Shown piece after piece: positions 1 through 64,000 of a stretch of 64,000 nucleotides of DNA. The number at the start of each line of letters is the position of its first letter. Within the stretch, counting starts at the first letter, position 1. The position numbers were made by a program, and so were the translations under genes. The DNA lies in NCBI RefSeq assembly GCF_002999335.1, contig NW_020312756.1, forward strand, positions 1-64,000. Direction: 5' to 3'. The notes beneath the pieces were generated by a model, which made no database searches, had not been told where the DNA came from, and worked only from the letters and a program-made list of their open reading frames with translations. This DNA comes from Cyclospora cayetanensis (taxonomy: Eukaryota; Apicomplexa; Conoidasida; Eucoccidiorida; Eimeriidae).

Positions 1-3000
1 GCATTAGGTAGAGAGCAATACCCTATAGCCGTATGCGACAAGGAACTTCACGCCATAACGATTTTCCCGTAATGAGAATCATTCCGTTCATGAGGCTGTA
101 CCAAATAGGTCGGAATTAAACCATCCATGACGATGAACAGACAACAAAATTCATAAAACACGCATGGCCCTGATCTCACAGCACAAATGGTGTCGGTACA
201 CGAATAATTTATTTTCTCAGTAGCATACATTCCTGCTTGCGAAACCTTCTAGGCTCATGTCAACAATAATGGGTATGTTCTTGTCGTGCCTTGGGACAGG
301 AAGAACCATTTAAGAGGAGACATTCTGGTCACCATCGTTAGCGACGATTTTCGTGGCGTTTTTTGCCATCTTGTTCAGACTTTCCAGGCCTACCAACGGC
401 ATCCCAAGTTCAGGGCAGCCATTTAGTTTTAAGTACCTGGGGCCTAAGGGGACAGGGGACACCATTAGCCGCACGACCTTGAAGAGTAAGGTAATGGACA
501 TAAGGCAAGAGTACTTTCACGCATCGACCCAAGTAGAAGAGCGTCTCTGAACTTCGAAGAGCGCGTAGTGCATCATCCATTATGCTTCTTGCTATAAATG
601 CAGGCTAGCTGTTCAGCATGCTCTTGCCTTTCCTGCTGTTTTTATTCCTCCACACACGGGCCCCCGTGGGTCTTTGGATGAGTTGGTATTTACAACAACC
701 TTAAAGTGAAGGAACAAGCTAGAGTCTACTATGAAGTGATCAAGTTGCATGCATCAGAGCGAACTGCGGCGTAGGCTGTCGCTTTAAATCAACAGGATAT
801 CCAGTTTTGCATTCTCGGATTAATAGGGGCAGTAACGTTCCGCAGTGCATGTAGCCTAAGGCATTTCTGCGTCACTAAAAGCAACGTTTCAAAACACGAA
901 TGTCTTTATGCGTTTAGGGTGTGACTCAGCGCATGCCCACATGCTTGTAAAGCGCTCAGTAGGCTAGCGTACCCCAGGCCGACATGACTCTCTTTAAACA
1001 TGCATCTTAAAGTATTGGAACAGCAGCTTAAAAGACCGCATTTGGCTTCTGTCTCTACTTTCATTTTATAAAAGGCGAAGAAACGTAGAATTCAAAGCTA
1101 TAGAAACTGTGCAGATTGGGACGCAGAGTCATGTGAACACCAAAGAGGTGCCCGTTCAACCTCGGCTGAGGGGTAGGCAAGCGAGGCAGCAGTATTGACG
1201 AATGCCGAACACTTCAAACACTGAGGATAAAGAATCGCAAAAGTATAAGGGAGAGCCTAAGGTGCTTGGACGGTAGAAACCTTCATGGCTACCCACTTCT
1301 TCGCGAACTGCACCAGTCATCTGCTGAGTGTGCCCCATCCCATCATAAGAGGGGAATTGACTTCAGCAGCAAGTGACCAGCTGAGGCTGTTGTAAAATAA
1401 GGTACCATTTGAGGCCTGCGTACACAATGGACCTGGTCTGATGTTTTTGAAGTGCGCTAGACCCAGTTGCTCAGGTTTTGATGGGTCAGTCCAATGTCGG
1501 AGGGCTGGGCCTTCATGACCCTTCAGGGACAAGAATTTAACAAGTTGATGATGATTATATGGAGCCTGGCCAAATGTGCAAATGCTACTGCCATCAATAT
1601 AGAGCAACTATCCCGAGACCCTCTATCACAGGCCACTAAGGAGAGCATGGTTTTTCAGTGGACTGTGAAGCAAACAACAGTGGTCAATGGCTTTACAGCG
1701 TTTCTACTCCACGATCTTTCACACTGCGATTCCTCGGAATTCGCACGCTGCATAATATGATAAAATAGCGTGACCGTGCGACAAAGCCCTAGAACAAGAT
1801 GGGAGCCGCTTGGCTGCATTAGCATCAAGTTGTCTAAAGCTGAGCAGCAGGATGTAGCATATGACCAACAGCTACAGGCAGTCTTATGGTCCTGCAGAGT
1901 ATACCCACTTACTTTTGGCTTCAAAGGATTTTGCTCACACAGCGCACGGGTGCTGCAGTAATTTTTAGGGCTTCGTTCAACTAGAGCCGTGCGTCAGTGA
2001 GCCTTAAGAAGGCTCGACGCCCTCATGGACTTCTAAGACCTACGCATCGACTAGTGAGTGATGCGAGCCATATAGCCACGAATGTGACTTTTTGATGCTT
2101 TGGCCCCCCAACATCTCGTTCAGGAAAAAAGCAACTCACCCCAGAAAAGGGTTCACGTGGTTTTGTGCATGGCCCTCCAGGCCGAAGACAGAGGAACCTA
2201 CCCCACGGACCAGAGGACATAACTTGCCTGCAGACCGAAATTCAACTCCCCTTGATGCATTTACACGTGTAAGGACAGGATCCATATTTTGCAAACACCC
2301 TTTGGGCAGTGTAACCCAACAAACCACACAGGCCCACGGCACAGGCTAAAGGGACGCAGAGAGAGTTGTAGTTCCTTCACAGCTGACATATGGTCTGAAG
2401 CATCGGTTCGTGGATTCTCTGTGCTCCACCCAACAGCCCATATCTCCAGTATGTTAGATGCCAAGAACATGAACATTTCACAGTAGGATACATATGTACC
2501 TGGAAAGCGTACACTTGCCTTGCCAGACAACTCTGCTGGCCTCGCACTCGTGGCTACGCCAAAAAACTGTTGAAAATTGGCAACGCTATCTATTAGGCAA
2601 ATAATCATCTTCAACGCTTTTTTGTAGATCGCTGCAGAATCCTAACAGACGCTCAACGCTTGTTTTAGACACTTTCTCAAGCCGCTACTCCGTTTTGCTG
2701 AATGGAATTATGTAACCCTCACCTTAATAGATACCGTCGGCATACTTCATACCCGCTTGTACTAATTCATTGGCAGTTGCCACATTGGATAGCTTAAGAG
2801 AGCCTAGTTTGCGAGTGTGCGTCCCCAGCTCCTCTAGTGTTACACTGTAATGCGCGTTTCTCCTTAGAGCTGTGCGAGCTCTTCTACGCATTTTCAGGGT
2901 CAGCCGGGACATTTCAAGCGTTGGGTGCCTTCAGTCCGATATGCGCACCGAGTCTGTTCACCGCAAATCAGAGCAGATCAATTGTACACACATCGAAGAT

Positions 3001-6000
3001 ATTGAGACGGCATGAGAGTCCCAGTCTTACAAAAAGATTTAGCGTGCATTTGCAAAATTTTAAAAGCTGTAGGCATAATTTCCTGATAGACCATGATGAG
3101 GGATAATTCCCTGCGTGCTAAATTCTTAGTCATCAGTCATCAGCTTCAGTCTGCAACATGGCCTCCCACGCCACAAACTTTTTGATAGCGTAATCTGCCA
3201 GCATACAGCTTGCAGATTACGGCATTACAGAAGCAGGACAGCTAGATGAACCGCGAAGAATTGAAATTTACTGAACGACATCTGTTCCGGGCCTCCACTC
3301 GCTTTACGCCTAGCGGCACACAGCCAACTTAGAGGTTTGCTTCTTAGGGCCATTACAGTTCCTGCAAATATTGGTCAAGGCACCTGCAAGCTTCTGCCCC
3401 CTCCAACCGTGCTGCAGTATTCAACATACCATGTTTCTCTCTCTTAGCGCGGCAAGCCACTCCCACCCAGGACCTTTTCCAATTGACTAAGAGTTGAGCT
3501 TGAAGGAGTGGTGCTCCGTTGGAAGCCTAGATAAATTTTTTTTTTCGTGTACATGGGCTACCCACATTTCTGAGGGGCGTCTGAAAATCGCGAAGAAACA
3601 GAGCGGTAGACGCGCCCTGCAGTGATATACGGCATTTTCGTTTTTCGAAAAGCACGAGAGAGAGTACGTATGGGAGCGCCACGGACGGGCAGTGCTAAAA
3701 GCAACAGAAGTCCAACAAGGAATATCTAATGACGTGCTGCAAGGCCGTCGATGCCTTGGCGTTTTTAGCAGCACCTTCAAGCGGTATGTCTTTTAAATTG
3801 TCTTCTCGATTTTGCGCGCACTTCGTTTTTTCTGACCCTGTGACGATGACTGATCAATGTAATTCACCGCAGCGTGATATGAACACGTACATTCACACTT
3901 ACTATCAGTCGCGAACGTAAATGTTACGCATTGATATCAGTGTGGAACTCACTCTTTCATTCTAATTATTTGGGATATACCTGCCCATCCTTTCGAAAAT
4001 GACTCGTGAGCGGTGATTGCTGTAGTGAATCACATTGTACTTTCACCCCTAGCTGCTTTCGTTGCAGCCAAAAGCGCACTGTAAGCAATCTCGACTAAAG
4101 AGCTAGGGGTCCTGAACGCCTGTAGTATATCAGGGACCTTTTTGGCCTACAGCACGTTTGGGCAAATTTATGATTCTAACGATCACAGCAAAACAGGCTT
4201 TTACACTACTCAAATAAAAGAGGAAAGAGAATTTGTGCCAGATTATATCATAAAGGATATTCAGGTAAACTCTGGGCAAAGCTTAACAATGTGCAAATAT
4301 CAAAATCTTATGTTCAGCTAGTTAGTTCTGGCTCCAGCGTTTTTGAGGCTCATTAGGCAACTGCGAAGCTGTTGCTTCAAAGCCTTACCTTGGCCTACAC
4401 CCAACAGTGCACGCACAGAGAATCATCAGCGACTGCACATTGTGAAAAAATGTTCGCTTAACTTCTGTTCCCTTGAAGCACTGAAGTGTAGCTACTTAGA
4501 AAGATTCTTTTTTTTCGTACTAGGGTTGGGATTGCAGCCAGCTCGGTCAAAGGAAGAGCATGGCGGGTCATTTTAAAGAGTTTGTATTAACACCCTACAC
4601 ATAATAATTATTGGTGTCTTTTTGAGGCACAATTGGCATAGCTTCTGAGCAAGGCTAGAAAAAAACTGTCGTCGAGCGGGGTATCTGTGCACCCGCGCAC
4701 TTAGCCCACATCGTAACGCTTTGCTACCCCATTGCATTGAGGAGGCGCGGAACAGTACCCAAAACTCACCAGTAAGCGACAGTCCAACAATGAGCCCTTG
4801 TTGGGTTCAGGTGCTTGGAAGGAAGTGATGAGGGTGTACCGAGCTCAGCTACGCTTGGGCATGTGCTCTAGATGCTCTGTATAACTAGCTATGAATGCTC
4901 AGAGTTCTTCGAGGATGCACCAACGCGGACCCTAGCTGTACCCTCCCTCCACGTTGAGAACTCTAAGCATGCGAGAAGGAGGCCGGTACTCTTTGGGGAA
5001 CACTTAATAGCTTTGTACTAAGTGCGCTTTGAATCTGGAATAAAGCGCCTCCGTTTAAAGAACTTTCACGTTGCATTACAATTGGTAGCATTGCACCGTT
5101 AGCAGCTGTTCTACTCTAAGCACTGGCTGTGGATGAAGTGTGATAAAAGACCCTCTTAAATAGTTGTCTATTTTAGTGCAGACTAGTTTGTCAAGTTAGT
5201 TGTTTGAATATCTCTGTTAGCGTTTCAGGGAAAACTCTCGGTTCATGGAAGTTGGCAGGGGCAAGCCGGCTACTGGCCGAGTGGAGCCCGGCCTCCAAGT
5301 TGATATATACTCAGTAGCTTCTAGCTTGGGAGCAACATATTTTCAGCTGGAAGGGCACACACACGAAAAACGCATGATGGCCTAAAAAATGGACAGGCAT
5401 TCGGAGGCTTCATCGACAAGTTGGAGCTGGACCTTGCTTTTCAGCGCCTTCACATGACGCGAACCAAGTGGTTCCTGCTAGGTGTTGATTATAATAGAAG
5501 CACTTCAGATGGTTGCTCTACCGATGCAGAGAAAGTCGTCTGCTTGCAGGAATTACACCAGCTGAAGCCCTCGCACAAGACCTGACTCATCAGTTTACAT
5601 TGACATCAGCTTAAGAGCGAACTTCATAACTACAAAAGCTGGAGCAGTATTATCTGTAACTAATTCGGTGTAGCGCGAAACATATTTGGGATATCAAATG
5701 ACACATCGTAAACGAGCAATTTGGGAAATGTTTTTTCCCCAGGTCTACCTAGAATGCCATTTCAGGTGGTCGCAGGTTGAGGAGCGGCCCACCATTCCAT
5801 AAAGATTATACTTCTTCAATTTCAAGGACAAGTAGCGGGGCGCCCGCGATTTTGGTTTGAAGGGAGGGGCCAGGTCCGAATTTTTGACCTGTGGATGTTT
5901 GTGCTGCTTCAGTCGGCCCTAGCCTACAATCCAAAGTGAACCATAATAGAGCTTCAGAAAAATTCGCAGGCTGAAAGGATTTGCAGGGCCTTGAGATTCG

Positions 6001-9000
6001 AGTGTATCTATTACCCAACGAAACAGCGGGGAAGTCCAATCGGCTTGTTAGCCTGGTGGCGCATTCCCTGAGACTCGGCAGAGCTGCTAGATTGGCGAGG
6101 CTACGGTAGCTAAATGCCTTTTGTGGTTGAAACAGGCTGCATTGGCATGGGTTGTGACTTTTAGCTGGAGCTGTGCACCATGAGATAATACTAAGTGTGC
6201 CACGGGTGGCTCAACGGGGAGCGACCATGCGGCCACAGCAGTGCGCTGTGGAGGTCTGCAGTCAGTTCAACCCTAGGGCCGACTAAACTGTATTTTAAAT
6301 TAACTAAATATCTATAACATGAATGGAATGTGGCATAGGCAATCGAGTTCCACCTGAAGGTAGCTTAATTGTAACATTTTTTCTACATAAATTAGAAAAG
6401 AGTGATTTTGAATATAGCGATAGGAATAATCACCCACTAGCCACCTGCTCATTATTGCGATATTCATCTCTGAGGAGCAAGAGCGGGCCGGTTTCTCAAC
6501 AAGGCAAAGCAGAGTCTTGATGTGGGCGAATGAGCAGAGCAGTATTAGAAGACGGTTCTACGCATTCATCCAGTCTTATACAATCTGGAACAGATCCTTT
6601 GTTGGTGAACTTTATTACATGATTGGATCAAAAACCATCAGTAATGCGTAAATATCAAGGAGTTTGCGGGCATGCTAAGTAACGGCAGGAAGCCAACAGG
6701 CTGGGCACTGCTGACTACCGAGCACGCCGTATTGAGCTGATCCCAGTGTGCGGCCCAATCCGAGTTCCACAGTATCAGGAGCTTACACGAAAAAGGCGGC
6801 TGAGAGGCAGGTGGCTGATTCGTGTAGTAATGGCGCCGTGCAAGGACAAGAGCTTTTGGCTATAACGTGGTGTTGGCTACGGAAACGACGTTAGGCGCTG
6901 CATGGTTGTTAGCCTTGAGCCCCTAAACAAGAATAGTGCTTCCCAGCTTTTGGTGTCCTATAAAAATTGCTCCTGCGATTCAACGTTCTGGCTGCAGGAA
7001 TTGAGCCGCTATCAGCAAACTCGAAGGTGGCGTGGCCTCTACCTTGGCGCACGCGCAAAGAGTTTAAGAATTTCTAAAGGCTTGCAACTTATTACCGCGA
7101 TCCCGTTACTGGCGCTGCTCAACGTGCTGCTGCTCTGGCCGGCCTGCAGAAAGAGCACATCAGTCTGTGATCCTGATAAAGCTGGCTGATGGCGCAGCAA
7201 CAACGCTTAACAGCTGCCTTGCAACTGCTACGGTACTTGCGCTAGCGCATTATGGGTCAATTTCTTGACAACCAATAAGAGTGAAGTATCGTTGGTACTA
7301 TTCTCTCCCGAAAGGCTGCGGGTTCCCCGGAGCATCAAATTGTTGCTTTCCTCCCTCATCTCCACCGGCACCGAGCAGCGGTATTCGATGGGGGAAAAGA
7401 AAACTTTTGTGGTGTGATGGGGTTTTAAAAGCGGGCATTCTTTATATGATCGTTATTGCCCTTTCCATACCGACCCTAGGCCTTAACTTTACATTACGAA
7501 GTGTCAATAGGACTTTGGTAACACTGGAGTGGTTCGCGTGCTGGGGCACCTGCACTACGAGCTTTCAGTGCCTCGCTATTGTCCAGCGCAAGCGCTCTTG
7601 CCTATGATGATTTGCGGTTGTATCAATGGTGCGTAAGCCTTGTGCTTTTTGACACCTCCGCATTCGCTACTATTGCCTATGTCCATAATAGCTAAACGGT
7701 AAGGTACTGTTACGTTGATGATGGCCCACTGCGGTCTAATTCAAAGCGGGTATTTTGTCATTTGTTCCTTTCGACTTATTTCCGTAGTGCCACTCTGCTC
7801 GAACCAGAAAATTGTGACCCTCAATGTCATTGTTGGATCCACACTACATTAGGAAGGCTCTGATGATTTTTCTGGTGACCTGGGATGTGTCATGCGACAG
7901 AGGAGTATGCTCTGTCATGCCCAGATTGTGAAGAGCTGAAGCAATTAATTTCTCCCACCAAAAGCCCGGTATTTCGCAAAGCGGTCTAATTTCTGAAAGG
8001 ATTTGCGCTGGTTTGACTCTGGACTTTGTTGCTGGGGTGCCGGAGGTCAAGCATCAGGATACCATTCACCTGGTTGTCAACAGACTCAGAGAATATGCCT
8101 TGTTTATCCCTTGCTGCAACTCTGCCACGGCTCGGAAAGTCGCCCAAATTTTTGTATCGTCTGTCTAAAGGGCTCATGGATTCTCCCAGAGCATCAATAT
8201 GGATAGGGATTCGCACTTTGTTGTGTTCTGCCTTTTCTTTATGACCCGCGTACGCATGACCATAAGTAACCACTGCAAGCGACCTTGCGGCCGATGGATA
8301 GCGTCAACCAATTTTATTCTTTTGCAGCGCTGCGTTGACAGCCTCACAAAGAAAGAAGTGCTTGGCCTGATTTCCTTCCTTGTGCTGAGTGGGTGTATGC
8401 CACCACAGGACACTGTTGTACCCCCTGTTCCTCGCCGTCCCTGCTTGCACTGAGAAGCACTTCTCCGAAACAAACCTAAATTCGGTAGTCCGGGTTCAGC
8501 GACCACCCGTAGTAGCTCAAAGACTTGGGAATAAGGTAGCCAGTGCACCTGAATTGATGCGCAAAGCTGAAGGCTGTCAGATCTGCGATTCCACGGCAGG
8601 CTCTACGAGTTGCACCAGTAGGTGACCAGATAAAGAACTTTACGGCCAGGTGGCTACGATAATTTGCAATTGTCAAAAGGCATTGAATAATGTTGAATGC
8701 CGGAAGACGCTCAAGATTTCCTTCCTGAGGAGGTTTTAAAGCTTCGAGCATCACTCGCGCTTTTCATCACTCAAGCACTTGGCCTCTGTGGAAGCGCAGG
8801 GTTTATACGGGGTCACTGAGGATCTGGAATCCAGTGATTTTGACCTCTGAGAACACATGTAAAGGGAATTTTAGGTTCAATGGGATAGGGAACTTCAACA
8901 TTGATGGTTGGTGAAGTAGCAGATGAGGATTTCATTGCCGGCAGACGCCTTTATGGCTCTGTGACAATGCTAGTCGCCATGGGCGCTACTCCACTCGGTC

Positions 9001-11711
9001 CTTGATAGTTTGTTTCTTCTCTCTCATGCTCTACCCCAAATACTTACCTTCAGCTGTAGTCATCGCTTAAAGCATTCCATGTTATCGTCGGTACGACGTC
9101 TTTGACACTCTGCATGCTCAGGTAATCGTAGATATTCTGCTTCTTCATCTAACAAATGCCTCCTTCTGGGCTTTGAGATCGACTGTCACATGAACTGGCT
9201 GTAGTGGCATGCAGAAACTGCTCCATGAGGCATGGAGGCACAGCTGAAGGATCTGTGTGGTTTGATTCCCTTCAAAGCTTTTGCTTGTTTCTGTTGTCTC
9301 GTAGTACGAGGCTCACAGAAGTCAGCAATCCGACGTGAATGAGCCATTGTCGCCACCGTTTTGCTGGTATGGACCCCAATTGGTTGCTGGCTACAGTTTG
9401 CGTCTTGCTTCACTTCAATTCCTCTTTTTGATCGATCCTCAATTTGCTTTTCTCACTCATGGTGTCTTTTTTTCTGCGTGACTTAGAAGTGTCAATAAGA
9501 CGCAAATTCTTCTCACCTCCTGCACAGAGTTGGTCTCGAGGGACAGATTGGAAAATAAGGGCGTCTGTTTGAGATGGGATTGGCGTGCTGAATCGCATTT
9601 CGGCAGTCTAAACTTAGTAGTTATACCCAGTTAAAGATTAGTAAACAGTTGACTAACTGATTTGTCTTTTCGTGCATGGTGTTTTCTATTGTAGAAAGGC
9701 GCTGGCTCCACAAACAGATTCAATGCTGTACGCGTTTGCGCTAGATGCTCTGGGCAACTACTTAAGAAGGCTCATCTACGTGGTCATACGCTGCATTACC
9801 TCGCATGTTAGCTGTCCCTCTGTCCTAATATCGAAACTTGAGAGACGCGGACAAGGGAATGATGAAGGTATATTCGCCACACTTCACAACTTAAATTTGG
9901 CTGCATTGAGCCCAAAGTTAAGTGTATCCCTATTAAGACATTCGATGAAGCATCATATGAGTGGCAGAAGAAATAGCTCAGAGGCTTGACGCCTACTCTA
10001 CACAGTGTCAGACTTTGTAGGGTGTTTTCGAGGTCCCTTGGTCCCTCAGTTCTGCCTGTTAATAGTGATTACTAGGCAGGGTTCCCACAAACAGCATAGC
10101 TGTTTCTCTACTTTTACGCCGAAATTCTAAGGAACCAGAGCAGAGGAAGAGTGAAGCGGTTTTTGAGAGAATATGTTCAAACTTTTAATGAAGTTTTGCA
10201 TTCTGTCTGGAACGCAGTGTCTTTACGGAGACATGAAGTGCCGCAGCGCAAGCACAGGACAACCCCCAACAAAAACCATATTTGACTATGTTGAACGTTT
10301 CAGGTCCTGCCATACGCTTTCCGAACACTTGTGGGCATCCTGTTGGTACACTGCTGATGGAATAAGCAGCACTTACTTGCAAGTTTGTACAAGACAATGT
10401 CCCAACCGCAACTCCTTTTAGCGTGTCAACTAACTTGAGGGCTCGCAACGTGCAATCAGACATCTAAAGACTCCAGTGGCATACAAACTGCGCCTGAAGG
10501 ATGGTAGATTTGTGCCTTCTGGTCGCTGTCGCCCTGTCGTGCCCCCGTGGCCATACGAAAGGGTAATGTCACAAAAAAAGTGCATATACAGCGGACAAAA
10601 GCGTTCCATACAAACTTTTAAGGTTACGACACAACTGTTGCGTCCCGCTAGTAGCCTTCAAAGCATCAGAAGTTACAAGCACATAGGAATAGGAATGATA
10701 AAACGCCTCGGCTTTCACAGTGTTTCTGGGACAGGGCTAAAATGGTTTCACATTCCCCAGCACTAGAAGGTGCGGTGTACATGCTTCTACAAGATCGGCC
10801 TTTTACAAATGCCACTTGAATAAACTGGAAAAACAATGGTCGATACCTGGTTACGAGGTAGAAGTTAGGAGTGCTTTCGTGCCACTGCGCGATGGATATT
10901 GATGCTCAATGGGGCTTAATGGCAAGTCCAATTGTAAAATTTTCCGCATTGGGCACTGAATCTGGCAGAAAAACTCTATTTATTGATCAAAATATGCTAA
11001 GGGGGGTGGGTTCTGCACTTCATTAATAGTTTTTGAATGCGTGCCACGAGTGCTGCCTGCTGCTGTCCACTGGAGGCATCGACTGCAGTTACTACACATT
11101 GCCTTGGGCCAGTCCTGACAGGGTGAGAGGCCATAACGCAACAGAAAAAGGTGTTGTTGATAAGTCTACCAGGCTTTTTGCTGACTACCATGGCCTTTAG
11201 ACGGCTTTGTTTCGGTAACTGCCGTATCCCCAGAGGGTAGCCGTGGATCTAGGAACATTGAACGTTTGGTAGTGGCCTTCATGGTAATTGACACTAATAT
11301 CACTCGAGACTGCATTTCGGCTTCGCCCAAGCATACAACACTGGATAAATCAAGTGGCCAGCAGGGGTTGCCTCAGCGTATTCCTCGTGGGACTACTCAG
11401 AGATTTACAGGAAAACACCAGCGTTGAGTGACGCATGAGACAAAAGCATTACACCTGGAGAATTCCCCCGGACATCAGCAGTGATTTTGAAGATGCTCAA
11501 TTATTCTTTATGTTTCTGTCTGCGAATAACGATGTCGGTACGACATGGTGCGCACCAAAGTTGCTCTAGAGTGTGAGGGCATTGGAAGGAGTTAATGGCA
11601 GGAACGACGAAGTGCTACATGTAGCCCGTAGAATTCATATAATCTGTTTTGGTCTGATTTCATCTTCTTGTAAGGTAGAATTCCAAATACGGAACTATTC
11701 ACTGCTAGCTA
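1..11711. other. gene-poor 5' flank of the giant gene
   Basis: No reading frame in these 11.7 kb shows protein-like composition together with splice signals that join it to a neighbour. The open frames are short, overlap on both strands and have no recognisable motif. The only stretch resembling protein is a plus-strand segment at about 5.39-5.59 kb (listed separately). A set of overlapping minus-strand frames at about 7.84-8.75 kb and a short minus-strand frame starting with ATG at 9598 could be decayed or exonic sequence, but I cannot support them as genes. I see no tRNA, rRNA, tandem repeat or CRISPR array. The promoter and 5' UTR of the gene starting at 11712 must lie at the right end, but no motif marks them. 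Confidence 0.5.
5391..5585 (+). repeat. possible decayed LINE-type endonuclease fragment
   Basis: A plus-strand frame of about 62 codons ends at TGA 5583-5585. It contains a run reading WFLLGVDYNRS, preceded by a Phe-rich helix-like stretch (FGGFIDKLELDLAF) and followed by LQELHQLK. In LINE retroelements the apurinic-type endonuclease has a motif of the form W-x-x-x-GDFN-x, flanked upstream by an F-x-x-L helix and downstream by a Leu-rich helix, so order and spacing fit. The catalytic Asp-Phe-Asn appears as Asp-Tyr-Asn, and the frame is broken on both sides, as expected for a dead copy. I found no intact reverse transcriptase beside it. This is a resemblance judged by eye and could be chance. 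Confidence 0.28.
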
Positions 11712-13941
11712 ATGCAGGCATTTTGCTCGCTCATCATGCAAAGTAGAGATCATTCCTCGGGCGGCCGTGGCAGACCGCCCCCAGATCTTCCCGCGCCACC
11801 ACTTTCCAGCTATCGACCGTTCAAGGCTGAGGTACTCCTGCTGATGACCATGCTCTTGTGTTGTACAATGTCTGAGGAAGCCAGCCCAGGAAGCGGCGTA
11901 GCGAAAAAGTTTTTAGAGCGCGAGAAAGCGCTTCCCAATGAGACCAACCTAAATTGGGATGAGAGTAAAGCCAGAATTTCTCTGCACACAGTCTCCTCGA
12001 AGAGAGGCCACGGATCTCCAGACGACGATCTAAGCCTTCTCCACCCAGACACCGAGAAGCAGGAACATGCCCAAAAGAAAAAACAATCGCCAGATAGTAA
12101 AACAGGGACAGAGCTATCAGCGAGCGTTCGCCAAATTCAACTTAAGCACAAGGGAACCTATTGGGTTGAACTAAGGGTGGAGGTGCTCGGAAGCGATGGG
12201 AAACCGAACAAGGGGTACAACGGCGGTGTGGTTGCATCCCTTGTCTTTGCCGATGAGGCGGATCCGCAGCGTAGCAACAAAAAAGCGATTTCGCATGATG
12301 TAGTAAAACGTTCCAGAGAAAGAGCTGTTAGAATAGCATCAAAGGTAGCTGTCGACGGTACGTTGCACTTCCACAGGACGCCTTGCTCCAACCAGCTGAG
12401 GATATCTTATACAATGTTCTAGGTACGCCATACATGTGACATTTCCCACTGTAGTATGTTTAAATCTGCAAAGATGGGTTGGTATCTGTGTGCATAAATG
12501 CTTTATAGGCGTGGCTATTCTTCATTTCAGCCCCCCATTCGATGGAAACTACAGTTTTAGTATTACGTGCGGAGGGTGCAAGGACAAGATCAACACAGAA
12601 AAACATTACTTCGTGGCGGGAACCCATGCAGCATTGCGAATCGTAACCCAGCCGTCGGGGGCAAAAAGCGGCACTGTCCTTGAACAGCAGCCTGCTGTGC
12701 AGATCCAGGACAGAAATGGACTGCCAATACACGAATCCATCATCGTCAAGGCTACAGTTGTCCCTCATAATGGGGAAGACCACGAAATATGTAGGGGAGT
12801 GCACTACAGACAGCTAAGAGTACGATAATGCCATCGCCACATGCATAAGATGCTCTCACCTTGCCCTTTTTGCTGGACTCAATTCCTTCACGTCGCTGCG
12901 AAGAGCAAAGAATGCATCCACATGGTATGTCAGTTGTTGCTTTGTGCAGCTTCAATGCCTTATTGGACTTTAAAAACAAACAAAAATGGATACGCGCGTG
13001 CTGACGGTATCAGCGTTAATCGGGCGGGAGAACATGTAATTCACTTTACGGCTACGTTATGGGGTGACACTGTCCTCCACGCGTCGTCGGCGCCGTTTGA
13101 AATAGTTCCTGGCCCAGCGGTCGCATCTGCATTCTCGTTGAAGCCGCCTTCCCGTGTTCTTGTCCGTGAGCCCTTTAGTGTTGTGTTGAGTATCGTGGAT
13201 TCCCAAGGCAATGAAACAACAAATCCTCCTGAACTTTATAGGGGAGGCACACCGTTAGAGGTTCACTTACATGCTTTCGACGAAGCTGGCAAGAAAGTCA
13301 TGCTGAATGGCCAGGTAAAGCGGCTTTGGGGAGGAGGCCAAGTATCTTTTGAAGGACTTTGGCTGACACAGCCAGGCGTAGTTCTGCTGAAGGTAGGGCT
13401 TAACTGATAGAAAATAGATGGAACAATCTACTCAAAGCAGAATCCAGATCACTTAATCACCCTCATTACAAAAACTCTTGAATCGGGTAGTTTCCTTTTC
13501 ATGCGCCATGTAAAACCTCTTGACTCATTCACTGTGATGCCTTGCTGTAAATAATACCAGTTCTCTCTGTGACATTTTCAGGCGACCTGCACACTGTGCA
13601 AGGAAGGCAATGCCGACTCGTCAGCTACGGTAGATGTCGTTTCAGTCTCGCGGGTGCACATATACCCACTACCCTTGTTGGTCGAGCCTCGCACCGAAGA
13701 TAATTCTGGAGGTTCCCTGCCTAAGGAAGGCTGGGGACAACTGCGGATATCCCTTAAGGCAGAAGATTGGATGTTGGGTGCACCTCAGAAGCCAGTATGG
13801 GTGGCAGTGCGGGATATTAGTCTATTCGCCCCTCTAAGTGGCTTGACCCCGGAGGACGGAGCAAAATACCTAAGGGTTGAGCCAACGCGTTTGTTGTTTT
13901 CTGTAGATGCCGCAACAGCTGTCCAGACATTTTACGTCCAG
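11712..13941 (+). other. giant protein: N-terminus and filamin/Ig-like repeats (exons 1-4)
   Basis: Exons are about 11712-12420, 12531-12790, 12950-13392 and 13582-13941. Exon 1 encodes a Pro-rich start, a short hydrophobic segment (VLLLMTMLLCC) usable as signal peptide or anchor, a charged linker rich in Lys, Asp and Ser, then a beta-rich module. Exons 2 and 3 carry filamin-type immunoglobulin features: a Tyr-Ser-Phe-Ser-Ile strand, a Cys-x-x-Cys pair and a segment reading NGYARADGISVNRAGEH, which matches the filamin pattern of DG then a beta strand then AGxH. Exon 4 continues with beta-rich sequence. Exons 2 to 4 join in matching phase. Exon 1 ends with an in-frame TAG immediately before the GTACGC donor, and exon 2 needs two preceding bases, so this junction does not close as written. 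Extracellular placement follows from the downstream membrane segment. Confidence 0.7.
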
Positions 13942-16900
13942 GTGAGCTGAAAGCGGTGTGCTTGTTCCGTGTGCTCGTATTGGTGCCCTTTCACAATCAG
14001 TTTCTTAATAGGGAATTTTCATAAAGCGCTGTAGTGCTGGATTAGCAATATGTACTGTTTTGTAGCCTTTGGTCACACTGCCTTTGCAGCCTTGGAGTCC
14101 TGGAGTGGTTGTAGGCAGTGAAGGCCTTTCTCAGCCCCTAGCTGGTATATTTATTGCTGCCTTCTCCATCACATTCGATGTATTTTCTGATGACCCATCT
14201 TGGAACTCAGAAGCTGTGGTATTTGATATCCCCTCTCCGGCGCTTTTACGTGGAACCGGCTTAATACACAATTCTGGGCCTAAGAATGTTACAGTGTATA
14301 CTAAGGATAGCGACATGTATGAGGTTTTGGCATCCTTCCCCAAGCAGCAACTTGTTCGGGAGGGAGAAGAGGTAAGCAAGGCTTGCGACCGTAGCATCTT
14401 AAAGCCATTACTTTCAATTTGCTGGACAAGATTCCGAGACATAGGTCCGCGGGTCGCGCCTCTCGCTCCATCAACCAGATACCAAATGCAAGTTTGCTGC
14501 AGATCACATACACACTTCGCCTTTCTGTGCCTCCCCTACAAAGCGAAGTGGTGACTGTCCGCATTATTGGCGATCAAGGTGCACAATATTCTGTGCAACC
14601 AGAGACATTGCACTTTAGTGCGGGCAACTGGCAAGAAGAGCAAACAGTCGTTTTAAAGGTTGACCAGGACGACTTTGCTCCGGCTGAGGTAGGCATCCCA
14701 GCACTTTACTGCATATAAAAATTGGCATCAGCCCCTTCACTTCCTTCATTCCGTCTCACTAGAGCAGAATTGATCAAAAATATGCATTGGTTACTGTCCT
14801 TTTCACCAGTGATCGTAAATCACTTGCATATATGGCAAGGTTTCACCTGTTCTAGAAGTGTTGCTTAGCTGTCCTTCTTGCCACTCTCTATGCAGAACGA
14901 ATTTTTACTGAAGGGGAGTGTAACTGGCAGTGCCCTTCGAACGGTGCTGCTACGGCATGAGCTCTTCAGCACTGAAGCCCTCAATTACTGGCGTATGAGG
15001 GGTGGAGCTGAAGTGACCTTTTCGGTATGGGATGATGACATTGCAGGGGTACGTCTTCATTGTCTCTACATACACAATCAGCAGCAACCTTAAATTTGTG
15101 CAAATTACAGGAAGCTCTTCGGGAGAATAAATATATTGCATCCACGAGCAAAGGAAGAAGGTACAGTGCGTGGCCAAGTGGACTGTTTTACAGGTGGAGT
15201 GGCATACCAGTACACATGAACTCATTGAAAAAGATGAGCTCAAACTGGCATTTCGATTAAGATCCCGGCCACTTGCTGACGTCCGCCTAGAGCTGCTGTG
15301 CGAGGGCATGGAAGTTACGTCACAGGATCAAAAATCGCTTACTCGTGACAATACATCGACACACGTGGATTCCAGTGTCAGCAACGAACTGAGGAGGGTC
15401 ACGGTGGCACCAACTGAATGGCGGACGCAACGCAGCTTTACTCTCCAGCTCCAGAACGGCATAGATGAGTCTATTGGCGTCTTGGGTGACCACCGTACGC
15501 ATGCAGTTGCACGGCGCCCTCAAAGATGTTTTAGCACTAAATGACCTCCCCCGTTAAATTTGCCCAGACGGACCGTAAAAGCCCCGGGATTATCAAATGT
15601 GGACGACTGGACAGAGTGGCACATGCATTTTGTGATATCTTGCTCAGAGGCAGATAGTGCAATATTCCAGACTGTGTGCATTTTAAAAGCCTTTTCAAAA
15701 GATAAAAACTACAACACAGGTAGAGCTAATGCATACTACACAACACAAAAAGCTGCGCTGCTTGAAATGCATGCTATCAACTAGTATGCTTAGCCAGGAG
15801 TACAACAATTATCGTTGGAAAGATGGGAACTACTACAAAGTAGTCTCTTAGTACAGGCCATTTCTGGGGAGGTTTATGCTTTGCTGGTTTTTGCTCAGAG
15901 GGCGACAGTGTAGACCACAGGCGTGGTTTGGCTAGCCGCGGTTTTGTAATACCCCTGGCAGTCAGCCGGCTTCCCATACAACATGAAGCGTGGACTGTGC
16001 ATGAACATCCAGCACGAATATCGATTGTTCCTTGTGTGGGGGGGCAGTACTTCCGGTAAGCAAGCCTGCATGGCATTGCAACAAAACTCTTGGAGGCTCT
16101 GAATGCGCGTGAGACCTTATTGAGCTGAGTAAATATGAAGAAGCACACTGCTGACCGTGGTCCTTGCTCTGATGTTGCAGTGCTGGCAATCAAACTGCTG
16201 AGTGCTTATCCTGCCCGCCTGGCCATGAATGCCCAGATCCAAGAGAGCCTCCTAAACGATGCCCTACGGACTATATGTCCCTTGGCGGACTTGTGGCATG
16301 TTTTCCATGTCCAAGAGGTAAGCGACACGTAGACAATACAGCTTCTCAATAATACGTGACACCTGCTTGGCGTATTTGGCATGGTGTCAGTGGAGGGAAG
16401 TGACGGCTTGGGTATCGCTGCTCATTTTCTCTAGGATTCATATGCCCTGAGGGAACGGCGGTCCCAAGACAGCTGAAATCAGGCTTCTACCACGGTATAA
16501 CGCAAGCCGGGGAAGATGTGGCTGACAGCTCTACTGTCGCTCTGCCCTGCCCCGAGGGATTTTACTGCGTTGGAGGGGCAAGGCCACCGGAACCTTGCTT
16601 GCCGGGCTATATTAGTGGAATAGAAGCTAGTGAATGTTCAGCCTGCCCCGCGGGCTTTATGTGCAAGACTACTCGAGCTGTGGACATAGAGGTCAGATAA
16701 AGCGGTTCCGAAATTTCTAGTGTGCACTAGTATTAGCCACGCAGTATCCTTTAGCGAGCGCAATGTCCTGAACCTGTTCAGAGGATCGATAAAACCAATG
16801 GGATGTGGTATGCAACCAATCCGCGCCATGCACAGCTGTCACTTCGTGATTGTATCCTGATACTTTAGGGAGCACATCCATGTATATTTACTACCGTCTC

Positions 16901-19900
16901 ACACAGGGGTTAGCTGCGTGCATACAATTGCAGTCAGAGCGATGTGCCTTGCGCGGTAACAGCCTTGCCCGAAAGGATCTTACAGTTTGAAAGGGGAAGA
17001 AACATGCCGGCCCTGTCCTGCTGGATTTGCATGCGCAAGCCCACAATGGCGTACACCTGATGATTTGCTTGAAGTCGCATACATGGAAGGTGAGGGTAGC
17101 GGAGATAGCTTTACGTTGAACAGAAGAGAAGAAAACTTGGACTCTCATTCCTTCATTGAGCAAATGGATGTGGAACTACTGCTCCCCTGCAGTGTGGGGT
17201 ATCACTCAAGTGAAGTAAGGAGAAGCCCGCAGGAGAGCGCCGGCGCCAGCTAGTTCTTCGTACCCTACTCCAGTAACCGTATTCTTGCAAGCCTCGACTC
17301 GTCGTCAGTCTTCTTGTATGAGTGAAATGCATGTGGTACTCAGGGTGAGGCAGACTGTGTGCCGTGTGGTGGACCAGTCGCATGTCCTACATCTTCCACC
17401 AGGGAGCATTGTTTCGTCCCCTTTACTGTAGCTCTACCTGATAACCCAACGGAATGCGTCCCGTGCCCCGCAGGTACAGCATCTAACTAGATGTTTGCAC
17501 TCTGCAGGGCGGGCTAATAGCTCAATAAATTGCATTGCGCAATTCGCATTTGATCTCGGCATAAACTCAATATTTTAAGCACCGAGGTCTCCCACCGCTC
17601 ATGCATATTGCAGGGCACTACCACCAGTGGTCACATGCATAGCGATTCTAAGGTTACAGTTACACGACTATGACTTAAACATTGCCATGTGAATGCGCAC
17701 AAATAAGGCCGGTTACGAGTGCACATGCTTACTACCCCATAATGCAATTTTTCTGCAGGCCACTCCTGCAGTAAAGGTGCAGTGGAGAGATGCCCGGACT
17801 TCCACTATGCCAGATTAGGGGACGGACTCTGCCGACTATGCAAAGGCGGTTATTTGTGCAAAGGCGGTGCAGACGCTCCGGATGAGGGCGAGCTAGTTCC
17901 GGTCGGGTAAGTAAATGGGAGCATTGTGCTTTGTTATTTTCAACGTTTGAAATTCCTACAGTGTGACCTTAATCCCGTGCCTGCTCCTTGTGTTCGGAGT
18001 ACAAGAAGCACATTCTTGGGTAATGCTTTGCTTGGAATCCAATTCCCCTGCGTGCTCAGATACTACCGGTCTGACCATGATACAAGTGCACATCCCTGCC
18101 CAAATGGCACTCTGGGATTAGTGGCTGGAGCAACTAGCGTACAGAGCTGTTCCCCTTGTCCTGCTGGGTATACTTGCGAGCGGACGGATAACGGAGGGGA
18201 GTATACAAGAACGGTGGCAAGGAGCTGCCCTAAAGGCCACGTTTGCATTCCAGATGCTGTCCCGTGTCCCGTTAGTAAGCATGTTTTACTGAAAGGATAC
18301 GCATTACAACTGCACGCATATGCCACATAAATACAGAAATGCTGCTTTTTGCCTTGAGAGGCAGCACTAGCTGCTTTAGCAGATGTAAATTTTGGGCTTT
18401 GTCCCGTAAGTTCTGCTTGGATACAGCGTTTTACCAATGTGAAAGCTTTAATGTAGACATAACAAATGGACGAATATTCCACGGAGCGCATTGTGTTTGT
18501 TTCTTCATTTTGACCAGATACTGTCCAGCCTAACCTGGGGTCAACAGCAACAGAATGCGATGTCTGCATGTCTGGTACTTATACCCGGGGTTCTGGGCAA
18601 GTCAACTGCATCGCTTGCCCAACCGGCTATTATTGCATTACAGGGGTGGGCCCTTTACCTTGTCGTTATTCTACTACACCTGGCTCATTCCCAAGTAAGT
18701 TGGACAACCACACGAAATTACAATGGTGCTATTTTTGGTTGGATTTCGAATACCAATATGTGCAATAACACCACTTCTTGAGACGTATGCCTTCTCTACG
18801 CTGCGATATACAGTTGAGAGGCTCGATATGTGTTCCCGGCAACCTGGGGAGTTCGTCGTGCAAAAAAAGGAAAGGATGTTCACAAACACGGACACTTGCC
18901 CCGACGGAAGTACGCACCCTGATAATCTTAATGATGGCACTGGCTTGTTTAGCATGGAGTCCTACGCCAGCTGTTTGAGCTGCCCTGCCGGATATGCCTG
19001 CCCTGGTGGACCGGTCCCCACAAAAGCAGAGAAGTGCGTGAGAAGTATGTGATGGGGAATCCAGTCACATTATAATTGAGGGCTGGGTAGGGTAGGAGTG
19101 ATGATTCTGAAGGAGCGAATCGCTAACAAAGAATATCACAGGCCACTCGAATAGGTGTGATTGCTTTCCGTTAACCAGTTCTGCCGTTAAAATTGTTCCG
19201 AGTCCGCAGGTGCGGGCACGGATTCTTCTGTCCTCGAGGGACCTCGACCAAATCAAAATTTAGCTGCCCCCCTGCAACTGAAGGCCATGGCGATACGCTG
19301 GAGAGTTACTCAGAGTGCAGCTTGTGCACAGCGGGGTTTGTGCGTCAAACTGTTGGAATAACATTCTTCACCATAGCAAATCACTTTGTTGCTAAGCTAC
19401 ATGTGTGCGGCCACATTGTATATAGTGGTTGGTAGATAGAAAAACTGGAATTATGCTTTTCATGCCAGGCATGCACAGTAACTTCGAAAGTTGGATGCCC
19501 GGCAGGATACTATTGCCCTGAAGGTAATGAATTTTAAAGTGTAGCCGAACACCCGCCGAAGGATGCTTGCCTCTGACCTGCATCAATTGATGGAAGAAAT
19601 ATTAGCAGTACTCGTTGTTGAGAGCGCCCTTGTACTGGTAGCCCAATTCTTTTCGGTGTCTGAGAGGCTCACTCTTCACACTGGCTGTGTCCTCCAGGGT
19701 CGTGGAATGCATATCTCCATCCTTGCCCAGCGGGCACCTTTTCAGCCATTCTAAACGCAACCTCAAAATCAGTATGTGTGAGTGTTCTTCCGGGGTATTG
19801 GTCTTCTCCTGGAACGCTCATTGCCAACCTATGCGGCTTTGGAAACTACTGTCCCCCTGGGAGTACGGAGCCTATACCATGCCCAAGGAAGACCTATTCG

Positions 19901-22900
19901 ACCCTTATTAGTGGAGTCAGTACAAAACATTGGTCAAGCTCGTACATCCCGTGCACTCTAGCAGCAAATGTGTTATAACATCTGAGAACACATGCGAAGG
20001 AAAATATATGCATTGGTCATTGTTGCTTGGTGCATTACAACAAGATGCGGACGCTCTATCCTTTGCCGTGAAACAATTGCGCCCATCAGATTTTAAATGA
20101 CTGCGTATCGTGCCCCGGAAATAGAATTTGCCCGGAAGGATCAACAAAGACATATACATGCCCAAAAGGTATGCCAGTACAATCCTCTGTCACAAAATTG
20201 GACGGTGTGTCGAAATTCCGTAAGTAGGGAATTGTATGGGGCATGTTTCCACATCGTTAGCTTGAAGCAGAAGTTTTGTGATAGAATACGCCACAACGTA
20301 CTCATACTGTGAAAAATTACAGCTGGAGGTGGTAATCGTGTTAGGGAGCCGGACACCGGGTGGCATCTAAACCTTACTTGCTTATGTTCTCACTATATCC
20401 TTGCACGTAAGTTGAATGTGCCACTACGGCCAATGCCAACAGGCTGGTACTACAGTGATGCCGGCAATGGAGAATGCGTAATTTGCCCCTTGGGATACAC
20501 TTGCTCAAACGGTACACCTACTCTCTGCCCCACTGGCTACTACGGAGCGTATATGCCGGAAAAAGAGTCACGGGGATGTGTTGCTTGCCCACAGGTAAAG
20601 CTGGCCTCAAATGTCTCATTGAAATACACTAGCACGTAGCAGAGGCAAGAGCCAAATATGCTAATTTAGTTTCTATCCTCAAATTATTCACAGAGGGGCT
20701 ATTGTCATGGCCTGTTGTAGAGGTTGACAGCTAAAATCATGGGATCTTCGACAAACGCCCGTGCCGCTTCATTTGCATAGCACTAACAAAAACAAAAGCT
20801 TCTGAAAAACCAGGGTACAGCCACGGGTACTGCATTGCCATTCACTTCGGAGCGCTGCAGGGCTACTACTGCGATAGTGTAGGAATGACGGCATCGTCAC
20901 TAAAGCCTTGTACCGCTGGGTTTACTTGCCATACTACCGGACTTGGTACGCTCTTGAAATGTCGTGTGCATTGTATTGAAAGCACTGCTCTCTATGAAGC
21001 ATGTCTTCAGATGCTAGACAGATCTGTTGCATGGACTCCTTACACAAAGCTACAAACAACATGAAAATTTGCTCTTTCCTAAATGTTCTGCGGCAGTGGC
21101 CATTCCTATCGCCTTGTATGATAAGCTGAAGCTGCAAAGAAAGCTTACCTATCAGGAGATGGCATGAATGTGTGATAAAAGGGATTATGAATGCGCTCGC
21201 AGAGAGGCCGTTGACAAAGTGCCCAGCAGGAACCTATTGCCCATTGGGGACAGCCTCCCGCCTAGGTATACCTTGTCCACCGGGGACGTGGAGCAATAAA
21301 ACAGGACTCGCTTCCATGTCAGAATGCATGCCCGTTCAAGCGGGGTCTTTTTCGTACGAAGGAGAGACGAAGGAGGAGGGAAGCGGGCGATGTTCCAAGG
21401 TTCGCTCTCCCATGATAAAGGCATATATTAAGGTTTTTGCCAGAAGGAGCTTTTACTGACCTACTTCAGGTCAATGATTTAGTTCAGGGCTTGCCGCTAC
21501 TCCTGGGTATGTGGTACTAATGGGTTTGCACTGAAGTGTTTTCTTACCGTCTGCACAGGGGTACTATTGTCCTGAGAGGTCGACGACTTCCATGGCCGTA
21601 GCATGCCCCCCGGGGTAAGTGTGGTGTTGCTGTAGTGCTTTGAAGCAGCTATATACATAAACAATTTACATGAACTGCGACAAGTGCGCTGTGCACTTGG
21701 CTTGCTGGAAGGTGGCATTGTTGCAATGGTGTCGCAGTTCACACAGTTGCTTCATCCGATGGCGAACAACCCCAAGTGCCTGAACGTAATACTCAACTTC
21801 AACTCAACTGTTTCTGCGAGTGTGCGTGGCCCATCGCTACAGAACATACAATCCCAATGATGGAGGAGCATCGATTGAAGACTGCCTCGAGTGTCCTGGA
21901 GGAAAAGACTGCAGTAGCAGTGGAACCGCAGAGCCCCTGCCCTGCCCAGCCTCGTACTACTGCCCTTCGGGCTCGTCAAAAGTTTTTGCTTGCCCTGTTG
22001 GGACGTTTAGGTAGACTATAGAATTATGCTGCTATATTGACCTGGAAGCAACTGTGGTTGAATGAGAGAATTCCATTATTGCGCACAAGGTGTTGCTATA
22101 AGATTTCTCGACATCACTGTTCATGCCTACTTTCAGCAATGAAGTCGGACTCGTTTCAAAGGACCAGTGCACCCCGTGCCCAGCGGGGAAATTCTGCAGT
22201 ATTGCCAGCTTGGCAACTCCGTCCGGCAATTGCGAACCCGGTTTTATATGCTACGGCATGGCAGAAACACCTACACCTACAGACGGCAAGACAGGTGAGA
22301 ATATTAGTGCTCATTTGTAGAAATTACGCCTGCACTTTGTGTAACAAAATATGTGCTCTGATGAGTTGCATTCCCGACATTTGGAATGCAATGCCACCGG
22401 CTTCAAGATTGTCAAATAAATCGTGCTCGCAAGGTTTATGCCTCATATTGCCAGCCAGTGGCGTTAGAGAACCATTACATGTGTGCTTCGCAGGAGATAT
22501 GTGCCCTCCCGGAGGCTACTGCCTGGCTGGCGCAACAGAAGTCACTCCATGCTCACCTGGGTTTTACAATCCTAGATATGGTGCTACATCTGCCGCTGCT
22601 TGCTTGCATTGCCCTTTCGGCTCATATTGTAGCGGCAGTGCAGTGACTGATGGAGGTATTACGGGACCATGCAGAGAAGGTTACTACTGTAAAGAAGGGT
22701 CAGCGAACGACCAAGCCTATCCCGCACCACAGGGCTCGTTTGCTCCAATGCGCAGTAGCAGTCCGATCCTCTGCTACCCAGGGACATTTCAAAGCGCTCA
22801 GGGCCAGGCCAGCTGTCGTGCATGTCCTGCTGGAAAGTACTGTCAGAGGATTGTAGGTCATTGAGGAACACATACAAACACCATGCTGCCATGTAGAATC

Positions 22901-25900
22901 TCCGTATTTCTCAAGAGCAGTGAATGATTGCATGTAGCATCAGCCATGAATACGGCGGCCGCAAGTATGGCGCTGCTTCGAAGTAGATGTCTACCCGACA
23001 TATCGTACATGTGACACCAGGGTAGCTGCATTACTATTATGCATGTCGTGTAGCTAAACTGGGCAGAAGCACGTGAAAGAGCTTAGCCTAGAATGCTGGC
23101 AATCATGCGAATAGTCCAAAAAAGGCTGTATATGTAGTGATTGAAGGTTGACAATAGCGTTGCACGTACAAGCGTATACTGCGTGTCTTGTAGGCGCACG
23201 TGCATTTCTACTCAGGGAATGACTGATGGGACGGTGTGCCCAAAATCATCATATTGTCCAGAGGGGTCTGTAGCCCCTGAACTTTGCCCTGCAGGAACCT
23301 ATTCCAGCAAAGAGGGCTCGCAAGTCAGTTCGGATTGCTCTCCTTGCTCTGAAGGAAAATATTGTGGAGCGAAAGGCCTTATGGCTCCATCTGGAGCCTG
23401 CCAAGCTGGATTTTACTGCGGCGGAGGAAGCGCCTCATCTGCTCCACAAGTAACTTTGTATATGCCGCCAAAGTTTTGTGCTTGTAGCTCTACCGCGGAA
23501 AGGGGCCAGACAAAAGCAGGCAATATAGTAGTAGTGTGTGGGCTTTGCGCTTTGTTTAACACAAGCTTCGTAAGTGTTTTTTTTCAGGCCCAAAATGGGG
23601 GTAACCAGGTGTGCCCAGCAGGACACTACTGTCCAGCTGGTAGCCGAGAACCTTCTCCATGCCCAAAAGGGACCTATCTTGGTTCACAGCAGGCACAAAG
23701 TGAAGCTGCATGCCTTCCTTGCAATCCAGGAATGTGAGAATTGCTGCCCGCTCTCACGATCCATGGCGCAGGGTCCACCAACCTACAACACTCTTCAGGC
23801 AGCCATGACAACTACACTCTGGTTTTCTCTCCTGCTGCGGTTCAGGAAGTGTTTTATTGAAGGTCTAGCTGCTCCGCAGGGACCGTGCCCTCCTGGACAC
23901 TACTGTCCAGCAGGTAAGGAGCTCTGCCTGATAAGCACGCAATTCTTGGCAAGGCTCCGCGGAGCTGTTGATTTATTGGACTACTTACCACCAGATTGAA
24001 ACTCTGTAGACTAGTTGCCTTTGCTTGAAGTGTGGATGACTCTCTATTAAATTATGTGAGGAACAGGCCAACAAGCAATTCCGTGCAAAATAGGCCACGA
24101 ATGCCCTGAAAAATCTGCAGAACCCTCTCCTTGCAGACCCGTAAGTGAACTCAGCAAACTTCGGCAACGGCTAGTGACGATTAAAAATCTATAGAACCTA
24201 AACTACCAAACCATGCGATAATGTCTGCGCTATGTAGGGGACATATGCAGCTTCTGAAGGAAGCGCTCAATGCCAGGAATGCCCTGCCGGATATTACTGC
24301 TCCGATGTCACTGTAGTCCCAGAGGAGAGTAAAAAGTGCCCTAGTGGCTTTTTCTGTCCAGCAGGTACTGGGTATGAGAAGGAAAATCCCTGTCCACAAG
24401 GTTCGTCTTTTTGCCGTGACGTTGCGAGTGGCAGCTCCTGAAATGTTGATGTCTGATACCTCGTGGGAGTCCCGCCAGTCTTGGTCCTAAAGAAGGAGTG
24501 CTGCCTTGGTCTACTTAGGTCCCTCCCCGCCAAGAGCAGAAACTTTGAGTCACGATTCACTCCTACATTTTTAGTTGTACCCGGACAGCTTACTGTATTC
24601 TAGTCGCACTTAAAATGCTGTTTGAATCTTCAGGGATGATGAATCAAGAAAGCGGTGCTCACTCACTAGACGCCTGCCAGCCGTGCCCAGCAGGCGGATA
24701 CTGCACAGGGCCAGGCGCTGCTACCAAAAGTGGACAGATCGACGGCGGATACTATAGCTCTAGTGGCGCGATATCTTCCAAACCAGTTCCCGGTAGCAAG
24801 ATGCTATAATAAATAGCTGAAAATTTGTGCAGAATCTTACTGAGAGCCCTTATTTAAGTGCCTTGTAACCTCCACAGAAAATGGGGGAAGTAGTCATGAA
24901 TCTGTTTGTAATCAGGCTGCAGATTGCTCGCAGCAGTTTTTGGGGGGCAATCGACACCATGCACAGGATTCGAAGGCTCGATAGAAACATTTGTCGAGGC
25001 CCAGTTACAATGCCTTAATAATGACCAGTGCCAAGGAATAGTCGAGACTCCGGATGGGGCCTTTTTCCTCAGGTTAGACAGGAATAACATCTGGATCCGC
25101 ACCAGAACCTGCGACGCTTTTGATTAGGTAGACTTAATTGCTATATAGTTTAGCTACAAAAATCGCGGAAAGTTTAGGCACCGTATGTATGGGCGACCAT
25201 TACACAGTGGCTAGAAAGTCAGTACGACAGAACGTTGCGCCTTTGCACGTGACAGAAATGATCCTGTACTGCGAGCGACTGCTTTCCAGTATATTTACTA
25301 GCAGCAGCTCCATTGTCTGGCTGATGAAAGAGAGTGTTTGGAGACAGAAATCTTTTTGCAGGTGTGGAACCTATAGCAAGGAAGGGGACCAAAAGTTCAA
25401 CTTGTTTTACCCAAAACACTGCACTATCGGAGGGGTGTGCCAGCCGGGGACGTACTGTCCACCAGGATCAGCACAACCACAGCCATGCCCTAGCGGGAAA
25501 TTTTGCGCTGCTTACGCCCTCGAAGTGCCTTCTGGGCAATGCACCGCAGGATACCTATGTCCAGAGGGTACGTAGAGTGCCTTAAAAGCCTGATCCAATA
25601 GGGGAGGCATGGGCACATCAAGGGAATGTGGAACATGGATGGACACCAGTGAATAATTGTACTTTTGTTGAACATATGCGCTGCAGGTGCAAGAAGCCCG
25701 CATCCCGCCTCGGGTTTGTGTCCATCAGGTCACTATTGCCTGGTTGAAACGAGCGCGCCCAACCCTTGCCCAGTGGGAACAATAATCAGTGGCCTGTGAG
25801 TAGTGAACTGACACAACCTAAAAACAGGGGGCATGCATATGAGCGCATGTGCAAAGTAACACGAGTGCTATGTGGGGAAACTGTTGTGTCCAGTGGGGGA

Positions 25901-28900
25901 TCAGCAGAAGCCGATTGCTTGCCTTGCCCACCAGGCTTTTACTGTGACATGCAAGGGCTCTCTAAGCCAAGTGGCCTTTGTCCAGCAGGTATGCATACTA
26001 TTAGAAAGGTTGATGCCGTTTTCCCTTTGTGAAAGTAAAGCTGTTGAAAAACTGCGTAGGTAGACGGACCACATCCAGATACGTTTGAAAGTTGGTCTGC
26101 AGTTGGAGAGCCTTTCTGCGGCAACACTTTCGCAAAACTTTTAACTAAAATAGCCAGACTCATGCGTATCGGAATCTCTGAGAACAGGAAGGTTTTGCCA
26201 AGCAGGAACACAGAGCGCACACGATGCTGAGGAATGCAAAGCAGGCCACATGTGCCCAGAAGGAAGCCCCACTGCTATACCATGCCCTCCCGGCACGAAG
26301 CAGCCGTCTTTGGGGCAAGCAACATGCATGGAATGCGTTGCTGGTAAGGCTCAAGTAGAGCTCCTTCCAGCTTAGAAAAGCATGCTGTCAATCCTTATGA
26401 CAATACAGAACACTGGAAAAACTTGTACGCACAGCCAGGAGACCACAGAGTCTACCGCTCAACTTCCTCCTTGAAGGCAGTTTCAAAACACGAGGGGTTC
26501 TAAAGAGTATTTATGCTTGCTCGTATCCCTGTCGAAGGTTTTAACGGGGCTTTTGCATGCGGTTCATCAGGAGAGATATGTAGCGGGGGAACTGTAAATG
26601 GAACTAGGTGCCCCGCAGGATTTACATGCCCAGCCGGGACCATCGTCTCCACTTCATTCCCATGCCCTGTGGGCACCTATTCCCAGGCGTCCGGCGAGAG
26701 TTCCTCGATTTGCATTCCCTGCGAGGAAGGCTTTTACTGCGACTCTCCAGGACTCACCACACCTACAGCAAAATGCACGGGTGGTGAGCCTTGTGAACAA
26801 AGGTGGAGGCGGACAGACTTTCCAGGGCACCCTACATGCAGCTGTGCCTCTATACTATTGTATTTATCCCTCCAGGTTCACTCTTTGTGCGTGTTCAGGT
26901 TATTATTGTCCTCCCGGTACCTCATGGAAGGAGCCTATTACCTTTTGTAAGCATGGAGAAATATGCCCACCTGGATCGGCGGAACCACAAGATTGCCCTC
27001 CAAATCACTATTGCAACACCGTAAAGCTTGCGGAACCATCGGGTCCGTGCAGTGGTGGATTTATTTGCATTTCACGATCCACTACTCCCAGGCCGACTGA
27101 GGCGCAAAATGGGAGTGCATGCGAAGAACAAATGGCTGGACGGCCTTGCCGGAAAGGCCACTACTGCCCTCGACGTAAGATAAAAGCTCCTATCCTCCGC
27201 ACTGGGTGTAGGCTGTTACCCATATGCCGAAGTCTTTACGCATAAGTAGCTGTCTGCCTGACAATACATGCAGGCGTCATGCTCAGTGCTTCCTATCTAA
27301 AACACTGTGCATACTGCGGCAACTGTTGTGGACTCATCACAGCGGCGTCTCCCTTGGTGGCAGGGACAGGATTCCCTGGCACTGGTGGTGACGGACTCCC
27401 TGGTCCGCAAGCGACCCTGATGCTGCCTGCATACGCTGTTGTGGACTTGGCTAGTCACGACGTATATATTTCGGATTACAGCAATTTCGCTGTGAGGGTG
27501 GTTTACGGCGATACAGGTATGGGGTCAAGTGCAATGCAATGAGAGCCCGCGTTAAAGGCATGTGGATGGAGAGACCCTTCACAGTTGTAGCCCGAACGAT
27601 TTTTGCAAAGCTTATTGCCGTAGGGTACAGGTATCTACTAATTTCCAGATATGCCTTCCCAGGTACAATGGATACCGTGGTGTCGGCAGCCACTGCAACG
27701 GGATCCCTGAGCTGGATTCGGACAGCTGGACCTGTCGGTCTTGCTTTCTGCACAAATACGAGAAAATTGTACATTTCCTACCCCGGTTCGTATTCAAAAA
27801 TTTCGCTCGACCTGAATCGCTGTGTTTGCCTGTATAGGGCGAGAGGCACTGTGCGCCAATTGAACTATTCCATCTGCAATAAATTATGCTCCTGACTTCC
27901 TTTTGTCAGGTCGAAACGCTATTGTGGAGTACGATGTGGCATCCAAAGCGCTAAAGCCACTGGAGAATATTGGTGCAAGCCTTGCGAATCCACTAGGCTT
28001 GGCGCTTGATGAGGACTGCACTAACTTATATATTGCCGACAGTGGAAATCACAGTGTTGTGAGACATACGTTCGGCACTGATGGCATCACACGCATCATC
28101 GGGACAGGCACAGCAGGTCAGTATATTTGGTAGCATAAAAAATGACCACAAGCCTTTTTCATCGGTGCATGGCTTTGTGACATGGCAGTTACACCATGCA
28201 ACGGTGCGCTGTGAGGCCTTAGGGGAGAACGGAGTTGAGACGCCTCCCGACACTATCCAGCTTAATTTACCATCTGGGGTGGTCGTAGACAAACAGCAGC
28301 TTTATGTTGTGGATTCAGGCAACAAGCGAGTAAGCTGAGATAGCCTTACTGTGCTTCTTTGCTTGGGACGAGTGACTAGTCCTATGTAGGCTTTTCGCAC
28401 TGCATACAGTGTAGTTATATTCCCTTAGCGGGCAGCACCTTTAGCAAGGGAAACGTCCCTGCTTCTGCCCCATATTACTGCTTTCAGGTGCTGCGGATGG
28501 ACATGACGAGTAATCAGCTGCTTAAGTCGATTGGGAGGAGCCTCCTCAAACAGTCATCTGATGCTGTTGGAACGGTATCAGATGCTGATTTGACTGCCGC
28601 ATTGCCGAACACCCATGCTTCTATGCTCAGTAGCAGTACTGGCACTAGCGTCCGAGCTTCATACGCATACTTCGAGCTGCCAGTATCTGCAGCACTTGCT
28701 CTCCGGAAGGTAAGGCGGCCAGGTGAAGGGCACAAGTAATGTATTTCGATCTATAGCCGATGTCACAGTAAAACACAAGGCAAAGCTGGATGCGTAATAG
28801 CATCCCCTATGCTGTGTGCAGGACAAACAAGTGCTGGTGGTCTCTGATGCTGGGGCTAGAGCGTAAGTAACACTGATACAAGACATGCGTCTTCTTGCAG

Positions 28901-31900
28901 TCTAACGAGCTGGGCCTAGCCTCCTTATTATTGCACGTATCCGCATCCTTCTTGATAAATTGCCGGCTTGTTTAAAAGTTACAAACTTCTTTTGTCGTGC
29001 AGCCTTCGAGAGGTTGATCTTGACGCAGAAACCATGTCTACGTTAGTGGATTACTCTTCTTGGGAATCTGCTGTAGTTGAGAAAGCAGCAAAGAGTATTG
29101 CAGCTACAGGACTGCACATGGCATTCCACGGCGTCAGTACTTTCTACGGGGTAAGGATAAAAAAGCGTGACAAATGGCTAAATATGTATCAGTGTGTAGT
29201 AAAGCACAGATCTTGATCTACTGTGTTGTTCATTTTCGACAGTTGCTGCTATGCGTTGTGATAGGCAGAACAGAAGCAAACAGGAGTTCTCTTCGCTGAT
29301 AGTTATATGCACCGAGTTCGCCGAATCGAGATAGAGACAGATCTTTACTCGCTAGATCCGACCGTTGATATCCCATGTCCTGCTGGTAGGACCAAGATGC
29401 GGCTAACAGTGGTAGCCTCCGTTGTGCCAGCAGGTCCCCGGGCTCAAACAGAATAGTACTGAATCAGGCTTACACAGCGTGAAAAACGCTTCGATTTTTT
29501 GGGCCGATGACGTCACGTAGTCATTTATGTGGCACAAAGGCTTTTTTCCTGCAGGAACATATCTACCATACACTGGAGCGGCTTCGGAGTCTGAATGCAT
29601 AAAGTGTCCTTATGGAATGTACTGCGCCGAAGAAGGACTCAGCGAACCACAAGGAGCTTGCTATGAGGGATATTACTGTCCTCGAGGATCGAATTCACCC
29701 ACGCAGGAGGAGTGCACTGCTGGCCACTTCTGCAAAGCACATGCTGGTACAGCAAGCACCCCAATGTAATTTTGCATAAGGCAGTCTATGCCCACTTGGT
29801 AAGACCCCAAGGACTTTGCTTGGGGTGCTGGCTGCTCAAGGTGTTGGATATGCTTTTAGGCCTCTACAGCTCTGATGTATGGTGCCTCCTACAGGTGCTG
29901 TTAGCATTTCTGCTCCGTTGCCCACTACTGGAACGCTATTACGCTTCCTGGAGGCTAAAACGGATTTGGAGGTGTCTGCGAGAGCAAGAACACTCACATC
30001 TGGGTGGTTTAGAAGTGGTACCACTACTACGTGCTGTAGAGCTGAAGCGTGCCTCAATAAATTGGATGGAGACACGAAGGAAGAGGATTTACTCGTGATA
30101 GAGCTCGAAAATCCTATGGACCTCGTCAACATTCGCATTGAAGCGCAGGGGGATCAAACGAATACGGTGGGATAGGGCCTCTACTCACCCTCTTACGCAG
30201 ACCTTTTATCTTGCTTTAGTATTATACCAAAGTGCAAACCCTTTTTAGGGGATGGTGCTGACTTCGTTTAGCAGATATCCTTTTTGAAAACTGCAACAGG
30301 CCCTTTCTTGACGTGATCCATCTGGGTCTCTTCACCTGTGATAAGCAGTAGAGGGCATTTTATAATACTATTTCTACTCAATGCAGTCCTTTATTGGAGC
30401 TGAATTAAGGCAAAAGGGCAGTTGCTCCAGTTTCTGCGGGAGAAATGTCGAATCCAAGGAATCCACATGGCCCGTGACCAATATGCATCAAAAGGGGAAA
30501 GGAAGCCTATCTCTACCAAATGCAAGCCACTACGCCATCAATGTAGAAAGCAGCGCTGAGGCGATGACACATGTACAATCAATCGTTCTGCGCTTTCATC
30601 ACAGAAATTCATCTGGCCTTGTGCGTGTTGAGCTTACAACTCGGGATACCAGAGGTCAGCCTATTAGATAGCATAATTAACTCAGTTTGACTTGAGATAC
30701 AGTTTTGAAGTTATCCTTATAGCTAGCAAGCAGTAGTACACCTCAGCCCCGGAGCACTTTTGGAATAACGGCATGGATCAATTGCTTTTCAGCCCTTGCG
30801 CAATTGTCGATGGCGCCTCAAAGAGCTGAGAAGTTTGATAATCTTTGCGAGTGTTTCTGCTTCCAAAGGCCCCGTAGCACAGCAGCAGTGCCAACCAGGA
30901 ACATATCAGCCAGATACCGGAGCAGCGAGCTGCGTGGTATGTCCCGATGGCTACTACTGCGACGAATTCGGTCTTACTACACCTAAAGAGTGCCCAGTGG
31001 GCTACATATGCCCTAGGGGCTCGACGCGAGCCACATCGCATTATTGCAAACTTGGATGGATATCTACAGTAAAGGCATCAACAAATACAAGCTCTTGCGC
31101 ACCGTGCGAGCAAGGGAAATTCTGCGCTGAAAGAGGAGCGAGCGCATCCACTGGTGACTGTTCAGCTGTATGTACTCCGTATGACAAGACCAGTCAATGC
31201 CCCTTGCAGGGGCGGTGGCTCGAGCTACGTGTGTAGTACATTCTTTGTCTTCTACGGCACTCTGTTAGGCTTTGCATAAGAACAGTTAAAGGTAGGCGCA
31301 TAGTGCTCGAAACCGCCCTCTCCTGATCAAGATGCTTTTCCCAATCTTCAGGGCTACTACTGCACAGAAGGATCTTGGACTGCCACGCCATTGGCTGGCA
31401 TGATACATCCAGACACAGGAGAGGAGTCAAGTGTTGGTGATGTGTGTCCACCAAACCACTACTGCCCTCAGGGAGCATCGAAACCTACTGCATGTCCAAG
31501 GTGAGAATACCGAACCGTTTGGCTCTCAATGAAATCAAAAACCTCTAGTCTATCTGAGCCGTTCGGACACCTGCTCATAAAAGAATTCTATGCGGACTAA
31601 ACTTGAGCATCGCTAAGGGGGTGTGCAAAAATATTAGGGGCATCGGTATCAGGGTCGCCAACAGTGGTTCTGGTGTAACTCTTCTCTGCCTAGTAGGGTC
31701 AGTCATTAGCAAAATGGGCAGTCAAAAGCCTTTTCCGGCTGCAAAATAATTTTCAGCACTGGCGCCCTCCGGACATTGTGCCACAAGATGCTTGCTTGAC
31801 TGGCGTACTTGCAGAGGAACGTTCTATCAAATCGGAGGAGCCACTTCTGCTGACGAGTGCTTTCAGTGCTCAGCAGGATTCGCTTGTGTTAGTGAAGGTG

Positions 31901-34900
31901 TACAGATCCCGTGTGCAGCTGGATATGTTTGCTTGGAGGGGGCAACCACAAGTACACCTACAGAACTGCGTATGGGCAACAAGTGCCCAGCGGGCTCTTA
32001 CTGTCCGGAAGGTTCATTTGCCGAAAAGGCAAGGTGTCACATTCACAAAAGATAGCGTTTGGATATGAGCAGTGCATGAAATAAGTCGTGAAACGAGGTT
32101 GTGCCATTCTTCATGCCGGAAATGAATGCAGCTGAAATCTTAGTACACAGATTATGCGGCACTAATGTAACTTTGCGCTCCTCAGCTCTGCCCTGCTGGC
32201 ACATTTAGCGCTGCAGGCCAAGCGTCCTGCACTCCATGCAGCAGCGGCACTTACTGCCCTAGTCCAGGAGCTACAACGGACGGCCTACCTTGTCCCAAGG
32301 GTCACTTTTGTGGCAAACAAACATCCATACCAAACCCATGTACTCCTGGGACACTCCAGGACGAGATTGGCAAAACCTCTTGCAAACCGTGCCCGCCGGG
32401 CAAATACTGCTCAGGATATAGGGCAACAGCGCCCACTGGAAGCTGTTTTGCCGGAGTAATCTGCGTTGAAGGCGCAACCCATCCGCTTTTTATCGAAGAT
32501 GTGTACAGGCTTGAGGACAAGAAAAATGGGCTTTGCCCCCCCGGCCACTACTGCAACGAAGGGGCACTAGAGCCAGAGCCATGCCCTGAAGGACAGTTCC
32601 AGGTTTGATACCAGACCCTAACTTCAAGAATGTGTGCATAAAGCGCTTGTGTCGCGTGCGTGTGATCATGAGCTGCTTCTTGAAAAGTGGCTAAGCTACA
32701 CTAGACACGCATTACTGAGTAGGTATATAATGTTCGTGACTCAACGCTGATATGCTTGGTTTCGTCTGCAGGATAAACCCGGAGCTAAGGCTTGCATGGA
32801 CTGTCCAGCAGGCAAATATTGCTCTGGGAAGGGAAACACAGCTCCTACTGGGCCGTGTTTTCCGGGTTATGTTTGCTATCGAGGCTCCTCAACTGGACAA
32901 CCGGACGATGGAAGCACAGGAGAACTTTGTCCAAAAGGATGGTTCTGTGAAGCTGGCACAACCCACCCCACTGCGTGCCCTCCAGGCACACATACTGACA
33001 AAGCCGGTCAGCAGACCTGTGATGTATGCACAGAAGGATTCTATTGCAACACAGCTGGGGAGGAACCAAAAATATGCCCATCCGGAAAGGTCTGTGAGAT
33101 GCACCCTGCCAACCTACCCTTACTAATACTTCCTGATGCCATGTTTTGGTGGGAACTAAGCAATTGTCTCCAGAAAGTACGATGTTAGTGGCTTTCTGGC
33201 GTTGGTGCGAGCTTCAGATATGCCCGGAGGGCAGTGCACAGCCTATGTTGTGCCCGCTCGGCTCAATACCCAGTGAAGAGCCTGACGCTGACGATACCTG
33301 TGTTCCATGCCCGGCTGGAAAATATTGTAGGGGGGCGATCATTGCTGGGGAATGCCTTGCAGGGTACGGTATTCAGCATGGATATAGCTATCAAAGTCCC
33401 ATTCAATCTGTTTGCATTTAGAGTATCGAACCCACTGCACGCATTTCACAAGGAAGGCAGATTCGCTTTGTGAAGCAGCTTCGCTGCGAACCACTTGTGC
33501 TAACACAGGTTCTTCTGCGGTTTGGGAAACTGGGTGCCTAACCCGTGGATGGAACAGGTGAACAATGAACCGTACGTGCCGCCCAGAATTGCTTCGCAAG
33601 GCAGCATGACGATGCTGACAATGGAAAACTGGCAGGAAACTGGAGAGGAAGGATATGGTGGCATACCGTGCCCAGCAGGGCATTACTGTCCTGCTGGAAC
33701 CACAAAACCAATTGCGTGCCCTGTTGGGAGCGTGCGGCAAGGTTTAATGGGCCGGTGGGAGACTGATTGTTCGATCTGCCCCAAAGGGTGAGTTGTAATG
33801 GGGCGCCATTGATGATTTGGCTTTCTGTGGATTCCGCGGGCGTTACCAAGCCTGTTAAAAGTAGGATGCGTGGTAGCTCGGAACATGCATTAAGTTGTTT
33901 ATTTGGGTAGATGATCTCGGCATATCGTGCGTAGTTGTGTTTTGCAGTGCATTGGAATGCGTGGCATGGTGAGTAGCGGTGACTCAGCCCCTTAAGCGCG
34001 GTGTTTATTAGTTGACTGACTACAACCTTTCAGGTTCTTTTGCCCATTGCTTTCGCTCGTTCCTGAGCCCTGTCCAGCTGGTCACTTTTGCCCTTTGGGC
34101 TCTACGAAGCCACGACCTTGCTTTGGAGGCACCTATAACCCTCACCAGGAAGGTAGTGGGACATCTTCATGCTTACTGTGCTTGGCTGGATATCTGTGTC
34201 CTGGTGAGGGGAATGGTGAGCTTGGACCAGAAAATCAATGCCCTACAGGACATTATTGCTTGGAGGGGAGCCAGCAACCTATCCCTTGTCCACCAGGAAC
34301 TTACGCAGATGAGCAAGGCTTGAAAAGTGAAAGCGGCTGTAAGCCATGCTCAGGTGAGTAGCCCTCTCCCGTATTATGGGGCTTACTGTCCAAATAATTT
34401 TTTTCTGGTAGTAGGAGCTAATTGATGAAGAGCTTGAAGGTCTAATGTTGCGATGCACCGCTGTAACTCAAGCTGTCTGCCCACAAAGCATCCCACCACA
34501 TGTTCATCACAGATATGGTCAACCCTTATAGGATAATCGAGATGTCTTTATATGCTACAGTACAGAGAAACATCCCTGAAAAGTCTTGCAAATACAGGGC
34601 TGAGTTAGTGAAGAGGTGCTCTTTATTGTACGGATGCGTGACGAACGAAACAGTTAACTGATCAACATGTGGATGTTTTAATGCGCAGCTGGAACCTATT
34701 GCCCTTCGGACGGCTCATCAGGGCCTGGGTACCAGTGCCCCGCAGGGCATGTCTGTCCTTCAGGCACTGCGATCCCACGAAAGTGCTTGCAGGGGACCTG
34801 GTGTCCTGCTGGAAGTGGCGAGGCGCAAAAGTGTCCTGCTGGAGCAGTGTGCGCAATAGGTTCAGGAGCACCACAGTCATGCCCCCTTGGTTCCTACTGC

Positions 34901-37900
34901 CCTCTCGACAAATCAGTTCCTATCCCGTGCCCAGCAGGCTATATAGGCTCTGTCGACCGGTCCGATACCAGCTCATTGGATACGGGATGCACTATATGCC
35001 CGAGGGTAACAAATGCAACGTTGGCTGCACAACTAGAAGAGTGACAACCTTGAGACAGCGTACTGTACGTTGCAAGAGCCAGTTGAACAGAAGACAAAGC
35101 GCACTATTAGCTACAAGGAGTGCGTTTGTTTTGCCATATTTTTGAAGGGTACTTACTCGGATGAAACAGGGATGAGTGAATGCCTGCCATGTCCCCCTGG
35201 CTACGTTTGTCTTGAAGGCTGCAGCGCCAGGTAAGACGCAAACCAGGAGTGCAAATGACCAGTCACTATATAAGAACCGGTGAAAGAAATAGAGCCCGCT
35301 GTTGGGGAGTTGGGGCAAGTATCAAAAAAGGGAAAACATTTTCTAGGCATGAGGGAAAGCTGCAGCTATCCATAAGATCGCCGCCAGCGCAAATGTGTGC
35401 AGCATGCCAACAAGCATAGAGAGAGACAAAGGCTACAGGTGTCCACCTGGGACATATTGCCCCTCAGGATCTAGTAAAGAAGTATTATGCCCTTCAGGGA
35501 CATATGGTCTGCAAGCGGGTTCCTCAAGTATTGACTCTTGTTTCCCTTGCCCTGTAAGGCTCGCAACTTTTGGTTGCTAGTAGGCTGTGAGGTACGGCAT
35601 TTGAGTAGCTGCGTGATGAGGAGTATTAAGCGTCTTGCACTCTCACAGGTTATGTGCGGTGCTGCAGTCAGGAACTTACAACAATATGGAGGGCCAGACA
35701 GGCTGCATACTTTGCGGGGCCACTGCAACATCAAATTCACAAGCAACGTCTTGCTCCTGCAAAGGGACGAATAGATCGTTTCAATCAGCTGACAGGTCAT
35801 GCGTATGCCTATCAGGATTCCATTATATTCAGGGGCAGCAAGACCTCAGTGATCAAGATGGAGTTGAGCCTTGTCAACAAACGGTATGGCAATAATCATC
35901 CAAGGAACGTGCTATGGACAGTCCCACAGACTGAGTTTGCCTCGTTCTGATTCTATTCGATTCACAGACAACTACCATTGATCAAAAGTGCTAGTTATAA
36001 GGCTATTTGTGTATGCAGCTGTACGACGAATGTGGGGACGACACTTCACGTGACGCTACAGGGGCGTGCAAGACCCCGGATGAGGTTTGCACCAGTCAGT
36101 GCGGACCTGGCGGAGGCAGCTTCAGCAGCATTTCAGGCCTGTGCATGTGCGCCGGCAGAAAATCGCTGGATGAGGTGTGTGACGAAACATGTAGAGCAGC
36201 ACGTCCTCAAATGATCCTGAATAATTCGACGATAGTACTCGACGATCCTGAAAGCCTCACCGGCGATAGAGAGTTTGCTTTGGATGAACTAACATCCCAA
36301 TGGGGCCTGGCTAGCGGCGCATTCAACTGCAATGAGCGCACAGGATGCACTGTCCGGATTTTCGACACCACTCTAGGTTAGCCTTTTCAAGATATCTGAT
36401 GTACCGATTCACCTGGATGCTCGGTTTCTGTAAAAAAGAAGCCATCAACAATGCAGTTTTCGGCGATCCAATAGAAGCAGCTGTCATTTCGTCGACTAAG
36501 ACATATGAGCCTACTGCCCTCTAGGTATTGTCTGTGCAGTTGTCACAATGATGTTGTGCTCCAATTATGCAGCGAACATGAACGGGCTCGTCGGCGTACC
36601 ACAAAGCCTCGTGGATGATATCGATGAGCGAATTCAACAAGTATCGAAGGACCAAAGCAGGCTGAGTGCAGAAGAAATAAATATACATTCGTCTGCAGGG
36701 GGTTCGGACTTTGGCTATTTTGGTGTGTCAGATCCAGTGCAATGCTTGCCACTGGGTACCACTGTAGCTTGGTACATTCGCCCGAGCCCCAACCCTATTT
36801 ATCCTGTGTACCTCCGGAACAGTTTGCTGAACACGAACAAAGAATTCGATTATGGAGCATTCAGGTGAGATAATGCTGCCAAACCCAGCTGTGCGCTCTC
36901 ATAAGAATGTAGGGGCATCGTGACTGCACAAAGTAAAATTTCGATTATCCTGTTCTCAGGAGCCTCGACAACGAAATGCAAGCAGGGGAGCAGAGAATCC
37001 TTTTCCTTTTTACATTCAATGAATCAGGGTTGTACACGTTTGGCCTGAATTCTGACCAGAACAAAATTTTGGTGCTTCGAGTTATGGAAGCTAGGAGGCT
37101 GTGCAGGGAAGATGCATTGCTTCCCCAGTTGAGAACCGTTGAGACCTTGGCTGCCGTCGCTGCTCAACTCCCGTCTAACATAGAAGCTACCAGCTTGTTC
37201 ATGGCTGCGATACTCGCTATAGCCATTGGAGTGATGGGAGTGCTTGTCTTTCTGGCAGCCTGGATATTTACCCACCAGCGTCTTGAAAACTTTAGAGCAT
37301 GCTCCAAAGCCTTGAATATCCAGTTGCCGCCTAGAGCAAAGTTAGTCCAGCCATAAAACTCATCATGCAGCCAGCTGTAAGTATCAGCCATTGTTTGCTG
37401 TGCTCACATGGTTGTGGAGTCTGATGTACTGCGAGCTGCTTATGCACAGTGATGCTACCGTTGATGAGATGGCCGACCTTGTGCTCCATACTCAAGCTAA
37501 GGTATCAAGGAAGGAGGACCCTGGGGTATTGCGCGCAAGGCAAGCTTTGGCGAAGAGGCTAGATATGCAAGATCCACGTGTATTTATCGCAGTGCTTATA
37601 TTAGCAAAAGATATTCAAGAGAAAACCGAGACTCAGTGTGAACAGATAAGAACGCAACGTTGTGAGGGTCTCTCGCAACTGGTCGAAATAACAAAGTCCA
37701 TGAAGCATGAGCTTGTTAACCAGATAAAGGAAGCTGTGAACTCAGAAGTAAGACTTGCTAGATAAGAAAAGGACACCTTCAATGATACACATGCGCGAGG
37801 GGTAGAGGGCAGAAGCAGCTATCCACTAGTCTCAAGAAACCTACTTAGTCAAGTACTTGGAAGCGCTGCCGCAAGGATCAGCTGTCTAAAGCATTACTCA

Positions 37901-40900
37901 CGTTCCGTTACCAAAGCATACAGTTGGTCTACAGAAGTTTTGGGAGTGCTGTTAACCAGATAGCTTTAGCAAATCGACAGATGCAAATATCTAAGTGCCC
38001 CGACATACTTTGGTTCTATGGTTACACGATGTCGTATTCCGTTTAATCCATTGTGAATAACTAGGCGTGGAGCAAGGAGGCTGATGAGCTTCGAGAAGAT
38101 ATCCTTTCGTCTCTACTCAGCCTTTTAAGCCTCAAACGAATTGATCTAATCAACAATCTAGCACGGATGGGAAAGGAACACGAGGAGGTCAGCTGGATTT
38201 GGTAGAAAGCTTCTCTGTTGAGAAAATAAATCTTGCTCTCCTGTTGGGTAACCGAATAGGATGCACGGTTGTTGCACTAGCTGTGTGTTACAGGTTATGG
38301 CTCTGAAAAAGAAATGTACCCAGCTACTTTGTCTACAAAGTACAAGTGAAATAGGGTCACAGACAGATTCCTTGCACTCAAGCATGCTGCTGCCAGCTCT
38401 CGACGAAAAAGGACAGGCGTCAATGTCATCTAACAAGCCCTCAGTAGAAGAACAAGTGGAAAGCCTTCTTGAGGAGTTTAGAAGAGCGCAGGCGGATGCT
38501 GATGACAAGTTGCCTTGTGTAACTGAGCTATACAAAGCAAAACTGAAGACCCTTCTCAATGACGTGAGAAAAAGATGCACGAGACAGGACGGTGACCTAC
38601 ATCGATACTAATATCCCTTGGTGCATGCTGTGGATTTATTGCCTTTCCCTTCCGAGTGCGTGGCAAACAGATACAAGAAGAGACCCAAAGTGCACTGAAG
38701 AAAGTAATTTTAGCAAACATCGAAGAATTTGTAAGTGTAGGGCTTTCTGTTTCAGCCACTCATCAGTTGAACAATTTACAATGCGCTGTTGTTTCATCAC
38801 TGAGCCTGCTTCCTCCACATTACCAGCATGCGGGTTGATGCTACTGCTGCTTACGCACTCAGCTGATGATTGGCAGCGCAGAGCTGGAGCTGAGCTCGGC
38901 CAAGGCCAGTCTAAAAATGCACCAAGATGAGGCCGATGAGCGCCTAACGGTTGGGATTTACAACATCGTACGCTGAACAATAGGCATCCTGATGCACCGA
39001 TGATAGCGAGCACAAGGTCTCGTCTCACCATTAAATCAATGCGCATTGAGAAAAAAGAGTACACTGCACTGAGTCCTATATGTGCTTTTCAACGCTGTTC
39101 CCTTGACGAGCCAGATGTGCAAGGCCGTTCGGCAATTTGAGATATACGGAGCCGCCATTGAGCGTGAAGTTAACACCTGTATCAAAGCAACAAATAAGGC
39201 TTTCAATGATGCGAAGGCTACGATAAGCACAAGCGCTATGAATTCAATGGAACCAGCCAACGTGCTGAGGGCAGCTGTAGCATCGAGCCTCAAGGTGAGC
39301 TTCGAACGCTCCAATGTAAACTCCAAAGCAAAACTGTACTGCCTAGCGTACGCAGAGCACGGAAAACTCTTTTAAAGTTACATATAACGTTAGGGGTGAA
39401 GTCTGTTTTGAGGGGTAATCTTTATTTGTGGCTGGGTAATGGGTGGATACAGGAGGCACGCTCACGAACGCAAGTCGCCGCAGGGCAAGCCCAGGATATT
39501 ATCTCCACGTTGGAGGCAGAGGCACTAGAACAAATTACATCCTGGAACACAGACTACCAATCAGAATTCGAACACATGCATGATGTAAGTGTCACCAGAG
39601 TCACCCATAGGGATTAATTGTCTCTGAAATAGTCGAGACCAACTTTGCGTGGCTTGTACTCATCTCACGTGCAATGACCTCAGACTGTTATTACGGCACA
39701 AAATGATGTTCTCAACCGCGCCTATGGCACTGAAACACGACTACTCCTGGCATCGATGCAAACTACAAGAAGTCGACTGCTGGAGCAAATACACAAACGG
39801 TACAAGGCGATTGGCCTTTTCCAGCCTAGCAACAGGTGCCGATAATATGACTTGTTCACGGGGTCTCTCCAGTCAAGGATGGAAACGCGTGTCAAAGCAC
39901 TGTTTCACTTCAGGCATGAGCGAATCCACGCCATTCGATGCTCGAGCTTATTGGACGAGCTGCAAGTCACACTAGATGCCAGTATTTCAGTCACCGGCCG
40001 CAAAAAGCGGCAACAGCAAATCGATGAAGCTGTTGACGAGGTGGGCCACACTTCAACCAGCTTGGTGGCAGCCTCACATTTCTATAGGGCAGCCAAAAGT
40101 TATGCCTAGTATCGGCAAGCATGCGGCATGCAGGTATTACCACAAAGCGTGCTCCGTTTTACAAAACGCTAAACAGCTTGGTGGACTGCTGCACTGTACC
40201 AGACCTAAACCTTTCGCATGTGTGGATATTGAGGTGTCATGGTTGCTACAGCTGTGGAAAGTAGATGATGAGAGACACGCCCTTAGAGTTCCTGAGGCTT
40301 TTGTCCCGCTCTTCAGGATGCTGCGATTATGTGACTCCCAACATACAGGTTTCAAAAGAGCTGGGCCGACTTCGCGATTCTGAGTTGGAGTCAGCAGCTA
40401 CTACGCTTGATCGCGCAATCGCTTCAAGAGCAGAGACTGTTAAAAATAGACAAGCTGCATTCAGGTCCCACAAGCTTTTAGTGCTACAACGCCTGCGACA
40501 CGTAGCCATACAACACAGTTCAACCAAAGCACAGGCTACGTTTGCGCTAGTGCGCCGAGGACTACTAATCCTTTCTGCCCAGTTAAAGGTTAGTATGCGC
40601 TTGACACCACGGAAAAGAAGTTATGCCATCTGCGGTTTCGGCAACGCATCCTTTTAGGGGCATGTGTCCAATTGTGTGTAGCTTTAGTTATAAATATGGT
40701 AACCCTTCTGTGTCCTATGAGTCCAGGCAGCCATGCACTGCGAAGCAGCACTCTTTCAGCATTTGGCAAAGTATGGAGTAGACCTGGCGGTAGGGAAAGC
40801 AAATTTACCGATCATGTCAACCGTAGTATCTCGAACAAAGTGGACACATAAATCGTAAACCAGACGTAAAGTAGTTACTCAAGACCATCGTTCGCTGGTA

Positions 40901-43900
40901 ATACTCATTTGCTCTTGCAGACAGTACTTCAGAAGAATCCCGATAATATTAATGCGGTGGGGACCATGCGGGAGGAGTTGCAGATTCAGCATCGGAGCGT
41001 ACTGGCTGAACATAGAGAGAAGACGCTTGAAAGCCTCCGAAATCAACGGGAAGAAGCAACTGAAGAGCTTTGGGAGCTGGAATCTAGTGCAAGGAAAAAG
41101 CTTACCGAGGAGCATCATGATCAAACAGAACAGATCCAGCTTACCCGTGTATGGATCGAAGAGTACGAGCGGTCTAGAATACGTTCTTTTCCCCAGCACG
41201 AAGCTTTAAAGCTGTCTGCGTGCCGCACTACATATTGACCTCACACGGAAGCTTGAGGGAGAGCCAAAGGAGAGTAAAAGGCCAAATGGTAACTGGTTTC
41301 CATGTTTTCAGGTCACTGCCAAATTTCTGCAAGTGAGGCTTGTGAGCGACATGTGTGCAGCGCAGCTGCGCAGGAGGATGCCGCAAGAAATGAGTACGAA
41401 ACCAGTGTTTTCAACATCAGAAAACAGCACTTAGAAGGAATCCGAGAGCTCGACCATATCAAGCTGCTTGCATCATTCAAGCAAAAGTTGCTGAACAGGA
41501 TTAATGGGGAATTTTTGACACGCGCAGCTGAGGTACCCTCATAGAATCCCAACTTAACTCGCAGTGTACACTCTTATTCCCGCAGTTAGCAGTTTCCACT
41601 TCTTCTAGTGCTTTTCTACCCCCATCCAGCTTTTCTTTTATAGAACACTGGCTACAAATATCCAAATAACAAACAGAATGCCAGTTGGACGGCATATGCA
41701 TCTTTTCACCCAGGCAAGGAGAGATGGCCTAGATTCGGACGCTGAAGAAACACTGCTGGTAAGGGCATGTGACCTATCCACACCGCCCAAGCACGATGTG
41801 AATATCACCGGTACCTGTTTGCATACATACAAACCATTTTAGTAAGGTCGTTACTTCTTCATGCAGACAACACCCCACAAAAAACCCGCTACACGATAGC
41901 CTCCGCTTTCGTCATCCAGGTTGAAAGTTCCTCATATGTGCCTCTGCACTTGTGACCGTTGTATGCAGCAAAAGTGGAAAAATGCAGCAGCAGATCTGGA
42001 ACATATCATAGCTCGCGAAAGAGAAGTATATCGCCACTATGCTGAGAGAATGTGCATGGTTCAGAGAGAAAAAAATTTCGAAGCGTTTGCTGATTCACAG
42101 GAGCGTCGGCTGAGACAGACAGCTTTAACAAAGTCTCTAGTGAGAATCTACACATAGCCTCATTGTGAATCAGACCTTCCTACTAAACTCTAAATCAGAA
42201 GCAGAGGATACTGACTAGTCAAGGTGACACTACGCCGATATCGTGGCACGATAAGGGCTAAGCTTGCATTTCAATAGACTTTCCCGTCGCCATGAACACA
42301 GCATGTAAACAAAAAGAGGCTGCAAGGCCTTTGATAACAATATAATAAAAGCTCAGAATTAGTTTAAATCAACGAGAAACCGTATATTAGCTGTCTGCGG
42401 GTTTTGCGCTTGTCGGACCCAAATCGTCTTTCTTAACGGTTAGACATTAGGTTGTCTCTAAACACATTTCGCTTCCATGCTGCTGCAGGAGCTGGCGGAA
42501 GCACGAGAAAGCGAAGAATATCTTCATGAGAACCTTAGGTTCAGCATGAATGAAGTACAAAGGATCGTGTGGAGGAGTTGTGCCCTGTCAGGGGGAGGCA
42601 CTACTCTGCAATCGTATGCCGATGTTCACCAAGTGTGGATTATTGCCCCTGGAAATAAGCTTTACAAAACAGCTACTGAGTTGCAAAAGCAGCTACGCTA
42701 CCGTCGCAAGAAGTGTATTGACTATTCCACGATAAAGCAAAATTCTGTTGAAAGCGGGTCTAAAAGAGCTATAGCAGTACTGCAGAGTCAATCCATTCAG
42801 GAACTATCTGATGATACGAGTGATACTGAAGAAAGCAGCAGGTAGGAAATCCAGCATGACGATATAGTAAGTACCAGCGTGTGCAATGTGTTTCAATGCC
42901 GTTTAAAACACTTCTTCCACAAGGCCCCCTTCTCTGGTGCTGACATTCTTCAGGGGTGCTGCCGTTTTAGTTCAAGCGGATGCACCAGACACCATTGCAG
43001 ATATTGTATCAGATGCACAACGAAGACTAGAAGAGGTGCTTATTGAGATTGCAAAAGAGCAAGAGGTACATCAAACTGCACCACTAGTCCCAATGTAATC
43101 ATACTGAGCACTGTATCGTCAGGTGGCCCACAGAACCACAAATGTATTCCATTTGCCATTGTGCTAGTCTTATTCGATGATCATGTTTCCAATCTTAGGA
43201 TGCAGCGGAACAGGAAAAAGTCGAGATACAACAAGAGTCGGCACAACTGCAAAAGATGCATGAGATCGCCAAGCGGAAGCTAAGTGACGAACATAGAGCA
43301 AAACTGGCACTGGTGACTGATGATGCAAAAGAACAGCTCCTCAGAGGTACGCAACAGTGCCATCAAAAAGTCATGGAAGTGCCACCAAAGGTAGCTGGGT
43401 TTCAGCTATTTTAATTCATCTGAACATGCCTCTTGAATGCCGCACTGGTAAGTGAACTGCAGCGGAGTCTGCTTTACTAGAAACGTGGGATGCAATATTG
43501 CAGAGCATGAGAACGCGCTCAGCCAGATGGACGCAGCGCTGGAAGCTGAACAGAAGCAGCAAGAAGAGCGTGCTCATTGTAAATTTATTGAGCGCCAGCA
43601 GCGTCTGCTGCAAAAGCGCCGCGAAGCCGAGGAGCAGAAGCAAAAGGCAGTCCAAGCCGCCGAGGCAGAACTTGAGGCACGCCTCATCGCTCTGGCCAGC
43701 AAGGTGCGTCTTAAACAGAAATGCCACTGCAAGGGCAATACATGTATGTTCTGATAAGCACATAATCTACAAGACTCTTGGAGTGTGGCCTTTGCTTTTG
43801 AAGGAGAAAGCTGTTGAGCAGGAAGAGCTGCAGCGCTTGGCCAATCAGGGTACCGATACTGCTGCAGTAGTCGAGGTGGGGATTCGGCTGTGCTAAATGG

Positions 43901-46472
43901 CACAATGTTGCACATACGCGTTGTACACGACAAGAACAACACATGTTCTGTTCATTATAGTCTAAGTAGAAAGTAACATCCCATTGCCCCATAGGCTGCT
44001 ATTGCTGCAGCTGCTTGCTCGAAGACATAACAAGGAGGTATCATGCCTCCTTCAAGAGCTGTCTTTGAAAAAGGCAGAAGACATAAGCGCGAAAATCGAG
44101 CAGTTCTGGAGTGCCAAAGGAGGGAGGAAGTTCGTGACAACATAAGTGCCCTTCGTTGACGGCAGTGCTCACTTTAGCTGCTACCTCCTGCCCCCTTTCT
44201 TCGTATTTACGTGCTAGTACCAAGCCAAGCCTTCGCGCTTGTTTGTCTACTTCCTTGCAGCTGCGACAACCGCCCCGATGATGTGCAGATGTTATACAAG
44301 GTAAGCTAGTACACTATCTGGCGAACAAGTCCTTTTCAATTCACAGATATAGTGACGTTCAAACGTGTCGAACTCGATGACCGTTTGCAGGCCGAGCTAC
44401 AGGAGCTTCTTTTCGTGGAGACGCAGGCGGTATGTGTCTTGCCCATGTATCGGTTTTTAAAGTCACCTAGTTGCACTGAATGAATTTATATCAATATTAT
44501 AATGGGGGCTGGGTCCTCTTAAAAACAAAATGATATAGCCCGACAGGGCAAATTGAAGACCGCACCACGATTGGGTCCTTTGTATGCCAGGCCGAAGACC
44601 GTATGACTTTGCAGCTGCAGGAATTGCAGCACAAACAAGCTAGTGAAATAGAGGACATTTTAAAGCATATGGAATGTAGATTGAAAGCGAAGCAGGAAAG
44701 AAAAACAGTGCGCTTTGAGGGGATTTGAATCTACCACACACGCGGACACAGTTCTCTAAGAGAACACCTAGTAGTCTAGAACGGTGGAATAAACATCTTT
44801 AAGACCAATAATTTTGTTCATATATAAGTCAAGTACATTTATCTGCAGAATCTGTCAGAACAAGAACAAGCCTTTCAATTGAACAAGGAGGCTGAAGCTG
44901 CAGCACAAGAAGAAATTGGAATCCTTGAACAGCGCATGGTGGAAGAAGAGCAGCAAATCATAAAAGAGATGGAAGAAAAACGCCATGCATACGACAGGCT
45001 GCTGGGACAGCTGCGACAGCGAAGGGAGGCAGAGGAACGGCGACGCGTACTACGGCAAAACCATGTGAAACGAATAGAAAGAGAGGCGCCGGGCAGCGAA
45101 TTGAGCCATCTTATGGGCCAATTCGCCGAAGATACAAAGTTGCTTGACAAAGCATTAGCAGAAGAAGCTGAACGGCAGCACAGCATTATGCGGAAGAGGG
45201 CACTTCTTAGAAATGCCGAAAAATCTGAACGCTTGAATACGAAGCGGCTCGTTGAAAAGCAACGGTTTCTTATTAATCAGAGCGAGATTCGGAGACGTGA
45301 AATAGCGCTTGTGAGTGGCCGCCCACCAGCACGTCAGGTGGTAAATAGCCCAAAACAGATAAGCTACGGGATGAGGTTGACCTTTGCTGCGGGATAGCCC
45401 TTTACAAAATTTTTCCTGTGGTTCTTTGCATTTGACTCCCCATGGGCTTGCTGCTTTTTTACAGAACACTGCGAGAGCAGGCGCAAGGACCCAGAGGCAT
45501 ATGGTTGAAACAATGAACAAGAAAGAGCTGGAAAAGAGGTATAACTACGGTTGCTAAGACGTTCATATGGCTGGCATTCCTTGGTAGATAAATATTTGAA
45601 ACTGACCAAACTGGGTCAAGCCTTATCTGGTGAAAAACAACCTGCAGGTTTTAAGTCCCCCAAGTCTTGTTCTACCATCGAGTATTCAGTGCTAAAGTAA
45701 TTATGGAAACAATGCGCTTTTTCATTCAGAATGGAGCTTGCACATCGGCTAGAGGAGCAACGGAACTGGGCTCCTATTTGGCGGGAGATCTTTGAGGAGG
45801 AACAGAACGCCGGCACGTTCGATTCTTGGGAGCATGATGATGAGCAAATTACATGTGAGCTTTGCCAGTATTAGCCAGGATTGGAGACTCATAGCAATAG
45901 GAGGGAAGCAACAACCGGAGAGTAGCCCTATCAGGAATCGTAACTAAACAAAGTATTTTCTTGTGAGACCTTAATGCTCAGTCGCAGGGCACTTTGCAAC
46001 AAATCTGTTGCACACGGAGCGGATACTCATCAGTGAAGCGGCCTTCATGCGTGAACTTCTTGGAGGTTTCCGAAAGCTGAGTTATATTCTTTCATTGATT
46101 AAATTGGCTCCGAACACGGAGCCCATGCGCAGTCAAGACGAGATGCCAGGCACATCTTCCGAGAGTGAATCCTCTGTCGAATCCACTGGCTCAGAGGTTA
46201 TTACGACCAACTTGAGCAATAACAAGAGCAGCAGCAAGAGCAGCAGACTGGACTCGAGTAGTGATTCATCTGCCTCCCAGGTCTCCTTAGGATCTAGTTC
46301 TGGCGACAGTAGAGTTAGCGGCTTTGAGGTATCGTCGAGCACCAGTGGATTATCAGCCTCAGAAGGCAGAAGTCAAAGCAGCTGCACTTCTGGTGACTCC
46401 AGCAAAAACTCTGCCATCAGTAAATCAGGAGATATAGCTGATGGCTTGAGGGGCAATCCGAATAGGGGATAG
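11712..46472 (+). CDS. giant GCC2/GCC3-domain type I membrane protein with coiled-coil cytoplasmic tail (about 92 exons)
   Basis: This is one spliced gene with about 18.8 kb of coding sequence (about 6,200 residues). I started it at ATG 11712, followed after some 40 residues by a short hydrophobic run that may be a signal sequence, and stopped it at TAG 46470-46472. Domain order is filamin/Ig-like, Calx-beta-like, GCC2/GCC3 array, NHL propeller, second GCC2/GCC3 array, Cys-rich stalk, one transmembrane helix, long coiled coil and Ser-rich end. Nearly every exon ends in a phase matching the next acceptor, which supports a single transcript. Junctions near 12420, 15490 and 25127 do not close. 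GCC2/GCC3 proteins are known as large coccidian surface or secreted proteins. A linker between outer matrix and cytoskeleton is my inference from topology. The gene could be two if the intron at 37341-37449 is not removed. Confidence 0.85.
14066..15491 (+). other. giant protein: Calx-beta-like repeats (exons 5-8)
   Basis: Exons are 14066-14371, 14503-14688, 14896-15048 and 15194 to about 15491. The repeated pattern is an LVREGEE-type start, a TYTLRLS strand, a later NWQEEQTVVLKVDQDD strand and an acidic DDDIAG turn leading into the next strand. This is the layout of Calx-beta-like modules as they occur in coccidian multi-domain surface proteins; in Na/Ca exchangers the acidic turn binds Ca2+. 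A second copy begins at 15194 with LIEKDELKLAFRLRS and ends with a WRTQRSFTLQLQNGIDES strand. Exons 5, 6 and 7 are symmetrical phase 0 units. The 3' end of exon 8 is unclear: the frame runs on to TGA near 15543, but a GTACGC donor near 15492 is more likely. Its junction with the next exon (16181) is unresolved. Confidence 0.65.
16181..27174 (+). other. giant protein: first GCC2/GCC3 Cys-rich array (exons 9-40)
   Basis: Thirty-two small exons encode tandem modules of the form CPxGxYCP(E)G...CxxCPAGxYC. Exons with matched phases include 16181-16317, 16435-16691, 16963-17214, 17344-17473, 17759-17906, 18060-18274, 18518-18694, 18814-19048, 19210-19339, 19469-19523, 19698-19915, 20090-20168, 20323-20594, 20861-20945, 21203-21399, 21559-21614, 21843-22010, 22137-22294, 22494-22852, 23216-23449, 23588-23733, 23846-23913, 24067-24140, 24238-24400, 24634-24792, 24937-25127, 25362-25567, 25687-25795, 25894-25988, 26188-26343, 26571-26783 and 26899-27174. 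The motif is that of the GCC2/GCC3 (ephrin-receptor-like) family, whose cysteines pair within each module to make a stiff extracellular rod. Many introns split the Gly codon of CPxG in phase 1. Adhesion or matrix binding is likely but not shown. Confidence 0.82.
24937..25127 (+). other. giant protein: PAN/apple-like insert (exon 34)
   Basis: This exon interrupts the GCC2/GCC3 array with a different Cys pattern: CTGFEG, an ETFVEAQLQC helix, a DQCQGIVETPDG turn, FFLR and a final TRTCDAF. Apple/PAN modules share the layout of a helix ending in Cys, then Cys-x-x-Ile, then a beta hairpin with Phe, and a last Cys. They bind carbohydrate or protein in micronemal adhesins of coccidia. The assignment is by pattern only. 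The exon enters in matching phase (G from 24792 plus TT), but the frame reads GAT TAG directly before the donor GTAGAC, while exon 35 (25362) needs two preceding bases. One surplus base at this end would explain both facts. Confidence 0.5.
27274..29385 (+). other. giant protein: NHL-type beta-propeller (exons 41-48)
   Basis: Exons are 27274-27516, 27663-27821, 27910-28116, 28223-28329, 28488-28709, 28822-28862, 29003-29150 and 29277-29385. Repeated blades end in motifs such as DVYISDYSNFAVRVV, NLYIADSGNHSVVRH, LYVVDSGNKR, VLVVSDAGARA and FADSYMHRVRRI, each preceded by a small-residue turn (GTGFPGTGG, LANPLGLALDED, LPSGVVVDKQ). That is the NHL signature of (V/I)-A-D-x-x-N-x-x-(V/I)-R at the end of each four-stranded blade. 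About five to six blades are visible, enough for one closed propeller. NHL propellers usually bind protein or glycan ligands. All junctions close in phase. The propeller begins directly after a GCC module and returns to one at IPCPAG in exon 48. Confidence 0.75.
29555..35553 (+). other. giant protein: second GCC2/GCC3 array with a non-Cys insert (exons 49-62)
   Basis: Exons are 29555-29746, 29895-30166, 30387-30654, 30869-31167, 31352-31500, 31815-32028, 32186-32602, 32772-33089, 33218-33363, 33509-33787, 34034-34353, 34689-35005, 35148-35230 and 35403-35553. Most carry the same CPAGxYC modules as the first array; 32186-32602 is the longest uninterrupted block. Exons 50 and 51 (29895-30654) hold an insert of about 180 residues poor in cysteine, with beta-strand pairs such as LLVIELENPMDLVNIRIEA and IVLRFHHRNSSGLVRVEL. 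It resembles a jelly-roll or discoidin-like fold, but I cannot name it. The exon at 31815 closes in frame only if its donor is GCAAGG at 32029. Donors after 32602 (GTTTGA) and 33089 (GTCTGT) are weak but give matching phase. Confidence 0.78.
35668..37340 (+). other. giant protein: Cys-rich stalk, pre-membrane domain and transmembrane helix (exons 63-66)
   Basis: Exons are 35668-35883, 36019-36376, 36525-36864 and 36960-37340. The first two encode a stalk with CSCKG, CVCLSG and CMCAG pairs and repeated LDEVC segments. The third and fourth encode a beta-rich pre-membrane domain with QAGEQRILFLFTFNESGLYTF and LVLRVMEARRLC. Translation of about 37197-37270 then gives a strongly hydrophobic run of roughly 24 residues (SLFMAAILAIAIGVMGVLVF, continuing LAAWIF), followed by the basic stop-transfer segment THQRLENFR. 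This is the only convincing membrane span in the gene and sets a type I topology: the modules upstream face outward or lumenal, the tail is cytosolic. Reading through the donor at 37341 gives a stop (TAA 37354-37356) after a short tail. Confidence 0.8.
37450..45310 (+). other. giant protein: cytoplasmic coiled-coil tail (exons 67-89)
   Basis: Exons include 37450-37747, 38065-38187, 38294-38563, 38671-38730, 38884-38967, 39115-39294, 39453-39584, 39684-39835, 39878-40040, 40349-40588, 40921-41146, 41312-41532, 41714-41758, 41969-42139, 42489-42841, 42954-43065, 43199-43346, 43504-43703, 43804-43875, 44011-44133, 44391-44429, 44591-44707 and 44849-45310. Translation is rich in Glu, Lys, Arg, Gln, Ala and Leu with heptad spacing and no cysteine pattern. 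The last large exon is the clearest, with an almost continuous run of EEEQQIIKEMEEKRHAYDRL type. Most exons are multiples of three in phase 0. A rod-like dimerising tail that could attach to the cytoskeleton or membrane skeleton is likely. No known family is recognised. Two phase steps around 43.9-44.4 kb suggest that a small exon near 44261-44300 may be missing from this list. Confidence 0.75.
45465..46472 (+). other. giant protein: C-terminal segment with Ser-rich low-complexity end (exons 90-92)
   Basis: Exons 45465-45538, 45730-45854 and 45988-46472 join in matching phase and end at TAG 46470-46472. The first two continue the helix (MVETMNKKELEKR, MELAHRLEEQRNW) and end in an acidic EHDDEQIT turn. 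The last exon has a folded-looking start (WHFATNLLHTERILISEAAF and a following FRKLSYILSLIKLA), then about 115 residues dominated by Ser with Asp, Glu, Gly and Lys, such as SSSKSSRLDSSSDSSAS. Such tails are usually disordered and heavily phosphorylated, often by casein kinase 2-like enzymes at S-x-x-D/E sites, several of which are present. The codon run AGCAGCAGCAAGAGCAGCAG near 46227 is a short CAG/AGC-rich tract. Confidence 0.75.
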
Positions 46473-47540
46473 ACTGAGTTAATATCCTGGAAACTTCTGT
46501 TAAAAAACTTACACGTGTATCGTGCGCAGGAGGGGGGAGAATATGCCCGAATCTTGATATAGATTTGCCAAAGGACTAATTAAGGCCGAGCCTTGTGTAC
46601 TTTGAATATACTGTGGTTCATGAAGACATATGAAGGCATGTGCATTGAAGGTATTTCCAGCTGCCATGGTGCACGTATGCTCGCAACAAGCAGCTGCGTC
46701 GTTTTTGCCCGTACCCTTTGGTAGGCATAGGTAATTTACTGCTCTGGCAGGCCATAAGAAGTGCTAGCATCACACCTTTACTTTGCCGGTGTGAAATTGA
46801 GGCTCCCGAGTCGCAGAGGGGTCTCTGCTTCCATTCTAGGCTTGCAAAAGCAGCTACATTTTTGTACAGTGGCATCTTAAATGTGGTTACACGCCTTAGA
46901 CTGCAGATGGTCCTATTCTCCTGGAAAATACTGCTACATCATGTGATATTGGATGCAACATGGGAAAGATGAATTAGACGCTAAACGCGCACTAAACCGC
47001 CCGGGAGCGTTCAAATTTACTGAATAATTTGACCTGACTTTTACAGAAGTACTACGAAGAGACCCAAGTAGTAGAGATGTACTTCACCTAACGTAGAGGC
47101 AAGATGGCAGCATGAAGCCGTTTCTGGGCAGGGACCATGTTTCCAGCACTCTATCCAGTAGTGTCTCTTTTGTAAAGAAAAAAATTGGCCAGCCCGTAAT
47201 CCGAGCTAGTCCTATTCCTCGTACTTCGACACAGACAAACGAACATGTATAAAACCCATTGTGGTAGTAGGAAAATACCTGCGGGCTCTTTCGCCTTAGA
47301 GTTGCAATGGTAGAATGTCTCTTTGAGGTTCATTCACTATCGATTCGCAGCATGGCATTCTAACCCCTAGTGTGTAGTTCGCATTTGAGCCGTTCGCTCA
47401 AAGCACCGACTAGCTGGTGGGGTGCCCAAGTAGCATGATCACGGAGCCTTGTTTTTGTGAGTACCTTCAGCAGTGCAGAAGGATTGATGCGTAACGTATC
47501 AACGGTAGCAAAAGCTTGCGTGACATACAGAGTTATCAAT
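46473..47540. other. intergenic stretch between convergent genes
   Basis: About 1.07 kb separates the stop of the giant plus-strand gene from the stop assigned to the next minus-strand gene, so both 3' UTRs should lie here. Short frames on both strands between 46618 and 46972 overlap each other and have no protein-like motif or acceptor linking them to either gene. I see no clear polyadenylation signal, repeat or RNA gene. Confidence 0.4.
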
Positions 47541-49022
47541 TTACGTGCTCAAGTTCCTATACGGACACCTGTACCGCATAAGCTCTGATTCCTTTCTTTG
47601 TGTATTTGTATCTTCCGTGGTACAGACACTGCTGCTCTTGCGGAGCTCAATGCTGATTAGCAGGGTATCAGGTGGTCTCAGAGCTACAGGTGGTGAAGGC
47701 CGTCGGGAGTCGAAGTGGAAGCACTCCTGCAGATGCCGAACACGCAGCGCCGATTTTCGTACAGGCAAACTCCACCTTCAGGTCAAACTATTTGGTGGTG
47801 CTTCTATAGCTACGTTACGTGCTGCTGTGAATGTGAACTATTAGGCAACTAAAGAAATCAAGTGATGGTATTTTTCTCGGAACACTCACGCTCTTCAAGC
47901 GCATTTTTGGCTTCCTCCAGTAATTTTACACCCCTTTTGAGGACATACACCAATCCATAATAAAAGAACTAGGTTGCTTAAACAACAGTTCGAGATTGCC
48001 ACCTGTTCTTGCCATCTTACTGATTCTGTATGCTCATATTTCGATCCACTGTGTGAGACTTACACTGACGGGGGATCATAAAAAATTCCTGAGCCTGATC
48101 TCGGCAAGCTCCAGGAGCTAGTAGCTGAACAGGCAGCGCGCAGCCTCGCATAAATGATTGCAACGCCTGACACAAAACTGGCAATAGTTTCGTGCGTGGT
48201 GGTCCGACGCCAGGTGCTTGATGGTAGGCGAAATTACCAAAGGAGAGTCTCAAAATTTGTATGAGACTACGCAAACACCTTCAGCATTCCGGTGTATTAA
48301 AGACATGATAGCATACCACTCCTTCGTGAGTGGCTCTGGAGGATTTGCCGCTTGAGAATATTGGTTGCCACAGGCTCAACCTCCCAGTTAGAGTCAGGGA
48401 CTGCTTGTGGCGTTCCTTCTCTATTCGCGCGAGTTTCGCGTGTAAATTCGATACGGACTGCCTTGCAACCTTCCTCAAGCCCAAGAGTTCTGGTCTTTGC
48501 AAGAACCTTAACCGTTGTGTCACCGTTCAAAGTTTCTCGCTCTGGGCTTTGAGATATTAGTGCCCCTAAAATAGCGACTGGAGCGGTAACGTGAGGCTTT
48601 GATTCAGGGCGGTCTTGTAATAATACTCTGGCTGGCACCACCTGCAAATTTACGTCGCATTTGTGCTGGGAATGTAGCAGTGGCTACCTGAGAGGCTGGA
48701 CACTGGCGAATAACGGTAGAAGTAGATCATGAAATGCGCGCAGTTCTTTAAATTGTCCTGGGAAAGGTTGCAGGGCTGCAATGTGCCATATACAGTGTGC
48801 GCACTTTGGTATTTACTCCCACTGTCGATAGCTGCGTCCTCTTTAGGATTGATCGTGGAATTTGGCTAAGAGCACCACGGCTAGCTCCTAGTTCTCTTTC
48901 GAACTTTGGATGAGTCTTGCGTGTAACCATTCCAGTGGGCACAATCTGCTTACATCGCAGCGTTTTCAGCCCGACGGAGTCAAACCAGTGCAACACCGGT
49001 CTTGTCTGCCTCGCCTTCTTGA
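47541..49022 (-). CDS. hypothetical multi-exon protein, 3' part (limits provisional)
   Basis: I do not recognise this gene. Two adjoining minus-strand exons are well supported: 48817-49022 and 48317-48641, bounded by TTTTTAG and TTTGCAG acceptors and GTAAAT and GTATGC donors. They join in phase 0 and read through more than 170 codons without a stop. Translation is basic and Arg/Lys-rich (VKKARQTRPVLHWFDSVGLK; TVKVLAKTRTLGLEEGCKAV). Further likely exons at 48064-48266, 47890-47968 (FFYYGLVYVLKRGVKLLEEA) and 47541-47726 have good splice signals, but their phases do not all match, so the end may differ from that given. The first supported exon starts one base into a codon, so at least one upstream exon is missing. 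It must lie above 49022, where a plus-strand gene occupies 49156-49970. Confidence 0.45.
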
Positions 49023-49155
49023 CTAAAAACACATTAAATTGCAATAAGTGAGCATTTTAATGGGCAGCTCTGGGAGCCTCTATTGTAATTGTAGCTTCCT
49101 ATACATCCATACCTATACTGTGTCTGTCACACAGCAAAACTTTACTTGCAATTCA

Positions 49156-49970
49156 ATGCGTACAGCTGCTCAGACAGCAGCACTCCTCCAGCACATTACA
49201 ACCACTTATGGTTTTTCGAGGCCTGAAGAGCACCTGTGTGAGTTGTTGCACAACTGGCGTTTGGCAAAGTGGCATTTAAAAGAGTGTTGTGAAGCAGTAA
49301 GCTTTCAGCGTCCGTTGCTGGTGTGGCTGCAGCACAATTCGGAATTGCAAGGACAAACCTTTCATAGCTGTGGGCCATACCAGGCTCGAGATCTTGTACA
49401 GAAAGAATTGTTCTTTGACTTGTACCACGCGAAGAAGATAGGTCGGAAATATATAGTAGCCGAAATGTAATTCACATGCAATTGAGTTAAAACCAAAGCA
49501 TAGCCTAAAAACCCCGAGTTCGCGCGAAAACTTATTCTGTGGGCATGCAGGAGGAGCCAGAGTCGCGTTAAGCTCCACTGTGACACAAATATCACTTGGC
49601 TTTACTGTTGAGCGACATGCTCTCAAACAGGCGACTTGCGGCAAAAGAACTTGCTTTAGAGAAAGTATCAGAGTATGATAAAATCAACAAGGGGCACTTA
49701 CTTCCAGCTAAAGACTGCAAAAGCAAGCGCTGCTTTTGTGCCGACTCCAACAGCGCCATGGCATCTGCCCGGAGCTGCAATGGAGGCCTTCGGTTTGAGA
49801 AAAACTTGAGACAAAGGGCCAGAGACCATCCAAATCTGCGTACAAAGGTTGTGGAGCCTTTCTTCTTCCCCCGGGAAGGCACTCATCAAGCGACACCAAC
49901 GCCCAGAGACAAAGCACGGATTAAACGTTTCTTGGATACAGAGCAGGGCTTGTTTATGCCATTCGATTAG
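49156..49970 (+). CDS. hypothetical two-exon protein (216 residues)
   Basis: Exon 1 is 49156-49466, from ATG, and exon 2 is 49631-49970, ending in TAG. The donor is GTAATT and the acceptor is TCTCAAACAG. The phases agree (two bases plus one), and the joined frame of 217 codons is open throughout. Exon 1 encodes a helical region with HLCELLHNWRLAKWHLKECC and ends in a basic GRKYIV segment. Exon 2 is strongly charged, with LAAKELALEKVSEYDKINKG and later a KNLRQRARDHPNLRTKVVEP run. I see no signal peptide, membrane span or known domain. The gene is embedded between minus-strand genes and its last 17 bases overlap the end of the pseudophosphatase on the other strand. The opposite strand is also open over part of this stretch, so the call depends on the splice phase. 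Confidence 0.5.
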
Positions 49971-50890
49971 CAAGGGAACAAATCTGCCACAAGCCCAGCA
50001 GCTTTTGTTGCCTGTCGAGAATGCCGGAGCGAAGACCGCAAAGTACATGGCAAGAGGCAGCAACACTATTCCCACGCACAATTGTGCGATGTGCGAACGC
50101 AACAAGGCGTATCCATTTACGATGAATTGAGTTGCTTACTTCACCACGAAGTATGCTGCTGCTGCAGTTGCCGCTGTGGCTAGACAATTGGAGGAGTGCA
50201 GTAAACAGCTTCCTCCGAGTTCGTTGGCTTCCTCTATAAAAGCAACAGCTGCTGCCATGTCTACTAGTCTTTGTTCAATAATGTTCTGTGTGAAAGCCGT
50301 AAACACACATTGTGGCCATGCTGTAAAAAGGAGTGTCGAACTTGGCTCAAGATGACAAATAAACTTCCTGGGTTTACGATGTGATGTGTAGACACAACAC
50401 GGCAGGACTTTTATCGAGGTCATACTGGATCCTGGGATTTCTCTTTGATATTCCAGTAGAGCGTAAGGCTACGGGATGGCATCGAGTTTGTCTTGCCCGA
50501 ATTCGCGCAGGACCGTGTTTGTTCGATTCTCCGCGGTGATCCTTCGTCAATAGCCACAATATGAGATACTTTGTTGGCCTCCAGAAATCCATAGTCAACA
50601 GATACAGAGGGTGGACCAAAAAAAAGTCCATCCTTTAGACGGATTGGTCCAATGACTCGGTTTTCGTTTTGGTCAAGCAATCTAGCACATGTCACAAAAT
50701 TCGTGTCGGATTCATTTAGGTGCATGTTCTTTCTCGAGAGAGCCCACAGGGGAGTAGCAGATGGTGTATCCTCTGACACTGCAGCATTCATGCGCACTAA
50801 TTGACATGGGCTACAAGAACGAACTTGTTCTATCCGCTGGGTGCCCATTGTAGGTGGTCGCAGATACGACTGCCAACGCTGATGCTGCAT
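49954..50890 (-). CDS. dual-specificity phosphatase-like protein, catalytically dead (pseudophosphatase)
   Basis: The minus-strand exons are 50426-50890 (from ATG), 50140-50285 and a last exon starting at 50011 or 50065 and ending at TAA 49954-49956. The first junction is phase 0 and the second uses two bases plus one, and both close. The product is about 225-240 residues. After a polar N-terminus of about 80 residues comes the start of a DSP fold, IRLKDGLFFGPPSVSVDYGF then LEANKVSHIVAI, then LTLYWNIKEKSQDP, a helix VDMAAAVAFIEEAN and the loop region SCLLHSSNCLATAATAAAAY. In active enzymes that loop reads H-C-x-x-G-x-x-R-S. Here Cys is Ser, Gly is Cys and Arg is replaced, so phosphate transfer should be impossible. 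By analogy with STYX proteins it may bind phosphoproteins or compete with active phosphatases. Confidence 0.6.
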
Positions 50891-50903
50891 AACGCATTAA
50901 ACA

Positions 50904-52012
50904 CTAGCAAGCTTTGAACTGGCTGGGGGACCTATAGTTCCGTAATAGTATGGTCTCATCATGACAGGCCATTTTCATATGCTTTCCTTTGCCAAGAGGA
51001 AACCCTTCTGCCATGCAGCTGCCTACTGACTGTAATGGCTGCTGGATGTGTAGTGTAAAGCGTTGCAGCGTCTTCTTAAGTCCTATGGTGAGTTGAAGTG
51101 CATTGTAAAAGGGGGACTCTCCGACGACTCGGCAACAGTAATTGTTGGTACTGCACCATTGAATACCGCAAAAATGCTGCTGGGGCTGCAACCTGCGGGC
51201 TAAGTGGGCAGAATGACCCTTGAATAGTGCTAGAAAGATTAAAATACACTACTTCCTGCAGCTGTAATCTGATATCGTGGCACATAGGATGCCGTGGCAC
51301 TCATCTTACAGCGCAGCGGCTACCAGAATGGCAAAATGAAGTGGTCAGTGATCAGAGGAGAAATATTTTCCCCTAACCCTTGATCAGTACAACTGAACAT
51401 AATAAACTGGCAAGTAACCAACGGAAGCAGTATTGATGCTTATCAGAAGCAGCCCCGCCTTGTCCTTTCCCACTTGGGGATGCTCGGAAACTATCCGGTA
51501 ATTCAGAAAAATCTATTGACAAGCGTTGTAGGTTGACTCTAGAGAATGAAAGCGCCGAGTATAAGTGATAAAAGTTTCAGCTTTGTTGAAGGGTTAGTAT
51601 TGCCTTTTCACACGAGCGTCGAGGACCCAACAAGACTGCAAGCCTCCCGAGCAATGCAGCGACTGGGGATGTCCGCGCGGTAACTTCTTCCGGTGTGGAA
51701 AGCTCTAGTAACAGTGAAGCATGGGTAACGTAAGGAGACATGTAGAAGCAATGGTATGGAAGGCGCTCTGCATAAACAGTGAAACACGCCTTCTTCCGGG
51801 GAAGATGCCAACAAAAGTGTTCCAAGTCAGGGCACACTATGAGCCGACCAAACAGACCGTAAATTTTTTCTTTGTGTTATTTTTATAGTTTGTGATAATT
51901 TTCGTTCTTCCAGCTGGGTTTTTGGTTCATTTGCTATGCGCCCGCGCTGTCGCAATCTGCTGTCTTCCCAAACCTTGATATCCGATCTTCTCAGTTCTAC
52001 TTCACCGGACAT
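50904..52012 (-). CDS. possible small hypothetical gene (two candidate exons)
   Basis: Two minus-strand pieces look coding. One begins with ATG at 52012 and encodes a basic, helical N-terminus (MSGEVELRRSDIKVWEDSRL, continuing RQRGRIANEPKTQLEERKL). The other, about 50904-51192, follows a CCGCAG acceptor and ends in TAG. It encodes TIGLKKTLQRFTLHIQQPLQ and MAEGFPLGKGKHMKMACHDE. I could not link them by phase, and the region from about 51300 to 51830 contains only ambiguous minus-strand frames. They may be ends of one gene or unrelated. The second piece stops just 14 bases before the ATG of the pseudophosphatase gene on the same strand, an unusually tight spacing for a spliced eukaryotic genome, so it might instead be an upstream exon of that gene. 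No family is recognised. Confidence 0.25.
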
Positions 52013-52820
52013 CTTTTAGCTGCCTGTGATGTCTATTCCCAATTTTAAAACTGTGTACACGTAATGTTACATCTCTGTCGACTTTTTGCGGCCGTGTGCG
52101 ACGATCTAGCCCTTGCTTTGGTGAGTGCTCTTAATATCACAAGGGCAATCCACGTTGAGCCATGTAAGGGCCTTTTTTTAGGGTAAACATTAAAATAGCT
52201 TCTACATAATTTTTGGACTAAAGAAACATCTCACCACACCTGAGCTTCTTTCCCTAGATGAGCACTAGGGTCGTGTGTGCTTTCTAGAGAAAGAATCTCA
52301 GGTGTGGTCACCGCCAACGTTCTGGAGCGTGTATGGTTGCCGAAGTGTGTTGACGAAGACACTACAGCAAAGAGAAGCGGCTCATAGGAACTATTACCTC
52401 TCTTATTTGCGTTTATCTGGGTGATGCGTCTGGCACTATCAAGCACTGCGCTCCAACGATTGTTCTCATTGTTCTTGGTGAAAGCTCACATGTCCTGATT
52501 AGCATGCATGCCCACATTACGTCTTCTAATGGCGGCTCAAGTTCTAAACTGGATTAAGGCTTTTGGTGAATGTTTTTGGAATAGCAGATCATAGGCCTCC
52601 AACGTCGGATGGGATGCTTTTCGTTTGAACGACTTAATGGTGACTTGCTTACAAGCCCTTTTTTAGCGTACAAGCTTCAGAGTGGAAGAGAAACTGGAAG
52701 GATCTTTCCGTCTTCTGAGCAGAAGCAAGAATGAAAAGTAACTCATGGCTCTTCAGACACTCAATGCCTCCACCCTACTTTGGTTTGACCCTTGAGTCGT
52801 AGCTACCGTAGACAACTCGG
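52013..52820. other. intergenic stretch with no supported gene
   Basis: About 800 bases lie between the putative ATG at 52012 and the stop of the WD40 gene at 52821, both on the minus strand. It should contain the 3' UTR of the WD40 gene and the promoter of the next gene. The one frame of note, minus strand 52231-52446, has no motif or matching splice partner. I see no repeat or RNA gene. Confidence 0.4.
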
Positions 52821-55800
52821 CTAGGTGCTGTTGTGTACCGCAAATGGCATGCAATTAATTGTGTTAATAGTTGAATTTGTACCTGTGCCAACCAGCAAAA
52901 TTCCATATCCTACGGCCTCAGTGGCACTTGTTAAGGCTGCATTTAGTTCCAATGCCATTCGGAGAGTTGAACCTTTCCAGAAGGCCACTGTTCCTCTCCG
53001 ACTGATCGAGACCCAATCGCCGGTGTTGCTTGAAAGGGCCAAGATGCAGAGGGCTGGAGCTTCAATGTGCATTAGCACATGAATACACTCTGCACTCTCC
53101 GGCCGCCATACACGCACTGTCCTGTCAAGTGATCCTGAACGTCAGAGCAGATGAAAATGCTGCCATGTTCCAGTACTGTACAAAAAGTCAGCAGAACACC
53201 AGTATGTACAGCAACGACCTCCATGTTGCTTTACCGGAGACAAGGAGGCCGTCAACAATCTTCAGTGCGGTGATCGAATCCTGGAGAGCAACAGGAAAAA
53301 CTACAATGTTTGGTAGCTGGTAAGACAGCTAAATCTCAATAAAATGCATACTATTTATTTCTTCACATATCTGATTCTCACTCATGAAACGATTCTATCT
53401 GGACTTACAGAATGCCCCATTAGCCGCTTGACCATTGATGGGTCGTCCATGTTGTGCCTCCTAACATCCTTTCCGTTTCCGGCTACGTATATAGCCCCAC
53501 ACAGCTTGGAGACATCCAATATGTGAAGAGCGCATTCTCACCTAGGCCACGGCCAGCACGAGAGGATTATGAACGACTTGTGAATGGTACCCACCGGAAA
53601 AGAATAGGCGCCTATTTGGGCAAGCAGTAACGTAAAGAACCTCCGTGCATTCGTCTCCATTACCTCTGTACACTTCCTATGATAAATCAGTGAGAGGAAA
53701 GAAAACACAAAGCCGGAAGGGGAGATATTTCTTGCCCAAGTCTTAAATTAATGACTGGCACGACCTTGCTATGGATATTTTGTGTTGGGCGCGCAATATG
53801 CAGCATTTGATCTCATTATCCAAATAAGACAACAGTTGGTTTTTTTTGAGGCACTGTGAACATACAAGCTGTCTTGTTACAGGTCGATCCTCCATTGCGT
53901 TGACCGACAGAAGACAGATTTTCCCGTCGTAACCACAAGTCAGAACCATAAAGCTTTTGTACTTTATTTTGGACAATGGAGTGATATGCTGGAGGTTGTT
54001 TTCTTCCTTACTAAGCTCCCTTGTTTCGGGCCATGATTCAATGCAAGCAACTGTGTTTTCATGAAGTGGCTTTCCTGCGCAACGAAAGGCAAACGCGCTT
54101 GTCTTTCAATTTCATATCCCTAAAAAGTCGCCTGCCCATTTTTTAGTGCAAGAGCTGTCAGGAGAATCACATGCACTGGATAGTATCGAGGTTTATCGTT
54201 TAGGCAGCACCGTTTGTGACGGAATGGTGCATTGCGTGTTTTTGATATTGGCATAATGGTATGGTGAGTCCTTGCCTTTAGTATCTAAGATTGGGGTTGA
54301 TATATCGCTTGGTAGTTGCCAACAGCGAACTGAGCCATTTTCATGACCAGTTAAAAGAGCATCCAGGCCAGACAGGAAAGTGAAGCTGCACGCAGAACAC
54401 GAGCGCATTGCAAGCCCCTCCGCTTAGTTCTGCGGTTCTGCTGAAAGTATAAATAGACTTCTCAAAACACTTCAAGAGTATTTGAAGAGCAACGCAGAAG
54501 CTATGAGGATGCAAGGTTACATGCCTTGTAACTTCGCTGTATTTGCACTGTATCGTATTGACCTCGGCACCTCGCTGAATATCCCACCTGTATGTTCACA
54601 TCGCATTTTTTAATCCTTCAGTTTAAAGTGCATATACCAAAAGAGGCAGTCATCAGCCGTATTAATGTACGACTAGTGTAGCGAGCAGCGAGCAAAAACC
54701 AAGCTTGTTGGCGCGTGGCTTTGACTGACAGGCGAAATGCTTGATCTGTTGCCACAGAAAGCAGCATGTGAGTACCTCCAATGGGCATCCATAGCAAGTG
54801 TAGCAGGGCACCTACGAATTATATGTCGAATCAGGGACACGAGCAAAGCGAGCTTTGTAAGTGGAGTTCAGGAAAGCCACGTAACTAGCACTGCCACAGG
54901 CCAAAACAAATGTTCCGTTTGCTGACAACAGTACCTAACCTGCGGTCCTGCCTACCTTCATGCCCAGATAGATTAAGGGTGTTTTTGGCATGCTGCGCTC
55001 GGACAATATAAATAGATTTCGTAGATGCCACAACTATACTCCGGGCTTCTGATCACATGCCATATTCGCACCTTCTTACAATGACCTGGTATAGAGGGGT
55101 CTTTGGGGAATGCTCGTTGGGATGAACGAGGGCTTGCCACCCGGATGGTTAGGCCTCTCTTACCTAAGTCCACAGAAATATGAACAATTTTGCTGTCGCA
55201 AATCTGTTGCGAGGCTACCCTTTCGTGCGAATATATGTTGAAATAACTCAACATGCCCGAGTCGTCTCCAGCAAGAAGAAGGCTTTCCTTGGCATCCCAC
55301 GCTATAGCGGAGAAAGGTACGCCGTGGGAGTTTGTTTGTTTCCACCAAACCTGCCCTAAAAACGGATCAACAACGGCTATTCCAGCATCGCTTCCCACAG
55401 TGACGACTACGGACTCCAAGGGAAGTGCATATACCCGGCGCGTACACAGGCTATGCATCTGCATTTTGCGAATTATGGTAAAAGTTGCGTTGCTACGCCT
55501 AGAAGGCCGTGCTGAAGTAGACAAATTCGCTTCTGATTCCTCCGAAATTTGGTCTTTAAGATATTTATTGCTTTCCAGTAGAACTATAGAACCATCCGTT
55601 GACCCTGCACAAATCCTCACTTTGTCTCCAGCCCATCGTGCCGCAATGCTCTCAAACCATGAATGCTCCAATATCTTTGTACCTTTAGTCGTAGCTGAAT
55701 ACAAGCAAGGCAAAGCAGTGCCGTTCGGCTTTCCGATGGCGTGCTGCTGATTACATCAGAACATTATGTTGCCTTTATTACAGCCATGACTGACGGACAT

Positions 55801-56627
55801 GTAGAAGCAGACCCATTTTGGACTTTCTGTACCAAGGTAAACGTAGGAACCTTTGTCCATGCAGCGTCAACGCTCCAAACCAGGAGTGCCCCGTCAGTTG
55901 AAGACGATACAAGGTAAGGGATGCAAAGACTGAAAGTCACAACTGTGCCACCATGCCCTCCCAACGTTTGGACACATTCTAAGCGTTTCTCAAAGACGCG
56001 CCAAACTTTAACTGTTCGGTCTGCTGATCCACTGAGCAGCCAAGGATCGGAGGTCCCCCAACTCTCCTTTCCAGAGCTTAACAAGGGAGTTACTCTAAAA
56101 TTGTCTTGATGTGGATTAAGCACAACCTGCAAGCAATGCACCGCTCCACTGTGCTGGCAAATTTTCTTCACCGAGGCAGACCTTTCTGGAGGACCGGTGA
56201 GGTCATGCTGGAAATAGAGGATCTCTCCAGAGGTCAAGCCAATGAAGGTAATCTTGAGCTCAGATGACCGGAAAACAGACAGAATCTGATTGACGGTCTC
56301 TTCCCTAGTTCTGCAAGTTTTGTTTAGCAGGTCAAAGTCTTCTTGAAAGAAAGTGTTTGTTACAGTAAATGATACTTCATAGGACAAGTTAGGCGGGCGT
56401 TCCAGGGCGGCTATCACATCAGCTTTGGTACCCAGGGCAAGCGATGTGATTCTCTCTCTCCGAACTTGGTTTTTTGGTACAAGTGAGTGCCTCGAAGAGG
56501 CTCGCAACGGCCTGCTGCCGGGCTGCATTGACGAATGCGCCTTTTGGCAGCTTCCCACATAGTATGGGTGGCAGGACAGATGTAGCCTCCCACGCTGCCC
56601 CAAGGGAGGCAGCGCGAAGAGGTTGCT
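52821..56627 (-). CDS. WD40-repeat protein (seven supported exons; 5' end uncertain)
   Basis: Minus-strand exons in transcript order are 55782-56627, 55080-55746, 54816-54921, 54276-54385, 53866-54074, 53235-53280 and 52821-53134, with stop TAG at 52821. Every phase matches, giving at least 765 residues. Blades are clear: LLSGSADRTVKVWRVFEKRL, YLVSSSTDGALLVWSVDAAW, RICAGSTDGSIVLLES, ALLTGHENGSVRCWQLP, MVLTCGYDGKICLLSV and LLVSGSLDRTVRVWRPESAE. These give at least two seven-bladed propellers, so a protein scaffold; no enzyme domain is visible. The intron after 54276 needs a GC donor (GCAAGG). The 46-base exon contributes half a blade strand. The donor of the first exon may instead be GTACAG at 55832, giving an 86-base rather than a 35-base intron. 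The first exon starts at an acceptor, so the start codon lies upstream. No specific orthologue is claimed. Confidence 0.8.
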
Positions 56628-57635
56628 CTAAATGGTAAGGAAAGAACCTACCATGGGCCGATGCGTACGCTCGTAATACACAGTTTGCAGGTCAGCGGAC
56701 AGTCGTAGACATACGCAGCAAGATTGGAAACAGTGGCACAGAGATAACAGAAAATACGGCAAAAAACATGAAGATTGCAAGAGGTTCCCACCGATCTCAC
56801 CCGGAGAAGCGTGAGGCAGAACATGACGCAAAGCCCATCGATCCGCTGCTGCCTGCCCCAGTCCGCACAAAGCAATAATGTTCCAGGAGGTGCCAAACCA
56901 ATGCAATGATCATGCATAGGAAAGAAGAAAAGCATCTTAATTAGGTCAAATATGGTCAAAAAATACATGTCAATGGCTGATCCATAAGCCTTCTTTCTAC
57001 CAAACACTCCACCCGGGTTCTCCCCAGCCACCTTACACTGCAAACTAACTAGCGGCCGGCATCAACTAGTGCAAATCCAGACCAGATAACAGAAATGAGG
57101 AAACCAGGATGAACGCTCATGGCTCGAGAATGACATGCACACATTTCGAACATAGGGGGACGATGGAAATCCGAAGTCCGCTGTTCATAACCAAGACGCC
57201 CGCACGTAAGCAGCCTGTGCCTGAAGCGATCTTACACTCATTCAAAAGCATTGTATTTAGCTTCTTTACTAGTCAGTGTCTAGATAATGGAGCTATTAAA
57301 CATTGCAATCGGGTTTTGTTATGAGTTTCATCCCATGATACAAGGCTGGGTCACCCCACATCCATCTGATAACGCTCGGAAGAGCTGATGCCGCTGGGCG
57401 AAGGACTAATAGGGGGAAGCACACAACAGAAAACACTTGGCGTTTGGCTGCTACTTAAGCGCTTCGGGTAGCTATTCATGGTGTCTGATGATGGAGTAAG
57501 AGCACTACTGCCCGTGCCCCCCCATGTCTTGGTGCTGATCGCCCTTGATCTATTCAATCGATAGATCCCCAGCACCAAATTCCGTAGAGAGAAAAGTGCT
57601 TTTCCGCCACCCAACTCTTGACTGTTGCTGATCAT
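56628..57635 (-). other. candidate 5' exons of the minus-strand WD40 gene
   Basis: The first supported WD40 exon begins after TTTAG at 56628, so at least one exon lies to its right. A minus-strand frame at about 56780-57043 ends in CLTLLR at a GTGAGA donor in phase 0, which would fit. A second frame, ending in RTHRPM at GTAGGT, would leave an intron of only 24 bases and is less likely. Farther up, 57351-57635 is a minus-strand frame beginning with ATG (MISNSQELGGGKALFSLRNL) with a Ser/Pro-rich end. It may be the first exon or a short separate frame. I cannot choose between these. Confidence 0.3.
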
Positions 57636-60307
57636 CTAAGCCCAATTTTCTCACAGTAGCCTCGTCTCACAGTCCCTTTAGCAGTACCTTTCTGGATGGT
57701 GAGCTGTTCTCCTGAAAAAAAATAGACCATAAATTGTACGCTTGTACCTACACAAAACGTAACTACACAGAAGGACTCTGGATATGTGAAAATAACTTTT
57801 GTGACAACCATAGGACTCCAAAGTCCTCCCAAACTGACATGCAGAGATATATCGCACTTTGCAACTGGTCACGAGATAGTAAATTACGTGCATATCTTAT
57901 ATGCTATCTTTTAGCAAAAATATAAAAAGTGCATTTTCAATGAGGGCTTTCCCCTTCTTGGGCCTTCCAGAAAAGGCATCGGGAGTGCGGAGCACGAAGT
58001 CCGGTGTCAATGGGGAGGACGGCCTTTTTCAAGATGTAGAGGGGCGATGTTTGTTTAAAGGGTGCACTCGTGCCTGGTAGGAGAACAGGCAGGGACTTCA
58101 CTGGAAGTCAGTTCTGACAATGAGCATCTGGCACATCGATGGCGTGGCTCATATACCATATTGAACCGGGTCGGCTGTAATATTGAAAAGGACTGCTAGA
58201 GGGTGATTTTCGAAAATGGTTTTTTGGTGGACTCTCTTGCTGCAGTGTACCTCTAGAATGGGCTATACGAGAGTGCATGGTTTACGCGGTGCTGCTGATA
58301 CAATGATGAAAGTGCTGTTATCACATCTATATATCGTGAAATTACCAAAGCAGGGTATCTTGCTGTATGCCAATCCGTTCTCTCAAATTGCCGCTTTGAA
58401 GGCGAGATGATTGCTCGCGCAAAGGTGCTGAAGATCGCGCCCTGTTACTCCACAAGCTACAGTGCAAACGGCGCTCATACTTTCAAGGACTGTCGTGCTG
58501 CACTAGAATGCGTATAGTTCATGTCGCGGTTGACACACTGACTAAGGACATTCTCACGAGAAAGAGAGCAACACCCTCCAGATCGCACCTGAAGTTAATT
58601 AGATTATATCCCGCATCCTTTATGTGGCTCTATAAGGCTTTTCGGCGTCAGAACAAGGCTGCTGGGTTGGCGACGTATCCCCATAAAGCGTGGCCTGTGT
58701 AAATGTACTTGTGTCAAGACTGGGTAGACTTCGCAAAAGCTTATGTGAGTCTGCCAGATTATAACCATACAAAGGTATCAGATAGGTGTGAACCGCTAAG
58801 CGGCAAGTAGTTGGGGTGACAGGAACAGCTTCCTCATGACCCACTGTAGTGCTGAACCTACCACATAAGGCGGGCTTCTAAATATTATGTACTCTTATTT
58901 AAGCACGCGGCCTCTGCCTCGGAACCATGCCCCAGTTAGAGTTTAGGATATGTTTGGAGACTCTGTGAAGCAACACTTACGAATGAAGAATTAGGTCACA
59001 CACGGTGATTCAACAACTAGATTTCAATTTACGCCACCATCGAATTCGCATTCGCGCAAACATTCTACATACCCGGAAACACCCTCATTCCTTTGATATC
59101 ATCTTTCATTATAAATTTTCTAGGCTCTCTACAAATGTAGGATGGTGAGCTCCCGTTCGAAACTGCACGAGGGGACTGATGCAATACCGTAGATAAGTGC
59201 AAACGAGATGCCATCTACATGCAGCATGTGCCATGGGTTGTAGGCTAATACTTATTGGATTTTACACAAATATACAACGGTTCATGCGGTAGTACCGCGA
59301 GTGTGTTAATGCCACCCCACTTAGCCTCATCGAATATCAGTCCACCAAGCATTCCTGCGGCAGCACTAGTGCCTCTAAAGGAACAGAATTGCCTCGGGTG
59401 AACATTCCTTTTACAACAGCAAGATGGTTTAGGGTGCCAAACTGAATTAGAATCCATGCTAATGTCATGCGTCTCGGGCGAGTGCCTTCGATGTACCCGA
59501 TCAGCGCACGGTGACTGGACAAACTTCAGGAATCTGAAGCATCAACCTACGCACTCCGAATTGTAGACTGACTGCTTCGATGTGCCACCAATATACACTC
59601 AAAAATAGCATAATTTGGGTGTTGCGAGATTCTATGCCCAAAGCCAATCAAAAGGCGATCAACAGTACTCTCTTCGACTAGTGAGGTCACTTTGTCACGG
59701 CCAGCCCTGGTTACCAGCAAGCTTCATGCGCTTCGCGCATATACAGTACTACAGAAATTAAGCTTTTACTTAGCCAGAAACTGTCTATGAGTTTACGCTC
59801 ACATTCAGTACATTATCATGCAAAGGCTTAGCGCAGCCCTGTATCGTGCGACTGGCCCGCACAGGTGTCACAAACAAAACTATGGAGTAAAACTTCAAGG
59901 CGGACAACAGAGCAAAATGCAAGCAGTAAATCGAAAAATGTCCGGAATATTTACCGTGCGGAGGGCTTACTAAGCCTGCCTGGCTGTTTACAAATTGATG
60001 GTGTTCAGGAGTCTTAGGCTGGTGGGCAGCACCATATATTTGAACTCTACCAGTATCCACTTTCTTCCGTGTAGCGGGGCCAGAAGAAGCACTTACTAAG
60101 ATAATTTCAAGTTCAGCCGTGTATCAATGCAGTTGAGCTGCGTTTACTTGCAGTAGATTGCAGTAATAGTGTCTTTGTTCAAGCGTCGAGTTTGTCACGC
60201 TGCCTACCATCCAGCATCTCCTGTCTCAGGCCCTTCTCGTATACGGCAACCGGGTTCAACCCAGATCTTTGGCCTGTAGATGGCTTTGGCTCAATCCCTT
60301 TGAGGCA
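57636..60307. other. intergenic region between divergent WD40 genes
   Basis: This 2.7 kb lies between the minus-strand WD40 gene and the start of the plus-strand WD40 gene, so it should hold both promoters. Short frames occur at 58216-58410, 59245-59457 and 59785-60060, but none has a domain, a repeated motif or splice signals that tie it to a neighbour. A GGTTCAACC string at about 60253 resembles a tRNA B box but lacks the rest of a tRNA. I see nothing else. Confidence 0.4.
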
Positions 60308-63300
60308 ATGGAGGGACCTGTTTCCCGACTAGTGCCTTCTCTGCTGCTTGCTTGCGGCTCTGGGCCTGAGGGCTTTTGCTCTTTTTCGGATGGACATGTC
60401 TGCGAGGTCACCGGGGGCTATTTGCGCAGCACGAGTTTCAATGGCACCACTCAATATATCCCTCTGTACACCGATTCTTGTAAGATGGGACACGCGGCCC
60501 ACAATATAGACGGATGTGGTTACGTGTTGTGTGCTAGTTGTGACGAGGCAAAGCTAGTTGCTTTGGGCGGGTCCGGTGTAGAAGGAGATATCCAAATGGT
60601 GCAGCTCTCGTGCACACCTCCGAAATCCATGTGGAAAAAAAAGCTTAGTGCATCATGCTCGATGGAAATTCTGTGTCTTGATTTTTCACCATGCGGAAAC
60701 CGATTATTTTGCCTGTCATCTGGAAAACAGAAAGTCACCCAGCAAGAATTGCACAGATTTGTTGTGCAGTATGTAACAGTGCTGAGTGCAAGCGATGGGG
60801 CAGTGCAGATATGCCATCAGTTGCAATGGGACGATGTGTCGTCTTATCCCCGTAAGCTTCTTGCTGCAACTGGGGAGCTATATGCTGTATTATCAGATAC
60901 AAATGTGATGATGTTCCAGCTATTGAAAAGTAGTGAAGAAGCATTTACCACGTCTGGGCTGCTTCTGCCTGTAGCTGCTGCTGCAGCTAGTGGGCAGCCA
61001 GAATGCCCGGCACGGAACATGACTATATGCGGGAGTTGCTGGGTAACTGCAAAAGGGTCTCACGGTGGCAACGCCAGTACATTCCTGTTACTGGCTGTCA
61101 GCACTAAAAAGCTCTTGGCGATTGGAGTGGGATGGTTAGGCGCAGAAGGGCCATTCCTCGCATGGGTCACCAGTACAGAGCAAAAGTACCTTTCGTTGGC
61201 AGCAGTGGACAGCAGGGGGATGGTGTTGGGGCTAACAGATAATTCAGTGATCCACATCTTCCAGCTAAATGAGCGAGCAGCAGCATCGCTGATGCAGAAA
61301 TCCGAAGCAGATCGGCAGCAACACAACTTGGAGGCAAGCCTACACAAATCATTACCTAATATGAAATAATGTTTGGGGCGTGGCACTTCAGTAGACGGGG
61401 TGTGCCATCCAAAGAACGCAAGTAGCATAAATATTAACAGGATCTTCGCTACCAGTGACACAAATGTCAAGCCTGTTCAGCAAACGCAAGAGTTTTCCAG
61501 GCAGGCACTTCGGCTAATCAATTAGGCGGTGAAAGGGCGTAGTGCATTGTCAAAGCCTACAGGGACATCTAAACCTGTGTGCATTTCTAGGGCCTCCATG
61601 AGTATCAAAGGAAAGCTATAGCATCCTGCTTATTGGAGTTGCAACGGAGTTGCCATACTGGGATAAACGCGCCACCCTTGAAGTTTCCATCCCAAGAGAA
61701 TGAGTTCACACCTGCGCCCACATCTGAGGACCCTGAAACACTGCTTCTCTTGCGTGATGAAATACACTTCCAGATTCCAACATCAGGATATATCCCTGAG
61801 AGATTCAGCCCCAACAAGTATGGCATAGACCCACCCCTGTCCAATTATATTGCCATAGTATCAGTACTGCTCGTTCCATCAACCAGCTACGCATGCGTTT
61901 AGTCGCGCCGCTGAATATACTGTAGGGATAAGTGTTAAATATTCGTGCACAGCCAAGGCACAACTTAGCACGCTAGGTATTTCGGTAGCTGCTAACGCAC
62001 TGAGTTGCACAAAAGATGAGTTCCAGCTTCATTTTCTTCTTTCGATACCTCCTGAGCTTAGGAAGATCAAGGCCCTCCAACTGCTCAGCAGCCGTGTCGG
62101 GACGTTGTCTCCACCCCTTTTGGTGGATAATCTGGGCTGTGTGTGGAGACTTTGCGCAAAGCACTGTCCACCGGTATGCGAGTGTTGCCGCGCCATAATT
62201 CAAATGCCATAGGGCCACTACATTGACGCTGCACGCTGCATCATCGTATTCAAGGTGCAGCGACGGGAGAAAGAAAGTTAAGAAAGCCTACTAAAGCATA
62301 AGGACGAAAATGTAGAGAGCATATACTTCCTCAACGCAGAATCCTACGGTTGGTGTAATAGCATTTTTGCGCTTAGAAGGAACGAGGTAGCATCTGCGAG
62401 AGCATTAAACGGTTTGAAATGAATGCTGCTGCGAAGGCTTCCGACGGCGAAGAAAGAAGGTAACCCAACACAAAATGCGATAAGAAACAGGGCAGAAGAG
62501 CTTTGTAGCTCGAGTAGGAAAAGCTTTTATGTGACTTGCTTGTGCGTATGCTGCGCCCGAAGTGAATTGGAATCCCTCCCAGTTTTGGTTGGCACTTCAT
62601 TCGGTGGGCTAGTTGGAATGAACATCGTTCCGGAAGGTGACAGCGCCAATTGTTCTCGCTTTCGGTTGATCGGCGCACAGCCCTGTGGGAGAGTTACGTA
62701 AGGAGAATCGATGCACTCTTCACAGAAAACTTTGCTGCTCTATTCAAATTTACGCTTCCTTATTTTTGTTGATGACCAAAGCGCCAGTCCCAAAGTCGTG
62801 TGCTGTAGCATGCTTGTTGGAGTATGGTTTCGGTATGGAACAAATTGCGCAACATCGAGGGCTTATGAGAAAATATCCATACGACAGGGAAAATTCGTGT
62901 TTTTCAATAATTTGTGCAGCATCTGTGTATATTTAGTTGTTCCTAAAATTCAGGGAGTGGCGGGTGGCATTGAAGAAAAATGGAGAGCGACACCACGTGT
63001 CACTCCGGATTTCTGGCTCTCTCAATCTGCAAGAGCCTATAAGCTGCGTTGGCATATCACCAGAAAATACCGTACGCAATGTGGGCCAGTCAGAAGAATG
63101 GGAGCAACAATCGCAGTGCATGCTTGGCCTTGCTGGAGGCGCCGTTGCCTGGGTGAACAAGGGAGGTATTAGAGCAATCTGCCAGTGCGTACATCTAGTT
63201 GCACTCGCATTCTTTGTGCTCTTAGCCGCCTAACTGTCTTTTGCCTAAAAGCTTTTCTGATTCTGTGAGTTAAAATGGGGACAATTGAAAGGATGGCACA

Positions 63301-64000
63301 GTAGTTTTAGTGTTGGAGGACATTTGTGCTGCAGCCGTCCCTTTGGTCGTACTTTGCGATTTAGGGTAGCCACCATACCAATTAAAATTCTTGTAGGCAA
63401 CCAGTGTCTTGAAGCATCACTTGCCGACTACCGAAAGGGCAATGCAGATACACCAACAGGAGCAGACGTGGTACAACGGGCCGTGTGGGCTGCCGTGTGC
63501 TCTAACGGTCAAGTAACTTTCCTCATAGAGCCGCAGGAACATGAAGTGGAAGCGACAACGAATGGGAATAATGGCAGGATAAAACTCGTGCAAACGCTCT
63601 TCCTTGGCGCGTGTCTAGCTGGCGAGATCCAAAATGTACAGCGAATCCAGCTACAGCGCACACAGGCATCTACGGCTCTGCAGTCTAATTCTTGAGGTTT
63701 TTCTTATTGTTTATTCGCTTGATAACACTTGATGTTGTGTACCATGCTTCTTTGCAGACGTCTTCGGTGCAGCAAGGACGCCAGAGGTCGTCGGCTCCTG
63801 TTAACATTCCAGAAGCTTGCGGTTGCTGGCTAGACCAGTGTCCACAGTCATGGCATAAACTCCAAGAGCATGAATCACGCACAACAGGGCACGGAATGGC
63901 AGTCTTTGGAGTATTTGCTCTTGGGTTCGTAACCACAGCGTTTGGCGGCACCCAAAATGGCATTGCTTTTTTCACGCCTCAGCTCGAGGGCACTAGGTCT
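60308..64000 (+). CDS. WD40-repeat protein, 5' part (possible CFAP43/44-type axonemal protein), runs off the window
   Basis: I chose ATG 60308 because an open frame of about 350 codons follows it; the upstream frame has no other ATG. Blades include ILCLDFSPCGNRLFCLSSGK, VQYVTVLSASDGAVQICHQL, YLSLAAVDSRGMVLGLTDNS, CMLGLAGGAVAWVNKGG and MAVFGVFALGFVTTAFGG. Later exons 62563-62697, 62954-63184, 63335-63635 and 63758 onward join in matching phase, and the last is open to the window edge. An exon at about 61633-61850 is likely but has two competing frames, and the joint from the first exon is not solved. The segment LDFSPCGNRLF followed by an insert and a VTVLSASDGA strand resembles the CFAP43/CFAP44 N-terminal propeller of motile cilia. 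That naming is tentative; EML-type or generic WD40 proteins are alternatives. Confidence 0.65.

What the first reader, a model, noticed from the sequence alone, without database searches (positions are those of the whole stretch)
11712..46472. About 6,200-residue protein joining an adhesin-like ectodomain to a long cytosolic coiled-coil tail
The sequence shows filamin-like, Calx-beta-like, GCC2/GCC3, PAN-like and NHL modules, then one transmembrane helix and over 1,300 residues of coiled coil with a Ser-rich end. Coccidian GCC2/GCC3 proteins are known as large surface or secreted proteins, but I know of no description of one with a tail of this size. The architecture suggests a single-molecule bridge between outer matrix and cytoskeleton.
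Basis: partly seen in the sequence, partly recalled or inferred. Interest (0 to 1): 0.8.

Follow-up and report, generated by a model that had tools for sequence, protein, structure and literature searches.

The report
Giant CAST-family surface-to-cytosol protein
The window holds what looks like a real, very large single-pass membrane protein gene of the human gut parasite Cyclospora, but its layout (cysteine-rich outside, one membrane crossing, long helical tail inside) belongs to an already described, widespread and little-studied protein family.

Summary
My own gene finder gives one + strand gene, 11,868 (better 11,712) to 46,472, about 96 exons, 6,150-6,420 residues: Ig-like N-terminus, GCC2/GCC3 arrays, NHL region, one transmembrane helix, tail of about 1,600 residues. 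In nine of nine eimeriid proteins found (one is this gene's own record) ectodomain and tail align in one chain.

The claim that no such protein is described is wrong. A truncated record of this product exists (Cyclospora "cast multi-domain related protein", 3,151 aa), and a 2015 eLife paper describes the family: cysteine-rich ectodomain, one transmembrane helix, coiled-coil cytoplasmic region, in a ciliate, stramenopiles, choanoflagellates, chromerids and coccidians. Relatives found here include oomycetes and Diplonema, some with tails near 3,900 residues.

What I add: (1) a shared membrane-proximal domain (LLNTNxxFDYGAFR) without a Pfam family, predicted as a cupredoxin fold without conserved His; (2) three more loci in this genome with that domain; (3) no Pfam support for filamin, Calx-beta or PAN.

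A surface-to-cytoskeleton tether is plausible but untested.

The parts
11712..46472 (+). Whole gene, about 96 exons, 6,150-6,420 aa (C. cayetanensis member of the CAST multi-domain family)
   Evidence: Gene models; P0001 and eimeriid relatives; start at 11,712 preferred for its possible signal peptide
11712..11870 (+). Start and possible signal peptide (AEVLLLMTMLLCC)
   Evidence: stronger segment at the same place in E. stiedai P0004; no signal-peptide predictor was run
12162..15048 (+).
   Evidence: AlphaFold2 on the E. stiedai counterpart of its first part, mean pLDDT 61.9; Ig-like PDB neighbours; no Pfam family over its cut-off; coordinates
16182..27191 (+). First array of GCC2/GCC3 (Ephrin_rec_like, PF07699) cysteine modules
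   Evidence: PF07699 genome scan; boundaries
24792..25072 (+).
   Evidence: no Pfam family found; similar stretch in E. stiedai P0004 by eye
27327..29366 (+). NHL-repeat region
   Evidence: PF01436 in P0001 (1.7e-8) and in E. praecox P0005 (4.8e-10); P0005 matches teneurin-like and NHLRC2 chains there; boundaries
29367..35900 (+). Second GCC2/GCC3 array, with an intervening Cys-poor stretch at about 29,746-30,870
35752..36213 (+). Conserved cysteine module (CSCKGxNRxFQ ... CDExCR), shared with many distant relatives
   Evidence: family alignment; coordinates
36575..37104 (+). Membrane-proximal domain, predicted copper-less cupredoxin fold, motif SLLNTNKEFDYGAFR
37180..37263 (+). Single transmembrane helix (IEATSLFMAAILAIAIGVMGVLVFLAAW)
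   Evidence: Kyte-Doolittle scans; coordinates
37341..37449 (+). Intron joining ectodomain/helix exon to tail exon; contains the TAA at 37,354-37,356
   Evidence: same join in NCBI model P0001
37450..46139 (+). Cytosolic, charge-rich, amphipathic-helical tail
46140..46472 (+). Ser-rich C-terminal end and stop codon

Best explanation
This is the Cyclospora cayetanensis member of the CAST multi-domain family: a giant type I single-pass protein. Shown by sequence: several thousand residues of mostly Cys-rich ectodomain, a conserved membrane-proximal domain, one transmembrane helix, and an amphipathic-helical tail of about 1,600 residues. Predicted: the start holds a signal peptide, and the membrane-proximal domain is a cupredoxin fold that lacks copper ligands and so serves as a structural or binding module. 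Inferred: two or more chains pair through the tail, the disulfide-rich rod stands out from the cell surface (or into the lumen of a secretory organelle before delivery), and the tail (up to roughly 200 nm if fully helical, at 0.15 nm per residue, textbook value) reaches into the cortex and engages the cytoskeleton, so the molecule anchors surface or wall material to the cell. The eimeriid Ser-rich tip would be a place for phosphorylation control. The confidence given is for identity and layout; I put the tether role itself at about 0.5.
Confidence: 0.85

Rival explanations
1. Two neighbouring genes: a GCC2/GCC3 surface protein ending at the TAA at 37,354-37,356 and a cytosolic coiled-coil protein starting at the ATG at 37,424, wrongly joined by gene finders.
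For: Reading through the moderate donor (AAA|GTTAGT) reaches a stop 14-16 bases on, and an in-frame ATG exists at 37,424; with free starts and stops a local model prefers the split, the global gap is zero when new starts and stops cost nothing and otherwise smaller than the penalties, and very strong hints also split here (weight 2).
Against: Only 67 bases would separate the genes; nine eimeriid and 20 other protein models carry helix and tail in one chain; at the three other loci of this genome charged sequence follows the helix, in the same open frame at C334.
Confidence: 0.05
2. Organelle tether rather than surface tether: the ectodomain lies in the lumen of a secretory compartment (microneme, wall-forming body) and the tail positions or docks that organelle, as golgins do.
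For: Topology is the same for a lumenal and a surface protein; long cytosolic coiled coils are typical of organelle tethers (general knowledge); a possible signal peptide is present.
Against: Family presence in oomycetes, Diplonema and, as published, chromerids, a ciliate and choanoflagellates suggests a role not tied to coccidian organelles; nothing here separates the two.
Confidence: 0.3
3. A flagellum- or basal-body-linked surface protein, kept in coccidia because their microgametes build flagella with intraflagellar transport.
For: In PMC4501334 the family is in coccidians but not Cryptosporidium, Theileria, Babesia or Plasmodium (section read), and IFT components are said to be lost in apicomplexan lineages except coccidians (passage). 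Relatives found here include oomycetes and Diplonema, which have flagellated cells (general knowledge). The N-terminal Ig-like model finds Chlamydomonas mastigoneme chains among many Ig folds.
Against: The same paper says Tetrahymena and Paramecium, both ciliated, lack it; the mastigoneme match is generic Ig-like, and sequence searches of two relatives (P0018, P0005) against PDB chains listed no mastigoneme; no expression data.
Confidence: 0.15

Closest known systems
CAST multi-domain protein family (Oxytricha OXYTRI_15408, Chromera Cvel_3066.t1; Woo et al. 2015, PMC4501334)
   Same: Cys-rich ectodomain, one transmembrane helix, coiled-coil cytoplasmic region; coccidian members stated; the Cyclospora and E. 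mitis records bear the name
   Different: The section gives no size, no cupredoxin-like domain and no NHL or Ig-like modules; I did not compare with those two named sequences directly
Eimeria stiedai Esti_002354 (P0004, 6,116 aa) and Eimeria flavescens Efla_004403 (P0006, 5,987 aa)
   Same: Full-length counterparts: N-terminal region, Cys-rich arrays, NHL, membrane-proximal domain, helix, tail, Ser-rich end
   Different: About 34-49% identity in the best local segments
Cysteine repeat modular proteins (CRMPs; PMC9815656)
   Same: Very large apicomplexan proteins with ephrin-receptor-like (GCC2/GCC3) modules; the legend of their domain figure also lists coiled coil among the domains of selected CRMPs (passages). 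PMC9806345 counts GCC2/GCC3 proteins as CRMPs (passage)
   Different: [quoted passage not shown] here one transmembrane helix and a long helical tail
Diplonema papillatum 'Cytadherence high molecular weight protein 2' (P0007, 5,854 aa)
   Same: Cys-rich array aligning with the GCC2/GCC3 part, the cysteine module, the membrane-proximal domain, helix, and a 3,370-residue charged tail
   Different: No precomputed Pfam domain; no alignment to the N-terminal or NHL parts among the 12 rows printed; no tail match; the deposited name looks like a coiled-coil mislabel
Plastocyanin / amicyanin (cupredoxin fold)
   Same: Predicted fold of the membrane-proximal domain
   Different: No conserved His; sequence identity about 8-19% in the listed rows

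Membership tests
CAST multi-domain protein family | Cys-rich extracellular domains | tested here: met
   9-10% Cys over the two array regions; PF07699 matches
CAST multi-domain protein family | single transmembrane helix | tested here: met
   one segment at both Kyte-Doolittle thresholds in the 6,394-residue model
CAST multi-domain protein family | coiled-coil cytoplasmic region | tested here: met
   1,636-residue charged tail with significant helical period; heptad signal only in residues 700-1,400 of the tail; no coiled-coil predictor was run
CAST multi-domain protein family | sequence relation to a named member | tested here: met
   P0001 and P0002 carry the family name; no direct comparison with the Oxytricha or Chromera sequence
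CRMP family | nine transmembrane segments | tested here: not met
   one transmembrane segment; definition from PMC9815656 passages
CRMP family | EGF-like conserved core | not tested
   no direct comparison with a CRMP sequence was run
Ephrin_rec_like / GCC2_GCC3 modules (PF07699) | profile match over curated cut-off | tested here: met
   (window places C375:18541 and C375:22757 over the cut-off on their own)
NHL repeat (PF01436) | profile match over curated cut-off | tested here: met
   P0001 34.5 bits against a cut-off of 20
Filamin, Calx-beta and PAN domains | Pfam match | tested here: not met
   no such family listed up to E 1 in the N-terminal 726 residues, the PAN-like segment or E. praecox P0005, or in three eimeriid N-termini
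Cupredoxin fold | plastocyanin-like beta-sandwich | tested here: inconclusive
   [not shown]
Cupredoxin fold | copper-binding His/Cys/His/Met set (recalled from plastocyanin) | tested here: not met
   no His column of 40% or more in 19 aligned sequences

The most novel reading that the evidence does not exclude
The CAST family is an old, widely distributed eukaryotic class of one-molecule links between surface matrix and cytoskeleton, defined by an uncatalogued copper-less cupredoxin domain just outside the membrane, with Cyclospora keeping four of them, one with an enlarged Ig-like and NHL-bearing ectodomain.
Probability: 0.35. Interest if true: 0.6.

Novelty: already known. Interest (0 to 1): 0.3.

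Why it matters
It removes a novelty claim, gives the existing truncated Cyclospora record a near full-length model, and makes a barely described family easier to test: a shared domain motif for finding members, a predicted fold, and four loci in one parasite. If the tether reading holds, coccidia would share with oomycetes and diplonemids a surface-to-cortex linker that Plasmodium, Babesia, Theileria and Cryptosporidium are reported to lack.

Tried and rejected
Two early gene-finder settings failed: one overfitted to 311 tiny exons, one found no gene. Hints of weight 0.5 gave one gene of 6,784 aa; weights 1 and 2 broke the locus into 4 and 12 pieces by pushing exons into introns, at weight 2 also at 37,356/37,424; the model reported uses 0.2. 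tRNA, Rfam and tandem-repeat scans of the window found nothing. PDB sequence searches with the two alignments gave one chain at E 0.23 and none. No protein named Toxoplasma, Neospora or Sarcocystis was in the three search listings, but the listings also held no further protein named Cyclospora for the three other loci, and each search had length limits, so absence is not shown; PMC4177681 lists two Toxoplasma 'GCC2 and GCC3 domain-containing' genes (passages) that I could not compare. No ephrin entry is among the 50 fold rows shown, which excludes nothing. Papers: searches for 'cast multi-domain protein' and 'cast multi-domain' each returned one paper, PMC4501334. Searches with GCC2, CRMP, Cyclospora, cupredoxin or sexual-stage terms listed, judged by titles and abstract starts, no other paper on this family; two listed PMC4501334 again. 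Seen as passages only: PMC9815656, PMC11321763, PMC9806345, PMC4177681, PMC4345034 (41: none of the terms 'multi-domain' or 'GCC' in its main text); PMC4501334 as passages (33, 36) and section 55 whole (97).

Full report
What was asked. The window is the first 64 kb of a 167 kb contig in a 43.2 Mb genome of 392 contigs.

The gene. No eukaryotic gene predictor was at hand, so I wrote one: a Viterbi model with codon-position Markov scores, donor and acceptor matrices, and in-frame stop control. Trained on window open frames, it returned a single + strand gene, 11,868-46,472, 97 exons, 5,678 codons. Adding weak support from tblastn matches of nine eimeriid proteins (one being this gene's own database record) gave one gene at all four settings,418 aa; at the setting I use, 96 exons, 6,342 aa, 90 of 96 exons supported in frame, introns 54-397 bases, median 146. 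All 1,356 tblastn hits start between 11,600 and 46,600 on the + strand. Stronger hints gave 6,784 aa in one gene (0.5) or broke the locus (1 and 2), because tblastn matches run into introns.

The join. The exon with the transmembrane helix ends at 37,340 (AAA|GTTAGT) and the tail begins at 37,450. The summed splice score is 8.33, 25th lowest of 95 introns. A forced split at the TAA scores 1,095.8 against 1,109.0; this 13-unit gap is less than the 15 units that the extra start and stop cost by my settings, and it is zero when they cost nothing, a setting that breaks the region into 25 pieces. A local test with free starts prefers the split. So the gene finder alone does not settle it. The argument is comparative: in 9 of 9 eimeriid proteins both the ectodomain and the tail of this model align in one chain, and the NCBI model of this very gene uses the same join. 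These are predicted proteins, so a shared annotation error is possible, but distant relatives show the same order.

What it is. The best match is 'cast multi-domain related protein [Cyclospora cayetanensis]', 3,151 aa; 2,600 of its 3,140 12-mers occur exactly in the three + frames of the window, so it is a truncated record of this gene. Full-length relatives are E. stiedai (6,116 aa) and E. flavescens (5,987 aa); shorter models exist in E. praecox, mitis, brunetti, acervulina, maxima and intestinalis. Beyond coccidia the searches listed Diplonema papillatum, Phytophthora ramorum and infestans, Plasmopara halstedii, Aphanomyces stellatus, a record labelled ANDGO (which I recall as Andalucia godoyi, a jakobid) and unnamed or metagenomic proteins. 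In total 29 distinct proteins came from the three searches (35 rows), two species twice. In 29 of 29 a hydrophobic helix, chosen by me where a protein had more than one, is followed by a Cys-poor, charged tail of 748-3,922 residues. The searches scored regions that include the membrane-proximal domain and accept only proteins of 0.55-1.75 times the query length, so this set is selected for that domain and for size.

Already described. It is not a CRMP as defined by nine transmembrane segments (PMC9815656, passages), although another paper counts GCC2/GCC3 proteins as CRMPs (PMC9806345, passage) and the CRMP figure legend lists coiled coil among the domains of selected members.

Modules. Pfam confirms NHL and the GCC2/GCC3 module, now called Ephrin_rec_like. 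Filamin, Calx-beta and PAN are not found; one match to DUF5006 (E 2.2e-4, 20.9 bits against a cut-off of 34.1) lies in what I take for the Calx-beta-like part. The E. stiedai N-terminus is predicted as tandem beta-sandwiches with mean pLDDT 61.9 from only three sequences; its PDB neighbours are many Ig-like folds, including complement, invasin and Chlamydomonas mastigonemes, too generic to name a family. The NHL part of P0005 matches teneurin-like and NHLRC2 chains.

Other loci in this genome. The same domain is matched at three further places, C93 (-), C334 (+) and C329 (+), each with GCC2/GCC3 matches upstream on the same strand and a hydrophobic helix downstream. At C334 charge-rich frames (27-39% K/E/R/Q) are scattered over the next 5.4 kb read. 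At C329 and C93 only the start of a charged region was read. They are probably paralogues; full models were not built.

The tail. It is 1,636 residues, 33% K/E/R/Q. Leu, Ile, Val and Met show alpha-helical periodicity of 3.6 (z 4.0, 0 of 200 shuffles; ectodomain control z 1.2, 22 of 200). The 3.5 heptad period is weaker: z 1.2 overall, -0.3 in residues 1-700, 2.6 in 700-1,400. 'Amphipathic helix, partly coiled coil' is therefore safer than a continuous coiled coil. Its Ser-rich end (16-30% Ser in the last 200 residues) is seen in 8 of 9 eimeriid proteins (E. praecox P0005, 2%, is the exception) and not in the 20 others (4-15%). Tail sequence is conserved in Eimeriidae but hardly beyond: 5 of 20 others match, weakly.

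Function. Topology, disulfide-rich rod and long tail favour a tether between extracellular or lumenal material and the cortex. No domain that binds a cytoskeletal filament was recognised in P0001 or P0003, and nothing here tells surface from organelle. The family's reported presence in coccidians but not four other apicomplexan genera parallels the retention of IFT stated in the same paper (passage), which makes a flagellar or gamete role worth testing; its reported absence from Tetrahymena and Paramecium speaks against a general ciliary role.

Verdict.

Noticed in passing
G000 contigs C93:40243-40881 (-), C334:60747-60995 (+), C329:178485-178739 (+); loci L026, L031, L030, L034: Three further loci with the same membrane-proximal domain, a hydrophobic helix and GCC2/GCC3 modules upstream; C334 also has charge-rich frames downstream.
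   Followed up: partly
G000 contigs C326:425632-428676 (-), C342:168638-171526 (+), C363:133769-137323 (-): Three more GCC2/GCC3 loci without a match to the membrane-proximal domain; CRMP genes are a guess, not tested.
   Followed up: no
P0007 (Diplonema papillatum, 5,854 aa): Deposited as 'Cytadherence high molecular weight protein 2' but a relative of this family by ectodomain and membrane-proximal domain; the name probably comes from generic coiled coil.
   Followed up: partly
window 53743-56627, - strand: A WD40-repeat gene (PF00400 9.1e-9 in the open frame 55764-56627); its full extent was not modelled.
   Followed up: no
window 60170-61369, + strand: Longest stop-to-stop frame of the window (399 aa), no Pfam family over its cut-off.
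   Followed up: no
L007 (G000:C4:20001-30000): Many long open frames on both strands at once (up to 1,082 aa), as expected of repeat-rich sequence; left out of the early training.
   Followed up: no
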